From contig OY987232.1 in NCBI GenBank assembly GCA_963920705.1, forward strand, positions 14,881,726-14,945,725: 64,000 nucleotides of DNA, written 5' to 3'. Shown in pieces: positions 1 through 64,000 of this stretch. The notes beneath the pieces are model-generated. The model searched no databases, had not been told where the DNA came from, and saw only the letters and a list, made by a program, of their open reading frames with translations. A program made the translations under genes and the position numbers. Position 1 is the stretch's first letter. Every line of letters starts with the position of its first letter. Source of the DNA: Odiellus spinosus. Lineage: Eukaryota; Arthropoda; Arachnida; Opiliones; Phalangiidae.

Positions 1-290
1 ATCTTTGATCTTAAACGATAGAACGTAAAAAATTATACACGGGGTGTTGAACATAGATTATCATCATAACGAAAGGTCATTTGCCGTATCAATTAGCAAG
101 CTATCAGTTCGCGGTTTTTTGTTAAATTTTAATTGAAATCTTTAGTTCATGATGTAATTTTGATAATTTTAACGCTAGAGATTAGCGGATCGCGTTTAAA
201 AATAACTTATCGAAATTTTATTATTTTCGTACCGATTATCGCACGCTCTAATATCGCTAGATTTTTCCAACTTAAAGCCATAAAAGTCGA

Positions 291-480
291 TTTGGGTCCA
301 CTTGATCGACTCCCAAATGATCGACAAGAGGTCCACTTGATCGACACCCAAATGATCGACTCACAATTGATCGACTCCCAAATGATCGACTCCCAAACGA
401 TCGACAAAGGGATCAAATGATTGATGCCTAATCCCAAATTACCGACAACAAAGAGTGCATTTGATCGTTTCCCAATTGGT
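291..480. repeat. Degenerate left arm of the GTCGATC minisatellite
   Basis: Irregular units of TGATCGACTCCCAAA, the reverse complement of the unit in 669-1010. The two arms form an imperfect inverted repeat around 480-650. Confidence 0.8.
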
Positions 481-507
481 CAACTTCGTAATAACGATTA
501 TAAATAG

Positions 508-537
508 ATTAACCAACCTAACCTAACCTAACCAATC
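508..537. repeat. Short CCTAA run (telomere-like)
   Basis: AACCTAACCTAACCTAACC, about three and a half units of the complement of the insect telomere motif TTAGG. Too short to show telomere origin. Confidence 0.5.
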
Positions 538-668
538 TAATAATTATTATTTGAATTAGTTCTTATTTATATACCATAATTTAACCTTTAATAGTTTCTT
601 GCAAAAAAACTTTGACCTATACTCGTTACTCGCTAAAAAACTGGGCTGTCGATCAATTGGAATGGCTT

Positions 669-1010
669 GTCGATCAAATGGGAGTCGATCAAATGGGAGT
701 CGATCAAATGGGAGTCGATCAAATGGGAGTCGATCAAATGGGAGTCGATCAAATGGGAGTCGATCAAATGGGAGTCGATCAAATGGGAGTCGATCAAATG
801 GGAGTCGATCAAATGGGAGTCGATCAAATGGGAGTCGATCAAATGGGAGTCGATCAAATGGGAGTCGATCAAATGGGAGTCGATCAAATGGGAGTCGATC
901 AAATGGGAGTCGATCAAATGGGAGTCGATCAAATGGGAGTCGATCAAATGGGAGTCGATCAAATGGGAGTCGATCAAATGGGAGTCGATCAAACGGTAGT
1001 CGATCAAACG
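669..1010. repeat. 15-bp minisatellite, about 22 copies
   Basis: Unit GTCGATCAAATGGGA, perfect for about 21 copies, then two variants (AAACGGTA, AAACGGAC). Because 15 is a multiple of 3, several frames stay open and give low-complexity frames (GSRSN repeats); not taken as coding. Confidence 0.97.
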
Positions 1011-1361
1011 GACTCCTTGTCGATCAATTGGAAGTCGAGCAAATGAACCTAAGCCATAAAAGTCGTGGTATAATTTGACAATTTTAAGTTTAATTTTATC
1101 TAGTTACGATAAGAAACGTATATTATAACGGTGTTTTACGCGTAAACTCGAAGATGTCGCAACAATAGAGCCTATTAACCGAGACCCGTCACCGTCTGGC
1201 CTACACCTGCTTCCGAGGATCTCGGTACCTCAGGTGATTAGAGCTTGGGACGAAGTTCCAGAAGCAAACCAACCCCGAGATAATATTTTCATCTTGAGGT
1301 GTTTATTGAATTAACTTTCCTCTATCCTATTATGTTTTCACTATTCAATAAGAATGAATTA

Positions 1362-1901
1362 GAGCTCGGAATCGGATCGATCCATTATCTTCTGTTATTC
1401 GTATATTTTCAGATGTTTTATTTTCGGATAAATTGTAACTAAAAAATGAAATTTGCATATTCGTATAATTGTTAAAAGGTTTACCCGAAGATAAGCCTTC
1501 CCGCTTTATCTACGAACAAATTACTCGTTTTCAAACGTATAACGATGGATAAGAAAATTCACGTTTCCAGAATTAGTCTAAAATATAAGAAAAATATATC
1601 AAATTGACTTTTAATTCGAAGAATATAAATAAAACGACGAAACTAAGATTTTAAATCATCTTTTTATTCGTTATTTTTCACGAAAATAAATTTTGAATTT
1701 TTTTATCCGAACGTATAACGCGGATAATATTCTAAGATAAGGCCATTTTCGGATAAAAACGGATATGGATTATGTTTTGTTACTTTATCTTCGAATAAAT
1801 TAACTCTAATTAAAAATAGTCTATTTTAATCAAACTGATAATATACATCAGAATTTAGTAGATTTTATCCAATTAATAAAAATTATACGAATTCCGAGCT
1901 C
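1362..1901. repeat. Family F MITE, copy 1
   Basis: 540 bp bounded by GAGCTCGGAAT / ATTCCGAGCTC, with long internal self-complementary stretches (TTTTCGGATAAA). No clear target duplication; non-coding. Confidence 0.85.
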
Positions 1902-2159
1902 TAGAATTAATTAATTTGAAATTTTTAAGTTATTTTATTATGATCCTTATATAGAGTTATTGCCTCTCAAGTTTTCTATGGCATATTTGCCTCCAATCCA
2001 AAATCTTCCATATAACCTAAAGAGACAGAACTTTGTTTTACGTTTTTACTCGACGTCAATCACTTGAAAATCTAATTTTATTCATGTTCACGACGTTAGT
2101 ATGGTCTTTGATATTAATTTAGACTTGATATATGCCAAACCTGTTTATATAGATTTGTT

Positions 2160-2464
2160 CAGAAGCCGATGAAACCCTCCTTTGAAGTCTACTACTCCAA
2201 TGTTCCATATAGCGCTCCTCTCTGTATGGGTAAAATTCCCAATTTTACGAGTTAGAAGGGGTCCTACTTCATACCCCCTGTCTACGGAAATTTGGAAATT
2301 CTCTCTCTCTCCACAAACGACGACGTTTTGGACGAACTCCCGCTCCTAAAATATCTACCGTTAGGAGGCGTACGAATCGCGCCTTTTGAGAATAACCCAT
2401 ACAGAGAGGGGTAGACAAGACCAGGGAGTAATAGACTTCAAAGGAGGGTTTTCATCGGCTTGTG
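2160..2464 (+). repeat. Family A MITE, copy 1 (forward)
   Basis: 305 bp with a small internal deletion. Ends CAGAAGCCGATG / CATCGGCTTGTG. Exact 7-bp target duplication ATTTGTT. Confidence 0.95.
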
Positions 2465-2552
2465 ATTTGTTATTAAGTCGCACATTTAAAGAAAAAAACG
2501 TGTTTTTCATTCAGCGCTAGAAAGTTCCGAGTTTTTCTAAAAACACATATAA

Positions 2553-2899
2553 ACAGGGTGTTTCGAAAATGGTGGTAGGACCGAACTACAGTGGGTTCTA
2601 TGGGTCATTTTAAAACGAAAATGTTCTATGACGTTTTGTCGTACGGGGCGCCCTTTAAGAGTTACGAAATGAATCATGACCCCTTAAAGTACATTAATAA
2701 ACGTATACTCAATGCTAAAATCAAATTTTTACCAGCTAAATAATTAAACGGACGTATTTTATCATTGAGTATACGTTTATTAATGTACGTTAAGGGGTCA
2801 TCCATACATGATTCATTTCGTAACTCTTAAACGGCGCCCCGTACGACAAAACGTAATAGAACGCACTCGGTCCTACCACCATTTTTGAAACGCCCTGTA
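2553..2899. repeat. Family I MITE (long palindrome)
   Basis: 347 bp with about 150-bp inverted arms. Ends ACAGGGTGTTTCGAAAATGG / CCATTTTTGAAACGCCCTGT. Arms differ by a few indels. This end type is common among insect Tc1/mariner-like MITEs; single copy here. Confidence 0.85.
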
Positions 2900-3193
2900 T
2901 TTTTTTTTTATAAAGGCTAAATAGAGTGCTAAGTGCGTGAAAGCAAATAAAAAAATATTTAGGCCAATCCCCACAAGGTTTTTTTTTTTTTTTTTCAACT
3001 TTACATCTAACTCAACATTCTAACAAAAACAACTATGAAAAATCTTCTTCGGTCGAGTTTAGACGTTTCTAAAAATAAATAAAGAATTTAAGTGTATTAT
3101 TTCAGGATGAGAAATTTTAAAAGGGTTTCAAAAATATTTTGCCAAGGGAATATATAGTTATATATTTTTAATTTCCTTGCGATTTTCTAGTCT

Positions 3194-3262
3194 TAAAGGG
3201 AGAATGCAACTTCACAAGTGTTTTTCATCGATCACTTATCGTTAAAATAAGTTCATTACAAC
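3194..3262. repeat. Family H fragment
   Basis: TTAAAGGGAGAATGCAACTT and CATCGATCACTTATCGTT match the end of family H. Cut by family A copy 2. Confidence 0.7.
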
Positions 3263-3599
3263 CAGAAGCCGATGAAACCCTCCTTTGAAGTCTACTACTC
3301 TAATGTTCCATATAGCGCTCCTCTCTGTATGGGTAAAATTCACAATTTTACGAGTTAGAAGGGGTCCTACTTCATACCCCCTGTCTACGGAAAATTGGAA
3401 ATTCTGTCTCTCCACAAACGACGACGTTTTTTTGACGAACTCCAAGGTTGCTAGAGATAATCGCTGGACGAACTCCAGCTCCGAAAATATCTACCGTTAG
3501 GAGGCGTACGAATCGCGTTTTTTGAAACTAACCCATACAGAGAGGGGTAGACAAGACCAGGGAGTAATAGACTTCAAAGGAGGGTTTCATCGGCTTCTG
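3263..3599 (+). repeat. Family A MITE, copy 2 (forward)
   Basis: Full length (337 bp); flanks TTACAAC and CTTAAAG do not match. It lies 60 bp inside a family H fragment. Confidence 0.93.
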
Positions 3600-4076
3600 C
3601 TTAAAGTGTTTCCCCTTTATCTTTTGAGCATAGTTTTTATTTTATTTCGCTCGAAGTTTCCATTCTCTAGCCTTATTTTTTTTATCTAAATTCGTTAGTC
3701 ATCTTATAACATGTATATATATTTCGGATCGATATTGATGAGAGCAGAGAATGGCTTAATTAAGCGTAAAAAATTCAAATGAATTAGGTCAAAATTTGCT
3801 ATTGATTTAATAGCTAGTCGGAACTAAAACTTTGCCATAGAGTAAAGTACCTATTGTTCGATCAAAACATTCTAATATGGAAAGAGCATTGAAAATGATA
3901 AAAAATTTAATAATCGAAGTCCACCATTCTCAAAGCTCGTGGACTAATTATTCTGAAAAGGTACTAATTAATGTAATTGCCATATGAAAGAAGTCTCAAA
4001 TATAATATAATTAATTTTAATCGAACACGTAATGAACTAATATTTGTTTTCCCCAACTTAAACGTGCAAGTTAAAG
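3600..4076. other. Anonymous AT-rich sequence
   Basis: Between family A copies 2 and 3. No coding signal, tandem structure or inverted repeat seen. Confidence 0.5.
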
Positions 4077-4414
4077 CAGAAGCCGATGAAACCCTCCTTT
4101 GAAGTCTATTACTCCATGGTTTTGTCTACCCCTCTCTGTATGGGTTAGTTTCAAAAAGAGCGATTCGTACGCCTCCTAACGGTAGATATTTTCGGAGCGG
4201 GAGTTCGTCGAGCGAATATCTCTAGCAGCCTTGGAGTTCGTCAAAAAAGCGTCGTCGTTTGTGGAGAGAGAGAATTTCCAATTTTCCGTAGACAGGGGGG
4301 TATGAAGTAGGACCCCTCCGATCTCGTAAAATTGTGAATTTTACCCATACAGAGAGGAGCGCTGTATGGAACATTAGAGTAGTAGACTTCAAAGGAGGGT
4401 TTCATCGGCTTCTG
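4077..4414 (-). repeat. Family A MITE, copy 3 (reverse)
   Basis: Full length (338 bp), inverted relative to copy 2; flanks GTTAAAG and TTATACC do not match. Confidence 0.93.
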
Positions 4415-4927
4415 TTATACCTCATTGATAACGGCATTGCCTCTGCGCAATGATAACTTTTTAATTAAAATGTAGTATCATATATGGTAATATATAATGG
4501 CCCTTTATTACCGCCATGAAATTGTACGATAAATAGGTGCCTTTGCGGTTTCACCTCATTTTCTAGCAAAAAATATATTTTCCCAAATCGTGTCGCGTTC
4601 AATGGAAACGGGCCTTAATTTATGGTAAATTCCATTCGAGGACAGATCTATTATCAATCATAGGCGTGCCAATCGCGGCGGCAACAGCCCTGACTCTTTT
4701 TTTACTATCTTAGGCTTTGTCATTTGGCGGGGTGGAGAGATTGACCTCGCTCTCCTAAAAACGTTGTCACTACTCTGTTATCAATTCCCAGATAGACGTC
4801 TATCTGTGGTAAATAAAATTCGGAAATCAGTACCATATTGGTTGCGAGTTAATTTAACCGAGTTTTCTTCATGGACCCGGCGCAAATTAACAATTATAAG
4901 CTTTGTTTTAAAAAGTAGTATCATTTT
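4415..4927. other. Anonymous sequence upstream of the first visible beat exon
   Basis: No exon-like open frame with splice sites recognised; I searched for the missing Ig1 N-terminal exon here and saw none. Confidence 0.45.
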
Positions 4928-5271
4928 AAGCCGATGAAACCCTCCTTTGAAGTCTACTACTCTAATGTTCCATATAGCGCTCCTCTCTGTATGGGTAAAA
5001 TTCCCAATTTTACGAGATCGGAGGGGTCCTACTTCATACGCCCTGTCTACGGAAAATTGGAAATTCTCTCTCTCCGCAAACGACGACGTTTTTTTGACGA
5101 ACTCCAAGGCTGCTAGAGAATAATAGAGATATTCGCTCGACGAACTCCCGCTCCGAAAATATCTACCGTTAGGAGGCGTACGAATCGCGCTTTTTGAAAC
5201 TAACCCATACAGAGAGGGGTAGACAAGACCAGGATGTAATAGACTTCAAAGGAGGGTTTCATCGGCTTCTG
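4928..5271 (+). repeat. Family A MITE, copy 4 (forward)
   Basis: 344 bp; the first four bases of the 5' end are lost (starts AAGCCGATG). No target duplication found. It ends 141 bp before the first beat exon. Confidence 0.92.
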
Positions 5272-5412
5272 ATTTCTCTTAATGATGTCGTTTTTTTAAT
5301 TTTTGCACCACCTTATCAAACGGCAAAATTTTATCCAATCACCTAGCCCTATTTTTAGACCACTTCAAAGCGGGAATTCTTTCGTCTAATATTTTTTTCT
5401 TTCAATTTGCAG

Positions 5413-5548
5413 GTAGAAAAATCAAAAGAAGGCAATGTTTTTTTACGACGGACCGATCACAATACGGAAGGGACATTTCGATGCGAAGCGTCGGCCGAAT
5501 CGCCGACTTTTCAGACTGTCAGCGCTGCCAAAGAACTCTCCATATATG
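5413..5548 (+). CDS. beat exon: C-terminal half of Ig1 (V-type)
   Basis: 136 nt, entered at phase 0 after ttgcAG and left at phase 1 (TAT G|GTATTT). The 45 codons contain the Ig F-strand Cys in [16 protein letters not shown], the strongest Beat signature in the window. The partner Cys of this Ig domain must lie in an upstream exon. Confidence 0.85.
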
Positions 5549-8500
5549 GTATTTATTTTTTCTTTATTTTTAAACATTTTACAGGGATAGGTTTTGGTTT
5601 GGAAGATTATTATAGCTAGGACAATGTTTCTTGTGGTAATTGTGGAATAATTCTCATGGAAATACGCTTTCTGAGAGTGTTCGATGGTGTCGTAACAATT
5701 TAATTAGAATAATTGATATTATAAAAGAACTTGTGGATTTCACATCTTGTTCGAATGTTGCTAACGACGTCACGAAATCACGTGGTGTTAAGGTTATACA
5801 GGGTATTTTTTTCATAAAACGTTAAGGGTCAGAAGTCACCCGACCTTGAGAGCTGACACGGATATAGAGAAAATAAGCTTAAGAAATGCTCGGTGCTCAC
5901 GAGCGCTATGAGCTTTACGAGCTAAGTAATCTCCCCCTCTTTTATGATAGCAACTACTGGGTAACAAACTAGTGAACATACAACGCTTTGAGGTAAATTA
6001 TTTCAAGCGATTTTATATACGTTGAATCAGAAGCCGATGAAACCCTCCTTTTGAAGTCTACTACTCCAATGTTCCATATAGCGATCCTCTCTGTATGGGT
6101 AAAATTCACAATATTACGAGTTAGAAGGGGTCCTACTTCATCCCCCCTGTCTACGGAAAATTGGAAATTCTCTCTCTCCACAAACGACGACGTTTTTTGG
6201 ACGAACTCCAAGGCTACTAGAGATATTCGCTCGAGGAGCTCCCCCTCCGAAAATATCTACCGTTAGGAGGCGTACGAATCGCGCCTTTTGAGAATAACCC
6301 ATACAGAGAGGGGTAGACAAGACCCGGGAGTAATAGACTTCAAAGGAGGGTTTCATCGGCTAATATCCAGAAAATGAGTCTAAAATTTAATTTTTGCTCA
6401 ATAATTAAAGACAATTTCGTGTTCTGATTTCAAAAGTTTCTTCCCTAAATCTTTAATGTTCATAAATTTAAATCATTAATATATATAGGCTTAAAAATCA
6501 AGTATTCTAAACTGCTTTGAACATAATCTAGCATATTTTATATTTGATGAACCAATAGGATAAGTTATAGAGAATCCAATAATCGTTACAATATATTCGT
6601 GAAGAGCCCTTTTATAATTTTGAAATTTCTATTACGACACGAGAATACGCGCCGGTACGTGGCATCGCTGCCATGAATAATAAATTCGGGGCTATTAGTT
6701 TTAAATAAATCCATTAATCTCCCCCGACTCTTCTTACCGGCCGCCTGCTTAAAATTTTAAGAGGGAAGTCTCATTATTGGCTCTAACAAGAGATTCGTTT
6801 AAAGATATCATGAAGGAAACGCGTTGCAGATTTTATGCTATGAAATATTTATTTTCGTTATCAGTTCGCGGTTTTTACTTAAATTTGAATTGAAATCTTC
6901 TTTAGTTCATGACGTAATTTTGTTAATTATAACGCCAGAGATTAGCGAATCTTGTTTAAAAATAACTTGTCGAAATTTTATCATTTTGTTGCGGAGATCC
7001 CGGCTTTTCCGTATAAGTCTTTTACTTAAACCTTATTTTCCGGGGCCTTAAAGATAACTTCCCATTTAATTGATTATTCCAGAAGCCCATGAAACCCTCC
7101 TTTGAAGTCTACTATACCAATGTTCCATATAGCGCTCCTCTCTGTATGGGTAAAATTCCCAATTTTACGAGATCGAGGGGTCCTACTTCATCCCCCCGGG
7201 TGTCTACGGAAAATTAAAAATTCTCTCTCTCCACAAACGACGACGTTTTTGGACGAACTCCAAGGCTGCTAGAGATATTCGCTCGACGAACTCCCGCTTC
7301 GAAAACATCTACCGTTAGGAGGCGTACGAATCGCGATTTTTGAAACTAACCCATACAGAGAGGGGTAGACAAGACCCGGGATTAATAAACTTCAAAGGAG
7401 GGTTTCATCGGCTTCTGATTATTCATATTTGGGGGTGGGCTAATTAGTGTCGTATCTTCTCCTGGTATTTTCCTAGAGTGTTGAAGTTATTTTTTCCGAA
7501 TAGCCCGATATATCGTCTACATAACGAGCTCTACTAACCTTAATTCGAGGCGGTCAAACTAAAGTTACGAATTTTTAAAGAAAAGTGTACCAAGTTAGGA
7601 GATCCTACCATACATGTGGATTTCGTAGTCCATGGTCTTATTTTTGAGCTATTGAATTATATTTAGATATCCTCAGTTAATTAAAAACTTGCTATTTAAA
7701 CTAAAATATTAGTCTATTTTGTCCATATTTGTGAGAAGTCCAACAATTTTAGAAAAGGGTCTAAGAAGAACTCGGGGATTCAAGAATTTAAGCATACCCG
7801 AAAAATCGAACGTCAGACGCGACTGCGACCACGTCGAGATTTTTTTTTCCCGAATGAGGTTAAGCAACCAAGAAAGTTTTCGAGAGGAAACGTCAACACC
7901 GGTCTTTGACATACCAATGGGAATAACTTTCAGCAGAAGCTGATGAAACCCTCCTTTGAAGTCTGTTTACCCGTGTGTGAAGGGGAAAGTTTAAAAATCC
8001 CGATATTTTCGTAACGGGAGTTGAGGTTCGACTGTTACCCCAAAAGTAGACCTAAAGGGAAAATGTTTGTGGGTGGAGTTCTTTGGCCAGGGTTTATTTC
8101 ATTTAATGCCTTGAAAAGTTATTACAATGACTTTATTATGATAGGTAGTTCCCACGGTCTCACCAGCTGCGCGTTTCTTAGTTCAAGAAAAGTTTGTAAA
8201 AGAGGAAAAAAAACTGAGGCGGTTGGATAGGTTATGTTTATAATCCGAAGCCGATGAAACCCTCCTTTGAAGTCTATTACTCCCGGGTCTTGTCTACCCC
8301 TCTCTGTATGGGTTATTCTCAAAAGGCGCGATTCGTACGCCTCCTAACGGTAGATGTTTTCGGAGCGGGAGTTTGTCGAGCGAATATCTCTAGCAGCCTT
8401 GGAGTTCGTCAAAAAAACGTCGTCGTTTGTGGAGAGAGAGAATTTCCAATTTTCCGTAGACAGGGGGGATGAAGTAGGACCCCTCCGAGATCGTAAAATT

Positions 8501-11500
8501 GTGAATTTTACCCATACAGAGAGGAGCGCTATATGGAACATTTGAGTAGTAGACTTCAAAGGAGGGTGTCATCGGCTTCTGTTATAATCAAAGAGTCACG
8601 CAAATTACGCTTGTATCGTACGCCTGGGAACGTTAGAGCTCGGGATCCTTCTTATATACAGAGTTGTCTGGGAAAAAATCACAGGCATCCTACAAGTTTT
8701 GAAGCCCCTCCCTCAGAAAAAATTCAAATTTTCCGTAGAAAGGGGGTGTGAAGTAGGTCCCCTCTTAGCTAATAAAAGAGGATATTTTACCCAATCAGAG
8801 AGGTGCGTTAATAGATTTCAAAGGAGAGTTTAATCGACTTCTGATTTCAGTAGACTTTTATTACTTCTAAAACTAACGTTTTGATTGGTGAAGTAATAGC
8901 ACAGTGTGTAGAGTACTAGAATTAGTTTAAATTTGTTCATTAGTTTAACGAAAATTGTATTATCAAAAAAATTAACTCTCTAAATTTCGTCCAATTATAA
9001 ACTTTTTATTAGTGCTTTAGATATTTTCAGAGTTAGCCGGGATATACGCCCATATCCCTTTCACCCTAACTGTAGAATTTAAAGCACCGTTATAATATAC
9101 ATTTCTTATCGTAACTCGAGAAAAATTAAACTTAAAATTAACTAATTATACCACGAATTTGATAACTTCAGAAAGCGTTGCAATTTTTTATATTAATTTA
9201 CCATTAACAAAATATTTAAAACTTTAATTTATAACTTTCTTAAGCCTTGGCCTTTAAAACATAACCATAGAACGTATGAGAATGGTTGTAAAAGCTTTAA
9301 TTGCCCATTATCCATTACTAGCGCTCGTGTAGGCCGAAAGAGGGGAGAAATTTAAGCACCTGGTGTAATATATGTTTTAAAATAGGACCTCTCTTCGTTT
9401 TACAGCTCTTCCGACTGAAGGTCCAACGATCCAAGGGAATCTTCCGAAATACAACTCGGGCGATGTCATAAATGTCACGTGCAAATCGGGCAAATCGAAG
9501 CCGCCGGCCACTCTCAAGTGGACGATCAATAGCGGAGAGGTAAGGGAGACAAACCATTCAAGAGAGCGCTATAGGCCACTTGCTCTCTCTCTCTCTCTGA
9601 GTATTCTAAAGTGTATACGGTGCATGGGTTTCATTGCAAGTATTAATTTTATTTGAGGCTCGCGCGAAAGACAGCCTTAAACCTTTCGGAAGACGAATGA
9701 AACTAGGGGTGATGTTTAAAACCAGTTACGTGACCTTAGATCAGTTTCAACAGTTTTCAAATCATGATTTGTTGCAACAGACTATTGGTAATAGTAAACG
9801 CTTTAGTGGAAACACTGATTTACAAAGAACTTGCATCAAAAGTGGGAGGTTGATTATGTTTAAGATGCGCCGACACATGTTGGTGACTTAAAAAGGAGAA
9901 TGCAGCCTAAATTGTTTGAAGAGGCCTAATTCACCAGTAATTTGAAACTTACCCAGAAAATAGGCTTAGCTGGATTCATGGAAATCCTGAATTTCTTCCT
10001 ATTGAAGGCTCAGCGACCAATCGAATGTTATAATGGAAGTTTCATAGGAATCTCGGCATAACGACGGCCCTTTGCTCATTGATCGCTGTCCCTTCAATGT
10101 GAAGAAGTTTATGATCTAGATGAATTCAGCTAAGCCTATTTTTTTTACTGGTGGATTAAGCCTATTTAAACTATGGAATCGATGAAAATCACTTCTTAGG
10201 AGTAACCAAATCTGGCGTTCTTAAGCGCCCTCTATCGGCAAACAGTAACCTCGTGAGTGGCTGATATTTTTGCACACACTGTTTGCCTAATGAGGCCGCG
10301 GCTATGCGATTCACAACGCAAAGTTCCAAATGCTTTTTAAAGGATCTTGGGAAGTCTAGTCTTTAAATCACTATACGCCTCAAAAAATACAGCTTGCAAA
10401 GTGACAAAAAGGACATTGCGCAAAATATTTGGCACTAAGATCCATGTATCAGCGGGCGTATGAGTGTGACCCCGATAAATTTCGATGCGATGAATTAGGT
10501 CTTGTAAAACGGCTTGATACAACGGGCTGTACGGGGAGTGGGATAACTTCGGTAACTTTCCTAATTTCCAACAATAGACTCCAAAAATATCGCCCAAAAT
10601 ATTTCATAAATTATTTGTTGGGTATTATGCAAATAAATTGAATAGGAGTTACATTTGGAGAGCCTCCTACATAAACCATTTTAATCTTTATTGGCGTGCA
10701 ACTGGTCGCGTGCGTCGTCTTCGAACGCAGAGGAGGGACAGGCTTCCTTGGCAGTCATCGCGTTAATGGATTTTCTTTCCATTTCATTTAGGCACCCCCT
10801 CATTATCTTATTAACTACCAACCGATTAACGAATCGGACGGGCTGACGATCACCATACTGGGACTTCTATTTAAAGCCGACTCCATGTTTTTCACGGACG
10901 GCACGTTGACGATAAATTGCACTTCTATCGTATCTCACGTCTACGCCATGAGCAGCGAGAGGCTTATTTTGGGTGATAAAACGCCACAGGATGCTGCCGC
11001 AGCCGCTGCCGCCTCCGAAGCCTTGCCCAGCTCAAATTTTAAAGCTTCTGGTAGGTTTGCCTCGGGCTCTTTCAAACTCTTATTCAACTCTCTATCACTC
11101 GCTTTATCGCGTGTAGACCATTTTGATCTCCGAAAAGACAATGGGCCGCCAGCCAAGTATATAATGTTTTCCTCACGTCGGGATCAACTCTTCATTTACA
11201 AAGTGGTTTTAAAATAACCTATACACGTTTTACAGCCTTGAATGGGGAACAAAATTCATTTAAAGGACCACCGTCATGAGATTTTTTTGTCTAGAAACTT
11301 GTTAAATGTCTTGAGTTTGTGCAAAGAAGTCTCGCTTAAAAAAAATCCATTCAAATATTTTTAATTAAGATGCAATTAGTTCCCAAAGTTTAAATTTCAC
11401 CCCATTGATAATGCAGCTGCGCCCCCTATCGCTAAACTAGAGAAATATAAATTTATCCACCTATACGTCCAACCAGAAGCCGATGAAACCCTCCTTTGAA

Positions 11501-14500
11501 GTCTATTACTCCAGGGTCTTGTCTACCCCTCTGTGTATGGGTTATTCTCAAAAGGCGCGATTCGTTGGCCTCCTAACGGTAGATGTTTTCGGAGCGGGAG
11601 TTCGTCGAGCGAATATCTCTAGCAGCCTTGGAGTTCGTCCAAAAACGTCGTCGTTTGTGGAGAGAGAGAATTTCCAATTTTGCGTAGACAGGGGGATGAA
11701 GTAGGACCCCTTCTAACTCGTAAAATTGGGAATTTTAGCCATACAGAGAGGGAGCGCTATATGGGACATTGGAGTAGTAGACTTCAAAGGAGGGTTTCAT
11801 CGGCTTCTGCTCCAACGCATATCTTGCGGGCGTAAAATTCAGAATTGTACAACGAGACTAGTAAAACTAAAATACTATAACCTTTTTCAGACTTAAAATA
11901 TCAAAGGAGATATTACACAAAATATGTTAAATACAGCTTGAATATATTCGTATTTTCAATTCTGTAGTTCTCAGGTTGTCAGCTATCCACCTTGGGCGCT
12001 GTATGTAGGTTAGCTTTCTTTGAAGAGGGGGTCGCCAATATTAACAAGGAGTCGTGCAATTTATTTTTAATTTAATTGTGGAACGATCATTTCTGATGAC
12101 GGTGGTCCTTCAAAGAAACACAATAAAAATGGAGTTCACTTTTAAGGTTGAAACAAAATCTAGACGGTATTTTCGAAAGCACTGGTTTGCCTTTCACCAG
12201 TGAAAATTTAATCCATTTCCCCGCAATTATTAGATGAGAAAAAAATTCGCACAAATATAGTTTTAGTTTTGCAACAAGTTTTACAGGAAATTTTTTAAAA
12301 TATTAGTTTTTTTTACTATTTGTTTCAAAAAGAAAGATACAGTAGACAATATCATATATAATTGCAGAAAAACATGGACGTAAGGGACACGGCCACCTTT
12401 TTCGTAAGAATAGAAATGTCCACAGGCAACTCCAGGTGGCGCTCTCCTCTAGCTAGGCAGAAGATACAGGTTAATACACGGCCATTACGAAGGTTAAAAC
12501 ACGGCCATTACGAAGGTTAAAACACGGCCATTACGAAGGTTAAAACACGGCCATTACGAAGGTTAAAACACGGCCATTACGAAGGTTAAAACACGGCCAT
12601 TACGAAGGTTAAAACACGGCCATTACGAAGGTTAAAACACGGCCATTACGAAGGTTAAAACACGGCCATTACGAAGGTTAAAACACGGCCATTACGAAGG
12701 TTAAAACACGGCCATTACGAAGGTTAAAACACGGCCATTACGAAGGTTAAAACACGGCCATTACGAAGGTTAAAACACGGCCATTACGAAGGTTAAAACA
12801 CGGCCATTACGAAGGTTAAAACACGGCCATTACGAAGGTTAAAACACGGCCATTACGAAGGTTAAAACACGGCCATTACGAAGGTTAAAACACGGCCATT
12901 ACGAAGGTTAAAACACGGCCATTACGAAGGTTAAAACACGGCCATTACGAAGGTTAAAACACGGCCATTACGAAGGTTAAAACACGGCCATTACGAAGGT
13001 TAAAACACGGCCATTACGAAGGTTAAAACACGGCCATTACGAAGGTTAAAACACGGCTATTACGAAAGTTAATACACGGCCATTACGAAGGTTAAAACAC
13101 GGATATTATGAAGGTCACTACGCCGCCATTATAATATTAAATCGGGTTTAATTGGATTAAACGGAGATAAAAATATTGAATCGCGGATTAAACAGAGATG
13201 AAAAGATTACTTGGATATTATATTTTGGCCCGATCAAAACGTCAAACTCCATTTAAACATATAATTGAAAATGTAGAATATCAGAAGCCGATGAAACCCT
13301 CCTTTGAAGTCTATTACTCCCGGGTCTTGTCAACCCCTCTCTGTATGAGTTAGTTTCAAAAAGCGCGATTCGTACGTCTCCTAACGGTAGATATTTTCGG
13401 AGCGGGAGTTCGTCGAGCGAATATCTCTAGCAACCTAGGAGTTCGTTAAAAAAACATCGTCGTTTGTGGAGAGAGAGAATTTCCAATTTTCCGTAGACAG
13501 GGGGTATGAAGTAGGACCCCTCCGATCTCGTAAAATTGTGAATTTTACCCATACAGAGAGGAGCGCTATATGGAACATTAGAGTAGTAGACTTCAAAGGA
13601 GGGTTTCATCTACTTCTGAGAATATAAATTTAATCGCGATTGAAAGCTTCATTTAATCATGGACGAATTATAGTATACACAGGGACGAGTGGCAGACACA
13701 GATTTCCCTTATAGCGCCGCGTCCGAGTCTTGTTAAATGTCGTGCCCTGTTTTTACCCCCCCGACCAAATCTAGCCGAGTCTAAACGAAAAAAAAAGGAA
13801 ACAGAATTATGCGGCTAATGCCATCTTTCCGCCGTGAACTGAACTATTTTATTCAATGTAGTTTGAAATTTTCGTCTGCTTATCAGCTAGGATATATTTC
13901 TAAACGGTTATTTTAGTCTCTTTTGTTAAAATTTAACGAATTATTAGTTGGTTAGTCTTACGTTTTAGAGCTTAATTATGGGGATCAAGCCCTTAATACT
14001 GCTTCAAGGTAAGGTCGATTTTAAGTTTGTTAAAAGTTATTTTTTTTTTTTTTTATAAAAGCCAAAACTTACCATCATCTGAATCTCTTAATACACTTTT
14101 ACTTTTTTTCTTCTCTGGAGAATGTGTAAAATCTCCAAACAATGTCTCAAACGTTTGAGCACTAAAATTCATCGCCAATTCGCGATAAATCTAAACACGT
14201 GCGTAAAGGCCTAACTTTATAAATCTTGTGCTAGTATTTTTCCCCGCGTTCCTACCCCCTTTTGACTCGGTTTGTCGTTAGTTCCCAGAAATGCCGCTGG
14301 AGCGCGCATTTAACAATCGTTAGCCAGAAAATTACTTCTGCCACTCGTCCCTGTGTATACTATAATTCGTCCATGATTTAATACTTATGACCTTTCGCAT
14401 ACTCCAAAAAGATCGTTACATTGAATCAGAATTAGCCTTTTCCTATAAATCAATATTTAATTGGCACTTTATTCTTTCCATACGCTAGCGAGAGAAACTT

Positions 14501-17500
14501 CCAAATATAATTTCCAACAAGTTTCTTTAAGCTTATTAGAAACGCATGACCCAGTTTAGTCGCGATCATTTTAATCTCTATCCCTTTTATCTTTCCATTA
14601 AAACTGCTTTTAAACTTTTCAGATGACGCTCCTCTTATTACTGGAAGTCAAACTAAGTACCGAGTAGGAGATTTTGTTAATGTAAACTGCACTTCGGCCA
14701 ACCCTAATCCTAGGTTTCCACCGGAGCTCAATTGGTTCATTAACGATGTACAGGTAAGAATAATTCCCGACGTTAGAATCAAATTTCACGTTTAAATATA
14801 GAGAAAGAGGTTTTATAATAGATTAACGAAAAGCTCTTTTACTGTTCGTCGTTTTTAAAACTTTTCTATCGTTCTACGACGAGTTTAGGTTATTACAAAT
14901 CCATTTTTAAACAAATTTTGAGCTTTGCCAAATATTATTTACGCTATTTCAAAACCGATATTTAGGTTACCTCCATGTTCAGGAACACGCAACACATTCA
15001 AATTAATTTATTAGCGAATACAAGATGATTAAATTAATGGTTGAATAATTTTATATTAATATATAATTCGCGAATTTTTTATTTTATTCGAAATATATTC
15101 TTTAGCGATGATTATAGATTAGGAATAATTAAGTATGGTAGGTGACCCTAACTTGGTACACTTGTTGGAAAGAGGTATATTGGGAGGACTATAGGATTGA
15201 TAACTAAAAAAATTAGATTGACTCATCACGCAGACACTCAACGCGTTTTCAGTCCTCTACGACTAAAACGTTTTGCGCAGTCGCGGTCACAAACTACCTA
15301 GTAGCGTGCTCTAACTTGGTAATAGGGATTCTAACCTGGTAATGCCTTGTACCTAACTTTGAACACGCGTTGAAATATATGTAAAACCAGAAGACGACGA
15401 AACCCTCGTTTGAAGTCTATTACTCCCGGGTCTTGTCTACCCCTCTCTGTATGGGTTATTCTCAAAAGGCGCGATTCGTACGCCTCCTAACGGTAGATAT
15501 TTTCGGAGCGGGAGTTCGTCCAGCGAATATCTCTAGCAACCTTGGAGTTCGTCAACCAAACGTCGTCGTTTGTGGAGAGAATTTCCAATTTTCCGTAGAC
15601 AGGGGGTATGAAGTAGGACCCCTCCGATCTCGTAAAATTGGGAATTTTACCCATACAGAGAGGAGCGCTATATGGAACATTAGAGTAATAGACTTCAAAG
15701 GAGGGTTTCATTGGCTTCTGGTAAAACACATTTACGAGCCAGTATTTGATGATTTTAAAAATTAGGCATTGCTTTGCCGTTGAACCCATTTTGAAATCCT
15801 CATTTCAAAGGAAGTCGTCGATAACTTCGCAAATACCGGCTGGCGCGAAATATATCCAGCAATGTCCCAGTAAATTTGGCCAAGGAATCCATTGGTGACT
15901 CGTTCCTCGATTCGAGGTGTGGAAGTGGTTCTTTTCGCGAATTTTGTGAGTTTTCCATATATTATTTCGCGCTACGCCAAGTTAGAGCTCCCATATAGGT
16001 CATTTGAAATTTACCTTTCGCGATGAATTCTGGGCCAATTTCGGGTGATGAGACGCACATTTTGTAGCGGAGAACCCGGCCTTTCCGTATTAGTCTTTTA
16101 CTTAAACGTTGTTTTTTCTCAAGTCCGTAAAACCTTATTTCCCGTGGCCTAAAAGGAAATTTTCCCTAAAATTTCCTTATAATTGATTAGTCAAATTTAT
16201 GGGTTGGGCTAATTAGAGTCGTATCTTCTCCCAATATTTTCCTAGAGGGTCGAAGTTAGTTTTTCTCAATAGCCCGATATGGCGTCTACAAAACCAGCCA
16301 TAGAAAGCTTAATTTGAGCTAGTCAATCTGAAGTTATGAATTTTTAAAAGGTTTACCAAGTTAGGACTTTGCCAAGTTAGGGGCTAATATTTAGTTGAAG
16401 AGTTTTTGTAAGGAGTTGTTGGTATGGCTGCAGGAATTCTGGCCAAACGACACGAACGGCAACAGTACCGGCTGTATAATGGACTATCGCAATAACGCGC
16501 CATAATTATAAGTCTTAAAGTGCGCAATTGGCAAACAATTTGTTGTCCGTGCAATCTGGTGGAATTACAGTTTCTGAAAATAATCATTCGTTGTAATCTT
16601 TATGGTGGTAGTAAAGGGTTAATTAGTACTATGAAAAAACATGTGCCATCTCGTGTTTTTCACCAAATGAAGTTTACCTTCTATTTCTATCGAGATATTT
16701 GAAGAAACTCGCCCCAAAACGGTATTAGTTTGGCATCGATACAGTCCGCTATCACTTGCCGTTCCGTTCTTGATGATCAAGGTACCATTCTCTAGGATAG
16801 CGTAACGATTTCCATTTTGTAATTCGCGGAGCTGGTTACCACGATACCATTTCAAATGAACTCGAATCAACGGCGGGAAACCTTTGGCGCGACAATCCAG
16901 TTGAATAGGATAGCCTGACCATAAATTGGAAGTAGCCACTTTTACGTCAACCGATACTCCTTCTGAATACAGGATATTCCAAAAATGATTAAAACTAAGG
17001 TAACCCAGTTTCGAATGAATTTTGAGAAGGAGTTTTTACCGTATACGACGAGTCTGTAGGAACGCGAGACTGAGGAACCCCACTTTCCTACTGGCGCGAC
17101 GCAAGTATAGACTCCGGAGTCGTCGCCTCGGGCTTGACTGATGTACAAGGAGCCGTCCTGTTGGATAATTATTCTAGGATTGGAACTTTCCTCGATGCGG
17201 GGAGCTCTCGACCATTTAGGCGTTTCTGTGGCCCCACGTATTCGGCATCTAATCTTTACGTTTGAACCAGCTATCCTTAGTATTTCTTTTTCAACTGGTA
17301 TCACTGGACTTTCCGTAGTGGTTGTGGTCGTCGTAGTTGTTATAGTGACGATTTCTGGGCACAAAAGAAATGGCTTAGCACTTGAAGTCTGCGAATGTGT
17401 AAATTCTCAAACGGGAGAACGAAGTTTAAGAAAGATTATTCTTAGAGGTATTTAAATCCTAACCTGTCGTTGTGGTTGGCGTTCGTGGTTTTGGTTTCGA

Positions 17501-20500
17501 GACAATCCTAGTTTCTGAAAATGGTGAGGGATATTTTCGTTAACACTCAACAAATTTGCTCAAAATTAGAATCGCGTACCAATTGGCTTGACGCAATTAC
17601 GGGCGCAGCCTCGTAAACAACATTTTTGATTGTCCCTGCAGTCCGGATCATCCACACAAAAATTTAAGCATTCTGGTTTCGTACCATCTCTGGGTGATGG
17701 TTTATCATTATGTACCGAGGGACACCTTCCAGGCTTGTTAACTGAAATGAAAGTTTTGTTTGCATCAAATCGGTATAACTTTAATAAAAAGGAAAAGTGG
17801 TACTTAGTCTGCATTCTGGTAACGAAACCGACTCTCCTTCAGCATTTATAATTACTTTCTGCGCGCATCGTTGTCCTGCTGAACACGAATATTTCTGTTT
17901 CGAATAAGAATATATTTTTTAGTGAAACTTAAATTCCTTCTTGGGTATACAATCAATTTAACGTTCAAAATTTACTGTTACAGTAATCTATTTAAGGCGG
18001 TAGTAAAGGATTATTTAGTTTGCGTTGTAATTATCAAAAGTAATCAAGAACAAAAGATTTCAATTCAAATTTAAGTGAAAACCGTGAAATGATAGTATTT
18101 GTGGTTCGCTTGATAATAGGTACGGCGAATGACCCTTTTTGGTGAGTTACCCATTGACTACCGTCTTAACAGTCCTTCCTATCATTCCATTAAAAAAACT
18201 TTACTTTGCAAGGATTATAACAGTTGCATGATAGTACGCAACCGTTAGCATAGTCGCGATTAATATCGATACCATGGGGACACCATATCTCTCCGCAGTT
18301 GTTCGGTGGACATTTCGACGCTGGACTAACTTCGTTTTCAGTCGCTAAAATTGTGAAATTGATGCACATTCGGTCATTAGAGAAGAACACAAATTGAAAC
18401 GAATGATCCCCTTTTAACGGGGAACAACGCTTACCGGGAGAGATTCCGGTACAAAAACGAATGCAAAGATCGCTTGTTCCGAACCTATTCTCGTTTCCTC
18501 CGCAACCGGTGTAAATGAATTTTAAACAAGTTCTCGTTTCCAAATTATAGAACCATCTGGGATGCTCTTCCGTGCAATTTCCTCGGTCCTTCGGTTTCCT
18601 ACATACAGCTAATAGGAGGAGGAATTTAGATTGAATTCCACATGCGAAGATTTTCATTTGTGCAGTGGAAATGGAAAAGTATGGAACTGAAAAACTGAGC
18701 AAGTGCAAATACGCTTATGGGAACTCCGCAATTGCAACATTACCGGAAGACTCGCACCTTTTTCATCTTCTGGTACGGTATTGTTTTTGGGCGGGCTGAC
18801 TGGTTCCGCCAGTTTTGCCTCTTCATCTGGTTGAGGGTTTTTTTTCTGGCAAGTTCTTTCGCAATCACCGCGATTTTCGAATCGATTATCATTACCCTCA
18901 CAACCTCCAAATTGGAACTCCTTGCATATTCCCGACATCGCGTCGTAGTAAAATTTGATATCAGAACCAGCGCATGATCCAGGATCAGCCGTCAATAGAC
19001 ACGCATCTATTGAATTTCTACCATTAGCACCAATCGTAATGACTCTCTCTACGCGACTCACTTTCGGGGGGTAAAGTATCGACTGGGACATTTTCTTTTT
19101 TGCATCTTTTTTCGCAACTTTGATTGTCATTGAAACGGTTTTCATTACCTCGACATCCTCCAAAAACAAATGGCACGCATTCGTCTCGTTGAGGAATGTA
19201 ATGCCATTTAGTAAAGTTACCACTGCAAGGACCTCGGACTTCCGGTAGTTGACATACGTCTAATGACGAGAGTATTAGACTCGTTTCTTTTAATTTTTAT
19301 TTATTGACTAATGTACCCGCTTTTTCTTTTCGTAAGCAAGTTACTTCGCAAATGTACTTGGTCGAAAATCGGTTGTTGTTTCCCAAGCAGCCGCCGTATT
19401 CGAAACTCTCGCAAACGCTTCGCGAGGCGTCGTAGTACCAGAAGCTCTTGTAACTTTCGCAAGGACCAGACACTCGCGGTAGCTCGCAGGCGTCTTATTG
19501 ATATATTTATTTGAGAGAATTTTACACGAAGACATTCGTTCAATCTCGAGAAAACTTACCTGCCCCTTCGGGCGTAACGCAGACGCTTTCGCATTCTTGG
19601 AGACTATCGAACTTATTTGCATTTCCAGCGCATCCTCCGTACCAGAAACGATTACAGCCTCCGTAATCCGTGTCGAAGAACCATTTCACTGAGAGGTTTT
19701 TACAAGGACCTCTTTCTTTCTCCAATCTACATACTTCTATTAATTTTGAAGTTAATTTGAGTTGGAAGATTTAAAGTTAAATTTTAAACGCCAACAACCT
19801 CCGGGTTTTGGATGAGATTCGCTACAGCCTTCGTTGTTAGGTCCCCTGATCCCCCCATCTGGGCAGCAACCAAATGGAGAATAATCGCAAGGACATCCTC
19901 GAAATCCTGGTCCCCTCGAAGGCGTCAAACCGTCGGGACAACAGCCGTAGAGTAGTGTATCACAAGGGCAACCTTTTCCTCTTTCTTCGGTAGCCGGAGT
20001 GACGTTGTCCGGGCAACAACCGTACTTGGTAGTCGAGCAGGGACAGTCTTTGTAGTTGGGTCCCTTGGACACCGTAATCTCGTCGGGACAACAACCAAAC
20101 GGTGTAACGCCACAAGGACATCCTTCGTATCTAAATAATGTAGTGACTAAAAGTTAAACCACCGATACATTTTCATCGCTTTATCGACCAGGCTGCGCTT
20201 GGCAAATATTTTTATCAAAAATAGATATATTTCCCTCCATACGATGTTAACACACTGCGTTAATCATTGGGCATTTGAGAAAATAACACTTGAACGGAAG
20301 TATAGGTGGATGTACCTAACTTTTTGTTCTGACCAAGAGCTTTCTTCACCGGGATAGAAGAAAACTCAAGGGTTTCCATTTGATGTAAGAATCCATTGTT
20401 AGTTATGTTGTCAGAATAACTTGCTGAAAGATAACCTGGTCGAGGGAAGTGCGAGTGGAAGAATTCTATAAAGTGTGTACCCGGGTCCCTTAGCCAGCGT

Positions 20501-23500
20501 GACGTTATCGACGCAGCAGCCATACCGCGTAGTTGAGCAGTCGCAACCTTCTTGGTCAGGACCGGAAGCAGGAGTCGTGCCATCGATACAACATCCGTAA
20601 AGGGTAATCAAGCAATCGCAACCTTTGAAATAAGGACCTGTAGCCGGAGTGTGATTATCTTGACAGCATCCGAATGGATAAGTTTCGCACGAGCAATTGA
20701 AATATCTTAAGAGAGAATTTTAGTTGTAGAGCTTTGATAGAGATGTATACTAGCGTCATGGGCCAATAATATCTCGGAGGAACCTACTAGTATCTTCACG
20801 CACCGAAAGGTAGAACGGAGTGACTTACCTCGGGCCTTTGGCCGTTTGGATACCGTTGGGGCAGCATCCAAATTTTGACGCGTGACAATCGCATCCAGCG
20901 TAATTAGGACCACTCGCTTCGGTTTCATTATCGGGACAGCAACCGAATCGCGAATAATTACAACACAAGAGATAATTGGGACCTCTGGCCGTGGAAACTT
21001 TGTCGGGACAACAGCCGTATGTCGTATTGTTACAATGCGTCAGCGCAGTGGAATTGAGAGGTCCGCAACCTTCCATATTTGGTCCGAACTTGGAATCGGT
21101 ACAATTGACGGATTTGTTCCTATTGAGGTCTGGACCCGATGCTGCCGTGGCGTTATTGCTTTTTTGGGATGTGAACTTGTAGTTCATCGTGATAATTATT
21201 AATAGTTTTAGTTCTTACTCGGCATTGCAGGGTACGTCCCCACACACCCTTTCAACTTCCGGACTGTTGTTGGGATCGCACAAGCTTGGATCTACGCTTT
21301 CATAGTCGGGCGTCCTTGCGCAAGTTTTTTCCCTCCTTTGTATTCCTACGCGTTTAAAATAAAAGATTCGTTACCGGAAGAGCTAGACGAATAGGAACAG
21401 AGAATCTCAGTAAACTCTCTCAGTAAAAAGTACACAGGACAAGAGGTGAATTAACATTATGAAACTCACTAACGATTTTGATGAAATTTTGCACCCATGC
21501 AAATTTTAAGAAAATGTTAACGTGTCGTTGGTTAGATACTTTTCAAGCACTATGTTTTGACAAAATGTATTATATTTGAGCCCTACCTCCTCCGCAAGTA
21601 ACTGGACACTCGGCAAATTCTCCTACTGTCCACTCGTATCTGTATTTAGCTTCTCTAGCGGTTAAGTTTTTTGGGATTGAAAATTCGTATATGATGCCCT
21701 GATTTTTCTCCTGGTAGAGTAACTATGAACCCCGAATTATTTTTAATTTGAAAATTTTCCAAACTTTCTTTTGCTACGTACTACTATGAAAAGAGGTTCC
21801 GTGGTTGGTCCCAACGTCCATAATTTTTCGGCTTTCTGAAAATCTCTTTCGTAGTAAAATTTAGTGCCGGCGAAGCTTTGGTTTGTCGCGTAGTCAATTT
21901 TCCAATTCCCGTTCAAATAGTATTGATTTTCCGTATTTCGAACGGCCAAGTAGTTGTTAGTATGGATCTTCTCTTCAATACGAACATTAGTTGCGCCCGA
22001 TGGTATCAATATTATATCTTTGTAGCCTAATTTAGAATAAATTAACCCGACTTAGATCTTGGCATCGTATCATACGTTACTAACCTATCTGCAGACTGTC
22101 ATTATCAAAAACTCCCGCCACGGTGTCGCAAGTACTTCCATCGCCTTTACACACTCCACAATTGTCTTTTTTGGCTTTCGATCCCAGTATCATGTCACAG
22201 CCTACATCCTATATGTTAATTTTGTCAGACGAACTATAACTCTAGAAACCACGAAATTAGTTCTTACCATACAATAACCATTGACGCAAACGTCCATTGA
22301 CCCGTTTAGACATGGCGTTCCATCGATTACCTTTTCAGTGTGCCGATAGTAGAACCTTTCACCTTTTGGTCTGCAGTTTAATTCGCAAGGATTGTTGGCT
22401 ATGGTTGGAAATTTGGTTCCCTTTTGCTATTTACCATTTTTGGTGATTCTTAAAATTTTATAGCGATGCCTACTTTTGAAGTATGGAATCCAGGTGTAAT
22501 ATTTCCCTTCAAATTTGAGTGTGTTAAAGCTTGAGCATTGAAGCTCTCTGAAGTCTATCGTGCCTTCGGGACAACGCTATAATAAGAGCCAAATTTTTTG
22601 ACTACGTAGACATAAGTTAAACAGTCGTACGCCAATAATGTAGTCGACAATTTCTTTCACGTCCTCCACCAATGTTAGACGTTCCTCAGAAAGGTAGGGG
22701 GCTTTCTTCAGAACGGGGCGTCAAAAAATGTTTCACTAATAACATAGGGCAGCTTGTGTCTCTTACTAACCTCGGAAGAAATCGCTGGCTACCTTCTATT
22801 GAAAACTATCGACAGCCGCGGAACAAAGAGATCCGCGACCCATTTATGTACTTAATAATGTACCTGAATGTTACAAGAAACGTATATTTTGGATGGGCCG
22901 TCGCACGAATGTGTATCGTCTGATCTACAGATAATAGAAACAATATGATCAAGCCCCATGTTTTTTATATATTAATTAGTTCAAAGTTATAAGGCATAAT
23001 TAAAATTACAGATATTTAACGAGTTCGTTGCAAAACGTCTAATCTCTGAGAGAACATGTTTCCCTTGATTTAATAGTCTTCTGTTATACATTTACTTCAC
23101 AATTTAAATCTTATGGCCATGTAGTCTCCTAAGCAAGAGAAGTCGGTGACATTAAGGCGGTAGTGAAGGGTAATTTAGTACGATGGAAAAACGCGAGATG
23201 ACATTGAATTTCGTAATATGGGTCTCAGTTCTTCTGAGGGTAATGATTCTTTGGGAATGATTTATTTCCCAGTCTTCTGAACTCTTACCTTTTTTCCCTG
23301 TATCCCGCCTTTCGCGGAAGCGGGTGGGCACGATGTAGGCCAGACGGTGACCGGTCTCGTATGATAATTGGTAAGGCAAATGAACATTTATGGTGAGTTA
23401 TCCCATGAACTACCGCCTTAAAAATAGGCCATTTAAGGGATTCAAAACCAATTTTAGTTGACAATCGGCTAGAAAGTCGCCTAATTGTTTTAGCTCAGCG

Positions 23501-26500
23501 GACTACGTTGACCATAAGAAATTATTAGTACAATTTATGCTGTGTTTATAAGGGAAGTTGATTTTCTTATTGATGTGCAGATAAGATAAAATAGATAGAT
23601 AAAAGGTTAGGACCTGACATCCGCGCATTTCCTGGACCGAAAGGATACGCCTCCCCCGCAGGTTCTGGAACATTCACTGGCTTCCGAAAACGGACCCCAG
23701 TTTCCGGAATCGAGAGACGGGTCGTGAGGGCCCACTGCGAAGTTTTGAACGTAATCCTGACGTTTATGCCTTTCGTGGGGAACTTTCTGTAACGAATATT
23801 ACCGTAGTTAAGAAAAAATCAAGGTTCACGGTAGTCCCACACGCAAGGTTCGGGATAGCTATAGCTACCAGACCGAGATATATTCTTCCGAAGCAACTTG
23901 AGGCCAATTTCAACCCTTTGTAGGTCCCAAATAACAACAGATATCAAAAGATCACGTGTAATTTGAAAGGCCTCGTCAGTACGATAACAAGTAATTTCCT
24001 TTTAACACAGACCACTCTAGAGCAAAAAGTACTGAACTGATTTTGGTGAAAATTGGTACAGAGCTTGGAAAGTGTTGGCTCTTGCGGCATATAAAAGGAG
24101 AAGTTTTTATTCCAAATAGGTCAAAGGTTATTGACTAAACAGTGAGCCCAATACGCATCATACAGATAGACAGAGAGCGCACGTATAGAAGGATACAATA
24201 TAGAAAGATATTGGGAAAAACTCATCTTTCATGCTAATTATCCCTGTATAAACACGTACGAGGCAGCCAAATGGCGCCCCGTTGAAACTTCTATCCTAGT
24301 TCTAATTATTTTGTAGTTTACATTTAAAATACTCACGTCGTGATCCAAGGACGAGATTGGTGAAAGTTGATGGGCAATCCCTCCTCCCACCATTAAACAA
24401 ATTATGGCCAAGAAAGTCAACGAAGATCTATGACATGATGTAGAAATATATCACAAATCGGGTCCAAAATATAAATAAAACGAATAATAACGCGAATATG
24501 ATTTCACATCAAAGGGAATTGATTAGAGCTCCGAATCGGATAGCGCATATTTTCTGTTATTCGTATATTTTCAGATAATTTATTTTCGGATAAATTGTTT
24601 GTAAGTAAACAATGAAATTTGTTGTTCGTATAATTGTGAAATGTTTTACCCGAAGGAAAGCCTTTGGCGCTTTATCTACGAAAAAATTACTCGTATTCAA
24701 ACGGATAACGACGGATAAGAAAATTCGCGTTTCCAGAATTGGTCAAAAATATAAGAAAAATATTTCAAATTGACTTTTAATTTGAAGAATATAAATAAAA
24801 CGACGAAACTAAGATTTTAAATCATCTTTTTATTCATTATTTTTCACGAAAATAAATTTTGAATTTTTTTTAGCCGAACGTATAACGCGGATAATATTCT
24901 AAGATAAGGCCATTTTCGGATAAAAACGGATATGGATTAAACCAAAAATAAGAGTAATATTTCAACTTACTTAACAACAGCCTTTCCAGACAACATTTCC
25001 CCCCATTCATCCATCAATTCCTAAAATGCGTTCTAGTATTTTTTAAAATGATTTATTTGGAATTTTCAATCCGGCAGTTAGCGTAGAAAATTACTGAAAT
25101 TATCAAATTTTTCCGTGGAACTTTTATAAGAGTGAAATCGCGCTGTCGGCGCCTTCATGCCTCGCTAGTACACTGATACGATTAGATGAAAAATGCTGGG
25201 AAATTACGAAATCTTAATCTTGTTTACAAATACACTCTTTCTTGCCCCTCTAAGAGGCCATCCCTTAATCTTCAGTGTCCTTGTTGTAGAAGTACAAATA
25301 TTTTTTGATAGGAGTTAAATGATTTATTTTTAATCTGGCAAAGCTCTCAAAAGTTTCTAATTTCTCTTTACAGGCTTCAAAAAATTACATTGTCGCGTAT
25401 AGTCACGACCCATCCGAGGTTCCCGTAGTCGGTCTCCAATTTCAAGTACGACAAAAGCATTTCGACAAAGGAGGTGAACTAAGATTAAAATGTACCGCCA
25501 CTGTCTCGAAAATCATAAATACTAGAAGCGAAGAGAAGGTTCTTGGAAGTCACCAATGGACGTCAGGACTGCACGCTTCGGAAAGCTCCCAGAAAGGTAT
25601 AGTGACATTAAATTTAATGTTAATAACTCAAGAATCCATTCAGGTTCCATAAGAATATGGGAGCATAGCTTTAGCCTCTGGTACCATCCTCCCAAACTTT
25701 GTAACAAAAGTTCGTCCGCAATTTTCGCAACATTTGTACGCTTAGATCTTGTTTCGGTCGGCTCCATTTTTATTACCCAAAATATTATGTCTAGGTCGTT
25801 AGTGGCGCGGGTTAATAATAGATGTCAGGAGCGATTTACGTGAAAAATCGATTCGAAGCGGACGAATTTTTGCCACAAAGTTTGGGAGGATGGTTATAGA
25901 ATCGCGGCCCTCCCATATTCTTATGGAACCTGAATGAATTCTTGCATAACTAGTGTAATATTTTAAATTGAAACTGGCACCGATTTCTCAGTACGACGAT
26001 CTATTCAAATATATATATTTATAATTTATAAAATTATCAACTAGCAAAAATTCGTGAAAAGCATCACATGACATAAAAAATGTCAGAATTTTCCCGAACT
26101 TTCCGCAATAAATTTACAGAATTTTTATTTTAGAATTTTCCCGAACTTCCCAGACTTTTTTGTAAGCTTCTATAAAATTCTGAAGTCTAATGACTTAAGT
26201 TAATGTTTGATTACTTCAAACATCGAAAATAACAACACGAGGGGTCGGACATACACCATTAAAGCGTACGGGATTTTAGGGTTTTTCCCCAGTTTTAGTG
26301 ATTAAAAAAAAGAAATCTTAGGATTTAGAAAAATAGCTTTTAAAGATATATTGTAGATCTTGTGATTTATTTGCGGACTTGTGAATTTTTTCTTCGAATC
26401 TATGATTTATTTCAGGTAATCTGAATTTTTTTTTTTTTTTTAAATCTAAAGATTTTTAGATTTAAAATCTTTGTCGGATTTATCAAGCGGATTTATTAGC

Positions 26501-28093
26501 GTACGGGATTTATTCGTATGTCCGACCATTCGCAACAAGAAAAAAATTGTGGAGCTATCGAGCACACACGCATTATTTTAACCCACAATAAAACTTGAAC
26601 ACGAACTGTTTTAATTAAAAAGACTTGTGCCTATTATCAGAAACCAATGAAACCCTCCTTTGAAGTCTATTACTCCCGGGTCTTGTCTATCCCTCACTGT
26701 ATGGGTTAGTTTCAAAAAGCGCGATTTGTACGCCTCCTAACCGTAGATATTTTCGGAGCGGGAGTTCGTCGAGCGAATATCTGTAGCAGCCTTGGAGTTC
26801 GTCAAAAAAACGTCGTCGTTTGTGGCCAGAGAGAATTTCCAATTTTCTGTAGACAGGGGTATGAAGGAGGACCCCTCCGATCTCGTAAAGTTGGGAATTT
26901 TACCCATACAGAGAGGAGCGCTATATCGAACATTAGAGTAGTAGACTTCAAAGGAGGGTTTCATTGGCTTCTGATACTACGTATCAGAACACCCAACAAT
27001 CAATATTAGTTAAAGGAGCACCGCCATGAAATTTAAATGTCTTCATAACGTTCAAAAAAGCCTTGTTGAAAAATACCATTAAAATATCTTGGTTAATTAA
27101 GCTACAATTATTATTAAAATTTCAATTTCTCCCCCTTGATGATGCTCCTATCACAAAATTCGTGAAATACAAATTTTTCCAGTGTCCACCTAATACCAGC
27201 GCCATTTATACCACTCGTAACGTGAAAATTAGAGAAACGAGTGTCCTTTTTACGTGGAGTGATGTCGTATCACTCGACGTTATAAAAATACACCCAGAAG
27301 CCGATGAAACCCTCCTTTGAAGTGTACTTCTCTAATAATCCATATTACGCTCCTTTCTGTATGGGAAAAATTCCCAATTTTACGAGATCGGAGGGGTCCT
27401 ACTTCATACCCCTGTGTACTGGAAATTGGAAATTCTCTCTCTCCACAAACGACGACGTTTTTTCGACGAACTCCAAGGCTGCTAGAGATATTCGCTGGAC
27501 GAACTCCCGCTCCGAAAATATCTACCGTTAGGAGGCGTACGAATCGCGCTTTTGAAACGAACCCATACAGAGAGGGGTTGACAAGACCCGGGAGTAATAG
27601 ACTTCAAAGGAGGGTTTCATGGGCTGCGCGGTTCCTCCCCTTGTCGCTCCTAAAAAAAGGGCAGATTTTCGTGTTCCCTCTTCGCGTTGTAGAGCCTTCT
27701 TTCTCGACAGCTGGTATAGAGTCCCTGGCGCGATCTGGCGCGACCGAAAGAAGACTAACTTCTCAATTTACAAATTTTTTGTTTAATTTTTTTTAAGCCA
27801 TAACTCCACGTTTTCCCAGACTGTCTGGATACATCTTGTTTACCTCAAAAATTAATTTTTGATGATGGTGGTCCTTAAAAGCGAAGTTAAAAACACTAAT
27901 ATTAAAACAATATATATAATTTGAATATAAATATGATATTTTCAAAAGTGGTGAGAAATTGATGATAACTACATTTTTTTCCATAAATAAGATTAAATTA
28001 AAATGTTTTTGTATCTATTTTTCAGTAACAAACAAATGCAGCCGAATCACAAAATGGAAATTTTGGATTTTTTTGTTAGCGTTAATTTTTTAA
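5413..28093 (+). CDS. Beaten path (beat) family Ig cell-surface protein, 3' exons (partial gene)
   Basis: Spliced model: 5413-5548, 9406-9539, 10792-11050, 14623-14753, 25374-25596, 28026-28093, all with AG/GT borders and compatible phases (1, 0, 1, 0, 1). Beat proteins are two-Ig neuronal surface or secreted proteins that bind Sidestep-family receptors and guide motor axons (family knowledge). The first exon carries the diagnostic end of Ig1 ([16 protein letters not shown]). The next two exons make one Ig2 domain, and 14623-14753 plus 25374-25596 make a second Ig2-type domain. The last exon gives a short basic-hydrophobic C-terminus typical of a GPI or membrane tail. Signal peptide and Ig1 N-terminal exons are not visible and probably lie before base 1. 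The intron 14754-25373 holds papilin on the other strand. Alternatives are two adjacent beat genes, or mutually exclusive exon pairs. The family is secure; the transcript structure is inferred. Confidence 0.82.
5755..5958. repeat. Family N repeat, copy 1
   Basis: Shares GTCACGAAATCACGTGGTGT, TTATACAGGG, TTTCATAAAACG and GAGCGCTATGAGC-type stretches with 49005-49245. Confidence 0.7.
6028..6361 (+). repeat. Family A MITE, copy 5 (forward)
   Basis: About 334 bp; the 3' tip is lost (ends CATCGGCT). It lies in the first visible beat intron. Confidence 0.92.
6840..6985. repeat. Family G fragment
   Basis: Matches TATCAGTTCGCGGTTTTTAC through GAAATTTTATCATTTT, then joins a family K repeat. Confidence 0.75.
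6986..7640. repeat. Family K repeat, copy 1 (split by family A copy 6)
   Basis: Pieces 6986-7079 and 7425-7610 match the repeat at 16072-16380 (GCGGAGATCCCGGC, GGGCTAATTAGTGTCGTATC, AATAGCCCGATAT). Confidence 0.78.
7080..7417 (+). repeat. Family A MITE, copy 6 (forward)
   Basis: 338 bp, exact 7-bp duplication ATTATTC. Inserted into a family K repeat, which continues on both sides. Confidence 0.95.
7934..8030 (-). repeat. Diverged family A fragment (left part)
   Basis: Starts CAGAAGCTGATGAAACCC, then diverges. It keeps short matches to the reverse-orientation element (for example GATATTTTCGTAACGGGAGT). Probably an old copy. Confidence 0.6.
8245..8581 (-). repeat. Family A MITE, copy 7 (reverse)
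   Basis: 337 bp, exact 7-bp duplication TTATAAT. It lies between two diverged fragments of the same family. Confidence 0.95.
8600..8843 (-). repeat. Diverged family A fragment (right part)
   Basis: Matches the family in patches (CGTACGCCT, TTTTCCGTAGA, GAAGTAGG, TTTCAAAGGAGAG) and ends TCGACTTCTG. Older than the copies around it. Confidence 0.6.
8844..9405 (+). other. Beat intron sequence
   Basis: AT-rich; contains the family G fragment at 9088-9165 and ends in the pyrimidine tract before exon 9406. Confidence 0.6.
9088..9165. repeat. Family G fragment (reverse)
   Basis: Matches CGTTATAATATACATTTCTT through AATTATACCACGAA. Confidence 0.7.
9406..9539 (+). CDS. beat exon: first half of Ig2, copy 1
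   Basis: 134 nt, phase 1 to phase 0, acceptor ttttacAG and donor GAG|GTAAGG. It encodes the B strand (INVTC), an N-glycosylation sequon (NVT) and the core Trp (LKWTINSGE). It follows the Ig1 exon in frame (G|CT = Ala). Confidence 0.85.
9888..10205. repeat. Family H MITE, copy 1
   Basis: About 318 bp with tip TTAAAAAGGAGAATGCAGCC and an inner palindrome CCCAGAAAATAGGCTTAGC / GCTAAGCCTATTTT. Confidence 0.8.
10206..10791 (+). other. Beat intron sequence
   Basis: Moderate GC, no recognised repeat or exon. Short open frames here lack splice support. Confidence 0.5.
10792..11050 (+). CDS. beat exon: second half of Ig2, copy 1
   Basis: 259 nt, phase 0 to phase 1, acceptor catttAG and donor TCTG|GTAGGT. 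It encodes the second half of the domain with the paired Cys in LTINCTS. After GDKTPQ it runs into an alanine run (seven Ala) and a Ser-rich stalk, which makes it 36 nt longer than its paralogue at 25374. The phase-1 end can join either 14623 or 28026 in frame. Confidence 0.83.
11255..12120. repeat. Family L repeat, copy 1 (split by family A copy 8)
   Basis: Inverted tips TTTAAAGGACCACCGTCATG / GATGACGGTGGTCCTTCAAA, with family A copy 8 inserted near the middle. Confidence 0.7.
11474..11809 (-). repeat. Family A MITE, copy 8 (reverse)
   Basis: 336 bp; flanks GTCCAAC / CTCCAAC agree at 6 of 7 bases. Inserted in a family L repeat in the beat intron. Confidence 0.94.
12470..13115. repeat. 23-bp minisatellite, about 28 copies
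   Basis: Unit ACACGGCCATTACGAAGGTTAAA, nearly perfect; only the last units vary (GGCTATTACGAAAGTTAAT, GGATATTATGAAGG). It lies in the beat intron 11051-14622. Confidence 0.97.
13282..13618 (-). repeat. Family A MITE, copy 9 (reverse)
   Basis: 337 bp, exact 7-bp duplication AGAATAT. Confidence 0.95.
13658..14375. repeat. Family C element, copy 1
   Basis: 718 bp with about 38-bp near-perfect inverted ends starting CATGGACGAATTATAG. Exact 7-bp duplication ATTTAAT. Carries a candidate exon on the - strand. It lies in the beat intron 11051-14622. Confidence 0.94.
14073..14172 (-). pseudogene. Candidate coding exon inside family C element, copy 1
   Basis: ATG at 14170-14172 opens 33 codons ([15 protein letters not shown], then a Lys/Ser-rich part ending RDSDDG) to a consensus donor G|GTAAGT. 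The 100 bases are identical in the other family C copy 39 kb away. It may be the first exon of the parent transposon's gene left after internal deletion. No known family is recognised. Confidence 0.4.
14623..14753 (+). CDS. beat exon: first half of Ig2, copy 2
   Basis: 131 nt, phase 1 to phase 0, the same phases as 9406-9539. The acceptor is aacttttcAG and the donor CAG|GTAAGA. It encodes [18 protein letters not shown] and the core Trp (LNWFINDVQ), which resembles a standard Beat Ig2 more closely than copy 1 does. Confidence 0.82.
14754..15387 (+). other. Start of the large beat intron
   Basis: AT-rich. 15140-15370 has three copies of CTAACTTGGTA-like words, related to the end of family K. 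Confidence 0.5.
15388..15720 (-). repeat. Family A MITE, copy 10 (reverse)
   Basis: 333 bp, exact 7-bp duplication GTAAAAC. Confidence 0.95.
16072..16380. repeat. Family K repeat, copy 2, next to the papilin stop codon
   Basis: Matches 6986-7610. It reaches to within a few bases of the papilin TAG at 16384-16386, so the papilin 3' UTR must be largely repeat-derived. Confidence 0.78.
16384..16573 (-). CDS. Ppn: Papilin last exon: PLAC domain with apparent frameshift
   Basis: Read at the phase delivered by exon 22 it gives [19 protein letters not shown] and then an in-frame TAA (16516-16518). The rest of a typical PLAC domain ([18 protein letters not shown]), with all its Cys, continues in another frame to TAG at 16384-16386. 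An extra 8 nt (TAAGACTT, a partial repeat of the bases next to it) around 16511-16518 would explain the break, as would a 1-nt loss. It could be an assembly error, a polymorphism, or a real truncation that removes four of six PLAC cysteines. Confidence 0.8.
16384..24427 (-). CDS. Ppn: Papilin, extracellular matrix protein (nested in beat intron)
   Basis: Twenty-three exons read with consistent phases from 24427 to the stop at 16384-16386, about 1,455 residues. Papilin is a secreted, ADAMTS-like basement-membrane glycoprotein (lacunin in moths). Domain order with rough residues: signal peptide 1-20, TSP1 50-110, ADAMTS Cys-rich and spacer 110-310, TSP1 340-397, Cys-rich papilin cassettes 397-693, Kunitz 1-4 693-959, Kunitz 5 with antistasin-like Cys-rich region 959-1124, WAP 1124-1178, Thr-rich linker, Ig 1210-1300, Ig 1300-1395, PLAC to the end. 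The order matches insect papilin, but with only two TSP1 repeats it is about half the fly length. The initiator ATG is probably in an unseen upstream exon. The PLAC exon does not read through. Several introns carry family G fragments. Confidence 0.93.
16601..16664. repeat. Family G tip fragment in the last papilin intron
   Basis: GGTAGTAAAGGGTTAATTAG through CATGTGCCATCTCGTG. It fills more than half of the 104-bp intron 16574-16677. Confidence 0.75.
16678..16962 (-). CDS. Ppn: Papilin exon 22: second Ig domain
   Basis: 285 nt, phase 1 to 1. I-set Ig with [15 protein letters not shown] and SDSGLYRC, plus NGT and NIS sequons. The donor AAG|GTAAAC lies 10 bp from a family G fragment in the next intron. 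Confidence 0.9.
17040..17354 (-). CDS. Ppn: Papilin exon 21: Thr run and first Ig domain
   Basis: 315 nt, phase 1 to 1. It starts with a run of eight Thr, a likely O-glycosylated linker. The Ig domain has VKIRCRI, core Trp (PKWSRAP) and DDSGVYTC. Confidence 0.9.
17464..17514 (-). CDS. Ppn: Papilin exon 20: short Pro/Thr linker
   Basis: 51 nt, phase 1 to 1, acceptor ccattttcAG and donor ACAG|GTTAGG. It encodes [17 protein letters not shown]. It is symmetrical, so it could be skipped without a frameshift. Confidence 0.7.
17580..17741 (-). CDS. Ppn: Papilin exon 19: WAP (four-disulfide core) domain
   Basis: 162 nt, phase 1 to 1. Eight Cys in WAP order: [24 protein letters not shown] and RNC. 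WAP domains are small protease-inhibitor-like folds and occur before the Ig domains in insect papilins. Confidence 0.9.
17804..17894 (-). CDS. Ppn: Papilin exon 18: short Cys-rich exon
   Basis: 91 nt, phase 0 to 1, acceptor tcgaaacAG and donor CTAA|GTACCA. It encodes [14 protein letters not shown] and LPECRL, which continues the antistasin-like region. It was found by phase; without it exon 17 (phase 0) could not join the WAP exon (phase 1). Confidence 0.78.
17995..18170. repeat. Short family G element in a papilin intron
   Basis: About 175 bp, from AAGGCGGTAGTAAAGG to GACTACCGTCTTA: both inverted tips with most of the middle deleted. It lies in intron 17895-18204. Confidence 0.8.
18205..18608 (-). 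CDS. Ppn: Papilin exon 17: Kunitz domain 5 plus antistasin-like Cys-rich region
   Basis: 404 nt, phase 1 to 0. The Kunitz part has [14 protein letters not shown] and [13 protein letters not shown] with P1 Thr. It is followed by a second Cys-rich stretch ([16 protein letters not shown] and [13 protein letters not shown]) with the Cys spacing of antistasin-like domains. Confidence 0.87.
18758..19006 (-). CDS. Ppn: Papilin exon 16: Kunitz domain 4 and acidic linker
   Basis: 249 nt, phase 1 to 1, acceptor ttcaatAG 55 bp after the previous donor. Six Cys with [14 protein letters not shown] and [14 protein letters not shown]1 is Ala. A Pro/Glu-rich linker ([15 protein letters not shown]) follows. 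Confidence 0.88.
19062..19259 (-). CDS. Ppn: Papilin exon 15: Kunitz domain 3
   Basis: 198 nt, phase 1 to 1, donor GAAA|GTGAGT. Six Cys with [12 protein letters not shown] and [14 protein letters not shown]1 is Ser. A short acidic/Pro tail follows the domain. Confidence 0.9.
19317..19493 (-). CDS. Ppn: Papilin exon 14: Kunitz domain 2
   Basis: 177 nt, phase 1 to 1. Six Cys with [13 protein letters not shown] and [14 protein letters not shown]1 is Glu, not expected to inhibit trypsin-type enzymes. Confidence 0.9.
19560..19733 (-). CDS. Ppn: Papilin exon 13: Kunitz domain 1
   Basis: 174 nt, phase 1 to 1, one Kunitz domain per exon. Six Cys with [13 protein letters not shown] and [13 protein letters not shown]. 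The P1 position after the second Cys is Lys, so this domain could inhibit trypsin-like proteases. Confidence 0.9.
19799..20130 (-). CDS. Ppn: Papilin exon 12: Cys-rich papilin cassettes, third block
   Basis: 332 nt, phase 2 to 1, acceptor attatttAG and donor GGAG|GTTGTT. It encodes four units with [24 protein letters not shown] and PFGCCPDG cores, followed by SHPKPG, which leads into the first Kunitz domain. Confidence 0.88.
20481..20705 (-). CDS. Ppn: Papilin exon 11: Cys-rich papilin cassettes, second block
   Basis: 225 nt, phase 2 to 2, acceptor tctcttaAG and donor CCCGG|GTACAC. It encodes three units with [16 protein letters not shown] and RYGCCVDN cores spaced 24-25 residues apart. Confidence 0.87.
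20829..21158 (-). CDS. Ppn: Papilin exon 10: Cys-rich papilin cassettes, first block
   Basis: 330 nt, phase 2 to 2. It contains repeated units of the type GPxxxxC(D)Cxxxx(F/Y)GCCPDxxxxAxG. The first unit is degenerate: FGPNMEGC lacks the GCCPD core, as if about one half-unit was deleted. The acceptor at 21159-21160 is pyrimidine-poor and its exact position is the least certain junction in the gene. Confidence 0.82.
21219..21722 (-). CDS. Ppn: Papilin exons 8-9: end of spacer and second TSP1 repeat
   Basis: Exon 21587-21722 (136 nt, phase 0 to 1) encodes [17 protein letters not shown] and then [16 protein letters not shown]. Exon 21219-21345 (127 nt, phase 1 to 2) completes the repeat with RREKTC and [10 protein letters not shown]. 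This is the second and apparently last TSP1 unit; fly papilin has several more here. Confidence 0.87.
21782..22576 (-). CDS. Ppn: Papilin exons 4-7: ADAMTS-type Cys-rich and spacer module
   Basis: Exons 22474-22576, 22268-22398, 22085-22208 and 21782-22026, separated by introns of 75, 59 and 58 bp. Family landmarks in order: [98 protein letters not shown] and EPLFIV. This is the part shared by ADAMTS proteases and ADAMTS-like proteins; no protease domain is present. Confidence 0.93.
22864..23786 (-). CDS. Ppn: Papilin exons 2-3: first thrombospondin type-1 repeat
   Basis: Exon 23614-23786 (173 nt, phase 0 to 2) and the 61-nt exon 22864-22924 (phase 2 to 0). Together they encode [25 protein letters not shown], then [18 protein letters not shown]. 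The Cys pattern is intact, but the usual second Trp of WxxWxxC is replaced, which removes one possible C-mannosylation site. The small exon was found by phase and by the need to complete the TSP1 cysteines. The intron holds a family G element. Confidence 0.88.
23152..23426. repeat. Compact family G element in a papilin intron
   Basis: About 275 bp with inverted ends TAAGGCGGTAGT / ACTACCGCCTTA, in intron 22925-23613. Confidence 0.85.
24337..24427 (-). CDS. Ppn: Papilin exon 1 (visible): signal peptide
   Basis: 91 nt ending at the strong donor GAC|GTGAGT. It encodes [20 protein letters not shown], a clear signal-peptide core. No in-frame ATG precedes it before a stop. An acceptor (gtcatAG at 24428-24433) suggests that the start Met and one or two more codons lie in an upstream exon, not located. 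An internal ATG in the core is an unlikely start. Confidence 0.75.
24526..24939. repeat. Family F MITE, copy 2 (truncated)
   Basis: Starts GAGCTCCGAATCGGAT and follows copy 1 to GGATATGGATTA, where it stops. It lies just upstream of the visible papilin 5' end. Confidence 0.85.
24940..25373. other. Region between papilin 5' end and beat exon
   Basis: Should hold the papilin promoter and first exon if they are close. No ATG-plus-donor exon could be chosen with confidence. Confidence 0.4.
25374..25596 (+). CDS. beat exon: second half of Ig2, copy 2
   Basis: 223 nt, phase 0 to phase 1, acceptor tctttacAG and donor AAAG|GTATAG. It encodes [13 protein letters not shown] and the paired Cys in LRLKCTA. 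The exon ends 32 bp before a family D MITE, and the 10.6-kb intron before it contains the whole visible papilin gene. Confidence 0.82.
25629..25944. repeat. Family D MITE, copy 1
   Basis: 316 bp with inverted ends CAAGAATCCATTCAGGTTCC. Flanks AATAACT / CATAACT agree at 6 of 7 bases. It starts 32 bp after a beat splice donor. Confidence 0.92.
26243..26527. repeat. Family M MITE
   Basis: 285 bp with inverted ends GGTCGGACATAC / GTATGTCCGACC and inner copies of GCGTACGGGATTT. Single copy here. Confidence 0.7.
26638..26973 (-). repeat. Family A MITE, copy 11 (reverse)
   Basis: 336 bp, both ends present; flanks CTATTAT and ATACTAC do not match. Confidence 0.93.
27012..27884. repeat. Family L repeat, copy 2 (split by family A copy 12)
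   Basis: Tips TTAAAGGAGCACCGCCATGA / GATGATGGTGGTCCTTAAAA; it too holds a family A copy in its middle. About 150 bp of extra sequence follows the family A copy. Confidence 0.68.
27295..27625 (+). repeat. Family A MITE, copy 12 (forward)
   Basis: About 331 bp; the 3' tip is replaced after TTTCATGGGCT. It lies in the beat intron before the last exon. Confidence 0.92.
28026..28093 (+). CDS. beat terminal exon: hydrophobic C-terminus and stop
   Basis: It follows a strong pyrimidine-rich acceptor (gtatctatttttcAG). Read at phase 1 it encodes [20 protein letters not shown] then IF and TAA at 28091-28093: a basic patch followed by about ten hydrophobic residues. Such short hydrophobic C-termini fit the membrane or GPI tail of Beat proteins. 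Both upstream Ig2 copies end in phase 1, so both can splice to it. Confidence 0.68.
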
Positions 28094-28560
28094 CCTGGAT
28101 CATTGCCCAACGAAGAAAGTTCTCGTGTAAATATATTTATATAAGCGTGTGTACAAAATATATTTATAACTGCTTAAGTAAACGAAATTATGGCTATTAT
28201 TGCGCTACAAAAATGTTTGGCGGTGTTTCCTATTTAATATTATAAGAAAATAAAAAAAAAATAAAAAAAAAAACCAAAAACAAAGAAAAAAACAAAACAG
28301 ATGTCAATACTCGATGTTTATATTATATTCTATTATATTATACGTATATTGTATAATATTAAGCGTAGAAATAATTTTTGAAAATTATTGCAAAACGCTT
28401 TTTATAGGAACAAACTTCCCCCCCCCCCCCCCCCGAGAAGAAAAAAAACCCAAAAAAAAATCACGGTCATTTCTTATTGTAATAGTTATTCTCATCGGTG
28501 TCGACCATTTATGTTTTACGTTTTCATTTCGTGCTTAAATGAATAAAAATATTTGACTGT
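28094..28560 (+). other. Probable 3' UTR of the beat gene
   Basis: AT-rich non-coding sequence after the TAA. Candidate polyadenylation signals (AATAAA) occur near 28246 and 28542. It also contains an A-rich stretch (28245-28310) and a run of about 18 C at 28419-28436. The transcript end is not determined. Confidence 0.4.
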
Positions 28561-29131
28561 TTCGTTATCTAAATGAAGGTTATTTATTACAGGCCGGCAA
28601 TCGCCAAAAAATGGATAATTTCAAGCAATACATTAGCTGGCAGAAATAATGAATCTAGTAACAAGTAATTAATTTGTCGATGCCTTATCCTTTAAATTAG
28701 AAAAATTGACAAGTTAAGGAGAGTTTTTCTTGATACATCTAATGACGTTCGATCGGTCGAATCCCACGCTCGTCTATAAACCCGGGAGTGTTGTTGTAAA
28801 ACTGCAAGTTAACGGGTTGCTTGTAATAATGCGTGAATCAGTGGCCAAGGTGGTAAAGGCGTCGGCTCGCTGAGCCCCGGCTGGCGGGTTCGAATCCGAT
28901 AGGCGGCTTAATTATTTTAATTGAGTTCGTCGTTATCCGGGAGTGTTGTAACAAAGCAATAAGTTCCAAGTTTAGTAAAGGCAAGCGTCAGTAGCTAAAG
29001 TAGTAAAGCGTTGGCTCGATAAGCGGCAGGTCGCGGGTTCGAATCCGATGGACGGCTAGATTATTTATTTATTTTGTCGTTACCCGAGAATTTTATGACA
29101 AAGCAATAAGTTCCTCGTTTAGAAAAGGCAA

Positions 29132-29204
29132 GCGTCAGTAGCTAAGGTAGTAAAGCGCTGGCTCGTTAAGCGGAAGATGGTGGGTTCGAATCCCACGTCG
29201 GCTA
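29132..29204 (+). pseudogene. tRNA-like unit with intact A and B boxes
   Basis: GTCAGTAGCTAAGGTAGTAAAG begins it in shortened form; the T arm GTGGG-TTCGAAT-CCCAC is perfect. The anticodon stem can pair only partly and the acceptor stem not at all. Its inverted partner is 30839-30911. Confidence 0.55.
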
Positions 29205-29528
29205 CAAACCCGAGAGTGTTGGTTTACAACTCCAAGTTAGCGGGTTGCTTACAAGATGTCGCGTCAGTCAGTGGCCAAAGTGATAGAGCGTCTGCTCGCA
29301 AAGGGCCGTATCGTGGGTTCGAATCCCACGGCGGTCTATATACCCGGGAGTGTTGCGAAAGACTCCAAGTTAGCGGGTATCTAACCGAATATCGTGAGTG
29401 AGTAGTAAAGGGTTGGCTCGATAAGAGGTAGGTCGCGGGTTCGAATCCAATGGACGGCTAGATTATTTATTTTGCCGTTACCCGGGAGTGTTGTAACAAA
29501 GCAATAAGTTCCAAGTTTAAGAAAGGAA

Positions 29529-29602
29529 AGCGTCAGTAGCTGAAGTGGTAGAGCGTTGGCTTTGTAAGCGCCGTGACTTGGGTTCGAATCCCAAGACGGT
29601 CT
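29529..29602 (+). pseudogene. tRNA-like unit, most tRNA-like of the cluster
   Basis: TAGCTGAAGTGGTAGAGCG is a good A box/D arm, then GGCTTTGTAAGC, then T arm TTGGG-TTCGAAT-CCCAA. The acceptor halves (AGCGTCAG and GACGGTCT) do not pair. Confidence 0.55.
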
Positions 29603-29879
29603 AAATACCCGGGAGTGTTGTAATTAACCTCCAAGTTAGCGGGTTGCTTAGAAGATGGCGTGAGCGATGGAGTGATAAGCGCCGTAGCGTGGGTTCGAAT
29701 CCCACGACGGTCTATATACCCGGGAGTGTTGCAAAGCTCCAAGTTAGCGGGTTGCTTATGACAAGGGCGCGGAGGCGACGCTGACGTATGGAGATACCCG
29801 GGAGTCGAAAACCAGGCGGTTTTGCCAGTGCAGAAGACGGAGAGGACGTGCGATGCAATAGATCAAGACAATCAAGGAC

Positions 29880-29930
29880 CATCAAAGACGGAGGACGGAG
29901 GACGGAGGACGGAGGACGGGGGACGGAAGG
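29880..29930. repeat. GGACGGA microsatellite
   Basis: About six copies of the 7-mer GGACGGA. Confidence 0.85.
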
Positions 29931-30077
29931 ACGATTCCACGATTCAAGTCAAAGTCAAATTCAAGTCACAGTACAAGTACCTGACAGACACAGACAGAAG
30001 AAGGGAGAAGAGTAGAGGCGGGGCTATGGATGTAATGGTGGTGTTGGGAGGGCTACCGGAGTAAAGGTGTTGCCTTT

Positions 30078-30464
30078 TTTCCTCTATCTATCTATCTCTA
30101 CTCTTCCTCTCTTTTTGCTCTACCCTCGCGCTCTCTTCTCTATCCTCTATCTCCCGCTTCTCTCTCTCCCCCTTCTTTATCCTCTCTCTCTACTATCTCT
30201 CCTTACTCTCTTCTATCCTCTCTCCACTCTCTACACTATCCTCTCTCTCTACTATCTCCTTACTCTTTTCTATCCTCTCTCTCCATTCTCTTCTCTATCC
30301 TCTCTCTCCATTCTCTTCTCTATCCTCTCTCCACTCTCTCCTCACTCCTTACTCTCCTCTCTCTATCCTCACTCCTTACTCTCTTCTCTCCTCACTCTCT
30401 TCTATCCTCTATCCTTGCTCTTCTCTTCACTATCCTCACTTCCTACTCTCTTCTCTATCCTCTC

Positions 30465-30539
<75 letters not shown>

Positions 30540-30595
30540 TACTCTCTTCTCTATCCTCTCCGCTCTTCACGCACGTCCTCTCCCCACCTCTTCCT
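30078..30595. repeat. CT-rich tract with pure (CT)n
   Basis: Polypyrimidine tract of about 500 bp; 30472-30536 is uninterrupted CT. It sits between the two inverted tRNA-like clusters. Confidence 0.93.
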
Positions 30596-30659
30596 GCATA
30601 CGCCCCACGCCCTTGCAAATTTTTTCTACACTTCCGGTTATACAGGCCGTCAAAATAAA

Positions 30660-31365
30660 TAAAAGCCACTATCTCACGCAACCCGCCAACTTGGAGTTCT
30701 ACAACAACACTCCCGGGTATATAGACCGCCGTGCGATTCGAACCCACGCTACGCTCTATCACTTTGGCCACTGACTGGCGCGCCATCTCGTAAGCAACCC
30801 GCTAACTTGGAGTTGTAAACCAACACTCCCGGGTTTTTAGCCGACGTGGGATTCGAACCCACCATCTTCCGCTTAACGAGCCAGCGCTTTACTACCTTAG
30901 CTACTGACGCTTGCCTTTTCTAAACGAGGAACTTATTGCTTTGTTACAAAACTCTTCACTTTAAAATAAATAATCTAGCCGTCCATAGGATTCGAACCCG
31001 GGACCTGCCGCTTATCGAGCCAACGCTTTGCTACTTTAGCTACTGACGCTTGCCTTTCCTAAACTTGGAACTTATTCCTTTGTTACAACACTCCCTGGTA
31101 ACGACAAACTCTTTACATTAAAATAACTAATCTAGCCGTCCATTGGATTCCAACACGCGACCTGCCGCTTATCGAGCCAACGCTTTTCTACTGAAGCCAC
31201 TCACGCAATTTGGTTAGAAACCCGCTAACTTGGAGTTTTTCACAACACTCCCGGGTATATAGACCGCCGTGGGATTCGAACCCACGATACGCCGCTTATA
31301 ACTACGCCGCTTTAGCCACTCGCTCACGCCATCTTCTAAGCAACCCGCTAACTTGGAGTTAGCGG
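30660..31365 (-). repeat. Cluster of five tRNA-like units (- strand)
   Basis: Units near 30720-30783, 30839-30911, 30976-31050, 31133-31205 and 31260-31332, in inverted order relative to the + cluster and with the same spacers. The last spacer (AACTTGGAGTTAGCGGG) leads directly into the 32-bp satellite. Confidence 0.8.
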
Positions 31366-31372
31366 GTTTTTT

Positions 31373-34300
31373 CCCCCTGTAAAAATAAATAAATAATAAA
31401 TACACCCATAAATAAATTAACGGACGGAAACTACACCCCCTGTAAAAATGAACGCCCGATAACTACACCCCCTGTAAAAATGAATGACCGATAACTACAC
31501 CCCCTGTAAAAATGAACGCCCGATAACTACACCCCCTGTAAAAATGAATGACCGATAACTACACCCCCTGTAAAAATGAACGACCGATAACTACACCCCC
31601 TGTAAAAATGAACGAACGATAACTACACCCCCTGTAAAACTGAACGACCGATCACTACACCCCCTGTAAAAATGAACGACCGATCACTACACCCCCTGTA
31701 AAAATGACCGACCGATCCCTACACCCCCTGTTAAAATAAACGACCGATAACTACACCCCCTGTAAAAAATGACCGAACGATAACTACACCCCCTGTAAAA
31801 AATTAACGAACGATAACTACACCCCCTGTAAAAAATGACCGACCGATCACTACACCCCCTGTAAAAATGACCGACCGATCACTACACCCCCTGTTAAAAT
31901 AAAGGACCGATAACTACACCCCCTGTAAAAATGACCGACCGACCACTAAACCCCCTGTAAAAAATGAACGAACGATAACTACCCCCCTGTAAAAATGAAC
32001 GAACCATCATTACATCCCCGGTAAAAAATGAAGGAACGATAACTACACCCTCTGTTAAAATAAACGACCGATAACTACACCCCCTTTTAAAATAAACGAC
32101 CGATAACTACACCCCCTGTAAAAAATGAAGGAACGATAACTACACCCCCTGTAAAAAATGAAGGAACGATAACTACACCCCCTGTAAAAATGAACGACCG
32201 ATAACTACACCCCTGTAAAAATGAACGACCGATAACTACACCCCCTGTAAAAATGAACGAACGATAACTACACCCCCTGTAAAAATGAACGACCGATCAC
32301 TACACCCCCTGTAAAAATGACCGACCGATCCCTACACCCCCTGTTAAAATAAACGACCGATAACTACACCCCCTGTAAAAAATGAAGGACCGATAACTAC
32401 ACCCCCTGTAAAAAATGAAGGACCGATAACTACACCCCCTGTAAAAAATGAACGATCGATAACTACACCCCCTGTAAAAAATGAACGAACGATAACTACA
32501 CCCCCTGTAAAAATGAACGAACCATCATTACACCCCCTGTAAAAATGACCGACCGATCACTACACCCCCTGTAAAATGACCGACCGATCACTACACCCCC
32601 TGTTAAAATAAAGGACCGATAACTACACCCCCTGTTAAAATAAAGGACCGACCACTACACCCCCTGTAAAAAATGAACGAATGATAACTACACCCCCTGT
32701 AAAAATGAACGAACCATCATTACACCCCCTGTAAAAATGACCGACCGATCACTATACCCCCCTGTAAAAATGACCGACCGATCACTACACCCCCTGTTAA
32801 AATAAAGGACCGATAACTACACCCCCTGTAAAAATGAACGAACGATAACTACACCCCCTGTAAAAATGAACGAACGATAACTACACCCCCTGTAAAAATT
32901 AACGAACGATCACTACACCCCCTGTAAAAATGACCGACCGATCACTACACCCCCTGTTAAAATGCCCGACCGATCACTACACCCCCTGTAAAAATGAACG
33001 AACGATAACTACACCCCCTGTAAAAATGAACGAACGCTAACTACACCCTCTGTTAAAATAAACGACCGATAACTACACCCCCTTTTAAAATAAACGACCG
33101 ATAACTACACCCCCTGTAAAAAATGAAGGACCGATAACTACACCCCCTGTAAAAATGACCGACCGACCACTACACCCCCTGTAAAAATTAACGAACGATA
33201 ACTACACCCCCTGTAAAATTAACGAACGATCACTACACCCCCTGTAAAAATGACCGACCGATCGCTACACCCCCTGTTAAAATGCCCGTCCGATCACTAC
33301 ACCCCCTGTAAAAATGAACGAACGATAACTACACCCCCTGTAAAAAATGAACGAACGATAACTACACCCCCTGTAAAAAATGAACGAACGATAACTACAC
33401 CCCCTGTAAAAAATGAACGAACGATAACTACACCCCCTGTAAAAAATGAACGAACGATAACTACACCCCCTGTAAAAAATGAACGAACGATAACTACACC
33501 CCCTGTAAAAAATGAACGAACGATAACTACACCCCCTGTAAAAAATGAACGAACGATAATTACACCCCCTGTAAAAATGACCGATCGATAACTACACCCC
33601 CTGTAAAAAATGACCGAACGATAACTACACCCCCTGTAAAAATGAACGAACCATCATTACACCCCCTGTAAAAATGACCGACCGATCACTACACCCCCTG
33701 TTAAAATGCCCGACCGATCACTACACCCCCTGTAAAAATGAACGAACGCTAACTACACCCTCTGTTAAAATAAACGACCGATAACTACACCCCCTTTTAA
33801 AATAAACGACCGATAACTACACCCCCTGTAAAAAATGAAGGACCGATAACTACACCCCCTGTAAAAATGACCGACCGACCACTACACCCCCTGTAAAAAT
33901 TAACGAACGATAACTACACCCCCTGTAAAAATGACCGACCGATCGCTACACCCCCTGTTAAAATGCCCGTCCGATCACTACACCCCCTGTAAAAATGAAC
34001 GAACGATAACTACACCCCCTGTAAAAAATGAACGAACGATAACTACACCCCCTGTAAAAATGAACGAACGATAACTACACCCCCTGTAAAAATGAACGAA
34101 CGCTAACTACACCCTCTGTTAAAATAAACGACCGATAACTACACCCCCTTTTAAAATAAACGACCGATAACTACACCCCCTGTAAAAAATGAAGGAACGA
34201 TAACTAAACCCCCTGTAAAAAATGAAGGAACGATAACTACACCCCCTGTAAAAAATGAACGAACCATAACTACACCCCCTGTAAAAAATGAACGAACGAT

Positions 34301-37300
34301 AACTACACCCCCTGTAAAAATGAACGAACGCTAACTACACCCTCTGTTAAAATAAACGACCGATAACTACACCCCCTTTTAAAATAAACGACCGATAACT
34401 ACACCCCCTGTAAAAAATGAAGGAACGATAACTACACCCCCTGTAAAAAATGAAGGAACGATAACTACACCCCCTGTAAAAATGAACGACCGATAACTAC
34501 ACCCCTGTAAAAATGAACGACCGATAACTACACCCCCTGTAAAAATGAACGAACGATAACTACACCCCCTGTAAAAATGAACGACCGATCACTACACCCC
34601 CTGTAAAAATGACCGACCGATCCCTACACCCCCTGTTAAAATAAACGACCGATAACTACACCCCCTGTAAAAAATGAAGGACCGATAACTACACCCCCTG
34701 TAAAAAATGAAGGACCGATAACTACACCCCCTGTAAAAAATGAACGATCGATAACTACACCCCCTGTAAAAAATGAACGAACGATAACTACACCCCCTGT
34801 AAAAATGAACGAACCATCATTACACCCCCTGTAAAAATGACCGACCGATCACTACACCCCCTGTAAAATGACCGACCGATCACTACACCCCCTGTTAAAA
34901 TAAAGGACCGATAACTACACCCCCTGTTAAAATAAAGGACCGACCACTACACCCCCTGTAAAAAATGAACGAATGATAACTACACCCCCTGTAAAAATGA
35001 ACGAACCATCATTACACCCCCTGTAAAAATGACCGACCGATCACTATACCCCCCTGTAAAAATGACCGACCGATCACTACACCCCCTGTTAAAATAAAGG
35101 ACCGATAACTACACCCCCTGTAAAAATGAACGAACGATAACTACACCCCCTGTAAAAATGAACGAACGATAACTACACCCCCTGTAAAAATTAACGAACG
35201 ATCACTACACCCCCTGTAAAAATGACCGACCGATCACTACACCCCCTGTTAAAATGCCCGACCGATCACTACACCCCCTGTAAAAATGAACGAACGATAA
35301 CTACACCCCCTGTAAAAATGAACGAACGCTAACTACACCCTCTGTTAAAATAAACGACCGATAACTACACCCCCTTTTAAAATAAACGACCGATAACTAC
35401 ACCCCCTGTAAAAAATGAAGGACCGATAACTACACCCCCTGTAAAAATGACCGACCGACCACTACACCCCCTGTAAAAATTAACGAACGATAACTACACC
35501 CCCTGTAAAATTAACGAACGATCACTACACCCCCTGTAAAAATGACCGACCGATCGCTACACCCCCTGTTAAAATGCCCGTCCGATCACTACACCCCCTG
35601 TAAAAATGAACGAACGATAACTACACCCCCTGTAAAAAATGAACGAACGATAACTACACCCCCTGTAAAAAATGAACGAACGATAACTACACCCCCTGTA
35701 AAAAATGAACGAACGATAACTACACCCCCTGTAAAAAATGAACGAACGATAACTACACCCCCTGTAAAAAATGAACGAACGATAACTACACCCCCTGTAA
35801 AAAATGAACGAACGATAACTACACCCCCTGTAAAAAATGAACGAACGATAATTACACCCCCTGTAAAAATGACCGATCGATAACTACACCCCCTGTAAAA
35901 AATGACCGAACGATAACTACACCCCCTGTAAAAATGAACGAACCATCATTACACCCCCTGTAAAAATGACCGACCGATCACTACACCCCCTGTTAAAATG
36001 CCCGACCGATCACTACACCCCCTGTAAAAATGAACGAACGCTAACTACACCCTCTGTTAAAATAAACGACCGATAACTACACCCCCTTTTAAAATAAACG
36101 ACCGATAACTACACCCCCTGTAAAAAATGAAGGACCGATAACTACACCCCCTGTAAAAATGACCGACCGACCACTACACCCCCTGTAAAAATTAACGAAC
36201 GATAACTACACCCCCTGTAAAAATGACCGACCGATCGCTACACCCCCTGTTAAAATGCCCGTCCGATCACTACACCCCCTGTAAAAATGAACGAACGATA
36301 ACTACACCCCCTGTAAAAAATGAACGAACGATAACTACACCCCCTGTAAAAAATGAACGAACGATAACTACACCCCCTGTAAAAAATGAACGAACGATAA
36401 CTACACCCCCTGTAAAAAATGAACGAACGATAATTACACCCCCTGTAAAAAATGAACGATCGATAACTACACCCCCTGTAAAAAATGACCGAACGATAAC
36501 TACACCCCCTGTAAAAATGAACGAACCATCATTACACCCCCTGTAAAAATGACCGACCGATCACTACACCCCCTGTAAAAATGACCGACCGATCACTACA
36601 CCCCCTGTTAAAATAAAGGACCGATAACTACACCCCCTGTAAAAATGACCGACCGACCACTACACCCCCTGTAAAAAATGAACGAACGATAACTACACCC
36701 CCTGTAAAAATGAACGAACCATCATTACACCCCCTGTAAAAATGACCGACCGATCACTATACCCCCTGTAAAAATGCCCGACCGATCACTACACCCCCTT
36801 TTAAAATAAAGGACCGATAACTACACCCCCTGTAAAAATGAACGAACGATAACTACACCCCCTGTAAAAATGACCGACCGATCACTACACCCCCTGTTAA
36901 AATTAAGGACCGATAACTACACCCCCTGTAAAAATGAACGAACGATAACTACACCCCCTGTAAAAATGAACGAACAATAACTACACCCCCTGTAAAAATG
37001 ACCGACCGATCACTACACCCCCTGTTAAAATTAAGGACCGATAACTACACCCCCTGTAAAAATGAACGAACGATAACTACACCCCCTGTAAAAATGAACG
37101 AACGCTAACTACACCCTCTGTTAAAATAAACGACCGATAACTACACCCCCTTTTAAAATAAACGACCGATAACTACACCCCCTGTAAAAAATGAAGGAAC
37201 GATAACTAAACCCCCTGTAAAAAATGAAGGACCGATAACTACACCCCCTGTAAAAATGAACGAACGATAACTACACCCCCTGTAAAAATGAACGACCGAT

Positions 37301-40300
37301 CACTACACCCCCTGTAAAAATGACCGACCGATCCCTACACCCCCTGTTAAAATAAACGACCGATAACTACACCCCCTGTAAAAAATGAAGGACCGATAAC
37401 TACACCCCCTGTAAAAAATGAAGGACCGATAACTACACCCCCTGTAAAAAATGAACGATCGATAACTACACCCCCTGTAAAAAATGAACGAACGATAACT
37501 ACACCCCCTGTAAAAATGAACGAACCATCATTACACCCCCTGTAAAAATGACCGACCGATCACTACACCCCCTGTAAAATGACCGACCGATCACTACACC
37601 CCCTGTTAAAATAAAGGACCGATAACTACACCCCCTGTTAAAATAAAGGACCGACCACTACACCCCCTGTAAAAAATGAACGAATGATAACTACACCCCC
37701 TGTAAAAATGAACGAACCATCATTACACCCCCTGTAAAAATGACCGACCGATCACTATACCCCCCTGTAAAAATGACCGACCGATCACTACACCCCCTGT
37801 TAAAATAAAGGACCGATAACTACACCCCCTGTAAAAATGAACGAACGATAACTACACCCCCTGTAAAAATGAACGAACGATAACTACACCCCCTGTAAAA
37901 ATTAACGAACGATCACTACACCCCCTGTAAAAATGACCGACCGATCACTACACCCCCTGTTAAAATGCCCGACCGATCACTACACCCCCTGTAAAAATGA
38001 ACGAACGATAACTACACCCCCTGTAAAAATGAACGAACGCTAACTACACCCTCTGTTAAAATAAACGACCGATAACTACACCCCCTTTTAAAATAAACGA
38101 CCGATAACTACACCCCCTGTAAAAAATGAAGGACCGATAACTACACCCCCTGTAAAAATGACCGACCGACCACTACACCCCCTGTAAAAATTAACGAACG
38201 ATAACTACACCCCCTGTAAAATTAACGAACGATCACTACACCCCCTGTAAAAATGACCGACCGATCGCTACACCCCCTGTTAAAATGCCCGTCCGATCAC
38301 TACACCCCCTGTAAAAATGAACGAACGATAACTACACCCCCTGTAAAAAATGAACGAACGATAACTACACCCCCTGTAAAAAATGAACGAACGATAACTA
38401 CACCCCCTGTAAAAAATGAACGAACGATAACTACACCCCCTGTAAAAAATGAACGAACGATAACTACACCCCCTGTAAAAAATGAACGAACGATAACTAC
38501 ACCCCCTGTAAAAAATGAACGAACGATAATTACACCCCCTGTAAAAAATGAACGATCGATAACTACACCCCCTGTAAAAAATGACCGAACGATAACTACA
38601 CCCCCTGTAAAAATGAACGAACCATCATTACACCCCCTGTAAAAATGACCGACCGATCACTACACCCCCTGTAAAAATGACCGACCGATCACTACACCCC
38701 CTGTTAAAATAAAGGACCGATAACTACACCCCCTGTAAAAATGACCGACCGACCACTACACCCCCTGTAAAAAATGAACGAACGATAACTACACCCCCTG
38801 TAAAAATGAACGAACCATCATTACACCCCCTGTAAAAATGACCGACCGATCACTATACCCCCTGTAAAAATGCCCGACCGATCACTACACCCCCTTTTAA
38901 AATAAAGGACCGATAACTACACCCCCTGTAAAAATGAACGAACGATAACTACACCCCCTGTAAAAATGACCGACCGATCATTACACCCCCTGTTAAAATT
39001 AAGGACCGATAACTACACCCCCTGTAAAAATGAACGAACGATAACTACACCCCCTGTAAAAATGAACGAACAATAACTACACCCCCTGTAAAAATGACCG
39101 ACCGATCACTACACCCCCTGTTAAAATTAAGGACCGATAACTACACCCCCTGTAAAAATGAACGAACGATAACTACACCCCCTGTAAAAATGAACGAACG
39201 CTAACTACACCCTCTGTTAAAATAAACGACCGATAACTACACCCCCTTTTAAAATAAACGACCGATAACTACACCCCCTGTAAAAAATGAAGGAACGATA
39301 ACTAAACCCCCTGTAAAAAATGAAGGAACGATAACTACACCCCCTGTAAAAAATGAACGAACCATAACTACACCCCCTGTAAAAAATGAACGAACGATAA
39401 CTACACCCCCTGTAAAAATGAACGAACGCTAACTACACCCTCTGTTAAAATAAACGACCGATAACTACACCCCCTTTTAAAATAAACGACCGATAACTAC
39501 ACCCCCTGTAAAAAATGAAGGAACGATAACTAAACCCCCTGTAAAAAATGAAGGAACGATAACTACACCCCCTGTAAAAAATGAACGAACCATAACTACA
39601 CCCCCTGTAAAAAATGAACGAACGATAACTACACCCCCTGTAAAAATGAACGAACGCTAACTACACCCTCTGTTAAAATAAACGACCGATAACTACACCC
39701 CCTTTTAAAATAAACGACCGATAACTACACCCCCTGTAAAAAATGAAGGAACGATAACTAAACCCCCTGTAAAAAATGAAGGAACGATAACTACACCCCC
39801 TGTAAAAAATGAAGGAACGATAACTACACCCCCTGTAAAAAATGAAGGAACGATAACTACACCCCCTGTAAAAATGAACGAACCATCATTACACCCCCTG
39901 TAAAAATGACCGACCGATCACTACACCCCCTGTAAAAATGACCGACCGATCACTACACCCCCTGTTAAAATAAAGGACCGATAACTACACCCCCTGTTAA
40001 AATAAAGGACCGACCACTACACCCCCTGTAAAAAATGAACGAATGATAACTACACCCCCTGTAAAAATGAACGAACCATCATTACACCCCCTGTAAAAAT
40101 GACCGACCGATCACTATACCCCCCTGTAAAAATGACCGACCGATCACTACACCCCCTGTTAAAATAAAGGACCGATAACTACACCCCCTGTAAAAATGAA
40201 CGAACGATAACTACACCCCCTGTAAAAATGAACGAACGATAACTACACCCCTGTAAAAATTAACGAACGATCACTACACCCCCTGTAAAAATGACCGACC

Positions 40301-41857
40301 GATCACTACATCCCCTGTTAAAATGCCCGACCGATCACTACACCCCCTGTAAAAATGAACGAACGATAACTACACCCCCTGTAAAAATGAACGAACGCTA
40401 ACTACACCCTCTGTTAAAATAAACGACCGATAACTACACCCCCTTTTAAAATAAACGACCGATAACTACACCTCCTGTAAAAAATGAAGGACCGATAACT
40501 ACACCCCCTGTAAAAATGACCGACCGACCACTACACCCCCTGTAAAAATTAACGAACGATAACTACACCCCCTGTAAAATTAACGAACGATCACTACACC
40601 CCCTGTAAAAATGACCGACCGATCGCTACACCCCCTGTTAAAATGCCCGACCGATAACTACACCCCCTGTAAAAAATGAACGAACGATAACTACACCCCC
40701 TGTAAAAAATGAACGAACGATAACTACACCCCCTGTAAAAAATGAACGAACGATAACTACACCCCCTGTAAAAAATGAACGAACGATAACTACACCCCCT
40801 GTAAAAAATGAACGAACGATAACTACACCCCCTGTAAAAAATGAACGAACGATAACTACACCCCCTGTAAAAAATGAACGAACGATAATTACACCCCCTG
40901 TAAAAAATGAACGATCGATAACTACACCCCCTGTAAAAAATGACCGAACGATAACTACACCCCCTGTAAAAATGAACGAACCATCATTACACCCCCTGTA
41001 AAAATGACCGACCGATCACTACACCCCCTGTAAAAATGACCGACCGATCACTACACCCCCTGTTAAAATAAAGGACCGATAACTACACCCCCTGTAAAAA
41101 TGACCGACCGACCACTACACCCCCTGTAAAAAATGAACGAACGATAACTACACCCCCTGTAAAAAATGAACGAACGATAACTACACCCCCTGTAAAAATG
41201 AACGAACCATCATTACACCCCCTGTAAAAATGACCGACCGATCACTATACCCCCTGTAAAAATGCCCGACCGATCACTACACCCCCTGTTAAAATAAAGG
41301 ACCGATAACTACACCCCCTGTAAAAATGAACGAACGATAACTACACCCCCTGTAAAAATGACCGACCGATCACTACACCCCCTGTTAAAATTAAGGACCG
41401 ATAACTACACCACCTGTAAAAATGAACGAACGATAACTACACCCCCTGTAAAAATGAACGAACAATAACTACACCCCCTGTAAAAATGACCGACCGATCA
41501 CTACACCCCCTGTTAAAATTAAGGACCGATAACTACACCCCCTGTAAAAATGAACGAACGATAACTACACCCCCTGTAAAAATGAACGAACGCTAACTAC
41601 ACCCTCTGTTAAAATAAACGACCGATAACTACACCCCCTTTTAAAATAAACGACCGATAACTACACCCCCTGTAAAAAATGAAGGAACGATAACTAAACC
41701 CCCTGTAAAAAATGAAGGAACGATAACTACACCCCCTGTAAAAAATGAACGAACGATAACTACACCCCCTGTAAAAAATGAAGGAACGATAACTACACCC
41801 CCTGTAAAAAATGAACGAACGATAACTACACCCCCTGTAAAAAATGAACGAACGATA
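31373..41857. repeat. Large 32-33 bp satellite array, about 320 copies
   Basis: Unit CCCCCTGTAAAAATGAACGA plus MCGATMACTACA (M = A/C), in many subtypes (CCTGTTAAAATAAACGACC, TTAACGAAC, AACCATCATTA and others). 33-bp units with six A keep frame and give spurious NERTITTPPVK repeats. Starts next to the tRNA-like cluster and ends at GATAACAACGATACC. Confidence 0.97.
32751..40113. repeat. Higher-order repeats in the satellite
   Basis: A rare subtype with six C (ACTATACCCCCCTG) occurs at 32751, 35043, 37753 and 40113, giving spacings of 2292, 2710 and 2360. Long runs of neighbouring subtypes recur in the same order; for example 33250-33591 is repeated at 35542-35883. Confidence 0.88.
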
Positions 41858-41861
41858 ACAA

Positions 41862-42340
41862 CGATACCTTGAGATTGGTCGAGATACGTCGAGATTGGTC
41901 GAGATACGTCGAGATTGGTCGAGATCCGTCGAGATTGGTCGAGATCCGTCGAGATTGGTCGAGATCCGTCGAGATTGGTCCAGATTGGTCGAGATCCGTC
42001 GAGATTGGTCCAGATTGGTCGAGATCCGTCGAGATCCGTCGAGATACCTCGAGATTGGTCGAGATACCTCGAGATTGGTCGAGATACCTCGAGATTGGCC
42101 GAGATACCTCGAGATTGGTCGAGATACCTCGAGATTGGTCGAGATACCTCGAGATTGGTCGAGATACCTCGAGATTGGTCGAGATACCTCGAGATTGGTC
42201 GAGATACCTCGAGATTGGTCGAGATACCTCGAGATTGGTCGAGATACCTCGAGATTGGTCGAGATACCTCGAGATTGGTCGAGATACCTCGAGATTGGTC
42301 GAGATACCTCGAGATTGGTCGAGATACCTCGAGATTGGTC
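41862..42340. repeat. 20-bp tandem array, about 24 copies
   Basis: Unit GAGATACCTCGAGATTGGTC. The left third uses ATACGTC and ATCCGTC variants, the right two-thirds is homogeneous. Internally the unit is two related 10-mers. Confidence 0.96.
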
Positions 42341-42720
42341 AAAAATAAAAGCACGCGTCGAAAATAAAAGCACGCGTCGAAAATAAAAGCACGCGTCGAA
42401 AATAAAAGCACGCGTCGAAAATAAAAGCACGCGTCGAAAATAAAAGCACGAGTCGAAAAAAAAGCACGCGTCGAAAATAAAAGCACGCGTTGAAAATAAA
42501 AGCACTCGTAGAAAATAAAAGCACGCGTTGGAAATAAAAGCACGCGTTGGAAATAAAAGCACGCGTTGGAAATAAAAGCACGCGTTGGAAATAAAAGCGC
42601 CCGTTGAAAATAAAAGCGCGAGTTGAAAATAAAAGCGCCCGTTGAAAATAAAAGCGCCCGTTGAAAATAAAAGCACGCGTTGAAAATAAAAGCATGCAAT
42701 AAAAATAATAGCGCGCTTGG
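42341..42720. repeat. 19-bp tandem array, about 19 copies
   Basis: Unit AAAATAAAAGCACGCGTCG, with CGTTG and GCGCCCGTTG variants towards the right. It abuts the 20-bp array without any spacer. Confidence 0.95.
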
Positions 42721-43891
42721 AAAATACTAATATACTAATATTCTAAAATATACTTATATACTAAGTATTTCCCGAGTTTGTTTATTTTTACGCCTTGAAT
42801 TTTTTTTATTACGTTTACCTAGATTCATGTAGATCCTGAATTTTTTGCAATTTGGGGGTCAGCGACCAATCAAAGTCATACCTCTATAGCGCAGTGTTGT
42901 AAGATGTTATTCGTGTTTCGGGTTTAACACTCTTGTTACATAAAACTTGTAATACTGTAAAACCTGGAAAGATAATGGTCACGGTTTACTGCCTTTTTAC
43001 GGTATAATTTCGCTATTATCTATAACAATCATAACGGCGATAGTTTCTTCCTATAATGATCATAAATAAAAGCGACGCGAAACTCTATAACGAAAGATCG
43101 CCCAAGATATAACCACGACGGCATTTTTATAACAATGTAGCATAGCTGAGCGTCTTATGTTTCGGGAATTTTCTAGAGAAAGTTTTTAATTAAGACTAGT
43201 AGTATTCGTTTATTATTTTTCGAATTCTTACGCTTGCCAGCTCGCTTTGGCGAAAATACCTCGTTTTAGGCTGGCGAAAATTGGGGAAAATGTGTAGCCG
43301 TGTAACTCTCGAGTTGAGGAACAAAGCTAGCGCGACGCTAGTGGTTCATTATCTCCCCATCTACGGGAAGAGAGACTCTGTAGAAAGTAAATTGATTTTG
43401 ATGATCTCAAGATTCCGTGGCCCGAGAGTTCGTTACTGGGTTTCCATAGAAACTAGAAATGATTTGTCCAGAAGAACGCGAAATTCTCTTTAGACCTATA
43501 TCTTACTGGCAAAGTCTCGTAACTGTCCACAATTTTCATTATCAGGAGTGTATAAAAAGAAGTTATTCAATCGGATATGAAACTAGGACCTTAGGATTCT
43601 TATCAACCTTCATTTTCTAGCTAATGTTATCCAAAACAGTATGAAAGACAGCGAATTTAAATGAAATTACAGAGGAACATCTGGCTCCTTTAATCACGAC
43701 ATTAGAACAGCCTTCGTCCACTGCTGTTATATATTTTTGGTACTCAATTTCTTGGATCAAGATTCTAGAGGTTAGAGCCTCTGTAGCGCATTCATTCTTG
43801 CAACGCCTAAAACTATCTGGTTAAGTTCTGAATTGGAATTATCCGATGGCTGACAATTGGTTCAAATAGAATAACGTCACTAGCTTGCTTA
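42721..43891. other. Anonymous sequence after the satellites
   Basis: AT-rich at first, then mixed composition. A 70-codon frame at 43281 has no recognised motif. Confidence 0.45.
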
Positions 43892-44045
43892 TACCCTTTT
43901 CAGACGAGGCGTAAGTAGCCGGTTTAATCAGATTTAACCATGGTTTATTCCAAATTAACCGAGGTTTATTGAACTGAAATGGCTATGTAAACCTCGGTTA
44001 AATCTAATTAAACCACGGCTAATTACGCCTCGTCTGAAGACGGTA
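43892..44045. repeat. Family E MITE, copy 1 (PIF/Harbinger-like)
   Basis: 154-bp near-perfect palindrome, ends TACCCTTTTCAGACGAGGCG / GTCTGAAGACGGTA, flanked by TTA on both sides. The 3-bp TWA duplication is the PIF/Harbinger hallmark. Confidence 0.85.
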
Positions 44046-44119
44046 TTAGGCTCAGCGCTGAGCTCAGAGACCGAAAACGTTGGTTTTTTCGGTCAAATTG
44101 AAACCAAGCTTAAGTCGGC

Positions 44120-44656
44120 AGTCAATGGATAACTCACCAAAAGGGTCATTTGCAGTATCTATTATCAAGAGAACAAGTGCTATCAGTTCGCGATTTTAAC
44201 TTAAATTTAAATTGAAATCTTCTTTAGTTCATGATGTCATTTTGATAATTATGACACGAGAGATTAACTAACCTTGTTTTAAAGTAATTTATCGAAATAT
44301 GTCTTTTCCTTCTTATCTCACGTTCTAATATCGCTAGATTCTTCAACTTTACTTTGTGGTATAATTTAAAATTAAATTTTTCTATAGTTACGATAAGAAA
44401 TGAATATTATAACTGTATTTTACGCGAAAACTCAAAGATGTCGCCACAATAGAGTCTATTATCCGAGACTTGGCTTACAGCGTGCCCATCCGCCACGAGA
44501 GCCGCTGAGACTGTATACTAGGGTATGTGGTAGACTGGGAAAAAAATCATTCTCAAACAATCTTTACCCCCAGAAAAACTCTGACGCCTTTTAGGCAAAA
44601 TCAGTGCCATCTCGTGTTTTTTATCCTACTAAATAACCCTTGTCTACCGCCTTAAG
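44120..44656. repeat. Family G element
   Basis: From AACTCACCAAAAGGGTCATT to TACTAAATAACC...CTACCGCCTTA; about 535 bp, nearly complete. Confidence 0.85.
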
Positions 44657-44773
44657 ACTCCGGTAAAATCTTTGCATACTCATTAAAGAAATTCTTCCTC
44701 TATTCGCTTGCTCATCCCTACACTCTTGAGTTTCATTTCCTTCCGTGCCAGGTTTGTAGTATCAAACCAATAG

Positions 44774-45110
44774 CAGAAGCCGATGAAACCCTCCTTTGAA
44801 GTCTATTACTCCCTGGTCTTGTCTAACTCTCTCTGTATGGCTTAGTTTCACAAAGCGCGATTCGTACGCCTCCTAACGGTAGATATTTTCGTAGCGGGAG
44901 TTCGTCCAGCGAATATCTCTAGCAGCCTTGGAGTACGTCAAAAAAACGTCGTCGTTTGCGGAGAGAGAGAATTTCCATTTTTCCCTAGACAGGGGCTATG
45001 AAGTAGGACCCCTCCGATCTCGTAAAATTGGGAATTTCTCCCATACAGAGAGGAGCGCTATATCGAACATTAGAGTAGTAGACTTCAAAGGAAGGTTTCA
45101 TCTACTTCTG
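44774..45110 (-). repeat. Family A MITE, copy 13 (reverse)
   Basis: 337 bp, both ends present (right end CATCTACTTCTG); flanks do not match. Confidence 0.93.
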
Positions 45111-45342
45111 CGTATACTTATCAACCATACGATCAATGATTGGTTTCAAATATTTTCGCCCATATTTTCTTAGCTAAATAAATGGTTTCTTTGTGGTATT
45201 ATGTGGGGCCATTTCCCGTAGACCTACAACCGTGATGATACTATGCTTTTCAGTTAATAAATAATGCACACTGTAAAAACAATATTATATAGTAAATCCA
45301 CCTACATTTTGCAGCACTCTCAATATTTTTGGTTTATTTTTC

Positions 45343-46318
45343 TTAAAGGGAGAATGCAACCTAACAACAAGTGATTTTTTTATCGATTCCTTAGTGTTTC
45401 AATAGTCGTAATCCACTAGTGAAAATAAAATAATTACGAACAAATATTAAACTAGAAATAATTTTAAAACTTACCCAGAAAATAGGCTTAGCAGGATTCA
45501 TGGAGATTCTGATTTCCTCGCGTATAAGGTCTAGCGACGAATCGAACGCGATTGTGAGTCTCGTGGAGATCTCGCGTGAACGACGGGTCTTCGCTTATTG
45601 CTCGCTAGACCTTACACGGAGGCAATTCAGGATCTCCGTGAATCCCGCTAAGCCTATTTTCCGGGTAAGTTTAAATTTATTTCTAGTTGAAATTCGTAGA
45701 ATTTTTATTAATTGAATAAAATCTACTTAATTCTGATGTATATTATCTGTTTGATTAAAAATAGACTATTTTTTATTCGAGTTAACTTATACGAAGATAA
45801 CGTAAAAAACTTTATCGATTTTTATCCAAAAATGGCCTTATCTTAGAATATTATCCGCGTTATACGTTCGGATAAGAAAATTCAAAATTGATTTTCGTGA
45901 AAAATAACGAATAAAAAGATGATTTAAAATCTTAGTTTCATTGTTTTATTTATATTCTTCGAATTAAAAGTCAATTTGAAATATTTTTCTTATATTTTAG
46001 ACTAATTCTGGAAACGTTAATTTTCTTGTCCATCGTTATACGTTTGAATACGAGTAATTTATAGATAGATAAAGCGGTGAAGGCTTATCTTCGGGTAAAC
46101 CTTTTAACAATTATACGAATATACAAATTTCAATTCTTAGTTACAATTTTATCCGAAAATAATATATCTAAAAATATACGAATAACAGAAGATAATGGAT
46201 ATCCGATTCCGAGCTCTAAATATTTGTTTTTTAAACCTTTTCTTGGTGGATTAGGCCTATTTAAACGATAAGGAATCGATAATTAATTTCTTGATATTAT
46301 AGGTTGCCTTCTCCCTTT
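45343..46318. repeat. Family H MITE, copy 2 (split by family F)
   Basis: Pieces 45343-45688 and 46217-46318. Tips CTTAAAGGGAGAATGCAACC / GGTTGCCTTCTCCCTTTAA; family F copy 3 sits between them. Confidence 0.82.
45689..46216. repeat. Family F MITE, copy 3 (reverse, inserted in family H)
   Basis: Runs opposite to copy 1 and ends CCGATTCCGAGCTC. Family H sequence is split at CTAGTT|AAATATTTG around it. Confidence 0.85.
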
Positions 46319-46550
46319 AAATAATTGATCGAAGTTAAGTTTATTCGTGTTGCGAATAAAGGTTGAATTTTCCATATTATAACCCACGTAAGAATATTAT
46401 AAGGTTCCTTTCAAATCTCGTGAATTATTGAGACAATTCTTGAGACATTTTCGCAAAATCTCGTATCTCTCTATGCCATTTTTTTTAATATGAGTTTAGC
46501 AACTTTTAAAATATAAATATAGCATGACTATTTTAGTAGATCTATAAAAT

Positions 46551-46874
46551 CAGAAGCCGATGAAACCCTCCTTTGAAGTCTACTACACCAATGTTCCATA
46601 TAGCGCTCCTCTCTGTATGGGTAAAATTCCCAATTTTACGAGTTAGAAGGGGTCCTACTTCATCCCCCCCTGTCTACGGAAAATTGGAAATTCTCTCTCT
46701 CTCCACAAACGACGACGTTTTTTGGACGAACTCCAAGGCTGCTAGAGATATTCGCTCGAAAACATCTACCGTTAGGGGCCGTACGAATCGCGCCTTTTGA
46801 GAATAACCCATACAGAGAGAGGTAGACAAGACCCGGGAGTAATAGACTTCAAAGGAGGGTTTCATCGGCTTCTG
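46551..46874 (+). repeat. Family A MITE, copy 14 (forward)
   Basis: 324 bp with a small internal deletion, exact 7-bp duplication ATAAAAT. Confidence 0.95.
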
Positions 46875-46925
46875 ATAAAATGTTTTTAAAACCAAGATCA
46901 ATACAAACAAGCTTGTAGACATCCT

Positions 46926-47135
46926 AAGATGGTATTAGTAAATGGTTATTTAGTACGATGAAAAAACACGAGATGGCACTGATTTTTCATAATTGGGTTC
47001 TCAGTTTTCCTGGGGTAAGGATTTATGTCCCAGTCTACTGAACACTCTCTAACCTCTTTCCTCAGTATCCCGCGTGTCTAGCGGAAGAGTGTGGGCAAGG
47101 TGTAGGACAGACGGGGTAAAGAAAGCCTGACGTCA
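46926..47135. repeat. Family G fragment (reverse)
   Basis: Starts at GGTTATTTAGTACGATG and keeps TGGGCAAGGTGTAGGACAGACGG-type sequence before it is lost. Confidence 0.75.
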
Positions 47136-47356
47136 TGGAACCCCTTACTGGGGGAGCGCTTGTAAGAGCGAATACTGGTACTCCCTCACTAATGGGGATG
47201 ACACCGAGGTGAGAGATAGTAACCTCTGACGTATCAATGTCTCTCTTGAATCACGTCTAGACTAGTCCCGATTCAGAGACCCAACAAAATAGTCTTTACA
47301 AAAATTGCGAATTTTAATGAGAGCTGCTCTTTATCTGTACGTTCTGTACGTGTAAT

Positions 47357-47673
47357 CAAGAATCCATTCAGGTTCCATAAGAATATGGGAGCATAACTTT
47401 ACCCTCTGGTACCATCCTCCCAAACTTTGTAACAAAAGTTCGTCCGCAATTTTCGCAACATTTGTACGCTTAGATCTCTTTTCGGTCGGCTCCATTTTTA
47501 TTACCCAAAATATTATGTCAAGGTCGTTAGTGGCGCGGGTTAATAATATAATTTCAGGAGCGATTTACTTGAAAAATAGATTCGAAGCGGACGAACTTTT
47601 GCTACAAAGTTTGGGAGGATGGTTATTGAATCGCGGCTCTCCCATATTCTTATGGAACCTGAATGGATTCTTG
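47357..47673. repeat. Family D MITE, copy 2
   Basis: 317 bp, exact 7-bp duplication GTGTAAT. Confidence 0.94.
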
Positions 47674-48147
47674 GTGTAATGATATATAAAGTTGTCTAAA
47701 ATAGGAATTACAACCTTTTTGCTAAGAGGAATTTGCTTCCATGCCTGTCCAATATTATCCTTTTATACTCTACACTCACTCTCCCGCAGCAATGGGAACC
47801 ATCTTAGTAATCGCATTACGACGACGAGATCCATGACGCCCTTTAACCTTAAAATGTTTCGTCTTAAAGGGTCATTGACGTGGAAACACGCCCTTCTCAG
47901 GACCAAGAAATATGCGCCTCTACTCTTATTTTTGTCTTATTCTCAACAATATTAGTATAGCACCCGGCTCTCTTTTGTGCCAACGATAACGAATTTAAAA
48001 TCCCCTTTTCTTTCTAAAAATAGAGTGTTGGTCTACGTGAAATGATTCAAGATTTCTCGTCGACTCGTGGAGGGAAAGTAGCACTCAAGTCAGGAACAGG
48101 TTAAGATCAGAAAAGAATTAAAGGGAAACTAAGAGCTTTTGAATACA

Positions 48148-48960
48148 GGGTTGCCACAGATTTTTCATAACAAAATTCCCTGACCATCTACACCGTTTTA
48201 CCCTGACCAGAGGTATATAATAACCCCCTTCGAGGGGAAGTATGAAAGCCCCTATACTACCAATGCTAAAAATCACGAACAACAAGAGCCCGCTGCTGAC
48301 TATTTAGGCCACTAGCTCGCGCTGGACTTCTCAATGTCGCTACTCTAGTAAATGGTCTTTGTATAAACAAGACGGCTCGATTTGTGTTTAGAACTTCCTG
48401 TCTCGGGAGTCAGGCTGTCTGTTAAAATGGAGTCGAAGGTTGACTTCAGCTCGCGAGTTCCGGAAGTGCGCGTAGGGAAAATTTAGTGAGGTTCAAAATG
48501 GTGTAACTATTTTTTGGGAATGAAGCGGTGTGTCGATCCGCCGCGATTTACGACGGGCACTTGTTGTTCGTCGATTTTGCCTTCCTCTGCCCTGACCAAT
48601 TAGTAGAACTCCAAGGTTGCTAGAGATTGGCGTGGTAGCTCTTCCTTGTGTGAATCACCTCTCCCCAAAAATAGGTCTTCTGTTTAGACAGTATACTGTG
48701 AGAAAGTATTCATAAAAAACCTGCTTTTATCAATAGGGACTTTCCATAAATGTTATAAAGCCACTGATCCCATATAATACATTCTTACACATATTTAAGG
48801 AAGCTTCCCTGGTCTAACTGAATCCATACTATGAGATTCCACAATTTTGTATTTGGAAAATATGAAAATTCCCTTACTTTTCCTTGACCTTCGGACCATT
48901 TTAAAATTCTCTGACTTTTCCAGGTTTTCCAGGTTTGTGACAACCCTGGAATAGACAAAT
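48148..48960. repeat. GGGTTGCCACA ... TGTGACAACCCTG repeat split by family B copy 1
   Basis: Both tips and CCTGAC-rich inner sequence are present; the family B insertion duplicated CCCTGAC from within it. Confidence 0.65.
48208..48589. repeat. Family B MITE, copy 1
   Basis: Starts CAGAGGTATATAATAACC and ends CCTCTG, with exact 7-bp duplication CCCTGAC. It lacks most of the right inverted repeat, yet the target duplication still fits the shortened end. Inserted into a Pro/Ser-like CCTGAC repeat. Confidence 0.9.
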
Positions 48961-49004
48961 TCGAAATACTTGACATAATATAAAAGAAATTGTGAGCGCG
49001 ACAT

Positions 49005-49245
49005 TTTGTTAGAATTTTGCTAACTACGTCACCAAATCACGTGACGTTAAGGTTATACAGGGCAGTTATTTCAGTTTTCATAAAACGCTAGGGGTCAGAT
49101 GGTTCACAAGTCACTCGAGAGAGACCACAATATAGAAAAATAAGCTAAAATGCTCGATGCTCACAAGCGCTTTACAAGCTATTACGTAGCTGATGACGTC
49201 GACGGCAACTTGCCCCAAGTAAACTCCTCTTTTATGAAACCAACC
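49005..49245. repeat. Family N repeat, copy 2
   Basis: Counterpart of 5755-5958, longer by about 35 bp near its right end. No clear inverted ends seen. Confidence 0.7.
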
Positions 49246-49262
49246 CATATTACAAGTTTTGG

Positions 49263-49600
49263 CAGAAGCCGATGAAACCCTCGTTTGAAGTCTACTACTC
49301 TAATGTTCCATATAGCGCTCCTCTCTGTATGGGTAAAATTCCCAATTTTACGAGATCGGAGGGGTCCTCCTTCATACCCCCCTGTCTACGGAAAATTGGA
49401 AATCTCTCTCTCCACATACGACGACGTTTGGTTGACGAACTCCAAGGTTGCTAGAGATATTGGCTGGACGAACTTCCGCTCCGAAAATATCTACCGTTAG
49501 GAGGCGTACGAATCGCGATTTTTGACACTAACCCATACAGAGAGGGGGTAGACAAGACCCGGGAGTAATAGACTTCAAAGGTGGGTTTCATCGGCTTCTG
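49263..49600 (+). repeat. Family A MITE, copy 15 (forward)
   Basis: 338 bp, exact 7-bp duplication GTTTTGG. Confidence 0.95.
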
Positions 49601-50084
49601 GTTTTGGGTATAGTTCTTGTTATTTTAATATTGCTGAAAAGCATTTATGCAACATAGCGTAATAACCCTAGTTACTGTAGTCACTCTACAAGAAGATCAA
49701 CTGATCGATCTTATCCTTCCCGCCTTTTTTTTATATAGAAAACCACTTCGCCAGATAGGTAGACTTTCCCATAAACACACTCTCATCTTCCTCATTTTAT
49801 CCTTCCTTTTTTGATTTTCCCCCCAAGCAATTTATTTTAAAGAAAAACTCAAACACTCCAAAGAATCTTGGAATAAAATCAATTAATCTGCTTAGTTTTC
49901 TTCAAGATTCTTTCTAGTTAGGTTTATTTAGTGGGATGCTTGGCATGTGTCCTGGAAGAACATCTTGTTTGGGTATAGTTCTAAGTTCCAAATGGGCAGT
50001 TCTAAACTGGGTTATGGTCAGTTTTAAATTTGGATTTTGAACAGTGGGTTTTAGGGACCAAATTTTAAAAATATTTAATTTTAG

Positions 50085-50423
50085 CAGAAGCCGATGAAAC
50101 CCTCCTTTGAAGTCTACTACTCTAATGTTCCATATAGCGCTCCTCTCTGTATGGGTAAAATTCCCAATTTTACGAGATCGGAGGGGTCCTACTTCATACC
50201 CCCCCTGTCTACGGAAAATTGTAAATTCTCTCTCTCCACAAACGACGACGTTTTTTTGACGTACTCCAAGGCAGCTAGAGATATTCGCTCGACGAACTCC
50301 GGTTCCGAAAATATCTACCGTTAGGAGGCGTACGAATCGCGCTTTTTGAAACTAACCCATACAGAGAGGGGTAGACAAGACCAGGGAGTAATAGACTTCA
50401 AAGGAGGGTTTCATCGGCTTCTG
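50085..50423 (+). repeat. Family A MITE, copy 16 (forward)
   Basis: 339 bp, exact 7-bp duplication ATTTTAG. Confidence 0.95.
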
Positions 50424-50803
50424 ATTTTAGTTATTATTTTTAGTACAATTATGTGAAAATTAAGCTAAAGAGAGATTAATATGTCGAAATTTCATACTAA
50501 TTTTAATTTTATCCATGATTCCTTGTTATTAAATATAGCCCGCTTAAGTTTTTCATATTTTTGTAAAAGTTAATTCGATTAGAATTATTTAAATTTTAGG
50601 TTTAGCTAGGTGTTGGATTGTTTCACCGTTTACAAAGGACCAATCACAGCTAAGAGCCTATTACACGAGACTCTGTCGAAGTAAGATAGAAGAGCCATTG
50701 GCGACATCTAGGTGATATTATAGAGATCTCCAATTGAAAACGCGACTACGTTTTAAAAATTATAAGCTTCTCCAATTACTTTCTAAAATGAAATAATTTA
50801 TAC

Positions 50804-51221
50804 CAGAGGTATATAATAACCCCCTTCGGGGGAAGTATGAAAGCCCCTATACTACCAATGCTAAAAATCACGAACAACAAGAGCCCGCTGCTGACTATCT
50901 AGGCCACTAGCTCGCGCTGGACTTCTCAATGTCGCTACTCTAGTAAATGGTCTTTGTATAAACAAGACGGCTCGATTTGTGTTTAGAACTTCCTGTCTCA
51001 GGAGTCAAGCGGTCTGTTAAAATGGAGTCGAAGGTTGACTTCAGCTCGCGAGTTCCGGAAGTGTGCGTAGGGAAAATTTAGTGAGGTTCAAAATGGTGTA
51101 ACTATTTTTTTGGAAGTAAAGCGGTGTGTCGATCCGCCGCGATTTACGCCGGGCACTTGTTGTTCGTCGATTTTGCCTACCTTTCATACTTCCCCCCGAA
51201 GGGGGTTATTATATACCTCTG
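50804..51221. repeat. Family B MITE, copy 2
   Basis: 418 bp with about 40-bp inverted ends that contain the palindrome CCCCCTTCGGGGG. Exact 7-bp duplication TTTATAC. Confidence 0.93.
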
Positions 51222-51358
51222 TTTATACCAAGATCTCTAGGTTATCACCTAGATGTCGACAGGGGTTTTACGATTTTATTTTAGTACCCCGTGGGATGGG
51301 CGCTTGCCTCTGATTGGCTTGTTAGCAATGGCAGAAAGCTGAAAGCTCCGAATTAATT

Positions 51359-51676
51359 GACGAATTCGAAATTTCCATACTTATAAACCAACTGATCCAG
51401 GGGCTACGGTCATTGGGGCACAAATATAATGATGAATTATCGCAATAGATGGCGCGTCTGTACCTATCGACGTATTACACCCGTTGCCATGGGAAACGCG
51501 TCGAGTCTCGAAGTAGCGCGAGGGGAGGGGTTACCGCCTAGTTTGTCTCTCTCGTCATAGCTTAGCAAAACGGAATAGGATCAGAATGGGAACTACGCCA
51601 GCGACATCTCTTAACAGATCGATGCGTAAAGAGTGTACCCAATGTCCATGCAAGTTCTTCAATTTCGAATTGGTCT
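51359..51676. repeat. Family J repeat, copy 1
   Basis: About 318 bp from GACGAATTCGAAATTTCC to CAATTTCGAATTGGTC; contains ATCAGAATGGGAACTACG and CGACATCTCTTAACAGATC. Confidence 0.8.
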
Positions 51677-51927
51677 ATTTAACGTCGTCTTTCATAATTA
51701 AAACCTATTAATATGAGATAAAACTAAATTTTATTCTCGGATTTTTCTGTTTCATTTGCATTTCAGATCTACAAATGATTAAAAATTTCTCATTTATTTA
51801 AAAGGGGGCTTCAAAATTTTCGTTACTACTGTCTTTCTCTTAAGCTGAATGATTAAAGAGAAACTATCTATAAAGGCGGTGACCAATTGGTAACTCACCA
51901 AAAAGGGTCATTTACAGTACCTATTAT

Positions 51928-52345
51928 CAGAGGTTTATAATAACCCCCTTCGGGGGAAAGTATGAAAGGTAGGCAAAATCGACGAACAACAAGTGCCCGG
52001 CGTAAATCGCGGCGGATCGACACACCGCTTTACTCCCAAAAAATACTTACACCATTTTGTACCTCATTAAATTTTCCCTACGCACACTTCCGGAACTCGC
52101 GAGCTGAAGTCAACCTTCGACTCCATTTTAACAGACAGCCTGACTCCTGAGACAGGAAGTTCTAAACACAAATCGAGCCGTCTTGTTTATACAAAGACCA
52201 TTTACTAGAGTAGCGACATTGAGAAGTCCATCGCGAGCTAGTGGCCTAGATAGTCAGCAGCGGGCTCTTGTTGTTCGTGATTTTTAGCATTGGTAGTATA
52301 GGGGCTTTCATACTTCCCCCCGAAGGGGTTTATTATATACCTCTG
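51928..52345. repeat. Family B MITE, copy 3
   Basis: 418 bp, opposite orientation to copy 2. Exact 7-bp duplication CTATTAT. Inserted into a family G element whose sequence resumes right after it. Confidence 0.93.
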
Positions 52346-52766
52346 CTATTATCAAGCTAACCACAAATGCTAACAGTTCGCGATTTTCACTTAAATTTGA
52401 ACTGAAATCTTCTTTAGTTCATGATGTAATTTTGATAATTATAACGCTAGAGATTAGCCAATCGCGTTTAAAAATAACTTATCGAAATTTTATCATTTCC
52501 GTACCTATTATCTCACGTTCTAATATCAACTTTACTTCCGACGAACCGTAGAAGTCTGACGTTATTCGTGGTATAATTTGACAATTTTAACTTTAATTTT
52601 TATCTATTTACGATAAGAAATGTATATTATAACGGTGTTTTACTCGTAAATACGAAGATGTCGCCACAATAGTCTATTATCCGAGACCCGTCATCGTCTG
52701 GCCTACAGGGTGCCCACCCACCGCGGGAGGCTGGATATTAAGAAAAGAGGTAAGAGAGAGTTCGGA

Positions 52767-53474
52767 CATGGACGAATTATAGTATACACAGGGACGAGTG
52801 GCAGACACAGATTTCCCTTATAGCGCCGCGTCCGAGTCTTGTTAAATGTCGTGCCCTGTTTTTACCCCCCCGACCAAATCTAGCCGAGTCTAAACGAAAA
52901 AAAAGGAAACAGAATTATGCGGCTAATGCCATCTTTCCGCCGTGAACTGAACTATTTTATTCAATGTAGTTTGAAATTTTCGTCTGCTTATCAGCTAGGA
53001 TATATTTCTAAACGGTTATTTTAGTCTCTTTTGTTAAAATTTAACTCTTGGTTAGTCTTACGTTTTAGAGCTTAATTATGAGGATCAAGCCCTTAAATAC
53101 TGCTTCAAGGTAAGGTCGATTTTAAGTTTGTTAAAAGTTATTTTTTTTTTTTTTAAAAAGCCGAAACTTACCATCATCTGAATCTCTTAATACACTTTTA
53201 CTTTTTTTCTTCTCTGGAGAATGTGTAAAATCTCCAAACAATGTCTCAAACGTTTGAGCACTAAAATTCATCGCCAATTCGCGATAAATCTAAACACGTG
53301 CGTAAAGGCCTAACTTTATAAATCTTGTGCTAGTATTTTTCCCCGCGTTCCTACCCCCTTTTGACTCGGTTTGCCGTTAGTTCCCAGAAATGCCGCTGGA
53401 GCGCGCATTTAACAATCGTTAGCCAGAAAATTACTTCTGCCACTCGTCCCTGTGTATACTATAATTCGTCCATG
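52767..53474. repeat. Family C element, copy 2
   Basis: 708 bp, very close to copy 1. Exact 7-bp duplication GTTCGGA. Inserted into the same family G element that also received family B copy 3. Confidence 0.94.
53172..53271 (-). pseudogene. Candidate coding exon inside family C element, copy 2
   Basis: Identical 100-nt copy of the exon at 14073-14172, with the same ATG and GTAAGT donor. No downstream exon exists within the 708-bp element, so no complete protein can be made from it. Confidence 0.4.
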
Positions 53475-53601
53475 GTTCGGAAGACTGCGAAATAAATCTA
53501 AACCATCCTTACCCCCAGTAAAACTGCGACCCCTATTATGAAAAACAGTGCCATCTCGTGTTTTTTCATCGTACTAAGTAACCACTTAGTACCGCCTTAA
53601 A

Positions 53602-54177
53602 CCTCCCCATCTCTAAATTACAAATATAACTGGAGTTTCGATTTTAAATCATATTTTCCCTTTAATATAGACTGCAGAGGGGAACGAAGCCGCCCGGGCC
53701 AAATACGTTCGGTGATAAGCGGCTTAACTGTTAAGAATATGGTTAGATATCCGAAACCAAAGATCTTTCCCTATTATTCGTCGCAAAATCCATTAAAAAG
53801 TAAAAGTTGATGGAAAAGACGATGAAGCTAGCGCAGTCTTCTCCCAAACGAATCGATTCGAATTTTCTCCTCTTTATATTGATCCATTAGCATATTCTTT
53901 CAGAGCAAATGTGTTAATAACAAGATTGACCAAACCCAGGAAAGTAAGGTTGCACCCATACCCATTGATTTAAAATTAAGTTTCCATAACTGGCACCAGG
54001 GGGACAAACACTTCCCTGTTGGAATCATAACCAGTTTCTTGGGTTATTGAGTTTTTTGTTTGAGGTCACTTATACATTTGATGAGCTTAAACAAAGGGAT
54101 TAAATTTAATGTCCATTTTTGAGGTTATCTGGTTTTTTAAAAGGCTGAAAATATCTGCAAAAACTATTGGCTACCAC
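53602..54177. other. Anonymous sequence
   Basis: No coding or repeat signal recognised. Confidence 0.4.
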
Positions 54178-54514
54178 CAGAAGCCGATGAAACCCTCCTT
54201 TCAAGTCTACTACACCAATGTTCCATATAGCGCTCCTCTCTGTATGGGTAAAATTCCCAATTTTACGAGATCGGAGGGGTCCTACTTCATGCCCCCTGTC
54301 TACGGAAAATTGGAAATTCTCTCTCTCCACAAACGACGACGTTTTTTGGACGAACTCCAAGGCGGCTAGAGATATTCGCTCGACGAGCTCCCGCTCCGAA
54401 AACATCTACCGTTAGGAGGCGTACGAATCGCGCCTTTTGAGAATAACCCATACAGAGAGGGGTAGACAAGACCCGGGAGTAATAGACTTCAAAGGAGGGT
54501 TTCATCGGCTTCTG
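54178..54514 (+). repeat. Family A MITE, copy 17 (forward)
   Basis: 337 bp; flanks CTACCAC / CTAACAC agree at 6 of 7 bases. Confidence 0.94.
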
Positions 54515-55261
54515 CTAACACTTGTATAGACGTTTACGGAGAATACCTTTCAAATAACTTGAGATGTAAACGGGGCCCAGGTTTCAAAATATGTCAATTT
54601 TTATCGCCTTCAGAAATTTTTAATGAAATTTCTATATTTAATATGTCGGGCTCATCTTGTTAAATCTCTTGCCACTAAAAGCGAGTTCAGTCCACCTAGG
54701 TATATATTCGTTATTTTATCACTCGCGAGTTCAAGAAGGGAACTAGAAGTGTCTTTGACCTTTTGGTCGTGGTCTAAACATTAAATGAAGGTTCAATTTA
54801 AAGCGTTAACACAAATTTGCCAAATTAAAAAAAAATATATATATTTTTTCGAAAAAATAAATGTCACCTCGGTATAATTATGCGTAGCTATTAATGGTCA
54901 AACCCTGTAATATTTGTTAAAGTGCATTTGTATTCATATATGGTCTAACTTTTATTACCTTTGAAGACATATTCGATGTTATCTACAAAAGGTGAGAAGC
55001 GTCTCATTCGCTAGGCGGGGTCGGTAAACCTAAAGAGGCCCGCTACTGGGTGTAGCTTGATTATAACGATTATCTATTTTCCTTACAGTAAAGGAAGAGC
55101 GACCATTATTTTTGGTAATTTGGTGATTTAATACTTTGTATAAAGAACCTATTGATGTTTCGAGAACATCTATTTGATTGAGACGCAACTCAATTTTATT
55201 TAAAATGCTGAATGTCGCCATCTATGAGCTGGTTTTTAGAATGCACGGGTCAATTTAAGGC
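54515..55261. other. Anonymous sequence
   Basis: AT-rich, no recognised gene or repeat. Confidence 0.4.
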
Positions 55262-55632
55262 TAGTCTTCAACTTGCTTAAACCTAATAACAAGTGATTTT
55301 TTATCGATTACTTATCGTTTCAATAGGCTTAAGTTAAAAAAACAAAACTTACCCGGGAAATGGGCTTAGCGTGATTCATGGAGATCCAGAATTGAATCCG
55401 ATCAATGAGCAAAGGCCCGTCGTTCAGGCGAGATCTCCATGAGACTTACAATCGCGTTCGATTGGTCGCTAGACCTTATACGCGTGGAAATCCAGCTAAG
55501 CCTATTTTCCTGGTAAGTTTTAAATTTATTTCTAGTTTAATATTTGTTCGTAAATTTTTTTCACTAGTGGATTAAGAATATTTCAACACTAAGGAAACGA
55601 TAACAATCGTTTAGGTTGCATTCTCCCTTTAA
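55262..55632. repeat. Family H MITE, copy 3
   Basis: About 370 bp, same inner palindrome, right tip GGTTGCATTCTCCCTTTAA. The TTAA-like tips would fit a TTAA-targeting element, not proven. Confidence 0.82.
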
Positions 55633-56663
55633 TAGAGAGCTAACAGTCCTGATCTTACAACGTCACACCCTTCTATCTCTTACTTCCCGATCCTGCATAC
55701 CGACAGAGAGCTGCCTCTACAGCAGTGTAGTAAAACCAATATCTGGCGTTTTACATCGAACGTTGTTTTTTTTCGGCCAAATGAAAACTAACCTTAATTG
55801 CCAGTGAAGTTAATGATTCAGTATTCTTAGAGTTCAATCAATTTCCCTGATTTGTTGAAAAGGTTAAGGGACACCCTTATTAATTGTAAACATTCTAGTT
55901 CAAAGATACTATTTTCATTGTCAGTCCTCCTTTAACACGAACAATAATGAAGCTCTCCTAAAAAACCCGAGACCTACCACGCCACACCGTCATTCCTAGG
56001 TGTATAGTTAAGGAAATAGGGGCTAAGCCTTGGCTGGCTGGCTGGCTGGCGGGGTGGTGACGGCCTTTTTCCAATCTTATAACGTTAATTAAGCGGAGCT
56101 GATTGAAAGATAGCGTGCCAAGTCACGCTCTATTACTTTGACCCCTAGCCCGTTTCGCATTTGCATTTATTAAGACTTTACGGTACAGCCTGAAAATTTT
56201 GTCTGATGTACTGCTGAGGCTATGAGCTCGTGGAGGCCCCCAGTCTGGGGGGGGGGGGCAGGGAGGGGCAATCGATATATTATTATTGTATTATCGCGTA
56301 TACATAGCGAGCCGGGGGCGCGACGTGTTCGGGAATCTAAAGGTGTCCAAATCACCCAGTGTCCTCGTCAACGACTAAAGGGGAAAATAAGGAATGAGAC
56401 ACGTTCCGTTCTCATTATTTATATCAAAAATTAATACCATAATTGGGAGGCTTTATGTTAGGAAGATAATGAAGCTTATATCACTTGGTGATTCAACTTT
56501 TACACGGGAGACTTGTTACGCAGTTCGTGGGTGGTGCCGAGTTAAGACAATGACTCGTAATATAATGATACCTCTATTAAATCTCCCAAGAACACATTGA
56601 AGACTCGAGAAAGTGCAATATCTCGTGTTTTGATTTTCTCCCTACAGTATTTTTATCTGTTAT
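55633..56663. other. Anonymous sequence with simple repeats
   Basis: Contains GGCT x4-5 (56030-56052) and a G run (56249-56258). Open frames here show no motif. Confidence 0.45.
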
Positions 56664-56999
56664 CAGAAGCCGATGAAACCCTCCTTTGAAGTCTATTACT
56701 CCCTGGTCTTGTCTACCCCTCTCTGTATGGGTTAGTTTCAAAAAGCGCGATTCGTACGCCTCCTAACGGTAGATATTTTCGGAGCGGGAGTTCGTCCAGC
56801 GAATATCTCTAGCAGCCTTGGAGTTCGTCAAAAACCCGTCGTCGTTTGTGGAGAGAGAGAATTTCCAATTTTCCGTTGACAGGGGTATGAAGTAGGACCC
56901 CTCCGATCTCGTAAAATTGGGAATTTTACCCATACAGAGAGGAGCGCTATATGGAACATTAGAGTAGTAGACTTCAAAGGAGGGTTTCATCGGCTTCTG
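56664..56999 (-). repeat. Family A MITE, copy 18 (reverse)
   Basis: 336 bp, exact 7-bp duplication CTGTTAT. Confidence 0.95.
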
Positions 57000-57329
57000 C
57001 TGTTATCTTCTCCCTCCAAAGAAATAATTTTCTATATCGCAGAAAGTTACTTTGAACTCCTTAATCGATTTGAAAGGGTCAAATCAAACCGATATTCAAA
57101 TAGCCAGGAATAGTTTTAAGCTTGTTCACACATTATCGTTATAAATCGATTTATTGTAGCTTTATCTATCGGTACGAAACTGGTTCCCGAAGCAGTTTCG
57201 AGAAATAGAATCAAATCGATTCACTCGACTCTAGCGAAACATTTTCAAACGGTTTAAATCGATTTCAAGGCCGCAAATTGTATGTAGTATTTTAGGAATT
57301 ATCTTACATAGATATTCATTACAATATTA
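57000..57329. other. Anonymous sequence with a small palindrome
   Basis: 57165-57215 contains CGAAACTGGTTCCCGAAGCAGTTTCG, shortened here as CGAAACTG / CAGTTTCG around CCCGAAG, between ATCGATTT words. Confidence 0.4.
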
Positions 57330-57665
57330 TCAGTACACACGCGGCGGGTGGGCACGCTGTAGGCTAGACGATTACAGGTTTCGGATTATAGGCTCTATTG
57401 TGGCGACATCTTCGACATTAACGCGTAGAATAACGATATAATATACATCTCTTATCGTAACTAGAGCAAAAATTAAACTGAAAATGGTTAATTATACCAC
57501 GAACTACGTCTGACTTTTACGGTTCGTCGGAAGTAAAGTTGAAGAATCTAGGGATATTAGAACGCGAGATAAAAGGTACAAAATGATTAAATTTCGATAA
57601 GTTTATTTTAAACAAGATTCGCTAATCTCTCTCGTTATAATTATCAAAATTACATCATGACGTCG
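57330..57665. repeat. Family G fragment (reverse)
   Basis: From GGCGGGTGGGCACGCTGTAG through ATTATCAAAATTACATCATGA. Confidence 0.8.
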
Positions 57666-57916
57666 ACTTTATCCAATTGTGGATTTTTTAAAAAATAAGT
57701 TCAGTAGTTATATCCACTAATTATAGTTTAAAAAATATTAAATTGCACTTTAACATTTAATTTACGTCCCTATGAGTTTGACCTGAGCCAAGCAAAGAAT
57801 ATTTTCTAAGGGTACGAAGAAATCTCTTTTTTTGTTTAATAAACTGGTTGGTCTACGATAAAATTATTGCAATGCTTTGATAATTTCAAATTTTGAGTTC
57901 GGTACATGAATTTTAG

Positions 57917-58254
57917 CAGAAGCCAATGAACCCCTCCTTTGAAGTCTACTACTCTAATGTTCCATATAGCGCTCCTCTCTGTATGGGTAAAATTCACAAT
58001 TTTACGAGATCGGAGGGGTCCTACTTCATACCCCCTGTCTACGCAAAATTGGAAATTCTCTCTCTCCACAAACGACGACGTTTTTTTGGACGAACTCCAA
58101 GGCTGATAGAGATATTCGCTGGACGAACTCCCGCTCCGAAAATATCTACCGTTAGGAGGCGTACGAATCGCGATTTTTGAGACTAACCCATACAGAGAGG
58201 GGTAGACAAGACCCGGGAGTAATAGACTTCAAAGGAGGGTTTAATCGGCTTCTG
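57917..58254 (+). repeat. Family A MITE, copy 19 (forward)
   Basis: 338 bp; flanks ATTTTAG / AATTTAG agree at 6 of 7 bases. Confidence 0.94.
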
Positions 58255-58869
58255 AATTTAGTTTGGGAAGTTATTTCGGGTTTTTCCTTTGTAGAATATA
58301 TATATTGGCGTGAGAAAGTTTACAAGACGTGACGCCATCGCTACGTGTCCTTCGAGTAAATTGGTTTTCAAAGTTTATCGATCACGAGATCAAACCCAAA
58401 ACCCAAAAATTTTTTAGTTGGTTTATGGATGTAAAAAATTCGATAAAAAACTTCCTACAGAAAGTACGTAACCGTTTTATTCAAATTAGTTAAGCGTTTG
58501 GATCAAATTTTACCCTTTGAAAAGATGGTGCATAAATTAAAGAACAGCATCATTAAGAGATAATAATCGGACCCTAATTACGATTAAAAATAACCATTTT
58601 TCGATTATTTTGAAATGAAAGTCCTCAATATAACTTATCACGAAAAAATCAGATAAATTTATCAATATGTAATTTATTTGTATTAATATAACCGCATCTA
58701 ATCATTTAAAGTTTGTTTATAAAGAATTTTAGTCCAAATTAATCGATTATCCACGATTAACCGATTATTCCGGTTTATTATCAAACTCGTAAGCGAGTTT
58801 TCGATTAAATTAAAGAACTAGTTGAAATATTTTAATGGCGCGATTAACCAAAAATACGATAAATATTAT
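58255..58869. other. Anonymous AT-rich sequence
   Basis: Repeated AATCGATTA-type words near 58740-58810; no gene. Confidence 0.4.
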
Positions 58870-59016
58870 CAGAAGCCAACGAAACCCTCCTTTAAAGTCT
58901 ACTACTCTAATGTTCCATATAGCGCTCCTCTCTGTATGGGTAAAATTCCCAATTTTACGAGATCGGAGGGGTCCTACTTCATACCCCCCTGTCTACGGAA
59001 AATTGGAAATTCTCTC
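58870..59016 (+). repeat. Family A MITE, copy 20 (cut by assembly gap)
   Basis: The first 147 bases are present; the rest falls in the N run. Sequence after the gap is not family A. Confidence 0.92.
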
Positions 59017-59216
59017 NNNNNNNNNNNNNNNNNNNNNNNNNNNNNNNNNNNNNNNNNNNNNNNNNNNNNNNNNNNNNNNNNNNNNNNNNNNNNNNNNNNN
59101 NNNNNNNNNNNNNNNNNNNNNNNNNNNNNNNNNNNNNNNNNNNNNNNNNNNNNNNNNNNNNNNNNNNNNNNNNNNNNNNNNNNNNNNNNNNNNNNNNNNN
59201 NNNNNNNNNNNNNNNN
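59017..59216. other. Assembly gap (200 N)
   Basis: Exactly 200 N, a conventional placeholder, so the true length is unknown. Coding frames drawn through it are artefacts. Confidence 0.99.
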
Positions 59217-59772
59217 CCCAAGTTTCCAATTTTATAAAAATATACATCTACAAAGTTTGGTGTCCATTTCAAATCATTTTCCTAGGTTTCTTGTAAATAC
59301 ACGGCATGCTATAGTTCAAATCAGTTGAAATTTCAATATGTACCAGACTTATCTCCATCCACTCTCTAGATTTTTATTTGAAAATGATAAAACTATAAGA
59401 ATAAGAGTAAGTTTGTACACTGCCGAAAATTCAACCTGATTCCTACTAGACTAGGTTTGAAGGTAATGATATCTCAAGATGAAGTTTCGCCGAAGCAAGA
59501 ACCAGTTTGGAATGACACTACGTAGAAAGATTACCTCCCTCTTATCTCTTACATTTTATTACTAAAATTACGTAAAGATAAGTTGATGGCAACAGCGTTA
59601 GTTCGTATTGAAAACCTAACGTGAAATCTCTACCAAAAACTTGTAAAAGCTAGAGCTCTTTTCATCGGGCCAACATTGGACTGAGGGAGTGAATACACCA
59701 AAGCGGCTGTCATTTGCATGCATCCGCTTTAGACTTTAGACTTCAAAATTTAAAGGGAGATTATAAAGTATA
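59217..59772. other. Anonymous sequence after the gap
   Basis: No gene or repeat recognised. Confidence 0.4.
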
Positions 59773-60093
59773 GACGAATTCGAAATTGAAGAGGAACTTG
59801 CATAGGGTTCACTCTTTACGCGCCGATCTGTTTTTAAAGATGTCGCTATCGTAGTTCACATTCTAACCCTATTGTGATTGGCTAAGCTATAACGAGAGAG
59901 ACAAACTAGGCGGTAAACCCTCCCCTCGCGCTTCCAGACTCGACGCGTTTCCCGTAATACGTGGATAGGTACGAGAGCGAGAGATAGAGGCGCAGGCGCG
60001 CCATCTATCGTGAAATTTCATTTTTATATTTGTACCTTAATGGCTGTAGCCCCTGGATCAGTTGGTTTTGAGTATGGATATTTCGAATTCGTC
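59773..60093. repeat. Family J repeat, copy 2 (reverse)
   Basis: 321 bp, inverted ends GACGAATTCGAAAT / ATTTCGAATTCGTC. Confidence 0.82.
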
Positions 60094-60254
60094 AATTTCC
60101 TAAGAAAAAGTGTAACTTTTAAGTCATTAAAAAGTATTTTGGATCTCTTCTGTCTATTAAAATAAACCAGTGATTAAGATTTTAGAACCAATTAATATAA
60201 CCTCTTTATTAATTAACCAATAGACAGCGTCATCCGTAAAGAATTTTCTTCTAA

Positions 60255-60384
60255 TACCCTTTTCAGACGATGCGTAATTAGCCGGTTTAATCAGATGTAA
60301 CAGAGATTTACGTAGCCTCCCCAGTTCAATAAATCTTTGTTAAATCATTCAAATCAGCTAAATACGCCTCGTCTGAAGAGGGTA
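60255..60384. repeat. Family E MITE, copy 2 (PIF/Harbinger-like)
   Basis: 130 bp, same ends as copy 1, flanked by TAA on both sides. Confidence 0.85.
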
Positions 60385-60389
60385 TAACC

Positions 60390-60830
60390 CAACAAAAGGG
60401 TTAACTCACCAAAAAGAGCCCTATTATCAAGCTATAAGTTTCATGATGTAATTTTGATAATTATAACGCGAGATATTAGCTATCATACGACTTTGTAATA
60501 TCGTTAGAACAGTAAAAGTCAGACGTAGTTCGTGGTATAATTTGTCAATTTTAAGTTTAATTTTTCTCTAGTTACGATAAGAAATGGATATTATAACTCG
60601 AAGATGTCGCTACAATAGAGCCTATTATTTCAGAACCGTTACCGTTTGGCCTACAGCGTGCCCACCCTCTTCCGGGAGAGGCGGGATACTGGGGAAAGAG
60701 GTAAGATAGAGTTCAGTAGACTGGGATATAAATCATTCCCAAACAACCCTTCCCCCCAGAAAAGGTGATATGAAAATCAGTGCCATCTAGTGTTTTTTCA
60801 TCGTACTAAATAACCATTTATTTAATTTAT
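60390..60830. repeat. Family G element
   Basis: Follows family E copy 2 directly: TTAACTCACCAAAAAGAGCC to TTTTTTCATCGTACTAAATA, with an internal deletion. Confidence 0.8.
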
Positions 60831-61262
60831 CCTGAAATTAAATATTAATCTTTGCACAAACCTTTTTTTAATTTTTTAAGATATTGGAACTAATTAAACT
60901 AAATTCAAGAAAATTTCCATATTTGATTTTCATCCTCTCTTTAAAAAGAATCTATAGAATGCCGAAAGTTATAGAAAATTTATAGCTTGAAAGATTTTTG
61001 GTTTGGAATATGGTTTCCTAAACGCTTATGTATTGATTGCAAATGGTTTTCCGATAATCCTAGTTCGCTAAGCCTATTTTTCTAGAGAACTAAAAGCGCA
61101 GTTGTAAATAAAAGGTTTAACTGTACAATGTTTAGTATTTGAAATTTGTTTTCCGGGGTATAAAATAATTATCATGATGAAAAGAAACTGCTTATATAAA
61201 TCATTAAATGTCCTGAAGATATTAACTATAACAGAAGCTCATCTTAGTGTTTTTATCAATTG
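60831..61262. other. Anonymous AT-rich sequence
   Basis: AT-rich; CGCTAAGCCTATTTTTCTAG near 61068 resembles the inner palindrome of family H. Confidence 0.4.
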
Positions 61263-61600
61263 CAGAAGCCGATGAAACCCTCCTTTGAAGTCTACTACTC
61301 TAATGTTCCATATAGCGCTCCACTCTGTATGGGTAAAATTCACAATTTTACGAGATCAGAGGGGTCCTACTTCATACCCTCTGTCTACGGAAAATTGGAA
61401 ATTCTCTCTCTCCACAAACGACGACGTTTTATGGACGAACTCCAAGGCTGCTAGAGATATTCGCTCGACGAACTCCCGCTCCGAAAATATCTACCGTTAG
61501 GAGGCGTACGAATCGCGCTTTTTGAAACTAACCCATACAGAGAGGGGGAAAACAAGACCCGGGAGTAATAGACTTCAAAGGAAGGTTTCATCGGCTTCTG
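61263..61600 (+). repeat. Family A MITE, copy 21 (forward)
   Basis: 338 bp, exact 7-bp duplication TCAATTG. Confidence 0.95.
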
Positions 61601-61892
61601 TCAATTGGTAAACGATACTACTGGTCCTACTGGTGAGAAGCGATTTATCTTCAAGGGGTGTTATTTTCTATGGCGTGTGTACGTCAAAAGTACGCGTCAT
61701 AGAATGATGAAACCTAGCGCAACGGTCCGCGACTATTCAATCTTGACATTAGATAGTTAACTTCGTCGTTAAAAATTCCATAGCTATCGAGATATCGGAT
61801 TTTTTAAAAGGCGACCCTACCCTACTTTTTTGAAATTTCTCTAACACATTTTTAGACTGCCTTTTTTTGAAATTTTTGGACTTGGATTATAA

Positions 61893-62230
61893 CAGAAGCC
61901 GATGAAACCCTCCTTTGAAGTCTATTACTCTAATGTTCCATATAGCGCTCCTCTCTGTATGGGTAAAATTCACAATTTTACGAGATCGGAGGGGTCCTAC
62001 TTCATACCCCCCTGTCTACGGAAAATTGGAAATTCTCTCTCTCCACAAACGACGACGTATTTTTGACGAACTCCAAGGCTGCTAGAGATATTCGCTCGAC
62101 GAACTCCCGCTCCGAAAATATCTACCGTTAGGAGGCGTACGAATCGCGTTTTTTGAAACTAACCCATACAGAGAGGGGTAGACAAGACCCGATAGTAATA
62201 GACTTCAAAGGAGGGTTTCATCGGCTTCTG
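61893..62230 (+). repeat. Family A MITE, copy 22 (forward)
   Basis: 338 bp, exact 7-bp duplication ATTATAA; only 292 bp after copy 21. Confidence 0.95.
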
Positions 62231-62685
62231 ATTATAAACATTTCTAACTGCATTTTAAATTTTTAAATATTCAAAACTTATTTGAAATTTTATTGGAACC
62301 CTTTAATATATATTTCAACTCTTTTATATTTCTTTGGCGACCTAAAAACCGAAAAAAAGTCTATTTTATTTATTTTTTTGGATTCTTTCCCCGAATAGTC
62401 TCATTTAGTTTTAAAATTGCACACGATTTTTCTTGTCCGCATTCCAAAAACTGAGATTTTCTAAGTGAAATAAGGAAACCGAAACAAAAGACATTGGGCT
62501 AGATTCCAAAAATATTTAGGTTGTTATTTAGAAGACTGAACGTTTACCGCTATTTGAATTATTGGGGGCGAGTGAACGGCCCATCGGAAAAGGAAATGAC
62601 TTGAATCCCAACAAGTTGGAGGGATATGTTAACATTTTCCTTACATAACGGGTTTTATTTAGTGACCTCTAGGAGTTTGTATAAC
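62231..62685. other. Anonymous AT-rich sequence
   Basis: No gene or repeat recognised before the family D fragment. Confidence 0.4.
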
Positions 62686-62757
62686 CAAGAATCCATTCAT
62701 GTTCCATAAGAATATGGGAGCATAATTTTAGCCTCTGGTACCATCCTCCCAAACTTT
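62686..62757. repeat. Family D MITE fragment, copy 3
   Basis: Only the left ~72 bp remain (CAAGAATCCATTCATG to CCCAAACTTT). It runs straight into the CCTGACTTTT tandem repeat. Confidence 0.85.
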
Positions 62758-63125
62758 TTTTCATGAATTCCTTGACTTTTCCCTGACCTATTGGAGCAAT
62801 TTTCAAATTCCCTGACTTTTCCCTGACCTTTGGGGTCACTTTCCAAATTCCCTGACTTTTCCCTGCCCTTTTGGGCCAATTTCCAAATTCCCTGACTTTT
62901 TCCTGGCTATTTGGGCCAATTTCCAAATTCCCTGCCCTTTTGGGTCAATTTCCAAATTCCCTGACTTTTTCCTGGCTATTTGGGCCAATTTCCAAATTCC
63001 CTGACTGTTCCCGGACTTTTTTGGGCCAATTTCCAAATTCCCTGACTGTTCCCTGACTTTTTTGGGCCAATTTCCAAATTCCCTGACTTTTTGGGCCAAT
63101 TTACAAATTCCCTGACTTTTCCAGG
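62757..63125. repeat. CCCTGACTTTTCC tandem repeat
   Basis: About seven irregular units of CCAATTTCCAAATTCCCTGA plus CTTTTTCCTGGC-like sequence, 40-60 bp each. Related single stretches at 48145-48207 and 48870-48955 start GGGTTGCCACA and end TGTGACAACCCTG. Confidence 0.85.
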
Positions 63126-63159
63126 TCGTGTACGAACCCTGTTGAAAACCATGAAGATG

Positions 63160-63206
63160 TTTATTAAGTACTATGACAAAACACGAGACGGCACTAATTT
63201 TCATAA
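63160..63206. repeat. Family G tip fragment
   Basis: TTAAGTACTATGACAAAACA and CGAGACGGCACTAATTTTCA match the element tip. Confidence 0.65.
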
Positions 63207-63229
63207 AGGCGGGGGGGGGGGTCTCATAA

Positions 63230-63433
63230 ACCCGTTGCTATGGGAAACGCGTCGAGTCTCGAAGCGCGAGGGGAGGGATTACCGCCAAGTTTGTCTCTCT
63301 CGTCATAGCTTAACCAATCAGAAAGGATCAGAATGGGAACTACGATAGCGACATCTCTTAACAGATGGACGCGTAAAGAATGTACCCAATGGCACGCTGC
63401 CGTTGCAAGTTCATCTTCAAATTCGAATTCGTC
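63230..63433. repeat. Family J repeat, copy 3 (partial)
   Basis: Right two-thirds only: GTTGCTATGGGAAACGCGTC to AATTCGAATTCGTC. Confidence 0.78.
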
Positions 63434-64000
63434 TATTGTACACATTTACTACTGACATCACGGATGTGATACAAACACACAAAAAACAAAAACATCGTAC
63501 GAAACAAAAGCTCGTGTCTGGGTCGAGTGAAATGTGGAAGGAAAGAAAACTAGAGATAGACGAGGAAAGTGGGGGTAGTGTTTCTGATTACCTGCCTTTC
63601 ACAAATGAAGCGTAAGGCTAAAGAGCGGTCGAGCGTGAGAAAAACCTTCTGACCAACCATTGCAGGGCTCTATGGTCCCCCCCTTTTTTTTCTCCCACGA
63701 GAGATGCCAAATCCCCTTTTGTATGTTTAGCCATCACGTTCCTTTAATCACGCCGTAATGCCAGTGGTTTGCTACTACGGAGTTTATGACTCAGAACATA
63801 CCTTTTCCTCAATTCCTATTAGTGGGGCGGATGTTTCAGTTTTACTTTTACCTTAAAGAAAAAAAGCCTTTTTCTTCTATCAAGCTTACAAACCGTAAAG
63901 CTAACCTCTCGAGTCAAATATCGACCCGTTTAGGCTTAAGGGACAAGAATGGACAGAGAATATCCAGACTGGGGTCAAAAACAACAAAATCGTACTTAAA
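63434..64000. other. Anonymous sequence at window end
   Basis: Mixed composition with a C/T run near 63679-63695; a 70-codon frame at 63403-63615 has no motif. Could contain undetected exons of a neighbouring gene. Confidence 0.35.

Follow-up and report, generated by a model that had tools for sequence, protein, structure and literature searches.

Features of the families

The window analyzed here, a stretch of 64,000 nucleotides of Odiellus spinosus DNA, contains several kinds of short elements with CA...TG ends and 7-bp target site duplications (TSDs), which raises the question of whether one transposase system moves them all. At least five unrelated MITE families, typically with an exact 7-bp TSD, are present in this genome: A, B, C and D in the window, and a fifth, E, found outside it by an unbiased scan of 264 kb. 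All five are short non-autonomous DNA transposons without evident coding capacity. Elements are 291-718 bp long, with terminal inverted repeats (TIRs) of ~33 to ~90 bp, TSDs and dispersed copies, and coding capacity was scanned for in family C, whose six frames gave no match over the Pfam cut-off. The sole match noted there, to DUF3908 (E 0.055), lies below that cut-off and was rejected as a coding remnant. First-look candidates in the genome number 1429 for A, 731 for D and 115 for C, and families A to D occupy 16% of the window. They share no internal sequence, as an earlier note on this DNA had held, since the best blastn match between families reached only E=0.86. Exact end patterns of A and B gave no matches in viral_contigs, and that of A none in genome_contigs. 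The copies in the window are as follows; for family A, the + strand is defined as the orientation of the copy at 44774.

13658..14375, +, family C MITE, 718 bp, 39-bp perfect TIRs CATGGACGAATTATAG..., TSD ATTTAAT
52767..53474, +, family C MITE, 708 bp, 39-bp perfect TIRs, TSD GTTCGGA
48208..48589, +, family B MITE, 382 bp, CAGAGGTA ends, TSD CCCTGAC
50804..51221, +, family B MITE, 418 bp, TIRs ~41 bp, TSD TTTATAC
51928..52345, -, family B MITE, 418 bp, TSD CTATTAT
25629..25944, +, family D MITE, 316 bp, TSD AATAACT/CATAACT, 1 mismatch
47357..47673, +, family D MITE, 317 bp, imperfect TIRs ~90 bp, TSD GTGTAAT
62686..62757, +, family D left-end fragment
2160..2464, -, family A MITE, TSD ATTTGTT
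7080..7417, -, family A MITE, TSD ATTATTC
8245..8581, +, family A MITE, TSD TTATAAT
11474..11809, +, family A MITE, TSD GTCCAAC/CTCCAAC
13282..13618, +, family A MITE, TSD AGAATAT
15388..15720, +, family A MITE, TSD GTAAAAC
46551..46874, -, family A MITE, TSD ATAAAAT
49263..49600, -, family A MITE, TSD GTTTTGG
50085..50423, -, family A MITE, TSD ATTTTAG
54178..54514, -, family A MITE, TSD CTACCAC/CTAACAC
56664..56999, +, family A MITE, TSD CTGTTAT
57917..58254, -, family A MITE, TSD ATTTTAG/AATTTAG
61263..61600, -, family A MITE, TSD TCAATTG
61893..62230, -, family A MITE, TSD ATTATAA
3263..3599, -, family A copy without TSD, flanks TTACAAC / CTTAAAG
4077..4414, +, family A copy without TSD, flanks GTTAAAG / TTATACC
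4925..5271, -, family A copy without TSD
6028..6365, -, family A copy without TSD, right end degraded
26638..26973, +, family A copy without TSD
27295..27629, -, family A copy without TSD, right end degraded
44774..45110, +, family A copy without TSD, flanks CCAATAG / CGTATAC
58870..59016, -, family A copy, cut by an N gap
8715..8843, +, family A fragment, ~70-75% identical
7934..7967, strand not given, family A end fragment

The B copy at 48208..48589 is nested in a CAGGGTTG element (48146-48948).

Target site duplications

The window was scanned for TSDs with N positions excluded, in stricter and relaxed filter versions. An exact 7-bp TSD flanks 17 of the 28 near-full copies of A to D, and 21 of the 28 when one mismatch is allowed. 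Family A, which the earlier note had listed without a TSD, also makes a 7-bp duplication (exact in 11/21 near-full copies, with at most one mismatch in 14/21), and the seven window copies without a recognizable duplication, listed above, are all of this family. The duplications quoted in that note for B (CCCTGAC, TTTATAC and CTATTAT), C (ATTTAAT and GTTCGGA) and D (GTGTAAT) were all located and are exact, and the window counts bear out its statement that several families have CA...TG ends and a 7-bp duplication in common. Two equally spaced 7-mers would agree exactly by chance with a probability of 0.0013. When the comparison was shifted by 1 to 12 positions in either direction (24 offsets), one match with one mismatch was obtained and no exact match, on which ground chance was rejected as the source of the TSDs. 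Chance or an assembly artefact is practically impossible as an explanation, since the copies are also dispersed over many contigs with differing duplications, and the ends of C match 97 + 97 times in the genome versus 0 + 0 for the reversed pattern.

Beyond the window, a genome-wide sample of 28 A copies (including L001, which is the window copy at 44774) has an exact 7-bp TSD in 19 and no recognizable one in 7. An exact 7-bp TSD flanks 9 of 10 C copies, the tenth having 6 bp, and 7 of 10 D copies, the other three having no recognizable one. The earlier note had named duplications of inconsistent length elsewhere as fatal to its reading, and these samples did not refute it on that ground. Over the next 200 kb no TSD was recognizable in 8/23 A copies, two of which have two-mismatch flanks, and in 1/3 D copies. 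The unbiased collection of CA...TG inverted repeats over 264 kb yielded 25 pairs with a duplication of 7 bp versus 2, 1 and 1 with 5, 6 and 8 bp, and all 25 belong to families A to E. The E copy at L048:8048-8340 sits within an A copy and has a clean empty site, an uninterrupted A string with a single GTCCAGC; the 264 kb contain six such strings, and three of these lie in the window. Defined ends, exact 7-bp TSDs in copies of each family, the empty site of E and many dispersed copies are directly observed.

Target-site preference

Families A, B and D have a palindromic target motif in common, Tnn[nTnnnAn]nnA, which C lacks and for which E offers too few sites. At the 21 window sites the four positions are matched as T-3 in 18, T2 in 17, A6 in 15 and A+3 in 13. 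The motif is replicated at 21 other A sites (symmetrized, 36, 33, 33 and 36 of 42), and seven D sites add 4, 6, 5 and 5. The mean number of matches out of four is 2.93 and 3.29 for A and 2.79 for B to E (14 sites), versus 1.39 at AT-matched random places. At nine C sites the four positions are matched 2, 4, 5 and 2 times. Motif positions are met in 18/44 cases for C versus 154/200 for A (Fisher 6e-6, a rough value in which positions are treated as independent). There are at least two target specificities, the palindrome preferred by A, B and D and the sites of C, which show no such preference. A single transposase for all families is unlikely because C lacks the motif of the others, and it is likely that more than one transposase moves them. 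The earlier note had proposed a shared mobilizing system of one transposase superfamily; the sharing of CA...TG ends and of a 7-bp stagger, and of the motif by A, B and D, is supported, but a single superfamily is not, given the sites of C.

Candidate sources of the transposases

As a whole, the families are best explained as MITEs that are probably moved in trans, with a 7-bp stagger and at least two target specificities. Transposases of the DDE type, made elsewhere in the genome and acting in trans by cut-and-paste, would excise the MITEs at their CA...TG ends and attack the target strands 7 bp apart on insertion, and gap repair would then yield the 7-bp duplication. A, B and D most probably owe their mobility to a transposase of the hAT or the P type that cuts with a 7-bp stagger, the hAT type being a reasonable though tentative candidate, the P type a slightly weaker one, and any other source unlikely.

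One tenable reading, if short of probable, is that A, B, D and perhaps E are mobilized by a hAT lineage whose stagger is 7 bp instead of 8 bp. T(-3), T2, A(n-1) and A(+3), seen in A, B and D and not in C, agree at 4/4 positions with the target of the hAT element Tol2, TNA(C/G)TTATAA(G/C)TNA; the target of Hermes is nTnnnnAn and that of hobo GTNCGNAC. Transposases of the hAT type are abundant in the genome (of 220 candidates 150 were scored, and all 150 matched), and those of this genome (CAGTGGCG...) have CA...TG ends as A to E do. For a worked example query the authors of Repbase chose hAT families that carry the annotation '7-bp TSD', and a literature search for 7-bp hAT MITEs gave, in the portions of the sources it covered, no recognized description of such families. 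However, among six hAT loci with long frames that were read, ends were clear in four. All four have an 8-bp TSD, whereas A to E have 7 bp, and end in CAGTGGCG/CAGTGCCG/CAGTAGCG, unlike A to E. In the remaining two, a D end (L070:404) and both ends of an E copy (L073:563-852) adjoin the frame. These look like MITE insertions rather than parental ends, because ~290 bp separate the two E ends and the 4.6 kb of L070 yielded no further D end. Stagger length is set by the transposase itself. Since A to E show 7 and not 8 bp, cross-mobilization by the ordinary 8-bp hATs, which do exist here in multiple copies with long open frames, is highly improbable, and these were rejected as the source on their 8-bp TSD (4/4 with clear ends) and their different ends.

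It is rather unlikely that P-superfamily transposases of the 1360/Galileo kind move all families. A TSD of 7 bp is modal in 1360 and is also that of Galileo, according to PMC3276498 and PMC4168063, and the 7 bp of A to E fall within the 7 or 8 bp of the superfamily. These Drosophila elements (1360/Hoppel and Galileo) also have an AT-rich, palindromic target that shares T2 and A6 with the motif here, these two positions agreeing with GTTNAAC and GTANTAC, and Galileo has long inverted repeats, as here; the likeness lies in TSD, target and repeats. The genome is rich in P-type domains: of 386 candidates for the RNaseH_N domain 150 were scored and all 150 matched, and of 164 for the GTP-binding domain 150 were scored and 144 matched. 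Several long open frames with such domains recur at equal score, among them groups of 801 and 672 aa in the RNaseH_N search. Against this, the published target tendency of P/1360 is ANAGT...ACTNT, and its outer positions, A(-3) and T(+3), are seen here at 6 and 13 of 64 sites, 50 of which are of family A. Moreover, the six P loci read, L075-L080, showed no credible TIR or TSD and no A to E end at <5 mismatches in 20-21 bases. A candidate end of the P-type locus L076 (CAGA..., TSD GTATTAT, 2389-5363) was rejected, a similar pair being found in 3/120 random windows; its right 'end' lies, by our own reading, in THAP-coding sequence, which also counts against a true end. MITE families related to P elements are also described from an arthropod, Anopheles gambiae (PMC1562414).

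A source in some other DDE superfamily, Mutator-like, Dada-like or undescribed, is quite improbable. Dada shares with A to E a TSD of 6-7 bp, but it lacks TIRs and inserts into small-RNA genes, whereas A to E have TIRs and dispersed targets. The window gave no Rfam match at the gathering score, and its one tRNA-Tyr (29529-29601) adjoins no A to D copy. Such a source is favored by a long C-ended element, C1:18865294-18868381 (3,088 bp, exact 7-bp TSD GATAGAA), in which no hAT, P or THAP match was found among the matches listed. It is a candidate parent of C, although it may carry no transposase at all. The flanks of a second long C-ended element, C1:2184135-2188585, do not match. Across the three long C-ended intervals there was neither a P-domain nor a PF05699 match among the matches listed (at most 150 candidates scored per scan), which counts against both the P and the hAT readings. 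An inverted DDE_Tnp_4 pair in L043 was rejected as a parent, as no CA...TG ends with a duplication were found there. Of the autonomous relatives sought by the earlier note, the 3,088-bp element is a candidate; P and hAT domain searches, locus reading and the long C-ended intervals tied no transposase to any of A to E, and no parent with A, B, D or E ends was found among the loci and intervals read.

It is also conceivable, though quite unlikely, that A, B and D are moved by a hAT-type lineage whose stagger has shortened from 8 bp to 7 bp while its hAT target geometry was retained, or by an undescribed DDE group that stands between hAT and P. Family C would then have another, unrelated transposase that also makes 7-bp duplications, the two having converged on ends and stagger within one genome.

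Implications for classification

Non-autonomous DNA transposons are classified largely by the length of their TSD and by their first bases. In both respects the five families are alike, all having 7 bp and CA...TG, yet target-site statistics split them. Should their parents confirm this split, TSD length and CA...TG would be insufficient for placing an element in a superfamily, and the target motif outside the duplication would offer an inexpensive additional check; otherwise this is ordinary, if densely packed, MITE biology. The earlier note had seen an undescribed system here, a view that is not supported, as a 7-bp stagger is already known from 1360, Galileo and the hAT annotations of '7-bp TSD'. 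The pattern is real and striking, yet fits known kinds of cut-and-paste transposon. As elements with TSDs of 7 bp and of 8 bp occur side by side in this genome, it provides a system in which their stagger lengths could be compared.

Families and target-site duplications

Families A to E are genuine families of MITEs (short non-autonomous DNA transposons) with CA...TG ends and a nearly strict 7-bp target-site duplication (TSD), and are elements of a known kind. P and hAT elements typically end in CA...TG. The assembly searched comprises 443 Mb in 286 contigs, with the window at C8:14881726-14945725. Judged by its Kunitz and immunoglobulin exons, the window's gene content resembles that of an animal, presumably an arthropod. 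Families A-D were all found in the window with the ends that an earlier note had claimed; E comes from the adjoining 200 kb (loci L029-L048).

Families, their ends and the copies of E
Family A, window: ends CAGAAGCC
Family B, window: ends CAGAGGTA
Family C, window: ends CATGGACG
Family D, window: ends CAAGAATC
Family E, 291-297 bp: ends CAAGAAGGATCAG
E copy, L030:6758-7048
E copy, L041:128-424
E copy, L048:8048-8340, nested within an A copy

The 28 near-full copies of A-D in the window cover 10,319 of its 64,000 bases; 17/28 have an exact 7-bp TSD and 21/28 one with at most one mismatch. Control comparisons of these copies at 24 displaced offsets gave no exact match and one single-mismatch match, and at equal spacing each pair has a 0.0013 chance of an exact 7-bp match. 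The rule extends to family A, for which no duplications had been given earlier (11/21 exact, 14/21 with at most one mismatch, 7 copies without duplication). Blastn between families gave no match better than E=0.86. Two inverted A copies (window 3263-3599 and 4077-4414) each lack a duplication of their own; the outer flanks (TTACAAC/TTATACC) differ at 2/7 positions and the inner ones (CTTAAAG/GTTAAAG) at 1/7, as if by an exchange or a composite move.

The duplications recur elsewhere in the genome in the best-matching copies of A, C and D, tested at 28/40 (A), 10/40 (C) and 10/40 (D) fully scored places. An exact 7-bp TSD was found in 19/28 A copies chosen by similarity (21/28 with at most one mismatch; one of the 28 is window copy 44774), in 9/10 C copies (6 bp in the other) and in 7/10 D copies (3-5 mismatches in the other three). 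Near-full copies in the adjoining 200 kb behave similarly: A, 10 exact and 15 with at most one mismatch (n=23); B, one exact and one with one mismatch (n=2); D, two exact and one without duplication (n=3); E, two exact and one with one mismatch (n=3). The best 40 scored copies, query apart, are 93-97% similar in C and 97-98% in D, so the families are probably fairly recent.

Family E was the product of a scan of the window plus the 200 kb (264 kb, tandem repeats masked) for inverted-repeat pairs with at least 10/12 end bases matching, flanked by an exact duplication 5-11 bases long. Pairs with CA...TG ends numbered 25 at 7 bp versus 2, 1 and 1 at 5, 6 and 8 bp, and all 25 belong to A-E. Pairs with any ends numbered 54, 47, 31, 5 and 1 at 5, 6, 7, 8 and 10 bp; in the 6-bp class 25/47 begin with CCAATTTT, located within family A. 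Uninterrupted A sequence carrying one GTCCAGC was found at 6 places in the 264 kb (3 in the window) and supplies a clean empty site for the E copy at L048:8048-8340.

Target-site preference

Motif counts rest on sites whose TSD is exact or has one mismatch. The joined flanks of 21 window insertions yield a palindrome, Tnn[nTnnnAn]nnA (duplication in brackets), with T(-3) in 18/21, T2 in 17/21, A6 in 15/21 and A(+3) in 13/21; at 21 further A sites the same positions, symmetrised, scored 36, 33, 33 and 36 of 42. Mean matches over the four positions were 2.93 for A (29 sites, 264 kb), 3.29 at the 21 A sites elsewhere, 2.79 for B-E together (14 sites) and 1.39 at AT-matched random places. Pooled by family, the positions matched were A 154/200, B 18/20, D 29/44, E 7/12 and C 18/44. 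Positions within one site are not independent, so the following p values are rough: C differs from A (p 6e-6) and not from background (p 0.25); E falls short of significance (p 0.08). The contrast in C is the main result against a single transposase for all families. The earlier note had taken A-D as pointing to one transposase superfamily with a 7-bp staggered cut; several CA...TG families with 7-bp duplications do exist, but the single superfamily is still a hypothesis, and one that C weakens.

In the passages cited, 7-bp duplications are already known from 1360 (GTTNAAC; PMC3276498), Galileo (GTATTAC, GTANTAC in six species, tendency AANGT...ACNTT; PMC4168063), Dada (6-7 bp; PMC3706591) and hAT families annotated '7-bp TSD', which the Repbase authors use to illustrate a query (PMC4455052). 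Further published targets are 8-bp ones for hobo (GTNCGNAC) and P (GTCCGGAC) (PMC3276498), nTnnnnAn for Hermes (PMC10368747) and, for the hAT element Tol2, TNA(C/G)TTATAA(G/C)TNA (PMC2753552), a motif described as weak (PMC2753552; PMC4825651). The T2 and A(n-1) of the A/B/D motif agree with Tol2, hobo, 1360, P, Galileo and Hermes, and its outer T and A agree with Tol2. The outer tendency of P and 1360, ANAGT...ACTNT (PMC4168063), is unlike that found here, with A(-3) in 6/64 sites and T(+3) in 13/64.

Candidate parental elements

The 32-base C end (at most 2 mismatches) occurs 97 + 97 times genome-wide and its reversed control 0 + 0 times. By our reading, nearly all pairs among the places listed are about 0.7-0.8 kb apart; some ends have no partner there, and three pairs are long.

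Long C-ended pairs
C1:18865294-18868381, 3,088 bp, exact duplication GATAGAA; candidate parent of family C
C1:2184135-2188585, 4,451 bp, no exact duplication
C11:13732625-13743175, 10,551 bp, among the places listed

Among the matches listed, none to PF05699, PF21789, PF21787, PF21788 or THAP lies within these intervals; with the best 150 candidates scored per domain, this absence is suggestive only.

The hAT dimerisation domain has at least 150 matches in the genome (best 150 of 220 candidates scored). Among the six hAT loci with long frames that were read, four show clear ends (CAGTGCCGGAT, CAGTAGCGCCG, CAGTGGCGCCG and CAGTGGCGGAT), all with 8-bp duplications; in the two with undefined ends (L070, L073) MITE copies adjoin the frame. 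At L070:404 a D end is followed, by eye, by D interior, with no second D end found in the 4.6 kb of L070, and an E copy lies beside the frame at L073:563-852; both are read as insertions, not parental ends. Five equal-score hAT-domain matches spaced about 25-29 kb at C1 about 5.127-5.233 Mb are perhaps a tandem segmental repeat.

P-type domains gave at least 71 (RNaseH_C; best 150 of 152 candidates scored), 150 (RNaseH_N; best 150 of 386) and 144 (GTP-binding domain; best 150 of 164) matches in the genome, and THAP at least 150 (best 150 of 638). Several stop-free P-type frames (801, 672 and 856 aa) recur at equal score, so the P superfamily seems to have been recently active in this genome. 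The large number of P-type matches, several of them in long multi-copy frames, looks like a recent expansion. Credible ends were not found at six P-type loci (L075-L080), where the A-E end patterns came no closer than 5 mismatches in 20-21 bases, a level that we read as chance.

Other features

Further features of the window and adjoining loci
Window 16619-21214, minus strand: exons of a multi-domain extracellular protein, presumably papilin-like; Ig and Kunitz Pfam matches in 6/9 ORFs (Kunitz/immunoglobulin exons 16.6-19.8 kb), none for the cysteine-rich repeats in 3/9 ORFs tested
Window 9381-9656, 14550-14795 and 25323-25652, plus strand: Ig-like exons, by eye resembling the beat family of arthropod axon-guidance proteins; 14550-14795, the sole one tested, had no Pfam match
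Window 48146-48948: element with ends CAGGGTTGCCACAG / CAGGGTTGTCACAA, 5-bp duplication GAATA and a nested B copy; possibly a different transposon group
Window 31.2-41.6 kb: large tandem array, 32-33-bp unit, higher-order structure
L029:7027-7164: inverted-repeat element, CAGGGGCGTCGG, 138 bp, 8-bp duplication TACCTAGC, resembling a hAT MITE

Tandem arrays of 10-, 15-, 19- and 23-bp units occur elsewhere in the window. Two 1.9-kb segments (L043:5028-6954 and 8053-9978) form an inverted pair, 99.8% identical, and each is overlapped by an open DDE_Tnp_4 transposase frame.
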